Below, piece after piece: positions 1 to 22,277 of a DNA stretch of 22,277 bases. Every line of letters begins with the position of its first letter. Position 1 is the first letter of the stretch. The notes beneath the pieces are model-generated. The model saw only the letters and a program-made list of their open reading frames with translations. It did not search any database and was not told the origin of the DNA. The translations under genes and the position numbers were made by a program. The stretch spans positions 1 to 22,277 of the IMG/VR virus record IMGVR_UViG_3300044970_001522. One strand, given 5' to 3'. The stretch is from a virus.

Positions 1-38
1 CAAATGGGGTAGTCACCCCCGGCACATTATGCAGCCAA

Positions 39-112
39 GCCTCCTTAGCTCAGCGGATTAGAGCACACGGTTTCGGCCCGTGGTGTCAGAGGTTCGAATC
101 CTCTAGGGGGCG
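39..112 (+). tRNA. tRNA-Arg, anticodon UCG
   Basis: The full cloverleaf can be drawn: acceptor GCCTCCT/AGGGGGC, D arm GCTC/GAGC, anticodon stem CACGG/CCGTG with loop TTTCGGC (anticodon TCG at 72-75, after the invariant T), T arm AGAGG/CCTCT with TTCGAAT, discriminator G. No CCA is encoded, so it must be added enzymatically. It would read CGA and probably CGG. A small GGGGT/ACCCC hairpin (6-19) lies just upstream. This is the first of three tRNAs that probably adapt translation to the codon use of the element. Confidence 0.95.
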
Positions 113-129
113 TAACCTTACAAGGTTAC
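112..129 (+). other. perfect inverted repeat between the tRNA genes
   Basis: GTAACCTTACAAGGTTAC can fold as a 7-8 bp hairpin immediately after the discriminator base of the tRNA-Arg(UCG). No T run follows, so it looks more like a 3' processing or pausing structure than a terminator. The spacer to the next tRNA (130-184) also contains CCTTGCAAGG and a GGCCTTAAGCC near-palindrome. Confidence 0.5.
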
Positions 130-184
130 CCACGTATTGAGTCCGGTTTGCCCCTTGCAAGGAGCATACGGCCTTAAGCCAAAA

Positions 185-258
185 GCCCTGTTAGTTCAGC
201 GGATTAGAACATCTCTTTCCTAAAGAGAATGTCGCAGGTTCAAATCCTGCACAGGGCG
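185..258 (+). tRNA. tRNA-Arg, anticodon CCU
   Basis: The cloverleaf is complete: acceptor GCCCTGT/ACAGGGC, D arm GTTC/GAAC, anticodon stem TCTCT/AGAGA with loop TTCCTAA (anticodon CCT), T arm GCAGG/CCTGC with TTCAAAT, discriminator G. No CCA is encoded. It reads AGG. It follows the UCG tRNA by 72 nt and probably shares a precursor with it. Confidence 0.95.
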
Positions 259-276
259 TTTCACAGTTAATCCCAC

Positions 277-414
277 GTGGCACGCTTACTCACCCGCCCC
301 TTCCTACTCACCGGTCTCATTCTCTTTGGAGCAGGGGTCGCCGTACCAGGAGCACTGGGACTCTTGCTCTCGATGTTGGGAGGAGGCATTGTAGGATTGG
401 CGCTATTTGCTTAG
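277..414 (+). CDS. small hydrophobic membrane protein (GTG start)
   Basis: A 45-codon frame from GTG(277) to TAG. Apart from the start MARLLTRPF it is almost wholly hydrophobic and glycine/leucine-rich (for example LLTGLILFGAGVAVPG and GGGIVGLALFA). That composition suggests two short membrane helices with a Pro-Gly turn. There is no clear Shine-Dalgarno and it begins only 18 nt after the tRNA. It could be a small membrane effector or holin-like protein, but there is no family match that I recognise. The clean hydrophobic composition is the main support for it being coding. Confidence 0.5.
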   Translation: MARLLTRPFLLTGLILFGAGVAVPGALGLLLSMLGGGIVGLALFA

Positions 415-441
415 TTAGAGAGGAGGGTGACCGCCCTAACT

Positions 442-493
442 CGGACGGTTCCCCCGCTTTCCCTCACAGAGCAAAAGCGGTATAGTTAAAGTA
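442..493 (+). promoter_or_regulatory. phage-cassette promoter P1
   Basis: -10 TATAGT (481-486) is preceded by AAAAGCGG. The spacer is TCACAGAGCAAAAGCGG and the -35 position holds a weak TTTCCC (458-463). The upstream GGACGGTTCCCCCGC resembles the GGGCGGTTTCCC element seen at other copies, and CGCTTT/AAAGCG can pair across the spacer. The predicted transcription start (about 493) falls on an ATG. Confidence 0.6.
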
Positions 494-529
494 TGGAAAA
501 CACCGCCCCCTCGCTGTGGGATTCTCTGG

Positions 530-886
530 TTGTCCCTCCCGGAGCAAAAATCCCCAGTTCACCCAATCTTCAGCCAAGCTGCTGAGCACTTTCACGTTAC
601 TTTGCGGTTTGGTGTGTTCGAGAATGAGATTCCAGACGGGATCTTAGGGAGAACTTTCACGGCTCGTGCCACTGAAAACTGCTTTGGCGACCGCATTCAT
701 GCCTTACGAGTTGAACTCCCGAGCGGGATCCGGAGTGTTTGCTTGAACAAGAACCCCCACATGACAATTTCGATGCTTCCCGGAGTTCGCCCCGTTGAGT
801 CGAATGTGATGCTTCAATCTCCACTCAGTCTAGAGAAGGTGAATTTTAATCTTTCCCTCATTTGCGAGTTTGTACCCTTTCCCTGA
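530..886 (+). CDS. 2H phosphoesterase-like protein
   Basis: 118 codons from TTG(530). Two H-x-T-hydrophobic motifs are visible, HVTL at residues 22-25 and HMTI at 77-80. This is the paired signature of the 2H phosphoesterase superfamily, which opens 2',3'-cyclic phosphates or 2'-5' linkages in RNA. A GVRPVESNVML stretch after the second motif also fits viral members. Its location among tRNA genes suggests tRNA or RNA repair. The start is uncertain: no ATG or GTG lies in this frame, and the ATG at the predicted transcription start (493) opens a different frame. Without the second HxT-context match I would call it hypothetical; the assignment is a motif-level inference. Confidence 0.6.
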   Translation: MSLPEQKSPVHPIFSQAAEHFHVTLRFGVFENEIPDGILGRTFTARATENCFGDRIHALRVELPSGIRSVCLNKNPHMTISMLPGVRPVESNVMLQSPLSLEKVNFNLSLICEFVPFP

Positions 887-889
887 CCC

Positions 890-1117
890 ATGAACAACTT
901 CCCTGAGAAAATTGTCTCCTTTAAGGTAGTCCCTCAGAGCGTTTCAGTTTACACCACCCCGGACGACAGTAAAATAACTACTGTTGTAACCGAACATGTA
1001 GTTGCTCTCGACTCTCACGGAAAACTCTGGGTGAGACTACTAATGGGGAACTACGAAGATGAACTTCCATGGAAATGTTTAACCCCTACATCCACCTCGG
1101 CAAACTCTCATGAATGA
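890..1117 (+). CDS. hypothetical phage protein, 75 aa
   Basis: ATG follows the upstream TGA by 3 nt, so it is probably co-transcribed and translationally coupled with the 2H gene. The product begins MNNFPEKIVSFKVVP and is beta-rich in pattern (alternating Val/Thr with polar residues), with an acidic YEDELPW segment near the C-terminus. No motif or family is recognised. Its stop overlaps the start of the next gene. Confidence 0.7.
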   Translation: MNNFPEKIVSFKVVPQSVSVYTTPDDSKITTVVTEHVVALDSHGKLWVRLLMGNYEDELPWKCLTPTSTSANSHE

Positions 1118-1373
1118 ACAACAAGAGTACTACGATGAGCTGGAGCAGTACATGAGAGACCTTGCAGCCGAACTCGGAGTTTCTGTGAGTTGCGCTCAAG
1201 ACGTGTGGTACTTGCGCACTCGATCTCGACACACTCCGACGCTGGAAGCCGAGCTAATTGCACTTCACGCTGCGGGTAGTCCCCCGAACATGTGTGACTT
1301 CGGTGTAACTGATGCCACCCAGGAAAACATTCGGAAAGTTTGTGAAAACGTCGGGAGTCTTCATGGGAACTGA
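1110..1373 (+). CDS. conserved small phage protein (PPNMCDFGV family)
   Basis: 87 codons, with the ATG overlapping the preceding stop by 8 nt. The product starts MNEQQEYYDELEQYMRDLA. It carries ELGVSVSCAQDVWYLRTRSR, then LEAELIALHAAGSPPNMCDFGV, a pattern I recognise from a recurrent small phage protein of unknown function. The helical N-terminal half with an acidic/aromatic start and the PPNMC-x-x-GV end are the recognisable parts. It is next in the same overlapping gene chain. Confidence 0.75.
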   Translation: MNEQQEYYDELEQYMRDLAAELGVSVSCAQDVWYLRTRSRHTPTLEAELIALHAAGSPPNMCDFGVTDATQENIRKVCENVGSLHGN

Positions 1374-1542
1374 AAGAGACGGGGAAGACGCGGAACTGTT
1401 CCGATTTTGGGCACAAGAAATGTGCTCTAACCGCAGACAGGTATCCAACGCTTTAGAGTGGTGCCGAACACCATCCGAAGTTCGAAGCGCACTCTCGGCG
1501 ATTCGTGCGCTGAACAAAGCTTGTCCAAAAAACAACACCTGA
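1363..1542 (+). CDS. hypothetical protein, 59 aa
   Basis: I chose ATG(1363), which overlaps the TGA of the upstream gene, over an earlier in-frame ATG at 1312 that would lie deep inside it. The product (MGTERDGEDAELFRFWAQ...) has an acidic start and a helical, Arg/Ala-rich body ending KACPKNNT. No family is recognised. It is part of the 530-1704 overlapping run. Confidence 0.6.
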   Translation: MGTERDGEDAELFRFWAQEMCSNRRQVSNALEWCRTPSEVRSALSAIRALNKACPKNNT

Positions 1543-1554
1543 GGGATACCTGTC

Positions 1555-1704
1555 ATGGCGTCAAACGTGAAAGACAACACCGTTGAAGTTCGCTTGCTGA
1601 GTGAGATCCCGTATCAAATTCCCGTAGTGAGAGAGCCCGAGTGGAAGCGAAGCGTCTACAAGCAAATTCAAGCCGAGTTTCGACTCGATCGAGAAAGATG
1701 CTAA
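1555..1704 (+). CDS. hypothetical protein, 49 aa
   Basis: A 49-codon frame (MASNVKDNTVEVRLLSEIPY... to RLDRERC) begins 12 nt after the previous stop and ends 20 nt before the tRNA-Thr. It fits the packing of the surrounding genes and has a sensible soluble composition (charged C-terminal helix). No function is recognised and support is by position and composition only. Confidence 0.5.
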   Translation: MASNVKDNTVEVRLLSEIPYQIPVVREPEWKRSVYKQIQAEFRLDRERC

Positions 1705-1724
1705 GGTAGGGCCGGGGAGAACCC

Positions 1725-1796
1725 ACCCACGTAGCACAGCGGTAGTGCAGCCGTTTCGTAAGCGGCAGGTCGCTGGTTCGAATCCAGTCGTGGGTT
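1725..1796 (+). tRNA. tRNA-Thr, anticodon CGU
   Basis: The cloverleaf is clear: acceptor ACCCACG/CGTGGGT, D arm GCAC/GTGC, anticodon stem GCCGT/GCGGC with loop TTCGTAA (anticodon CGT), T arm CTGG/CCAG with GTTCGAATC, discriminator T, no encoded CCA. It reads ACG. The ACCC at 1721-1724 repeats the start of the acceptor arm. Like the two Arg tRNAs it serves C- or G-ending or rare codons. Confidence 0.93.
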
Positions 1797-1861
1797 TTGC
1801 CCCCTTGTCCACTTCCCTAAGCCAACCTTGGTTACTACCCTCTAACTCCCGCACAAAACAC

Positions 1862-2181
1862 ATGACCGCACCTGATATTACATCAGTCGAAACCACCGGA
1901 AGCGTTGTAACCCCAGTGACGTATGAGACTGTATACTGTACGAAGTACGCCCTTTCCAAAGGAATTTTAAGGTCACTGGAGAGGCTACGGACCACGGAAA
2001 TTTCTCAGAAAAGCCCTATAAAGCCTACCGTACCCTATTTCTTGGCAGTAGCGACTGGCACCGAAGCTGGGACGAAGCAGTAGTGGACGCGGAGAGACGG
2101 TTAGGTCGGAAGATTGACTCACTGAAAAGGAAAATCGTTGAGTTAAACCAGCTTAAGTTTGTAGAGGTTGACCGACCCTGA
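1862..2181 (+). pseudogene. frameshifted phage protein (YETVYCTKYAL family)
   Basis: ATG(1862) opens a frame reading MTAPDITSVETTG...TYETVYCTKYALSKGI, which matches a small phage protein family that I recognise. That frame then degenerates and stops at 2083. From 1969 the -1 frame continues the expected protein: KVTGEATDHGNF, KPYKAYRTLFLGSSDWHRSW, then DEAVVDAERRLGRK and a Lys-rich coil, to TGA at 2179-2181. The switch is at GGAATTTTAAGG (1961-1972); one extra T in the run would restore a 106-codon gene. It is either a deletion, a homopolymer sequencing error or -1 recoding. Function of the family is unknown. Confidence 0.7.
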
Positions 2182-2216
2182 ACCTTGTCTGTGCTGTGGC
2201 TCAAGGTTGCCCTTTC
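2181..2216 (+). terminator. probable terminator hairpin
   Basis: A perfect 7-bp inverted repeat AACCTTG (2181-2187) / CAAGGTT (2202-2208) with a 14-nt loop, followed by GCCCTTTCC. It overlaps the TGA of the frameshifted gene and stands directly before a promoter cassette, which is where a module boundary is expected. The weak T tract lowers confidence. Confidence 0.5.
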
Positions 2217-2231
2217 CACCTGAACAAGAAC

Positions 2232-2300
2232 GGGTAACCGGTTGCCGTAGGGCGGTTTCCCGGCTTGTTTCTGCGGAGCAGAAGCGGTATACTTACTTTA
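2232..2300 (+). promoter_or_regulatory. phage-cassette promoter P2
   Basis: The near-palindrome GGTAACCGGTTGCC (2233-2246) is followed by GGGCGGTTTCCC (2250-2261), -35 TTGTTT (2265-2270), a 17-nt spacer and -10 TATACT (2288-2293). The spacer region contains the dyad TTCTGC-GGA-GCAGAA and ends AAGCGG. Start of transcription should be near 2300, giving a leader of about 20 nt to the next ATG. Confidence 0.8.
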
Positions 2301-2319
2301 GTGCAAACCCTCAAGTCCA

Positions 2320-2484
2320 ATGACCCCCCTCGAAGCCTTTGAAACAATCTACAGCAGGTTGAACTTTCTGGAACGTGATTGTTTGTATGGCGAAGAAGCT
2401 GAGGTTGTTCGAGAGGCACTAGACTCAATGGCCATACTTTGTGGTGGTTATTTTCCACCCGAACCCGACTCCGAATCCTACTAA
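2320..2484 (+). CDS. hypothetical protein, 54 aa
   Basis: First gene behind promoter P2. The product starts MTPLEAFETIYSRL and looks helical and acidic (GEEAEVVREALDSM), ending FPPEPDSESY. TAA overlaps the next ATG as TAATG, a coupling arrangement seen repeatedly here. It resembles small phage helical proteins but no family is named. Confidence 0.65.
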   Translation: MTPLEAFETIYSRLNFLERDCLYGEEAEVVREALDSMAILCGGYFPPEPDSESY

Positions 2485-2993
2485 TGTTGTTAAGTAAGCA
2501 CAGTGAAAGAGCTGACCCCCCAAACCGAACTTGGTGTGAAATGAGTAAGGAAACTGATGATCAGAGCTTAGCACCACGTATACTAGCAATGTGCAAGAGG
2601 CGTGGTTGGTCACTGCACTGGTCGGCTCGTGGCGCATACCTACACCTTGAGTCATCAGAACTAATTGAGGCGCTTCGTGGAAAGCGTGGTGACCCGAAGT
2701 CGGAAGCCGCAGATGTTCTGCTTGTTTTGATGTCAATCACAGAGGCTAATGGGATCTCCTGGTCAGACGTTGTTGCGCAAGCTACAGCAACCTGTGCACG
2801 GCTGGAGACTTGCGACCCGTACCCTGGAGAAGAGAGACAAGAGATTGAACGCGCCATGATTCAAACCCCTCACACTCGCTCTACCCCGTTTCGAATGCCT
2901 GCACAAAATACAGTCTGGACCCTTGTTACTGCGTTTCAAACTATACTCTTGTGTTGGGAAATTGCGGTGGCCTTAGACCTTTTTCCCCAATAA
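2484..2993 (+). CDS. MazG-like nucleoside triphosphate pyrophosphohydrolase
   Basis: All-alpha NTP pyrophosphatase (MazG-like) fold is indicated by ESSE (residues 56-59) and EAAD (74-77), the ExxE...ExxD Mg-binding pattern, with surrounding LHLESSELIEALRGK and EAADVLLVLMSI. Such enzymes hydrolyse (d)NTPs to monophosphates; phage copies adjust nucleotide pools or (p)ppGpp-type signals. ATG(2484) overlaps the upstream TAA; ATG(2541), giving MSKETDDQS, is an equally good start closer to the domain. Unusually, the C-terminus (about residues 145-169, WTLVTAFQTILLCWEIAVAL) is strongly hydrophobic, as if membrane-anchored. Confidence 0.8.
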   Translation: MLLSKHSERADPPNRTWCEMSKETDDQSLAPRILAMCKRRGWSLHWSARGAYLHLESSELIEALRGKRGDPKSEAADVLLVLMSITEANGISWSDVVAQATATCARLETCDPYPGEERQEIERAMIQTPHTRSTPFRMPAQNTVWTLVTAFQTILLCWEIAVALDLFPQ

Positions 2994-2994
2994 A

Positions 2995-3144
2995 ATGCTA
3001 GCATACATCCCTGTTTTAGACAGGGAGCCATTTTGTTATCCTCATTCGGGGGCAGACACTCCGGTGTTCCTACCTCGAGTAGCTTGGATTTCGGCTCGGT
3101 CTGGCTCTCAACCTGGTTTCTGGACGCACTGCGCATACCACTAA
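2995..3144 (+). CDS. hypothetical protein, 49 aa
   Basis: ATG(2995) lies 1 nt after the MazG-like stop and TAA forms TAATG with the following gene. The 49-residue product (MLAYIPVLDREPFC...THCAYH) has two cysteines and several Trp/His. No family is recognised. The two precise junctions are the best evidence that it is real. Confidence 0.5.
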   Translation: MLAYIPVLDREPFCYPHSGADTPVFLPRVAWISARSGSQPGFWTHCAYH

Positions 3145-4040
3145 TGACTCTAACTACAAGAACCGCCCTACAACGCCTGATACAACTTGAAGACCGCAAA
3201 GGACCTGCCCCGGCAATCGCAAATGCCTGGACCGACGCTATCGCCGATGCTCGCGCTGCCCTAAGGGCAGAACCAGAAGAGGAGCAGTTGCGCCTAGTCA
3301 AGCAAGGTATTGCGTTCTGCTTTGACAAGTTTCGGCCTGGCCCCTTTGAAGCCCGTTACATTGACCCGTGGGTTGTAGCTGACGTGTTCGGGCCAGAAGC
3401 GTTGGCCGAGTTCGGCGGGTCCATACCTTCACCGAAGCAGGGGCAGAGTGACGCCGTCTTGGAAGGCAGCTTCCGAAACTGGTACGAAATTACCCACGGC
3501 TCCCCCTATTTTAGATCCATTCCCCTTTGCGATGCAATTCGTTGGGTCCAGCACCTGCTACAGCGCAGTGCCCAATCAGAGCCGGGGCCGAGCCTAGCCG
3601 ATGTTAGACAACTGTGCGCAGACAACGAAATTTCAATGGTTGTTGACTCAAACGACTTTGACACCGTTGTTGTCGCAATTCTAGAGATCGTTCGCACCGC
3701 ACTTGCCCGTAGGGTAGCTTTACCACCCCTGATCACGGGAGTGGACCAGTGGTATCCCGACTTCGCAGACTGGCTTGAGCGTGAGATGCCAGAAGGCACA
3801 GTTATAGGTGATCCGTTGTGGTGGGCTTCGAAGATTGCTGACCGAATCATCTGCACCCCCGCCCTGCTCCAGCAGGTCTCCACCCAGAAAGCGCCGAAAC
3901 GGGTAGAGGGGGTGAGGGAGTTAGTGGAAGAACTGGAACTGATGGCCAAGCGTGCCGCAGATGCTCTTCAGTTTGGTGATGCTCACTTTCTCTTCCGCAC
4001 CGTCGCCCTGCTCCAACAACTACAAACCGAACAGCCATGA
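3144..4040 (+). CDS. uncharacterised protein, 298 aa
   Basis: I start it at ATG(3144), coupled by TAATG, rather than at an earlier TTG that would overlap the preceding frame. The product is acidic and helical. It has an Ala-rich first 60 residues (TALQRLIQLEDRK, ADARAALRAEPEEEQ), a middle with DPWVVADVFGPEALAEFGG, and a C-terminal RVEGVRELVEELELMAKRAAD segment of the sort seen in picocyanobacterial phage/prophage proteins. No catalytic motif is seen. Its stop overlaps the next start (ATGA). Confidence 0.7.
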   Translation: MTLTTRTALQRLIQLEDRKGPAPAIANAWTDAIADARAALRAEPEEEQLRLVKQGIAFCFDKFRPGPFEARYIDPWVVADVFGPEALAEFGGSIPSPKQGQSDAVLEGSFRNWYEITHGSPYFRSIPLCDAIRWVQHLLQRSAQSEPGPSLADVRQLCADNEISMVVDSNDFDTVVVAILEIVRTALARRVALPPLITGVDQWYPDFADWLEREMPEGTVIGDPLWWASKIADRIICTPALLQQVSTQKAPKRVEGVRELVEELELMAKRAADALQFGDAHFLFRTVALLQQLQTEQP

Positions 4041-4732
4041 CAACATCAAATGACTGGGCAAAAGCACTTACGAGCTTTGTCGATGAGATTGGAGGCGATG
4101 GCCCTTCTCTTTGGCAGTGGGCCGGAATTACTCCGACTCCAGAAAAAGTTGTGGACTACCTTCGAGATCAAGTCCATTATCTTATAGCGCTGTACACGCA
4201 CCCTATGCCTATCGCTACCCGCCCCCTCACGGTTGATGATCTTGCGGATATAATGCGGGGTGACACACTTAACCCAATTACCGCTGGTTTTACGGTAGAA
4301 GACCTTGCTCGTCATCTGCTAACGCACCCTGCTACTGCACCGTTGCTTAATTCCGCACTACACACACACTCTGGTACACCTGCCTTAGAAGAAACAGACC
4401 GGCTCGCAGTTGACCAGTTTGCCGCTGCAATGAAACTTAAACTTTCCCGAAAGAGCAAAGAAGGCAAGCAAGGGTGGAAAGAAGCATCCGCTGAGCACCT
4501 GTCTCGTCTTCTATGCGAACACATTCGCAAAGGGGACCCCGTAGATGTTGCAAACTTTGCCATGATGCTACATCAGAATGGTCAAAGCATTTTACCGGAT
4601 TGCACACCCATGGTAGACGTGGGCGCCTTGATTCATACTCTTACTCGTGCTGCGAACTTAATACAGGGGCAGATGGAGAGGATAGCCGAACTTGAGGCGC
4701 AAAATGTTGAACTTGGACGGTTAGGTTGGTAG
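4037..4732 (+). CDS. phage protein with DUF550/MazG-type region
   Basis: 231 codons, coupled to the upstream gene by ATGA. The second half contains FAAAMKLKLSRKSKEGKQGW, then EASAEHLSRLLCEHIRKGDP and VDVANFAMMLHQNG. This combination recurs in phage proteins that I associate with the DUF550 (dATP/dGTP diphosphohydrolase-like) and Ea-type families. A role in nucleotide metabolism next to the MazG-like gene would fit but is inferred. The N-terminal about 110 residues have no recognisable motif, and the C-terminus is a short Glu/Leu coiled coil. Confidence 0.65.
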   Translation: MTTSNDWAKALTSFVDEIGGDGPSLWQWAGITPTPEKVVDYLRDQVHYLIALYTHPMPIATRPLTVDDLADIMRGDTLNPITAGFTVEDLARHLLTHPATAPLLNSALHTHSGTPALEETDRLAVDQFAAAMKLKLSRKSKEGKQGWKEASAEHLSRLLCEHIRKGDPVDVANFAMMLHQNGQSILPDCTPMVDVGALIHTLTRAANLIQGQMERIAELEAQNVELGRLGW

Positions 4733-4742
4733 CTAGCGCACA

Positions 4743-4874
4743 ATGACCCTGGGGTTACGAGTTTACTTTAACCGAGTGCTACCAACACTAAGGGGTGTGA
4801 AATCACCCTTTAAACGAATGTTCTCTGGGCGTACCACCGGAAATTCTACATCCGTTTTCGACACTCAGTTCTAG
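4743..4874 (+). CDS. small basic protein, 43 aa
   Basis: ATG(4743) follows the upstream TAG by 10 nt, and its TAG ends 3 nt before the haloperoxidase ATG, so it fills the gap. The product (MTLGLRVYFNRVLPTL...) is basic in its middle (RGVKSPFKRMFSGR) and Ser/Thr-rich at the end. No family match; it may be a leader peptide or simply spacer. Confidence 0.4.
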   Translation: MTLGLRVYFNRVLPTLRGVKSPFKRMFSGRTTGNSTSVFDTQF

Positions 4875-4877
4875 TCT

Positions 4878-6554
4878 ATGAAACCATTAACCCTGGTCGA
4901 GCTAATTGCAAAGGAATCGTTGGTCGAGCTGCGCTACAGCGATGCCCTAAGCAGTACTCTCCCCAGCTTCAGCCGCTTTCAAGTAACAGTGAACGGGGTT
5001 CGCCGCAATATCACTGGACCGGCAACGCTAATTGACGGTGGAAAAACCGTTCGCTTAAATCTTGCCTCAGCGGTCCTCGCCACAGACACCGTCGCTGTCA
5101 CTTACACCAGCGTCAACAGATTCGACAAGATCGGTTACGGCGACATTCGCTCTCTCAGCACCAATGAAAAGGCGATCTTCTTTCGCAACCAAAAGGCCGC
5201 CAACATCACGCCACCGGTCAATCAGCCTGGTCCCGACCAAGTTCTGTTCTGGATTAGCTGTGCTCTGGAAGCAATCCAATCAGCGGGCAGCAATGGAAAA
5301 CCTGGAGTGCCTCCTACCACGGGTAGTCGTCTGATGGCAATGCTTTCCACGGCAATGTTGGACACTCGGGCAGCGTTCGGTGATCAAGTGGCCTTCTACA
5401 AGATCGACCAAAACGCACCCGCTGCCGCTAGCGTAGATGCCGCGTTGATTGGTGCGGCCTACCGCATTCTTTCGTTGGAGCTTCCTGGAGAACAAGAAAT
5501 ACTCCAAAAGCACTACAAATCAAGTCTGGCCAATCTGACGGGAACCTCGCAGAGCATTCACTCTGGCTTAGCCCTGGGGTCCGGAATAGCTGATCAAATC
5601 CGCTCACTAAGATCCAACGACGGATCAACGAATAATACACCTTATCAACCACCTGCTAACGGCCTTCCGGGGTACACTTGGATGCCCGCTGTGACGGGGC
5701 CTACTGCAGGTGCAGCCTTGGGCCCAAACTGGGGATCAGTCTCCCCGTGGGGTTTAGAAAGTAAACACACATATGGGACCAACGGTCTACAGGGCAAGCC
5801 AGACGTGAATTTGGACCTGTACGCCAGAGACTTAGCTGAAGTGCGTTTGTACGGCGGACTAACAAACACTGCAACCACCACCTCGCGCCGCAATGCTGAT
5901 CAGACGGACATTGCTCTTTTTTGGGCTTACGATCGGCCTGACACCTATAGGCCGTATGGTCAGTTGTTTGATATTGCGACTGAAATAGCAACGAACCAAG
6001 CAACAACCCCAGCTAACAACGCTAGGTTATTCGCTAGCTTAAGCGTCGCCATGGCAGACGCCGTAACCGTGGCATGGAAGGAAAAATACGACAATGTTCA
6101 GCCTCGACCGTGGGACGTAATCACTGGCAGTTTTTCCGACGAAGACGGCTCAGACCTCACTGTCCGAGACACAGAGTGGAAGTCGTTGCTTTCCTCCATA
6201 AACGGAGTACAATCTCCACCGTTCCCTGACTTTATATCTGGCCACTCAGTAATGGGCGGGGTATTTGCGAGTGTAATGACACACTTTTTCGGCGACAAGC
6301 TCGTCTGGTCAACGACTTCGCAGGACCTTCCCGGAAAGTCTCGATCTTTTGACGGTCGCATTGCAAACGGGAGTCTAGGTGATATAAGCTCCGTGACAAG
6401 CTCTAGCCTGTGGAAAGATAACAGCTTCTTTGAAGCTGGCTTGGAAAATGCCATAGGACGTGTTTATGGTGGCGTTCACGTTCGAGAAGCATGCGAGGAT
6501 TCTTTTCTCTTGGGAGTTGAGATAGGAAATTCCACAGTGCAAAAGCTGAGCTAG
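4878..6554 (+). CDS. SwmB-fused vanadium haloperoxidase / PAP2-type protein
   Basis: 558 residues. Residues about 14-80 (LVELRYSDAL, FQVTVNGVR, KTVRLNLASAVLATDTVAVTY) match the SwmB beta domain of cyanobacterial surface and adhesion proteins. The remainder is a vanadium-dependent haloperoxidase of the PAP2 acid-phosphatase superfamily. Vanadate/phosphate-site motifs are intact: K403-x6-R410-P411 (KYDNVQPRP), S454-G455-H456 (DFISGHS) and R528-VYGGV-H534. Members oxidise bromide or chloride with H2O2, or act as phosphatases. SwmB suggests surface attachment, but no N-terminal signal peptide is visible. Largest gene in the window; probable auxiliary metabolic gene. Halide preference cannot be read from sequence. 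Confidence 0.88.
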   Translation: MKPLTLVELIAKESLVELRYSDALSSTLPSFSRFQVTVNGVRRNITGPATLIDGGKTVRLNLASAVLATDTVAVTYTSVNRFDKIGYGDIRSLSTNEKAIFFRNQKAANITPPVNQPGPDQVLFWISCALEAIQSAGSNGKPGVPPTTGSRLMAMLSTAMLDTRAAFGDQVAFYKIDQNAPAAASVDAALIGAAYRILSLELPGEQEILQKHYKSSLANLTGTSQSIHSGLALGSGIADQIRSLRSNDGSTNNTPYQPPANGLPGYTWMPAVTGPTAGAALGPNWGSVSPWGLESKHTYGTNGLQGKPDVNLDLYARDLAEVRLYGGLTNTATTTSRRNADQTDIALFWAYDRPDTYRPYGQLFDIATEIATNQATTPANNARLFASLSVAMADAVTVAWKEKYDNVQPRPWDVITGSFSDEDGSDLTVRDTEWKSLLSSINGVQSPPFPDFISGHSVMGGVFASVMTHFFGDKLVWSTTSQDLPGKSRSFDGRIANGSLGDISSVTSSSLWKDNSFFEAGLENAIGRVYGGVHVREACEDSFLLGVEIGNSTVQKLS

Positions 6555-6573
6555 TACTTGTTGTACCTTGACT

Positions 6574-6624
6574 AGGGGTTTCCCCGCCTTGCTTTCTTGG
6601 GGGTCACACGATATGATTATACCA
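6574..6624 (+). promoter_or_regulatory. phage-cassette promoter P3
   Basis: AGGGGTTTCCCCGCC (a shortened form of the upstream element), -35 TTGCTT (6589-6594), 17-nt spacer, -10 TATGAT (6612-6617). No dyad in the spacer. It lies 20-70 nt after the haloperoxidase stop and begins the LRELCAELL-type gene block. Confidence 0.65.
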
Positions 6625-6675
6625 CGAGCCCAGTACCCCCTTTTCTTTCCGCCCCTGCACAAGGAGCCCACGTAT

Positions 6676-6759
6676 ATGCCCAACCAAAGCATCCGAGACC
6701 TACAGGATTCCTTAAATAAACCTGACATAACGTTTTGGAATAGACATGTTCAACCCTAA
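6676..6759 (+). CDS. possible leader peptide, 27 aa
   Basis: ATG(6676) is preceded by AAGGAG (6661-6666) with a 9-nt spacer, one of the clearest Shine-Dalgarno sites in the window. The frame (MPNQSIRDLQDSLNK..., ending RHVQP) overlaps the start of the next gene by 14 nt. It may serve translational coupling or be a small protein. Confidence 0.45.
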   Translation: MPNQSIRDLQDSLNKPDITFWNRHVQP

Positions 6760-7402
6760 CTTGCGTGAACTGTGCGCTGAACTCCTATTCGCCTTAGATG
6801 AGGCTTCTGAGGCACTTGACCGTACGAGCGACTGCTGCTATGTCAGTTTTCCAGAGGTCTACGCTCAGTGCTCAGACCTAATCGGAAAACACGACAAGCT
6901 CCTTGAAACAGCTCGGGCCGCACTGAATGGGCCGGTATTAGACGAAACCAACGATCTCGCCATAGGGCGTCGTGGACTAAACAACACAGAGGTCCTTAGA
7001 GACGCCATCTCTTGGTTAGGTTGGAGACCAGAGGGGAAACCCAGCCTGCCGGGCTCTGACATCATTTCAAACTCAGACGAGATACGACGTTGGAACGCCA
7101 TTGCTCGCGCCCTGGCTACCTTAGCAGGTCCCCTTTCGTGTTACGGGAAAGTCTATGATGCTTGCCCGGACCATGAAGAAGGTACTAGTAGGGTCCTGAG
7201 CATAGCTAAAGAGATCGACAAGTGTTTCGGCGCTGTCGAGAAGATTCGGCTCGTTATGTCTACGGAAGAACAACAGCGGTACGCGGCACGGATCGCTAAA
7301 ATTGATGCTCGAAACAAGGTAGCTCAACAAAACTACACGAAAACTATAGAAGACTTTAAAAAGTCGATGCCGCCAACCAAGCACCGCACTAAAACGCCAT
7401 GA
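6746..7402 (+). CDS. uncharacterised protein with LRELCAELL N-terminus, 218 aa
   Basis: The first 25 residues (MFNPNLRELCAELLFALDEA) match a helical module that I associate with many picocyanobacterial and cyanophage proteins of unknown function. Residues after about 45 read LLETARAALNGP, also part of that pattern. The C-terminal third is basic and coiled (STEEQQRYAARIAKIDARNK). Cysteines are scattered with no metal motif. The stop overlaps the next ATG (ATGA). The next gene has a related start, so these may be paralogues. Confidence 0.7.
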   Translation: MFNPNLRELCAELLFALDEASEALDRTSDCCYVSFPEVYAQCSDLIGKHDKLLETARAALNGPVLDETNDLAIGRRGLNNTEVLRDAISWLGWRPEGKPSLPGSDIISNSDEIRRWNAIARALATLAGPLSCYGKVYDACPDHEEGTSRVLSIAKEIDKCFGAVEKIRLVMSTEEQQRYAARIAKIDARNKVAQQNYTKTIEDFKKSMPPTKHRTKTP

Positions 7403-8043
7403 GTTATAACTTTCGTAAGCTTTGCACAAGGCTGCTCGCAGCTTGCAATTCTTACTTGTTCTTTACAGACGCTGAGAAAACCACTGCGTCCCAAATGGAG
7501 GAGCGACTGGAGGGGGTCCTGAAAGAGGCTTCCCTTGCACTGAGCACCCTTGTTTCAGAAGACCCCACTTACATTCCCTCAGGCCAGGGTCCGGAGTCCC
7601 GTTTGACGTCTGAGAATCTGGCCTGGGTGGACGAGAAGCTGAAGGAGCCGGGCTGGGCCAGGCAATTTCTGATCTCTGCCGGCATTCTAGATTCCGACGG
7701 TCACTGGAATCGTTCTTACTGGCCTGACGACGGCGAAGCCGGTAACACTTTAGGTTATTACATGGACCACCCTGAGTTCTACTGCGACCTAAAAGAGGAC
7801 GTTGTTGTGCAGAGTGTTTATTCTGGGGGACAAGAAACCGATCAGGATGTATTTGAAGAGCAAAGTAACAAACCCACACGCTCAGAAATTCTGAGTTGGA
7901 TAGAAGACCGATCAGCTTGGGGCTCAGACGACTACCTTGGCCGAGTGGCTCTTATAGTAGAAGAAGCCCTGGCATACTGGTCCCCTAAGTCTAGAAGGGG
8001 GGCGGTTTCCCCTCCTCGTTTTGCGGAGGAAAAGCCGCTATAA
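7399..8043 (+). CDS. uncharacterised protein with related N-terminus, 214 aa
   Basis: It begins MSYNFRKLCTRLLAACNSYL, similar to the start of the upstream gene, and has a Glu/Leu-rich helix after it (MEERLEGVLKEASLALSTL). The C-terminal part contains SEILSWIEDRSAWGSDDYLGRVALIVEEAL. Its last 18 codons are encoded by promoter cassette P4 and read GAVSPPRF-AEEKPL; the stop codon lies inside the -10 box. The natural C-terminus may therefore have been extended by arrival of the cassette. Confidence 0.7.
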   Translation: MSYNFRKLCTRLLAACNSYLFFTDAEKTTASQMEERLEGVLKEASLALSTLVSEDPTYIPSGQGPESRLTSENLAWVDEKLKEPGWARQFLISAGILDSDGHWNRSYWPDDGEAGNTLGYYMDHPEFYCDLKEDVVVQSVYSGGQETDQDVFEEQSNKPTRSEILSWIEDRSAWGSDDYLGRVALIVEEALAYWSPKSRRGAVSPPRFAEEKPL

Positions 8044-8051
8044 TAAAGGAG
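7998..8051 (+). promoter_or_regulatory. phage-cassette promoter P4 (inside a gene 3' end)
   Basis: GGGCGGTTTCCC (8000-8011), -35 TCGTTT (8016-8021), 17-nt spacer, -10 TATAAT (8039-8044), with dyad TCCTC/GAGGA across the spacer. It overlaps the last codons of the upstream gene. Predicted start near 8051, about 17 nt before the next ATG. Confidence 0.75.
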
Positions 8052-8067
8052 ACAGAATAGAGACCTC

Positions 8068-8241
8068 ATGTCGCTAACACAACTTTCCATCCAAGACCTG
8101 GCTGAGCTCGGGAGGCTGATACGTCTTCTTGAAGGCGACGCTGAGTGCATCGCCGCAGAGCAACTCGACTTGATTAGCCTAACGGACAAAGACTTGCTGA
8201 GTGCTGTCCGCATCCTACGACTTCTCCTTTCAACCCTATGA
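8068..8241 (+). CDS. hypothetical Leu-rich protein, 57 aa
   Basis: First gene after promoter P4. The product (MSLTQLSIQDLAELGRLIRL... to SAVRILRLLLSTL) is amphipathic, helical and leucine-rich, with several acidic residues. It ends in ATGA with the next gene. No family recognised; good coding composition and exact junctions support it. Confidence 0.6.
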   Translation: MSLTQLSIQDLAELGRLIRLLEGDAECIAAEQLDLISLTDKDLLSAVRILRLLLSTL

Positions 8242-8438
8242 CACTCACAGTGATCCAAATTTTGACAACGATCTACATCTCAGGTGTTGTGGTAGTTGCA
8301 CTTGTTCACCGAGTGGAACTAATTTTAGATGATGTTTTCACATGGGGTACGTACAAGTCTCCGGTTAAACCAGCGAAGGTTGCGTTGCTTTGGCCTTTGT
8401 TCCTCCTGAACAACTTTCTGAGACGTGTTCTCAAATGA
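8238..8438 (+). CDS. small membrane protein, 66 aa
   Basis: The N-terminal half (VIQILTTIYISGVVVVALVH) forms one clear transmembrane helix. A second hydrophobic stretch (VALLWPLFLLNNFL) lies near the basic C-terminus RRVLK. The central segment is polar (ELILDDVFTWGTYKSPVKP). Start overlaps the upstream stop. It resembles phage small inner-membrane proteins, but no role is inferable. Confidence 0.65.
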   Translation: MTLTVIQILTTIYISGVVVVALVHRVELILDDVFTWGTYKSPVKPAKVALLWPLFLLNNFLRRVLK

Positions 8439-8474
8439 GTTCGTTCCCTTTATATTTGTGAAACTGTGAAGCTC

Positions 8475-8894
8475 ATGCCTACACAACAACACTACTCACA
8501 GGGTTTAGCTGAGCTTGGACTCGACCGGTCCCGACGGGAAATTAGAAAACTTCGCGACCTCTGCGCAGCCATCTACCAAGTTTGCGGGGTTCTCAACGCG
8601 AGCGTAGAGGTACTTGACGCTTTGTCCGCCGCCAGCACCGGTGACTACGACGGAAATCCCTTGGACCTCCTTCCGTACAACTCGTTGAACCCTGTCCCTA
8701 AGACCGAAAGGTTACCTGGATCTGAAGATTGTGACTCGAAGGGGTACTGCTGGTGGGGTAATGAAGCCATAGCTGGAAGTTCGCACCCGGTGTTTTCCTG
8801 TAGTTGCTGGAAATACTCTGCCAGGGTTGGGGACGGCAGCCACTGGTTGCCCTACTACGCACTTCCTGTGGTACCTGCTCGCCCCAAGCTCTAA
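8475..8894 (+). CDS. uncharacterised Cys-rich protein, 139 aa
   Basis: I use ATG(8475); a GTG nine bases earlier (8466) is possible. The N-terminal region (SRREIRKLRDLCAAIYQVCGVL) is a weak relative of the LRELCAELL helices upstream. The middle is Pro/Leu/Asn-rich. The C-terminal half has CDSKGYCWWG and SCSCWKY, a cysteine cluster that could bind metal or form disulfides. No family recognised. Confidence 0.6.
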   Translation: MPTQQHYSQGLAELGLDRSRREIRKLRDLCAAIYQVCGVLNASVEVLDALSAASTGDYDGNPLDLLPYNSLNPVPKTERLPGSEDCDSKGYCWWGNEAIAGSSHPVFSCSCWKYSARVGDGSHWLPYYALPVVPARPKL

Positions 8895-8975
8895 ACTGGC
8901 ACGGGTCACAAATCAGACGGCAAGCAGAAAGACACCCCCCTAAAAGTATGCGAACTTTCTAAAAGTTTTCAGAAA

Positions 8976-9007
8976 AGTGGGTGGCTTGAGCGTCCCACTC
9001 CTCTTTT
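8976..9007 (+). terminator. Rho-independent terminator candidate
   Basis: AGTGGG (8976-8981) pairs with CCCACT (8994-8999) across a 12-nt loop and is followed by CCTCTTTT. It lies in the 183-nt gene-free gap 8895-9077. Just upstream, CTTTCTAAAAG...CAGAAAAG forms a second imperfect dyad. The rest of the gap has only a degenerate GCGTTTCCCCCAAGC that may be a decayed promoter cassette. Confidence 0.5.
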
Positions 9008-9077
9008 CACGAGCGTTTCCCCCAAGCTTACGACACAAATTTTCCAGTACTTAGTCTCTCAGACCCACTCACAAACG

Positions 9078-9536
9078 ATGACCATTCAAACAAGACAAGC
9101 AGTTTTTGAAACCAACAGTTCAAGCACTCACTCACTCAGTATCTCTTCAAGTTCCACAGATCTCCTTGATACTTTGCCCTTGAACGAACAGGGGGAAGTG
9201 GTCCTCAATGGGGGCCAGTTTGGCTGGGAAGTGGAAGACTACTCCGATGCGAGCACTAAGGCGAGTTACGCGGCCATTTACGTTTCCGAGTGGTCCGGGG
9301 AAAAGAGTGCGGAGTTCAAGGAAGTTCTTGACACAGTGATCAAGCAGCAAACGGGTTGCTCAAACGTTGTATACGATTTATCTACAGACTGGTCTCACCC
9401 ACGGGAAACATCGTACATCGACCACCAGTCTGTTGAAGGGGGTCAGCTAGACTACTTGTTCGAAGACCCAGAACTTTTGCGACAGTTTATCTTCAACCCT
9501 CGCAGTGTCCTTCACACCGACAATGACAACTACTGA
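9078..9536 (+). CDS. FETNSSSTHS-family phage protein
   Basis: The N-terminus reads RQAVFETNSSSTHSLSI, a signature that I recognise from a widespread small protein family of phages and bacteria with unknown function. A Ser/Thr-rich stretch (ISSSSTDLLDT) follows. The remaining about 115 residues are acidic and aromatic (GWEVEDYSD, YLFEDPELLRQFIFNPRS). It overlaps the radical SAM gene by 14 nt. The proximity makes it a candidate substrate or partner, but that is inference; family members also occur alone. Confidence 0.75.
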   Translation: MTIQTRQAVFETNSSSTHSLSISSSSTDLLDTLPLNEQGEVVLNGGQFGWEVEDYSDASTKASYAAIYVSEWSGEKSAEFKEVLDTVIKQQTGCSNVVYDLSTDWSHPRETSYIDHQSVEGGQLDYLFEDPELLRQFIFNPRSVLHTDNDNY

Positions 9537-10431
9537 GACAGTCCTTCACGCGTACAAAAACGGTAACTGCAACGTTACTTTGTGGTCTGGCGGCACCAAG
9601 ACTCGAGAGACTCTGGACGCAGACCACCCTTGGGCAGAACACCCGGAAAGCATTGACATTAAGGTTACAAACTTTTGCGACCTGGCGTGCCCTTACTGCC
9701 ACGAAAACTCCACTCTCGAAGGAAAGCACGGGGATCTGAACCGCTTACTTACAGTTTTGGAGCCTTTACCTCCAGGGGTGGAGCTGGCGATCGGGGGAGG
9801 AAACCCGCTATCTCACCCTGACCTTATACCGTTCCTTCGCAAAGTTAAGACCAAAGGGTTGGTGGCTAATTTAACCGTAAACGAGAGACACCTGGAACCC
9901 TACAAGTTTCTTTTGAGCTACTTGCGACGGAAAGATCTAATAAAAGGTATTGGTGTTTCCGTTACAGGTTCGAACCTACCTCTGGTAAAACAATTTCTGG
10001 AAAACAATCCGCACACCGTGTTTCATGTGATTGCTGGAGTGCACTCGCCCAGAGTTCTATCCGACCTAAGCTCCCTCCCAAACAGCAAAACTCTTGTGCT
10101 CGGGTACAAAACCTTTGGCCGTGGTATCCAGTTCTACGGTAACAAGACCAAGAAGCTTCTTTCCGAATGGTACCGGGCCATCCCAACTTTCCTTGGAAAG
10201 ACACACTTGTCGTTCGACAACCTTGCTGTGGAACAACTTAACATCAAGAGATTGCTCACGAACGAGGGTTGGTCAAAGTTTTACATGGGGGACGACGGTA
10301 GCTTCACAATGTACATCGACGCTGTCGAAGGAACGTACGCAAAAACAAGTAGGAGCAGCGAACGCACCTTGTTCGACAGCACTGACTTAATCTCTTACTT
10401 TCAAAGCTTGACTCCGAAGAGGTTCGGTTAA
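9523..10431 (+). CDS. radical SAM enzyme
   Basis: 302 codons from ATG(9523); a GTG at 9505 would add six residues. C52-x3-C56-x2-C59 (FCDLACPYCHENS) is the canonical [4Fe-4S] SAM-cluster motif, and AIGGGNPLSHPDL is the SAM-binding GGE-like strand. No further cysteines follow, so there is no SPASM or Twitch auxiliary cluster. The domain is a compact single-cluster type, with FHVIAG and KTLVLGYKTFGRG as later barrel strands. Substrate unknown: peptide, nucleotide or tRNA modification are all possible. Its overlap with the FETNSSSTHS gene points to linked function. Confidence 0.88.
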   Translation: MTTTETVLHAYKNGNCNVTLWSGGTKTRETLDADHPWAEHPESIDIKVTNFCDLACPYCHENSTLEGKHGDLNRLLTVLEPLPPGVELAIGGGNPLSHPDLIPFLRKVKTKGLVANLTVNERHLEPYKFLLSYLRRKDLIKGIGVSVTGSNLPLVKQFLENNPHTVFHVIAGVHSPRVLSDLSSLPNSKTLVLGYKTFGRGIQFYGNKTKKLLSEWYRAIPTFLGKTHLSFDNLAVEQLNIKRLLTNEGWSKFYMGDDGSFTMYIDAVEGTYAKTSRSSERTLFDSTDLISYFQSLTPKRFG

Positions 10432-10455
10432 CCCCTCTCCCTGGGGTGGTTTTCC
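10431..10455 (+). terminator. weak terminator-like hairpin with decayed cassette
   Basis: ACCCC (10431-10435) pairs with GGGGT (10443-10447), loop TCTCCCT, followed by GGTTTTCC. It overlaps the radical SAM stop. The sequence GGGGTGGTTTTCCTGGCT also resembles the upstream element of the promoter cassette, but no acceptable -10 follows. Confidence 0.35.
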
Positions 10456-10526
10456 TGGCTACAAGGGGGGACCACAAACTACGGACAGACAGGTTGTCCC
10501 TCTTTACAAATCTCAAACGACGAAAC

Positions 10527-10943
10527 ATGACTACTGCAAAAATAGTTAAGCCGCACCAATCAATTGAAACCAACACAAAACAAATGAAAAAAGCTATTTA
10601 CAAGTTCTTCTTCGACTGCGGAAGAATGGGCGAACTTGAGGGGATTTTCGTTGCCAAACCTAAGGATGTCAAAAGGTTGGTTGATAGTGGTGAAGAACTT
10701 TACTTCGGCGAAGTTCTCGGCAAGCACAGCGAAATTTCCGGAGTTGTCTCCGTGGAAAATTTCATCTTCGTAACAGATGAGGAAGAAATTGTAAACTTCT
10801 TCGAGATTCACGAGATGGCAACGGGCATTAACCCGCTTAGTTACTTCGAAGAAGAGGGTGCTGAGGATGACATTAATGAAGAGGACAGTGGTGGCGACGT
10901 TCTAAGCGAGGACCATTCTTTTGAGGGCTTCCCGTGGAACTAA
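10527..10943 (+). CDS. conserved acidic phage protein, 138 aa
   Basis: I use ATG(10527). ATG(10584), giving MKKAIYKFFFDCGRMG, may be the true start, because that is where the recognisable phage family begins (KFFFDCGRMGELEGIF, YFGEVLGKHSEISG). Function of the family is unknown. The C-terminal 45 residues are strongly acidic (EEEGAEDDINEEDSGGD), typical of DNA mimics or disordered tails, though no more can be claimed. Its stop is inside the next gene. Confidence 0.7.
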   Translation: MTTAKIVKPHQSIETNTKQMKKAIYKFFFDCGRMGELEGIFVAKPKDVKRLVDSGEELYFGEVLGKHSEISGVVSVENFIFVTDEEEIVNFFEIHEMATGINPLSYFEEEGAEDDINEEDSGGDVLSEDHSFEGFPWN

Positions 10944-11158
10944 TCAACGCTAAACTGATTGACAAGCTAAGGTTCGTAGCCTCGAAGCGCCACCTTTTAG
11001 ACCGAATGGACGAGCAGGGGGCATATGACTTTGACCTGAGCAACATAGACAGGGTGGACGACGCCTTTGACAGTGGATGCAGAGTCGGAGAGATTTATTT
11101 TGCACGAGAACTTTGCACACTATTACGCATAGAGTACACAATTGAGTCCGACGATTAA
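10934..11158 (+). CDS. conserved small phage protein, 74 aa
   Basis: GTG(10934) overlaps the upstream TAA. The product begins MELINAKLIDKLRFVASKRH and contains YDFDLSNIDRVDDAFDSGCR and VGEIYFARELCTLL, a pattern I recognise from phage hypothetical proteins. It is acidic and helical. An internal ATG at 11008 would cut the family's N-terminus, so GTG is preferred. Confidence 0.7.
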   Translation: MELINAKLIDKLRFVASKRHLLDRMDEQGAYDFDLSNIDRVDDAFDSGCRVGEIYFARELCTLLRIEYTIESDD

Positions 11159-11172
11159 CCCCCAAGACACCA

Positions 11173-11523
11173 ATGATCACACTCCGTACAACCTTTAACG
11201 ACCTCTTAAGCAAACTTCAAGGGCTTAGCCTCAAGCAAACTGGTTACTGGGTTGACGACCTTCCGGAAGACATCTACGAAAACTTCTTCTACGACTCCAA
11301 CTACGAAGTTGTGGCTAGGGACTTAGACCTTGATAGGCACAGGTGGTACGAAATTTCCACAGAAGTGATCAAGATTCACGGGTCTTTCCTTGGAATACGC
11401 CAAGTTACCCACATGAAGAACGAAAACGACAGTGTCGGAGACGCTAGCTTCGTGTATCAATTCTTTGAAATGCGGGAGAAAACAGTGACTTCCTACGAAA
11501 AGGTGCCTAACGCTGCTGAGTAA
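11173..11523 (+). CDS. conserved phage protein, 116 aa
   Basis: ATG follows the upstream stop by 14 nt. Recognisable segments are DLDLDRHRWYEISTEV, FLGIRQVTHMKNEND and FFEMREKTVTSY, a set that recurs in phage and bacterial hypothetical proteins. Trp/Tyr-rich beta pattern suggests a small globular protein. Function unknown. It is the third of a run of acidic phage proteins behind the radical SAM gene. Confidence 0.7.
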   Translation: MITLRTTFNDLLSKLQGLSLKQTGYWVDDLPEDIYENFFYDSNYEVVARDLDLDRHRWYEISTEVIKIHGSFLGIRQVTHMKNENDSVGDASFVYQFFEMREKTVTSYEKVPNAAE

Positions 11524-11653
11524 GTCCGACGAGCTCTACGTCTTAACCTTACCTGGTTGGTGTGAGTCCACTGGAGTTCAGTCCGAGATCTCTTTCGCAC
11601 AGCTGTTGGGGGTGCCTCTTTCTCTACACATTCCTGCGCCCCTAGGCGGTTAG
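11516..11653 (+). CDS. possible small gene lacking a standard start
   Basis: The frame from CTG(11513/11516), overlapping the previous TAA, reads LSKSDELYVLTLPGWCEST then GVQSEISFAQLLGVPLSLHI and ends at TAG inside the promoter cassette (GGCGGTTAG). The composition looks protein-like, but there is no ATG, GTG or TTG. It could start with CTG, be reached by frameshifting from the upstream gene, or be a chance frame. Confidence 0.25.
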   Translation: MSKSDELYVLTLPGWCESTGVQSEISFAQLLGVPLSLHIPAPLGG

Positions 11654-11716
11654 CCGGTTGCTCTAGGGCGGTTTCCCCGCTTGTTTTCTCGAAGAGAAAG
11701 CGGTATAATACATATA
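11644..11716 (+). promoter_or_regulatory. phage-cassette promoter P5
   Basis: GGCGGTTAGCCGGTTGC dyad, GGGCGGTTTCCC (11666-11677), -35 TTGTTT (11681-11686), 17-nt spacer, -10 TATAAT (11704-11709). The spacer carries TTCTC-GAA-GAGAA and ends AAGCGG; the arms also extend as CCGCTT/AAGCGG. Best-matching copy in the window. It drives the EF-Ts gene with a leader of about 30 nt. Confidence 0.85.
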
Positions 11717-11746
11717 ACCTGAAAAGTCCCCTCAAACCTGAGTAAC

Positions 11747-12355
11747 ATGGCTTCCATCCCCCCTACAATCCTACAAGTTAAGTCCCTGCGAGAAAAGACC
11801 GGTGCTGGCCTGATTCTCTGCAAAGAAGCACTCATTTTTTCTAGCAGTGACGAAGCCGGTGCGATCACGTGGTTGCGGCAGAGAGGAGTGGCCTTAGCCG
11901 ATGGTAAGGTTGGTCGGAGCGCACGAGAAGGTACTGTGGGCAGCTACATTCACACTGGCGGTAAGGTTGGAGTCCTTATCGAGGTCAACTGCGAAACAGA
12001 TTTTGTGGCCAAATCGGAGCCTTTTCAGGATCTCGTACGCAATTTGGCCATGCAAGTTGCAGCGTGCCCCTCTGTGTGCTACGTGTCGATCTTTGACATT
12101 CCTGAGGAGACTCTCCTTGAGGAGACACGGATTGAGTCGGGAAAAGCAGACCTTTCGAGTAAACCTGAGGCAATTCGAAACAAGATCGTTGAGGGTCGTG
12201 TGGCAAAGCGATTCAGAGAGCTGTCTCTCATGGACCAGCCCTACATCAAAGACAACTCAATGAGTATCGAAACATACGTGGAGAACTTCGCTGCGGTAGT
12301 TGGCGAAAACATCGTTGTGAAGCGATTCGTACGTTTTGTCCTCGGCAGCTCCTGA
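11747..12355 (+). CDS. tsf: translation elongation factor Ts (viral, short form)
   Basis: 202 residues with clear EF-Ts landmarks: VKSLREKTGAGLILCKEAL (N-terminal UBA-type domain binding EF-Tu), GSYIHTGGKVGVLIEVNCE, T84-D85-F86-V87 (the TDFV motif that inserts into EF-Tu to expel GDP), LMDQPYIKD, and VGENIVVKRFVRF at the C-terminus. It resembles cyanobacterial EF-Ts but ends right after RFVRFVLG, without the extra tail of host proteins. MMDCKKAL is replaced by LILCKEAL. EF-Ts recycles EF-Tu and is recruited by some viral RNA polymerases. It sits behind its own strong promoter, so may be made early. Confidence 0.93.
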   Translation: MASIPPTILQVKSLREKTGAGLILCKEALIFSSSDEAGAITWLRQRGVALADGKVGRSAREGTVGSYIHTGGKVGVLIEVNCETDFVAKSEPFQDLVRNLAMQVAACPSVCYVSIFDIPEETLLEETRIESGKADLSSKPEAIRNKIVEGRVAKRFRELSLMDQPYIKDNSMSIETYVENFAAVVGENIVVKRFVRFVLGSS

Positions 12356-12369
12356 GTCTCCTTAAACAA

Positions 12370-12636
12370 ATGTGGTGCCCAGCCCTTTTACCATTGTGGA
12401 TGCGAATGCCCCTGCCTCCGAGGGGCAAAAGACTCGAAGAGCTTCGAGCTGAGACCCTCGCCCTGAAGGAGGAAGAACTTTCCCTGAAGGAGGAAGAACT
12501 TTCTTTTCGAGAAGACACACTGAGGCTAAGAACCGAAGAGCTGAGGCTAAGAGCCCAGACCCTGGCCCTTAAAGAGCTGGGGCTTAAAATTGAGTTAAAC
12601 GAGTTAAACAAGTTGAAACAACCCCGAAAACAATGA
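12370..12636 (+). CDS. heptad-repeat coiled-coil protein, 88 aa
   Basis: After a short Pro/Met-rich start, residues 21-80 are a near-perfect series of 7-residue units (ALKEEEL, SLKEEEL, SFREDTL, RLRTEEL, RLRAQTL, ALKELGL). This predicts one long coiled coil, with Leu at fixed positions and charged residues elsewhere. The DNA shows matching 21-bp repeats. Starts 14 nt after EF-Ts, so it belongs to the same transcript. Likely an oligomerisation or spacer protein; no partner is evident. ATG(12403) is an alternative start. Confidence 0.7.
   Translation: MWCPALLPLWMRMPLPPRGKRLEELRAETLALKEEELSLKEEELSFREDTLRLRTEELRLRAQTLALKELGLKIELNELNKLKQPRKQ
12461..12502 (+). repeat. 21-bp tandem repeat (exact, two copies)
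   Basis: CCCTGAAGGAGGAAGAACTTT occurs twice without mismatch (12461-12481, 12482-12502). Diverged units follow, such as CTGAGGCTAAG at 12520 and 12541, also 21 nt apart. Each unit is seven codons, one coiled-coil heptad, so copy-number slippage would change length without breaking the frame. Confidence 0.9.
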
Positions 12637-12845
12637 ACATCGAACTTGCAACACCTGGAACACGAGTAGCCTACGTCCCACTTCATGCCTCAGGATGCCT
12701 AGACCACTTTGACGTTGAGTACGGCACGGTGTCCTCTCACAATGGCAAGAATGTTTTCGTAAAGTTCAACGAGGCAGTGTCCCGTTTTGGGTGGGACGGG
12801 GCTACATCTCGGGCTTGTGACCCTGCCGACTTAGTGAAGGTTTGA
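12633..12845 (+). CDS. conserved small phage protein, SH3/KOW-like
   Basis: 70 codons, coupled by ATGA. The product reads MNIELATPGTRVAYVPLHAS, then EYGTVSSHNGKNVFVKF, WDGATSRACDPADL. This matches a small beta-barrel-like protein family that I recognise in phages. The GTRVAYV/YGTVSS/FVKF strand pattern recalls KOW/SH3-like RNA- or protein-binding folds. Function unknown. Last gene of the EF-Ts transcript before promoter P6. Confidence 0.7.
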   Translation: MNIELATPGTRVAYVPLHASGCLDHFDVEYGTVSSHNGKNVFVKFNEAVSRFGWDGATSRACDPADLVKV

Positions 12846-12851
12846 CCGATT

Positions 12852-12910
12852 AACCCTTAGCGGGGTTCCCTGTCTTGTTCACGTTACAAACACTCGCTAC
12901 ACTTAGTTAT
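12852..12910 (+). promoter_or_regulatory. phage-cassette promoter P6 (diverged)
   Basis: AACCCTTAGCGGGGTT (a small hairpin that may also terminate upstream transcripts), TCCC, -35 TTGTTC (12875-12880), exactly 17 nt, -10 TACACT (12898-12903). The spacer dyad is absent. It directs transcription of the TAG-interrupted gene and the nucleotidyltransferase. Confidence 0.6.
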
Positions 12911-12939
12911 CACACTCCGAAAACAACCTGAGCTTAAGC

Positions 12940-13197
12940 ATGGACAAGCCCTTCCTCTTAATTGCCGGCGATCATTACTACCCTTCACAAGGGTCAGAAG
13001 ATTGGATAGCTCGTTTTGAAACTGTTAGCTAGGCTAGAGAGCAAATCGAGTACGTTGACTGCCCTAAGTTCTTCAAATCTGGCCCCATGAAAGGCCAACT
13101 AAAAAGCAACGACATCACCTACCGAATTAAGTGCAGCAAAGACCCAGACCGGGAGTACGACTGGTACGAGATTGTTGACGTAAGGGACTGGGATTGA
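12940..13197 (+). pseudogene. phage protein interrupted by in-frame TAG
   Basis: The frame from ATG(12940) reads MDKPFLLIAGDHYYPSQ, GSEDWIARFETVS, then TAG (13030-13032), then AREQIEYVDCPKFFKSGP and finally REYDWYEIVDVRDWD before TGA (13195-13197). Both halves belong to one small phage family that I recognise (KPFLLIAG...YYP...DWI ... YDWYEIVDLREW). A single G-to-T change (GAG to TAG) would explain it. TAG ends many other genes here, so it is not globally reassigned. Readthrough, decay or sequence error are the options. The family's function is unknown. Confidence 0.75.
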
Positions 13198-13239
13198 AAA
13201 CTGCTAGTAACACACGTAGACAAACCAGTAACTGGAAAA

Positions 13240-14376
13240 ATGACAATTACACGAAAAGAAATTGAAGACGGGATGATCCTGTTTTGCAAGTCAGGCAGCC
13301 ACGCCTATGGTCTCAACACCGAGATGTCTGACTTGGACTTTAAGGGCATCTGTGTGGCTCCACAGCGGTTTTACACCACTCTCGAAACATTTGAGCAAAA
13401 GGATAAAGGTTGGGCAGAGCACGGGAAGGAAACTATCGAAACTAGATTCCCTGAGTTAGATAACTCGGATTCAGTGGTGTACGGCATTCGCAGGTACCTG
13501 AGCTTGTTGCGGTCGCAGAACCCTAACATTTTAGAGATGCTCTGGCAAACTCCAGACAGTTATCTGTACCTAGACTTTCTAGGGCAGTCTCTAATTGACA
13601 ACCGAAAGAAGTTAATTTCCAAAAGAATCTCTGGCACATTCGTTCAGTACGCAAGGTCCCAGATCAAGAAAATGGAGACTCACCGCAAGTGGCTGTTAGA
13701 CCCTCCGACACAGCGACCGACATGGGAAGACTACGGGGTTTCTTCGCCGAGCTTAACCCCCTCTCAAATCGAGTCATTCATTGAGTACTTGTACCTGCTG
13801 ATTAAAGACAGAATCGAATACTACCAACCTTCAGTCGAGCTGTACGAGTTACTCAACGACCGAGTTGATTGGAAAGGAATTTTGAAGCAGAGTGTCTTAC
13901 CGGAAGAGTGCTTCGACGAGACGCAGAAAATCACGAGGGCAAGTTACGAGTACATGGCCCTTCTTCACTCAAGCCAGCAGTACCGGGCCGACTTAAAAAG
14001 ATGGAACAACTACCAAGATTGGCTAGTCAATCGGAACGTAAAACGGTCCGAAATCGAGCGAGCTTGCGGGTACGACGGGAAGAACGCCAGCCACTGTGTT
14101 CGACTTATGAAAATGGCCATTGAGGGAATGCGAACCGGAGAGCTTCTTGTGAATAGAAAGTTGGTTGGAGACGCAGATTTTCTTCTGGACATTAAGTACG
14201 GCAGGATTACGTATGACGAACTAAGCACAATTGTAACTCAGCTCTTTAAGGAGGCTGAGCACGTGGTGAAGAACGAGTGCGTCTTGCCGAACACGGTAGA
14301 TGACCAACTCATCAACACTCTCTGTGCTGAGACTGTGGAAAAATTTCAAAGTCTCGGTTGTATTGAGAACCGGTGA
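13240..14376 (+). CDS. Pol-beta-superfamily nucleotidyltransferase
   Basis: 378 residues. G19-S20-HAYGLNTEMS-D31-L-D33-F is the GS...DxD metal and nucleotide site of the DNA polymerase beta/minimal nucleotidyltransferase superfamily (PF10127-type, predicted). The following region has NILEMLWQ and YARSQIKKMETHRKWLL, typical of these phage and bacterial homologues. The C-terminal half is helical with conserved GYDGKNASHCVRLMKMAIEG. Such enzymes transfer a nucleotide to RNA, antibiotics or protein; the substrate of this family is unknown. Its stop abuts the next gene, which overlaps it if GTG(14373) is the start. Confidence 0.85.
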   Translation: MTITRKEIEDGMILFCKSGSHAYGLNTEMSDLDFKGICVAPQRFYTTLETFEQKDKGWAEHGKETIETRFPELDNSDSVVYGIRRYLSLLRSQNPNILEMLWQTPDSYLYLDFLGQSLIDNRKKLISKRISGTFVQYARSQIKKMETHRKWLLDPPTQRPTWEDYGVSSPSLTPSQIESFIEYLYLLIKDRIEYYQPSVELYELLNDRVDWKGILKQSVLPEECFDETQKITRASYEYMALLHSSQQYRADLKRWNNYQDWLVNRNVKRSEIERACGYDGKNASHCVRLMKMAIEGMRTGELLVNRKLVGDADFLLDIKYGRITYDELSTIVTQLFKEAEHVVKNECVLPNTVDDQLINTLCAETVEKFQSLGCIENR

Positions 14377-14417
14377 GCGCAAGGGTAACATTTTCTGTGC
14401 GAATGCATACTACTCCC

Positions 14418-14885
14418 ATGACAATTGAGACTGAAGCCGTCGAAAAAATTGAGTTGGTTTTCTCGCACATAAAAAACGTGCAGAGGAGCTGCTATAAGCT
14501 TGGCCTGAAGCTTATGAAACGTGGCGACATTGAGCTGGGGCGCAACTTAATCGCAAACGGGCAGATTCATGACAATTCAAAGTTCAAGGGAATTGAATTT
14601 GCACACCTTTTTCACTCAGATCCCTTGCTATCTGAAGTCGTAAAGCACCACCAGTCAGTAAACCCTCACCACCCAGAGTACTGGGGAAGCATTCACGACA
14701 TGCCCAAAGTTTACGTCGCTGAGATGGTTTGCGACTGGTACGCAAGGTCCACCGAGTTCGGAACAGGAGTGAGAGAGTGGATTGACGACAAGGCAACCGG
14801 AAAGTTCTCTTTTACAGTCGATGACCCCATCTACGCGACCATACAGGAAATGCTATCGTTGCTCCTTGAGCCTTCCTTCACCTGA
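14418..14885 (+). CDS. HD-like conserved phage protein (DUF5662 type)
   Basis: I choose ATG(14418); ATG(14403) and GTG(14373, overlapping the upstream stop) are in frame. The product has H51-D52-NSKF, then VVKHHQSVNPHHPEYWGS, MPKVYVAEMVCDWYARSTEF. This HDxSKF...HH...NPHHPEYW...EMVCDW pattern is a phage-enriched family that I associate with DUF5662, with histidines and aspartate placed to bind metal. HD-type hydrolase activity is suspected, not shown. It probably shares a transcript with the nucleotidyltransferase. Confidence 0.7.
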   Translation: MTIETEAVEKIELVFSHIKNVQRSCYKLGLKLMKRGDIELGRNLIANGQIHDNSKFKGIEFAHLFHSDPLLSEVVKHHQSVNPHHPEYWGSIHDMPKVYVAEMVCDWYARSTEFGTGVREWIDDKATGKFSFTVDDPIYATIQEMLSLLLEPSFT

Positions 14886-14910
14886 CTCCTGCAATTTCTT
14901 GGTTAGACCA

Positions 14911-14984
14911 GAGGCGGTTAACCGCTTGCTCCGGGGCGGTTTCCCGGCTTGTTTCTGCGTAGCATAAACGGTATAGTATTTACA
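14911..14984 (+). promoter_or_regulatory. phage-cassette promoter P7
   Basis: Perfect palindrome GCGGTTAACCGC (14914-14925), GGGCGGTTTCCC (14934-14945), -35 TTGTTT (14949-14954), 17-nt spacer, -10 TATAGT (14972-14977). The spacer dyad is TTCTGC-GTA-GCATAA with one mismatch and ends AAACGG. Transcription should start near 14984. Confidence 0.8.
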
Positions 14985-15030
14985 TGAGCAGCGGTGCTCA
15001 GACACTTAGCCCCCTAACTCAGGAGACCCA

Positions 15031-15273
15031 ATGGACTTTCAGGAATTTGTCGAATGGGCTTCCAACCAACCCCAGACCAAGGGTATTCGGTGGGGTCAAC
15101 ACCTTGTTAACCAGCTTATGCACTGCAGCCCGGTCGCATACAGCAGAGTTCCCGAGGACCTAGACCCCTTCTACAGCGACACTCTTGTCCCAGGGTTCCT
15201 GGCCTTCCTAGGCGATAACTGGGGGAGTCTTACCACTCCGCTGTACCACCCTGAGATGGAGGAATGCGCTTAG
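15031..15273 (+). CDS. hypothetical protein, 80 aa
   Basis: ATG preceded by AGGAG (15021-15025) with a 5-nt spacer, the first gene after promoter P7. Product begins MDFQEFVEWASNQPQTKG and is rich in Trp/Pro/aromatic residues, ending HPEMEECA. No family recognised. The frame ends inside the next gene by 10 nt. Confidence 0.7.
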   Translation: MDFQEFVEWASNQPQTKGIRWGQHLVNQLMHCSPVAYSRVPEDLDPFYSDTLVPGFLAFLGDNWGSLTTPLYHPEMEECA

Positions 15274-15440
15274 TCCCCCGGTCAAACAAAGCCAGGGCAG
15301 CCCTGGAAAAGTCGATGGGCGGTGACAGCGCCGTTCGGCTGGAAAAACGCACTGGCAACAAAGTACTTGTCTCTTCCAAGAGTGGGTACTGCGTGTGGGT
15401 CGACCTTTCGGGAGACCCGAACTGGGATCTTGTCCTTTAA
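15264..15440 (+). CDS. hypothetical basic protein, 58 aa
   Basis: ATG(15264) sits just behind GGAGGA and overlaps the upstream stop. The product (MRLVPRSNKARAALEKSMGG...) has a basic helical start and a beta-like tail (AVRLEKRTGNKVLVSSKSGY, then WVDLSGDPNWDLVL). No gap remains on either side. No function recognised. Confidence 0.65.
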   Translation: MRLVPRSNKARAALEKSMGGDSAVRLEKRTGNKVLVSSKSGYCVWVDLSGDPNWDLVL

Positions 15441-15449
15441 CCCTGCCCC

Positions 15450-15749
15450 ATGAAGTTTATACTGAGTTTAACCCTCTGCACTCTATGCTTGTTTTCTTCG
15501 GCACAACCTGCTTTCGCCTACCACCCGGAAGGGTGGAGACCTTTCTGGTCAAAGGACGCTCAGAGAGTCACAGAGGAAAACTGCAAGTTAGTCGCTGGAG
15601 CACAAAGTGTTGGGACACAAACTTGGGAGTTTCTCTACAAGTGCCCCAACGGTGACTCCTTCTGGTCCGAGGTTCTCATTCCATTCAACCCCACACTGCT
15701 TACTCCGCCCTTCTCATCAAATGGAAAAGCGTCACCAGACTCAGACTGA
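15450..15749 (+). CDS. secreted small protein, 99 aa
   Basis: A classical signal peptide is visible: MKF, a hydrophobic core ILSLTLCTLCLFSS, and AQPAFA, with cleavage expected after residue 23. The mature part (about 76 residues) has two cysteines, ENCK and YKC, that could pair, and a Trp/Pro-rich sequence (HPEGWRPFWSKDAQR). It would reside in the periplasm. Its 3' end overlaps the next gene by 29 nt. A secreted protein paired with a membrane protein recalls phage lysis or exclusion pairs, but nothing specific is recognisable. Confidence 0.7.
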   Translation: MKFILSLTLCTLCLFSSAQPAFAYHPEGWRPFWSKDAQRVTEENCKLVAGAQSVGTQTWEFLYKCPNGDSFWSEVLIPFNPTLLTPPFSSNGKASPDSD

Positions 15750-15897
15750 AGTCCCCTCGCAGACCTTGGGAGACCCCATAGCCCTGAGTAGCACAGTTGT
15801 GGATGGCCTCTGGATCCTGATAATTGTGGCACTATCCCTCTCTGCTCTACTCAGGGTCTCCCGAAGCAGGGTCTTTCGCCAGAAGTCCCGGTTTTGA
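15721..15897 (+). CDS. single-pass membrane protein, 58 aa
   Basis: ATG(15721) lies inside the end of the secreted gene, in another frame. Residues 31-45 (LWILIIVALSLSALL) form a membrane helix. The N-terminal 29 residues are polar and the C-terminus is strongly basic (RVSRSRVFRQKSR), which predicts N-out/C-in topology. The nested pairing with a secreted partner is reminiscent of overlapping Rz/Rz1-like genes, but the order and sequences do not match a known pair, so this is only a comparison. Confidence 0.65.
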   Translation: MEKRHQTQTEVPSQTLGDPIALSSTVVDGLWILIIVALSLSALLRVSRSRVFRQKSRF

Positions 15898-15936
15898 CTA
15901 CACTAAAAACACTCTCCGGTAACTCCCGCAAAGTCC

Positions 15937-16107
15937 ATGGAACTCTATCGTAGTCTCACAGCTGAAGAAGATGACTCTTTTCGTAGCTGGGCCAGGGAAA
16001 ACTACGTCCCGTTTTCCGAGATAAAAGGATTCTGGCACCCTTCTGTGCAAGCAGAGTGTGTTCTCATGAATTCTGAAGCCGGTTTACTCACCCCATCTCA
16101 CAGTTAA
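15937..16107 (+). CDS. conserved small phage protein, 56 aa
   Basis: The product (MELYRSLTAEEDDSFRSWAR, then ENYVPFSEIKGFWHPSVQAE, CVLMNSEAG) matches a small phage protein pattern that I recognise: F-R-x-W-A-R-x-N-Y...I-x-G-x-W-H-P-x-x-Q-x-E-C. Function unknown. Spacing to both neighbours is short (12 nt after, 39 nt before). Confidence 0.7.
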   Translation: MELYRSLTAEEDDSFRSWARENYVPFSEIKGFWHPSVQAECVLMNSEAGLLTPSHS

Positions 16108-16119
16108 ACTGTTAACACA

Positions 16120-16383
16120 ATGTCTCACCTTGATTGTTCCGAAGATGACTACAAACTAAACCTTATGATTGAAGTGGATAACCTACTCTATAAGTTCCAA
16201 AAAGAAATACTCAGTACGAGGCAGGTTATCCCGTGGGCGAGCACCAGGGTTGGACCCTGCTACGCTGTCCCTCAGGACCAAGTTGTAGGGGGGTTTAAGG
16301 GGCTGAAGAAAGAGCTTTTAGCACTTTTAGTACGGAAGTACGACGTGAAACCGAAACTTGAGGGGCTTGCCGCTCATGACTGA
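16120..16383 (+). CDS. hypothetical protein, 87 aa
   Basis: ATG(16120), 12 nt after the previous stop. The product (MSHLDCSEDDYKLNLMIEVD...) has a helical, acidic N-terminus, a central WASTRVGPCYAVPQDQ and a Lys-rich C-terminal helix (GFKGLKKELLALLVRKYDVK). No family recognised. Confidence 0.65.
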   Translation: MSHLDCSEDDYKLNLMIEVDNLLYKFQKEILSTRQVIPWASTRVGPCYAVPQDQVVGGFKGLKKELLALLVRKYDVKPKLEGLAAHD

Positions 16384-16549
16384 AGGGGACCTTGAAAAGT
16401 TGTTAGAAATTCGAGAGGATTGCCGTTGCCGTTTGAGCAACCGCACTCTGACTCATGACTTGGGGGTTTCGGCCCCCTTACACCGCCAACTTTCCTGGCC
16501 AAAACAGCACCCTACACTCCAACCCACGCTGAAACACTGTGAACCTTGA
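16376..16549 (+). CDS. doubtful small gene, 57 aa
   Basis: ATG(16376) overlaps the preceding stop. The first 27 residues (MTEGDLEKLLEIREDCRCR) look like a real helical protein. The rest crosses a GGGGG-TTTCGG-CCCCC hairpin (16462-16477) and is low-quality (HRQLSWPKQHPTLQPTLK). It may be truncated, or only the N-terminus may be meaningful. The hairpin has no T run. Confidence 0.4.
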   Translation: MTEGDLEKLLEIREDCRCRLSNRTLTHDLGVSAPLHRQLSWPKQHPTLQPTLKHCEP

Positions 16550-16907
16550 ACTAAAGGCCCTTAGTCCTTCAGGAAAGAAAAAGGCCAAGAAACTAATGTT
16601 GGACCCCGTAGAAATACGAAACTACGGTGTATTTAATTGGGCAGATTTCAAAAGTTCAGAAGACTTCTACCGGTTTAAGGTGGAGTGGGACACACACCAG
16701 GTCATGCGGGAGATCTTGTCTGGTTTGAACACCGAAGAGGTCACCCCGAATCCGACGAGCGACGCGGGAATTAACTGGACGAACTTGTCCGAGTCTCAAG
16801 AGAAAGTATTTAAGAACCTTGCCTGTATCGTCCTTGACCTAAGGCAGAAAGTGGAAAACGCTGAAGAAGCGGCGAGAGAAGTTTCACGGAGGTTGGACCT
16901 AGTATGA
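16539..16907 (+). CDS. hypothetical protein, 122 aa
   Basis: GTG(16539) start; the frame has no nearby ATG. The product starts MNLELKALSPSGKKKAKK and ends in a coiled-coil-like segment (CIVLDLRQKVENAEEAAREV). A central NWADFKSSEDFYRFKVEWD stretch is aromatic. No family is recognised. TGA overlaps the next ATG. Confidence 0.65.
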   Translation: MNLELKALSPSGKKKAKKLMLDPVEIRNYGVFNWADFKSSEDFYRFKVEWDTHQVMREILSGLNTEEVTPNPTSDAGINWTNLSESQEKVFKNLACIVLDLRQKVENAEEAAREVSRRLDLV

Positions 16908-17113
16908 TAATGCTACTGAAGGGACCCGATGGGAGAAAATATATAGCCGACTGGACCCCTGACAGGGAAAGTTGGTTAGTAACTGAGTTTGGTCCTAGAA
17001 TTGGTTCCGATGTGCTGCCGTCAGAGTGGTGGGACAAGGAAGCCAGAAATCACTGGGGGCGATCCCAAACTTACGACAATCTTGATGCGTTTGCCATACT
17101 AGCATCCCACTAA
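16904..17113 (+). CDS. hypothetical protein, 69 aa
   Basis: ATG(16904) overlaps the upstream TGA. The product (MIMLLKGPDGRKYIADWTPD..., ESWLVTEFGPRIGSDVLP, SEWWDKEARNHWGRS) is Trp-rich, with a beta-hairpin-like start. No family recognised. A 54-nt spacer follows without visible signals. Confidence 0.65.
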   Translation: MIMLLKGPDGRKYIADWTPDRESWLVTEFGPRIGSDVLPSEWWDKEARNHWGRSQTYDNLDAFAILASH

Positions 17114-17167
17114 GACTCCGACACGTTAACCCATCAGAACCAGGCAGGGGCCTAAATCAGTAGGAAA

Positions 17168-17863
17168 ATGAAGATCCAATCAAAATTCAAGGACTACTAC
17201 GACTATGTGGAGTATTTGTACTCTCAAGAAGGTGGTGACCCCTCGAACACTTACGTTCGCAAAGAGCTGTCACAGCCTGACCAACCGGACTCTTCGAATG
17301 TGTACGTAAACGTCAACGAAACCGAACGCATACCAGAAGTACCCACCAGAAGAGACTACTACGGGGAGATCCTTCCTTGGGTGTTTAAGTGGTGCTCAGT
17401 TTGCGGAGAGCTGTACCTTCTTGTCTCAAAGATAAATTTTAATCCTGATTGGAGACTAATTACAGAAGACCACCCATCCTTGCGCATGGTACACAGCAGC
17501 CACCGAAGATGGTTCGAAGAAATTAGGATGGACGAAATATGGGGTGTTCCGAACAAAAGTTGTGTGGATATCTCAAGACAACTTCAGGTTCCCGTATTCG
17601 TGATAGAACCCACTCCGAGGCTCAGCGGACTTAAAAAGTCGCCTCAAGTGGCCGTAAGTCGAGAGATCCCAAACCTTGGGAAGTTGGGATTCGCCTCAGT
17701 AATCCCGGCTGAGCAAATGTACCAAAATATATCAATGTTTATGGCCTCGCTGAGGGATAGCCCAGACAGTGTTCCGCCTGTGAGTGTATCGGACAAGGAT
17801 CGACTCGTGCAGAAGGGGTTTGATGCTAAGATATCATTTCGAGGAAAGTTTCCCCGTGCTTAG
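17168..17863 (+). CDS. conserved phage protein (SKFKDYYD family), 231 aa
   Basis: N-terminal SKFKDYYDYVEYLYSQEGGD and C-terminal SDKDRLVQKGFDAKISFRGK match a phage family that I recognise, long conserved but of unknown function. The middle contains CSVCGELYLLV (a CxxC pair, so possibly a metal site or part of one). GAAAATG follows AGGA (17162-17165), a close Shine-Dalgarno. A CTTGGG/CCCAAG hairpin (17897-17919) lies after it in the spacer before the next gene. Confidence 0.75.
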   Translation: MKIQSKFKDYYDYVEYLYSQEGGDPSNTYVRKELSQPDQPDSSNVYVNVNETERIPEVPTRRDYYGEILPWVFKWCSVCGELYLLVSKINFNPDWRLITEDHPSLRMVHSSHRRWFEEIRMDEIWGVPNKSCVDISRQLQVPVFVIEPTPRLSGLKKSPQVAVSREIPNLGKLGFASVIPAEQMYQNISMFMASLRDSPDSVPPVSVSDKDRLVQKGFDAKISFRGKFPRA

Positions 17864-17952
17864 CCCTTACCCATGGTGCGAGACTCTAACCCTTACCTTG
17901 GGTCTTATTTCCACCCAAGCAAGCCCGCTCAAACAAGAACCATACAAGGAAA

Positions 17953-18834
17953 ATGACAACTTTCGACAAATGCCTCGGAGCCTTTATTGGCCTTGCGATC
18001 GGTGACGCGATGGGTGCGCCAGTGGAGTTCTCTCCACCGGGGACATTCGAGCCAGTCACAGGCTACCGAGAAGGAGGACCCTTTAATCTGCCGTCAGGCT
18101 ACTGGACGGACGACACATCGCAGGCTGTTTGCCTTGCCGAGTCTTTTATTCATTGCAATGGGCAGATCAATCTTGGAGACCAAATGCGTCGGTACTCCAA
18201 CTGGTACGAGTACGGAAGGAACAGCTCAACAGGTGTCTGTTTTGACATCGGCAATGGAACACTCCGTGCAATTGAGACTTTTCTCGTTGAGGGGTCTTTG
18301 GGTCTCTATCCGGAGAATTCGAAAGGAAACGGGTCTTTGATGCGTTTGTCCCCCGTTTCTATTGTTTACCACAAATCGAGTGAGGGGGACGCTGTAGCAG
18401 CTTGTGACGCGTCATCCTCAACAACCCATGGCCACTTGGCATCCGACCTATGCAAAGATCTCGGTCGTTTGCTGCACCGATACTTGAATGGTACGGGGGA
18501 GAAACCTGAAGTCTCGCCGGAGGGAATTGAAAATTCCGGGTACGCACCGAAGTCCTTAAACGCCGCACTCTACCATTTCGGGTCAACTTCGTCCTTTGAA
18601 GAGGCCATCCTGCAGGCTGTGAACTACGGGGACGACTCAGACACGGTTGCTGCGATCACGGGACAGCTAGCAGGTGCTTACTACGGTTACAAGGCTATTC
18701 CTAGGCGATGGATTTCAGGGTTGCACGACAGTGAAAGACTTTTGCTCATAGCAAGCACTTTGTACGACCTTTCGTTTGGGGCGGTTTCCCCCCCTTGTTT
18801 CTACTCTGAAATAACGTATAATACCCTTACTTAA
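17953..18834 (+). CDS. ADP-ribosylglycohydrolase (DraG/ARH family)
   Basis: 293 residues with the family's signatures: GAFIGLAIGDAMGAPVEF (N-terminus), T52-D53-D54-T55 (metal-binding WTDDTSQ), NGSLMRLSPV, and G226-D-D228-S-D230-T with AAITGQLAGAYYG (second metal site). Such enzymes remove ADP-ribose from arginine or other residues using two Mg2+/Mn2+ ions. It would reverse ADP-ribosylation. The partner transferase-like gene lies two genes downstream. The last 20 codons are encoded by promoter cassette P8 and read FGAVSPPCFYSEITYNTLT, probably a dispensable extension. ATG has AAGGA upstream. Confidence 0.9.
   Translation: MTTFDKCLGAFIGLAIGDAMGAPVEFSPPGTFEPVTGYREGGPFNLPSGYWTDDTSQAVCLAESFIHCNGQINLGDQMRRYSNWYEYGRNSSTGVCFDIGNGTLRAIETFLVEGSLGLYPENSKGNGSLMRLSPVSIVYHKSSEGDAVAACDASSSTTHGHLASDLCKDLGRLLHRYLNGTGEKPEVSPEGIENSGYAPKSLNAALYHFGSTSSFEEAILQAVNYGDDSDTVAAITGQLAGAYYGYKAIPRRWISGLHDSERLLLIASTLYDLSFGAVSPPCFYSEITYNTLT
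18778..18830 (+). promoter_or_regulatory. phage-cassette promoter P8 (inside a gene 3' end)
   Basis: GGGGCGGTTTCCC (18778-18790), -35 TTGTTT (18795-18800), 16-nt spacer, -10 TATAAT (18817-18822). A small GTTTC/GAAA dyad spans the spacer. It lies within the terminal codons of the glycohydrolase gene and drives Pth2-like and ADP-ribosyltransferase-like genes. Confidence 0.8.
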
Positions 18835-18850
18835 GCTCTCGAAACCGCAA

Positions 18851-19258
18851 ATGCATTTCTACGCGATCACACGCCGCGACCTTGACCCTGCTCAGCAAGC
18901 TATTCAGGCGGCTCACGCACAAGTTGAGTTTGCGAGAGTACACCCTGATTCTTTAGCCCAAGACCACCCGCCTTTCGTATGGCTATCGGCTGAGAACAAG
19001 TGGGAGCTTTTGCAACTCTCGTGTGTTCTTCGGAGTTACGGACTCTCGGTGGTAGAATTTCACGATCCAGACTACAAGGGGTTTGACCCCAGTGCCCTAG
19101 CGTGCCTGGTCGACGAAGACCACCGTTATTTGCTCTCTGAGTTCCCTTTATGGGTTCCCCTCAGGGCTACGCCGGTTGCAATCAAGGGGCAAACGGTAGC
19201 CTCACATTTTTTCTCACTACTGCGGGAAGGCAGCTTGGAAAACCACGCGGAGGGGTAA
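18851..19258 (+). CDS. Pth2-like peptidyl-tRNA hydrolase
   Basis: 135 residues; RRDLDPAQQAIQAAHAQVEF, VWLSAENKWELLQLSCVL and VVEFHDPDY...DPSALACL follow the Pth2 (PF01981-type) plan: conserved Gln/His helix, central Asn, and EPD...TA near the C-terminus (here HDPDY). Pth2 cleaves peptidyl-tRNA, freeing tRNA that has dropped off ribosomes. It is normally archaeal/eukaryotic or viral, not the usual bacterial Pth. Placed behind promoter P8 and before the ADP-ribosyltransferase-like gene, with 9 nt between. The active-site Asp/Lys set is less clear, so activity is inferred. Confidence 0.75.
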   Translation: MHFYAITRRDLDPAQQAIQAAHAQVEFARVHPDSLAQDHPPFVWLSAENKWELLQLSCVLRSYGLSVVEFHDPDYKGFDPSALACLVDEDHRYLLSEFPLWVPLRATPVAIKGQTVASHFFSLLREGSLENHAEG

Positions 19259-19267
19259 AGTACCTTA

Positions 19268-20488
19268 GTGCTTGCTTCGGTTGTACGAATGTACGGAGAA
19301 ATTTCCCCCGATACCCTGGCGTTAATACACGACTTCACACGTTGTGTAAAACCGGACGGCGGGGTGTATGGTACAGCAGGACAGTGCCGCAAGGGGGTGG
19401 AGTCCGCAAAGGAAACTCGCAGCATTCGACGAGAGTCTGTACTTAAGAGTGTAGAACTTTACGAAAAGAATAGCTCTGACGCTCTAAACAAGAATCTAAG
19501 GACTCTTGAGGGAATGCTTTTGTCAAAGCCAGGGTACCGCACACCCCTCACAGAGAGTGCCCTAACCGCAATGCGATACCTTCGCCTAAAGACTCACTTG
19601 GCGAAGAAGGCAGAGCAAACACAACAAAAGGGTGCCCTTCAGGATCAATACGAAGAATTAGTGAGAAACTCACCGAAGTACACGCAAACACCCGGATCGA
19701 GCAAACCTTTACCGAAAGCCACGGTTGAGAAAGAGGTTGAGCTTCTTGAAAAGGAACTTGAAGCACTGAAGAAAAGAGTCCGAGCAATAGGAGAGCCTAC
19801 CGACGACGTGTCAAGAGAGAAGCTTTTACACCTGCAAAAGGAAGGTATGGAGCTCGGTCGAACACTTTCGAGTGCTCGAAAGGGCACCTTGTTACCGCCG
19901 ATTCTCACTTCTGTGTACGAACGACAAGGTTTTCATGCTCGACCGGAAGTTGTTGCAACACGATCGGAACTGGAATCAAGAAAAGATATAGCCCGGAACC
20001 CCGACGGAAGGCCAATTGTGGCTTATCGCGGCGTAAGTTCAAGTGAGTTTTCATTGCAGTTCAAGGGTGGTGGTCCCGAAGGAGACAAGCACTTTCCTGG
20101 TGGAGGGATTTACGGGAGTGGGAGTTACTCTGCTTCTTCCCCTTTGTCTGGTAAGGTTAAGCATGACAAGTGGGCCCAAGAGACAGCGAAAGACTATACA
20201 GGTGACTGGAGAAACGCCACAACCATGGTTTCAGCCTTTGCATTCCGGTCTGACGCTCGACTCGTACAGTTTGAGGGGGACGGGAAGCAGTTTAAGCAGT
20301 GGGAAGAAGAAACATTGAAAAAAGCAAGAGAGACGACGGGCTACGACCATCACGATGTTGGGTCCGCCGCTGCATCTCTTGGAGTGCATGCGTATAGAGT
20401 TCCACAGACCGATGGCCAAGACTTCTGGGTTGTTCTCAACCGTGGAGCAATCATCGTAGCGAACGACCCTGAATTAACACCGGACTAA
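19268..20488 (+). CDS. ADP-ribosyltransferase-like protein
   Basis: 406 residues from GTG(19268); ATG(19289) is a possible start. Residues 24-43 (TRCVKPDGGVYGTAGQCRKG) form a Cys-bounded module that I associate with cyanophage and cyanobacterial proteins. Residues 115-205 are a coiled-coil region. The C-terminal domain has R254-GV after VAY, then GGGIYGSGSYSAS (S284/S286), and FWVVLNRGAIIV at the end: the R-S-E ADP-ribosyltransferase layout. The expected E/Q-x-E is not present; the last motif reads Q384-D385, so catalysis is uncertain. Could modify host protein early in infection, with the upstream glycohydrolase as its eraser. Confidence 0.7.
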   Translation: MLASVVRMYGEISPDTLALIHDFTRCVKPDGGVYGTAGQCRKGVESAKETRSIRRESVLKSVELYEKNSSDALNKNLRTLEGMLLSKPGYRTPLTESALTAMRYLRLKTHLAKKAEQTQQKGALQDQYEELVRNSPKYTQTPGSSKPLPKATVEKEVELLEKELEALKKRVRAIGEPTDDVSREKLLHLQKEGMELGRTLSSARKGTLLPPILTSVYERQGFHARPEVVATRSELESRKDIARNPDGRPIVAYRGVSSSEFSLQFKGGGPEGDKHFPGGGIYGSGSYSASSPLSGKVKHDKWAQETAKDYTGDWRNATTMVSAFAFRSDARLVQFEGDGKQFKQWEEETLKKARETTGYDHHDVGSAAASLGVHAYRVPQTDGQDFWVVLNRGAIIVANDPELTPD

Positions 20489-20489
20489 A

Positions 20490-20645
20490 ATGAACCTTAA
20501 CGACCCCACAACCAGTCGCACTCTCGCGGCACTCATTCAGAATATTGCAGCTGATTCCCGCGAGCAATTTCGACAGGATGCTGCGCAGGCCCCAGACATG
20601 AAAACCTTTCTGAAAGGGTTGAACCGATACAAATCGACTCTGTGA
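20490..20645 (+). CDS. hypothetical protein, 51 aa
   Basis: ATG(20490) begins 1 nt after the preceding TAA. The product (MNLNDPTTSRTLAALIQNIA, DSREQFRQDAAQAPDMKTFL) is helical, Gln/Ala-rich and ends KGLNRYKSTL. TGA overlaps the next GTG (GTGA). No family recognised. Confidence 0.6.
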   Translation: MNLNDPTTSRTLAALIQNIAADSREQFRQDAAQAPDMKTFLKGLNRYKSTL

Positions 20646-20830
20646 GACTTTCTTGCAGTGAGACTGCTTATGGCGAAGCAATGGAAAAGCTCTTCACAGC
20701 TCAGTGGAACATTCCTCAGGCCGCCACCGCACTCGGGAAGCCAGTGAGCGAAGAAAGCTGGGACGAAACGAAAGAGTTATTCCGTGAATATTGTTTGGAA
20801 CACACACCTATCGCCTTCAACGCCGGGTAG
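20642..20830 (+). CDS. conserved small phage protein, 62 aa
   Basis: GTG(20642) overlaps the upstream TGA. The product (TAYGEAMEKLFTAQWNIPQA, ATALGKPVSEESWDETKE, LFREYC) matches a small, acidic helical phage/cyanophage pattern that I recognise as AQWNIPQAA...W..TKE.FR.YC. The pattern around IPQAATALG resembles a small helix-turn-helix, but that is not certain. Function unknown. Confidence 0.65.
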   Translation: MRLSCSETAYGEAMEKLFTAQWNIPQAATALGKPVSEESWDETKELFREYCLEHTPIAFNAG

Positions 20831-20864
20831 TTTACCAATTCGAGAAAGCGATATACTGTAAAAG
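20829..20864 (+). promoter_or_regulatory. phage-cassette promoter P9 (partial)
   Basis: -10 TATACT (20852-20857) preceded by CGAGAAAGCGA, closely matching the GAGAAAGCGG end of cassette P5. The -35 region is weak (about GTTTAC) and the GGGCGGTTTCCC element is missing. Probable start near 20864. Confidence 0.55.
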
Positions 20865-21033
20865 TCCTGAGACGTAAATACGTCGCCCGTTATGAGTGGG
20901 TTCCCTGTCTTCGCAGACAAGGTAGGACTCGGAGCCTAACATTGCGCTCTTAAATAAAATGTGCCGTGGGAAAACGCACCTTGAAACAGGTGAGTGACCG
21001 TTTCCTATACGGATGCCGAATTCTCTTCAATAA
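20865..21033 (+). promoter_or_regulatory. structured 5' leader with possible 15-codon leader ORF
   Basis: The 170-nt region upstream of the muramidase starts with the palindrome GACGTAAATACGTC (20871-20884). A 15-codon frame then follows (ATG 20892, MSGFPVFADKVGLGA, TAA 20937-20939), containing the TGTCT/AGACA hairpin. A second short frame begins at 20959 (MCRGKTHLETGE). It may hold a regulatory leader or attenuator; no known riboswitch class is recognised. Confidence 0.35.
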
Positions 21034-21672
21034 ATGCTCAACCTTGCTACACTTGTGGCCGTCTCCCTCGTTGGAACTGCTGCAACCCCTTTCAGCAACA
21101 CCGTTGCCGCTAGGGACATTGCCCCAGAAACAACTTTCGAATCGCGCTTCATTTGCACAGGCTGCGGTCCAATCAATTCTCTGCCGACTCACGCTTACAA
21201 ACTCACCCCAGAGCGTCGAGCCCTTTTAAACACCATTCGCTTCGCTGAAGGAACTTGGAAAGACGGCCATAATGATGGCTACCGAGTTGTATTTGGGGGT
21301 GGAACGGTGTCCACGCTAGACCGACATCCCAACCAAGTGCGCTACTCGCCGCGTTATGCTAGCGCAGCAGCGGGGGCCTACCAGTTTCTGCCAAGTACTT
21401 GGTATGAGGCAGCCCGAAAGCTCAACCTGAGCGATTTCGGTCCCACTAACCAGGATCAGGCTGCCTTGTACTTAATCGAGCGACGCGACGCTTTGCACCT
21501 CGCTGACTCTGGGAAGATTACCCCAACTCTACTCGCAAGACTCGCACCAGAATGGGCTTCCCTTCCAACTTACAATGGAAGCAGTTACTACGATCAGCCG
21601 GTCAAAACCTACGACAACCTTCGCCTCTTCTACGAAAACAACTTGGCGATGCTGCGCCAGGAGGAAGGTTGA
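21034..21672 (+). CDS. exported GH104 (lambda R-type) muramidase
   Basis: 212 residues. A signal-peptide-like N-terminus (MLNLATLVAVSLVGTAATPF...) is followed by a mature domain with the lambda endolysin plan: E72-GT (catalytic Glu), GYRVVFGG, DRHP, AAAGAYQFLPSTWY, NQDQAALYLIERRDAL, and EWASLP. GH104 members are lytic transglycosylases/muramidases that cleave peptidoglycan. The N-terminal signal sequence, with ICTGCG just after it, makes it an exported or signal-arrest endolysin needing no holin pore, or a host-type wall enzyme. It stands at the head of a wall-hydrolase cluster. Confidence 0.9.
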   Translation: MLNLATLVAVSLVGTAATPFSNTVAARDIAPETTFESRFICTGCGPINSLPTHAYKLTPERRALLNTIRFAEGTWKDGHNDGYRVVFGGGTVSTLDRHPNQVRYSPRYASAAAGAYQFLPSTWYEAARKLNLSDFGPTNQDQAALYLIERRDALHLADSGKITPTLLARLAPEWASLPTYNGSSYYDQPVKTYDNLRLFYENNLAMLRQEEG

Positions 21673-21673
21673 T

Positions 21674-21685
21674 GGGCGGTTTCCC
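21674..21685 (+). promoter_or_regulatory. lone GGGCGGTTTCCC element
   Basis: An exact copy of the 12-nt element found upstream of promoters P2, P4, P5, P7 and P8 lies 1 nt after the muramidase stop. The -35 and -10 that should follow are poor (CTTTAC, CTAAGC), so promoter activity here is doubtful. It may act as an independent binding site or hairpin (GGG/CCC) terminator part. The 21686-21827 gap is otherwise without recognised signals apart from GGG/CCC short hairpins. Confidence 0.55.
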
Positions 21686-21827
21686 GAACTTTACCTTGGG
21701 CCTTTTACGAGCTAAGCTTGGGTCCAGCCCGAAACGGCTTCAGCTAGGTACACCTTCGCTGGGCCAACGGGCACTGAGCCGTGGTTGCGCAATGCAACGA
21801 ACACGGATGTTCAACTCTACTTTATCC

Positions 21828-22181
21828 ATGCGTCTTACAAGACTCGCTTCATTCTTTCTCGCCGCCGGACTTCTCTCCGGAGCACCCGCTCAAGCAAGGC
21901 AGTGTGGTCAAGCCAGCTGGTACGGTCCAGGCCTCTACGGAAATAAAACTGCCAACGGGGAGACTTTCCGACCCGGAACCATGACCGCTGCTCACCCGTA
22001 CCTCCCCCTCGGGTCTTGGGTGCGAGTTGTCAATCGCGACAACGGGCTTATTGCCGACGTTCGCATTAACGACCGAGGACCCTATGTCGGTGGACGAATC
22101 ATCGACCTGGGGCACGGATCTGCTCAGCGTCTTCGAGTAACTGAGAGTGGACTCGCTAACGTTTGCATCACTCGCATTTAG
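21828..22181 (+). CDS. rlpA: RlpA-like exported lytic protein (DPBB)
   Basis: I choose ATG(21828); ATG at 21807 and 21792 are in frame. From there a signal peptide MRLTRLASFFLAAGLLSGAPAQA is followed by a double-psi beta-barrel: ASWYGPGLYGNKTANGE, then TMTAAHPYLPLGSWVRV, RINDRGPYVGGRIIDLG. AAH and NDRGP carry the residues that in RlpA cleave naked glycans. It lacks the SPOR domain and is short (117 aa), like small picocyanobacterial or phage copies. Works in the periplasm, presumably with the GH104 enzyme. Confidence 0.88.
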   Translation: MRLTRLASFFLAAGLLSGAPAQARQCGQASWYGPGLYGNKTANGETFRPGTMTAAHPYLPLGSWVRVVNRDNGLIADVRINDRGPYVGGRIIDLGHGSAQRLRVTESGLANVCITRI

Positions 22182-22188
22182 CCCCTTC

Positions 22189-22217
22189 GGGTGATGACCC
22201 TGGTTGTCACCCTTTTC
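22189..22217 (+). terminator. Rho-independent terminator
   Basis: GGGTGA (22189-22194) pairs with TCACCC (22207-22212) across a 12-nt loop, followed directly by TTTTCC. It lies 8 nt after the RlpA stop, ending the cluster transcript. A typical shape. Confidence 0.75.
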
Positions 22218-22234
22218 CTTAGTTGTCTTTCCCA

Positions 22235-22277
22235 ATGATTTTCTACGATTCAGCCACCGCTCAACGATTTGGGACTC
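22235..22277 (+). CDS. start of a gene cut by the window edge (possible M15-type peptidase)
   Basis: ATG(22235) opens a frame MIFYDSATAQRFGT running off the end. The SATAQRFG sequence resembles the N-terminal STA-x-R-x-G (ID/NTP) segment of M15-type D-Ala-D-Ala carboxypeptidases or endolysins in phages. Only 14 residues are visible, so this is a hint; it would fit the wall-hydrolase neighbourhood. Confidence 0.4.
   Translation, partial: MIFYDSATAQRFGT

Follow-up and report, generated by a model that had tools for sequence, protein, structure and literature searches.

The window, i.e., the whole 22,277-nt stretch of DNA analysed here, is the start of a 189.9-kb cyanophage record that is kin of Synechococcus phage S-CBWM1; a DNA-level search of the window against phage records gave no match. 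Along its forward strand lie copies of a composite element in which a GC-rich core (GGGCGGTTTCCC where exact) is followed by a -35-like box, a spacer, and a -10-like box. The copies, their upstream sites, and two weak candidates are listed below with their matrix scores.

425-436, minus strand: upstream dyad-like site of copy 1, GGGTGACCGCCC (reverse complement GGGCGGTCACCC), two mismatches to the core
443-486, plus strand: copy 1, score 34.7; core GGACGGTTCCCC 443-454, -35 TTTCCC 458-463, spacer 464-480, -10 TATAGT 481-486
2233-2246, plus strand: upstream palindrome GGTAACCGGTTGCC of copy 2
2250-2293, plus strand: copy 2, score 42.4; core 2250-2261, -35 TTGTTT 2265-2270, spacer 2271-2287, -10 TATACT 2288-2293; hairpin arms 2267-2274 and 2278-2285, loop GGA
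6573-6617, plus strand: weak candidate TAGGGGTTTCCC ... TATGAT, score 13.4 (about 0.5 per strand in simulated sequence)
8000-8044, plus strand: copy 3, score 37.6; core 8000-8011, -35 TCGTTT 8016-8021, spacer 8022-8038, -10 TATAAT 8039-8044
11645-11661, plus strand: upstream site GGCGGTTAGCCGGTTGC of copy 4
11666-11709, plus strand: copy 4, 5' of the EF-Ts gene (ATG 11747), score 39.4; core 11666-11677, -35 TTGTTT 11681-11686, spacer 11687-11703, -10 TATAAT 11704-11709; hairpin arms 11683-11690 and 11694-11701, loop GAA
12859-12903, plus strand: weak candidate AGCGGGGTTCCC ... TACACT, score 8.7, near background (about 2 per strand in simulated sequence)
14914-14925, plus strand: upstream palindrome GCGGTTAACCGC of copy 5
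14934-14977, plus strand: copy 5, score 40.6; core 14934-14945, -35 TTGTTT 14949-14954, spacer 14955-14971, -10 TATAGT 14972-14977; hairpin arms 14951-14958 and 14962-14969 (one mismatch), loop GTA
18779-18822, plus strand: copy 6, score 28.4; core 18779-18790, -35 TTGTTT 18795-18800, 16-nt spacer, -10 TATAAT 18817-18822
21674-21718, plus strand: copy 7, 5' of an RlpA-like gene, score 27.9; exact core 21674-21685, TTTACC 21690-21695, poor -10 TAAGCT 21713-21718

A preliminary description of this DNA had counted nine copies. Its five best copies do carry the exact core (at 2250, 8000, 11666, 14934, and 18779), with a -35-like box downstream and a TATAAT-like box 16-17 nt beyond that, but TTGTTT is not common to all five, the copy at 8000 having TCGTTT. 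A sixth exact core, at 21674 and conserved in the records G001, G017, and G009, had been missed, and the four copies called diverged are uneven: 443-486 is a full copy, while those placed at 6576 and 12862 are the two weak candidates. The site at 20830, which is without the GC core and has a 15-nt spacer, was not counted as a copy. Upstream palindromes are present as described at 2233, 11645, and 14914, about 20 bp 5' of the core, and the proposed division of the window into modules fits the finding that copies precede genes, although the copy at 8000 shares sequence with the 3' end of the preceding frame 7399-8043, and the copy at 18779 with that of 17953-18834. With up to two mismatches the core occurs 10 times in the window; 100 dinucleotide shuffles averaged 2.0 occurrences (sd 1.4, maximum 8). 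A generic promoter scan returned 9 sites (11.8±3.5 expected); the composite copies were not among them because TTGTTT is a poor match to the -35 consensus.

The genome-wide matrix scan that the preliminary description had called for gave 44 forward and 2 reverse copies in the 189.9-kb record at scores of at least 14 (background 0.5 per strand in simulated sequence), the scan being partly circular for the 31 hand-picked cores on which the matrix was trained; cores left out of training included those at 21674, 27586, 33563, 61722, and 80557. Forty-three of the 44 forward copies fall within the first 98.5 kb, and the lone forward copy beyond it stands in the structural half, 5' of a phage sigma-factor gene. 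The copies are mostly intergenic and on the strand of the next gene, not randomly placed inside genes: across six overlapping records the next gene is on the same strand for 212/215 elements, and 190/215 are intergenic. Among viral contigs, 60 stretches on 27 contigs match the composite pattern (manual count). Genomic contigs gave 31 single matches, none titled as cyanobacterium, where about 22 were estimated by chance from the 18 fixed bases, and we therefore consider that hosts do not carry the pattern at this stringency. The dyad with its -35/-10 boxes lies 5' of the orthologous sigma gene in 15/15 records examined. The Pfam domain Sigma70_r2 was found in 5/6 records; G002 gave no such hit, yet a sigma gene was located on that contig by tblastn. 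A dispersed mobile repeat (REP- or MITE-like) that carries a promoter by chance would account for copies that are alike over about 70 nt, a likeness that can reach the start codon (ATGGAAAACACC), but such an origin is scarcely credible given the fixed strand and gene distance, the many different arm types, each itself a palindrome, and an element that precedes the sigma gene even in distant relatives.

The reading of the element as a promoter is retained from the preliminary description on the strength of the placement of the copies and of a start codon that recurs exactly at the predicted +1. ATG or GTG occupies this position in 27/153, 21/32, and 13/26 elements of three sets (frames of at least 40 codons), and from this peak many phage genes are predicted to be leaderless, with +1 on the start codon. 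Within G000, a called start lies within one base of +1 in only 6/41 elements. In the window, ATG 493 at the +1 of copy 1 opens a 30-aa frame whose coding status is doubtful, since a single base is deleted after the ATG in the G001 orthologue; ATG 14984 at the +1 of copy 5 opens a 59-aa frame, and there the gene caller favours an overlapping frame from 15031. A literature search of titles and abstract starts listed nothing on leaderless cyanophage genes among its matches.

Copy number, strand, position, tandem spacing, the start-codon peak, and spacer pairing are established by the sequence statistics, and many copies have sigma70-type boxes 16-18 nt apart upstream of same-strand genes. The composite element is, on this basis, very probably the early-class promoter of a large-cyanophage family. 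Read 5' to 3', it would comprise a GC-rich dyad, single or paired at a distance of about 21 bp (centres near -66 and -44.5), and a -35 of the TTGTTT or TTT type, which a spacer of 17 bp separates from a -10 resembling TATAGT; +1 would then fall at the start codon itself, giving a leaderless mRNA, or about 15-26 nt 5' of it. Phage early promoters, e.g., those of T4, are repeated, strong, and read by host RNA polymerase. The cyanophage set resembles them in having dozens of similar -35/-10 promoters in an early region and differs by its tandem GC dyads, a spacer that pairs with itself, and the many start codons placed at +1. The composite promoters are likely to fire first and to make, among other products, the phage sigma factor, which would probably switch on the promoters of a second motif, GGGTAAA[AG], in the structural half (30/32 forward copies beyond 100 kb). 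This second promoter class, the spacer hairpin, and the leaderless starts are absent from the preliminary description.

The dyad that makes up the GC block is conserved in its letters, and a second dyad frequently lies 20-22 bp upstream of it (56/153, 26/32, and 16/26 elements in the same three sets). Both this conservation and the frequent second dyad, two helical turns away, make the earlier suggestion of a bound regulator plausible, and the GC dyad is probably an activator site. We lean towards a model in which a dimeric activator, of phage or host, would bind the dyads and recruit RNA polymerase with a sigma70-type factor. Pfam and PHROG scans of some early proteins revealed no candidate activator gene, and the GC-dyad strings do not appear in the literature matches listed for the motif strings. 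When halves were swapped between copies, those of the core dyad showed no coupling in the window's group (60/300 swaps) or G002 (44/300) and weak coupling in G004+G005 (2/300); the upstream site in the window's group showed weak half-coupling (z -2.7, 0/300), which speaks against a pure protein site. The same test lends no support to the other role offered in the preliminary description, an intrinsic terminator or insulator 5' of each promoter. A terminator scan does pick up core hairpins with T-rich, if interrupted, stretches after them at 7997, 11666, and 14931, and the core window is the most stable (-3.8 kcal/mol). Since the loop keeps its letters (CGGTTT), the stem halves are largely uncoupled, and the total of terminator-like sites is close to chance (28 vs 23.7±4.2), we consider this role improbable.

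The spacer between -35 and -10 is an inverted repeat whose arms vary between copies yet still pair. Pairing of at least 5 bp (one mismatch allowed) was found in 100/182 spacers against 56.6±5.0 after swapping halves, so arm composition by itself would account for about half of the paired spacers; this count excludes G004 and G005, whose coupling was tested separately. Record groups were defined by portal identity and shared promoters. Spacer halves are coupled in the window's group (z -9.6) and in G002 (z -4.4; 0/300 swaps each), whereas coupling is not significant in G004+G005 (42/300), G009 (40/300), a four-record pool (166/300), or S-CBWM1 (121/300); pairing is thus strong in the window's group and G002 and absent or weak in other relatives. 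A contiguous-stem test on four sets, from which near-copies had been dropped (27/41, 62/163, 17/37, and 18/26 kept), gave 0, 2, 25, and 0 of 600 swaps at one cut. As this measure penalizes stems that contain a single mismatch too heavily, energies and the one-mismatch count were added; near-copies were also removed, at other thresholds, for the arm-conservation, energy, coupling, start-codon, and dyad analyses. Orthologous promoters carry different but self-pairing stems, and some copies in the window's group are without a stem or have lost it. That a spacer can vary so much and still pair with itself suggests a role for the fold in raising or lowering promoter activity.

A protein operator could also produce an inverted repeat here. 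MerR-like regulators sit near -24, between -35 and -10, which is where the dyad centre falls, and parts of the arms are conserved (TTT...AAA). Against a dimer of this kind, the spacer hairpins have 49 distinct arms and no single half-site at a fixed spacing, pairing reaches loops of 3-5 nt, the TTTC-to-GAAA distance shifts with stem length, and orthologues exchange whole stems; we regard the operator as rather unlikely. Within stems, G·T mismatches are as frequent as A·C mismatches (8 vs 9, few cases), which favours DNA over RNA as the folding molecule and would fit a protein site too. The position of the copies in long same-strand gene runs and a few GNRA or UUCG loops are what a hairpin acting in read-through RNA (processing or stability) would predict; beside the mismatch count, the fixed register of the stem (65/100 centred 12 nt before the -10) and the failure of any Rfam family to match make such a role very unlikely.

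Pairing in DNA has precedents. According to PMC4496689, N4 virion RNA polymerase promoters are small DNA hairpins in which non-conserved stem letters are exchangeable if paired and a C-G closing pair and GNA loops are favoured. The spacers of the window's group and G002, and only these, share the variable but pairing small hairpin with a favoured closing pair and loop: C-G closes 67/83 distinct hairpins and GNA triloops make up 12/52, the G1/A3 association (p=0.0004) being a hint only because related copies are counted. These are features that N4 extrusion needs, but a structure that activates the promoter as in N4 is nonetheless improbable here. N4 hairpins lie at -17 to +1 and serve a giant phage polymerase (about 3,500 residues for the N4 type, according to a published abstract), the cyanophage hairpins lie between sigma70-like boxes, and many copies would work, if active, without a stem. 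No giant virion-packaged polymerase was found: in the 189.9-kb record, itself possibly incomplete, the largest called frame has 1590 aa.

Promoters holding an inverted repeat have also been constructed. When the N4 P1 hairpin was placed between the -35 and -10 of rrnB (Dai et al. 1997, as described in PMC4496689), activity was abolished until gyrase was inhibited, and extrusion under supercoiling of an inverted repeat in a promoter represses it (Horwitz and Loeb 1988, as cited in PMC6060812). The cyanophage spacers likewise hold an inverted repeat between -35 and -10 that is kept by pairing; the two earlier cases are single laboratory constructs, in contrast to what would here be a natural set of dozens, in which gating is inferred. 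In the window's group the spacer would have retained the capacity to form, by extrusion, a small DNA hairpin with its centre near -24; as part of the -35 lies in the left arm of this hairpin, extrusion would break the promoter duplex geometry. It is possible, if less than probable, that negative supercoiling turns the early promoters down through this hairpin, and we put forward tentatively a natural supercoil-gated sigma70-type family in which early genes would be lowered as a set while the phage sigma takes over. A GyrA-like phage gene accompanies hairpin spacers in some cases and spacers free of hairpins in others, which shows no link between the hairpin and that gene; GyrB (PF00204) was found in 0/6 records. 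Hairpin extrusion as a switch in natural promoters is an old question, for which the cases are, to our knowledge, mainly constructed promoters and N4. The cyanophage set, with its dozens of native copies and differing stems among orthologues, makes that question testable. It further predicts start sites at single-base precision, many leaderless phage genes, and an early-to-sigma-to-late cascade, the last in a cyanophage family with a cultured relative, S-CBWM1.

S-CBWM1 (MG450654, Aokuangvirus; the genus name was not mentioned in the literature search) is the nearest named relative found, with a portal 62% identical. A scan of its genome for TATA boxes with upstream stems gave nothing above background. 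It differs in that its dyad is longer and abuts the -35, its spacer coupling is not significant, and GGGTAAA[AG] (37 copies forward, 2 reverse) is spread more widely over the two halves. It shares the two sigma genes and an element of the type GGGCGGTAAACCGCCC-TTTACA-N17-TAAGCT, which occurs at 14 distinct forward places, one of them 5' of a sigma gene, and on the minus strand 5' of the minus-strand gene gp173.

The preliminary description had listed nine copies of a composite promoter (one or more GC dyads, a -35 box, a spacer of about 17 bp and a TATAGT-like -10 box) in the window; five are excellent and one (443) is good, two (6573 and 12859) are weak, and the one at 20830 has a 15-nt spacer and no core. 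The exact core GGGCGGTTTCCC occurs six times in the window, including a copy at 21674 that was absent from that list. A matrix in two parts, one for the core and one for an extended -10, with 8 gap lengths allowed between them, was made from 31 training copies and detected 44 forward and 2 reverse sites in the 189,900-bp record at a score of at least 14, compared with 0.5 sites per strand in six first-order simulated genomes; the result is in part circular where the training copies themselves are concerned, while the strand bias and the matches in other records are free of this.

In the window's record (G000) and five related virus records, the gene following the element lies on the same strand in 40/41 (G000), 83/84 (G001), 37/38 (G017), 19/19 (G004), 18/18 (G005) and 15/15 (G002) cases, and the element falls between genes in 34/41, 73/84, 34/38, 18/19, 16/18 and 15/15 cases, respectively, against 17-22% of random positions; many orthologous promoters are common to the six records, whose sums are thus non-independent. 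Positions 49.8-121.1 kb of the closely related G001 correspond in reversed orientation to 1-70 kb of G000, through either a true inversion or assembly, and the promoters there stay on the strand of their genes. In Synechococcus phage S-CBWM1 (MG450654), the nearest named relative found, gp173 (131361-132239) lies on the minus strand and is preceded by an element on that strand at 132307.

The sequence between the -35 and -10 boxes is an inverted repeat with variable arms (49 distinct, e.g. GTTTCTGC, GTTTTCTC, CTTTCC, GTCTTTGC and TTGTTTTC). Among 182 unique spacers from the window's group (set A: G000, G001 and G017) and G002 (set C), 100 have a stem with 5 or more Watson-Crick pairs, compared with 56.6±5.0 after right halves were swapped between copies (largest value 71 in 200 swaps) and 17.7±3.6 after the spacer letters were shuffled. 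This pairing is not built in, since the element search made no use of the left arm. The stem centre lies 12 nt before the -10 box in 65 of the 100 paired spacers, and 67 of the 83 distinct hairpins close with a C-G pair. Folding energy also couples the two halves in set A (z = -9.6, n = 141, 0/300 swaps) and set C (z = -4.4, n = 26, 0/300 swaps), and sliding-window folding of the set A spacer gave -1.93 kcal/mol vs -0.77±0.05 kcal/mol for shuffles. Of 126 orthologous promoter pairs, 50 are uninformative, being identical or a single letter apart; in G000 32508 vs G001 87538 (downstream sequence 100% identical) and 94095 vs 165595 the stems differ in sequence but pair in both members, and the stem is lost between 84393 and G017 11737 and between 31559 and G001 88850. 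Stem mismatches are few (8 G·U and 9 A·C); an RNA hairpin should show an excess of G·U, and together with the fixed register to the -10 box the comparison favours a hairpin that acts as DNA, not RNA. The coupling was not significant in set B (G004 and G005; 42/300), G009 (40/300), the pool of G003, G015, G006 and G012 (166/300) or S-CBWM1 (121/300). The dyads and -35/-10 boxes are family-wide; the coupled hairpin characterises the window's group and G002.

Compensating changes do not link the two halves of the core in set A or C (60/300 and 44/300 swaps reach the observed energy) and link them weakly in set B (2/300); the core thus has the look of a sequence bound by protein. A second site (at least 10/14 letters) lies upstream of the core in 63/153, 28/32 and 20/26 elements of sets A, B and C, at 20-22 bp in 56, 26 and 16 of them, compared with 7/153, 2/32 and 1/26 in control windows 200 bp upstream. 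Dyads at about -44.5 and -66 would fit an activator better than a repressor. The core is inverted at 24590 and before 40136.

Transcription starts 7 nt after the -10 box by the textbook rule. Under that rule +1 falls 12 nt from the beginning of the -10 box, and start codons (ATG or GTG opening at least 40 codons) peak at this single position; they occupy it in 27/153, 21/32 and 13/26 elements of sets A, B and C, with at most 2 at positions 10, 11, 13 and 14. Set A has a further broad peak at 27-38 nt, implying 5' leaders of about 15-26 nt. These peaks support both the -10 and the +1 assignments. Phage transcripts are often leaderless, according to PMC5312081. In the window ATG stands at +1 in two copies (493 and 14984); neither frame is preferred by our gene caller, and that from 493 is interrupted in G001. 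The first codons behind many leaderless-type promoters share the letters ATGGAAAACACC (window 493-504 and several G001 and G017 loci), the similarity among copies extending beyond +1 into the gene.

PMC4496689 describes promoter hairpins of phage N4 that extrude under physiological levels of supercoiling. They require specific letters at the closing pair and in the loop, the remaining stem letters being free if pairing is kept. When the P1 hairpin of N4 was inserted between the -35 and -10 of an rrnB promoter, activity was abolished until gyrase was inhibited. The natural promoters studied here share the layout of that construct, and on this likeness we propose that supercoiling would turn the early promoters down through the spacer hairpin. 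The opposite sign, a hairpin required for promoter activity, is less likely, as no polymerase of N4 size was seen and the largest called frame is 1590 aa. No description of these promoters was found in a literature search whose scope excluded most subscription journals and the S-CBWM1 genome paper.

Past 100 kb a single forward composite copy scores at least 14; it lies at 177852, before a gene for a sigma-70 region-2 protein. The orthologous gene is immediately preceded by one or more dyads together with -35/-10-like boxes in 15/15 records whose upstream region was examined, 7 of them near-identical to the window's phage and 5 others mutually alike, perhaps five independent lineages; a second sigma gene (183436) has no composite element upstream. 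The promoter-like motif GGGTAAA[AG], often located about 28-50 nt upstream of structural-half genes, occurs 32 times forward and 4 times reverse in G000 (9 and 4 for the reversed-letter control), with 30 of the 32 forward copies past 100 kb; in S-CBWM1 the counts are 37 forward and 2 reverse, and the copies are less restricted to one half. In the simplest reading, early composite promoters would drive the sigma gene, whose product would read GGGTAAA[AG], a timing that we infer.

The window spans nucleotides 1-22277 of the record, which is classed as linear and may be a fragment. Its portal protein is 62% identical to that of S-CBWM1, PHROG matches include portal, DNA polymerase and PhoH, and a high-light-inducible protein is encoded; we take it to be a large cyanophage, the host of which we infer. 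Our gene caller placed 275/284 genes on the plus strand in one run and 271/277 in another. Three genes are listed here:
Window 11747-12355, EF-Ts (PF00889, E = 4.6e-31), directly behind a strong composite promoter
G000 76150-77637, Tet/JBP-type 2-oxoglutarate oxygenase (PF12851)
G000 99333-101354, GyrA/ParC-like protein (PF00521), at the boundary of the two promoter regions
EF-Ts had no PHROG match at E 0.001, and GyrB had zero matches among 6 records. The oxygenase has relatives in S-CBWM1 and other records, and bases of the phage DNA may be oxidised. Early-region genes of the window also encode a PAP2/vanadium-peroxidase-like protein (4878-6554), a radical SAM protein (9523-10431), an RlaP-type nucleotidyltransferase (13240-14376) and an ADP-ribosylglycohydrolase (17953-18834).
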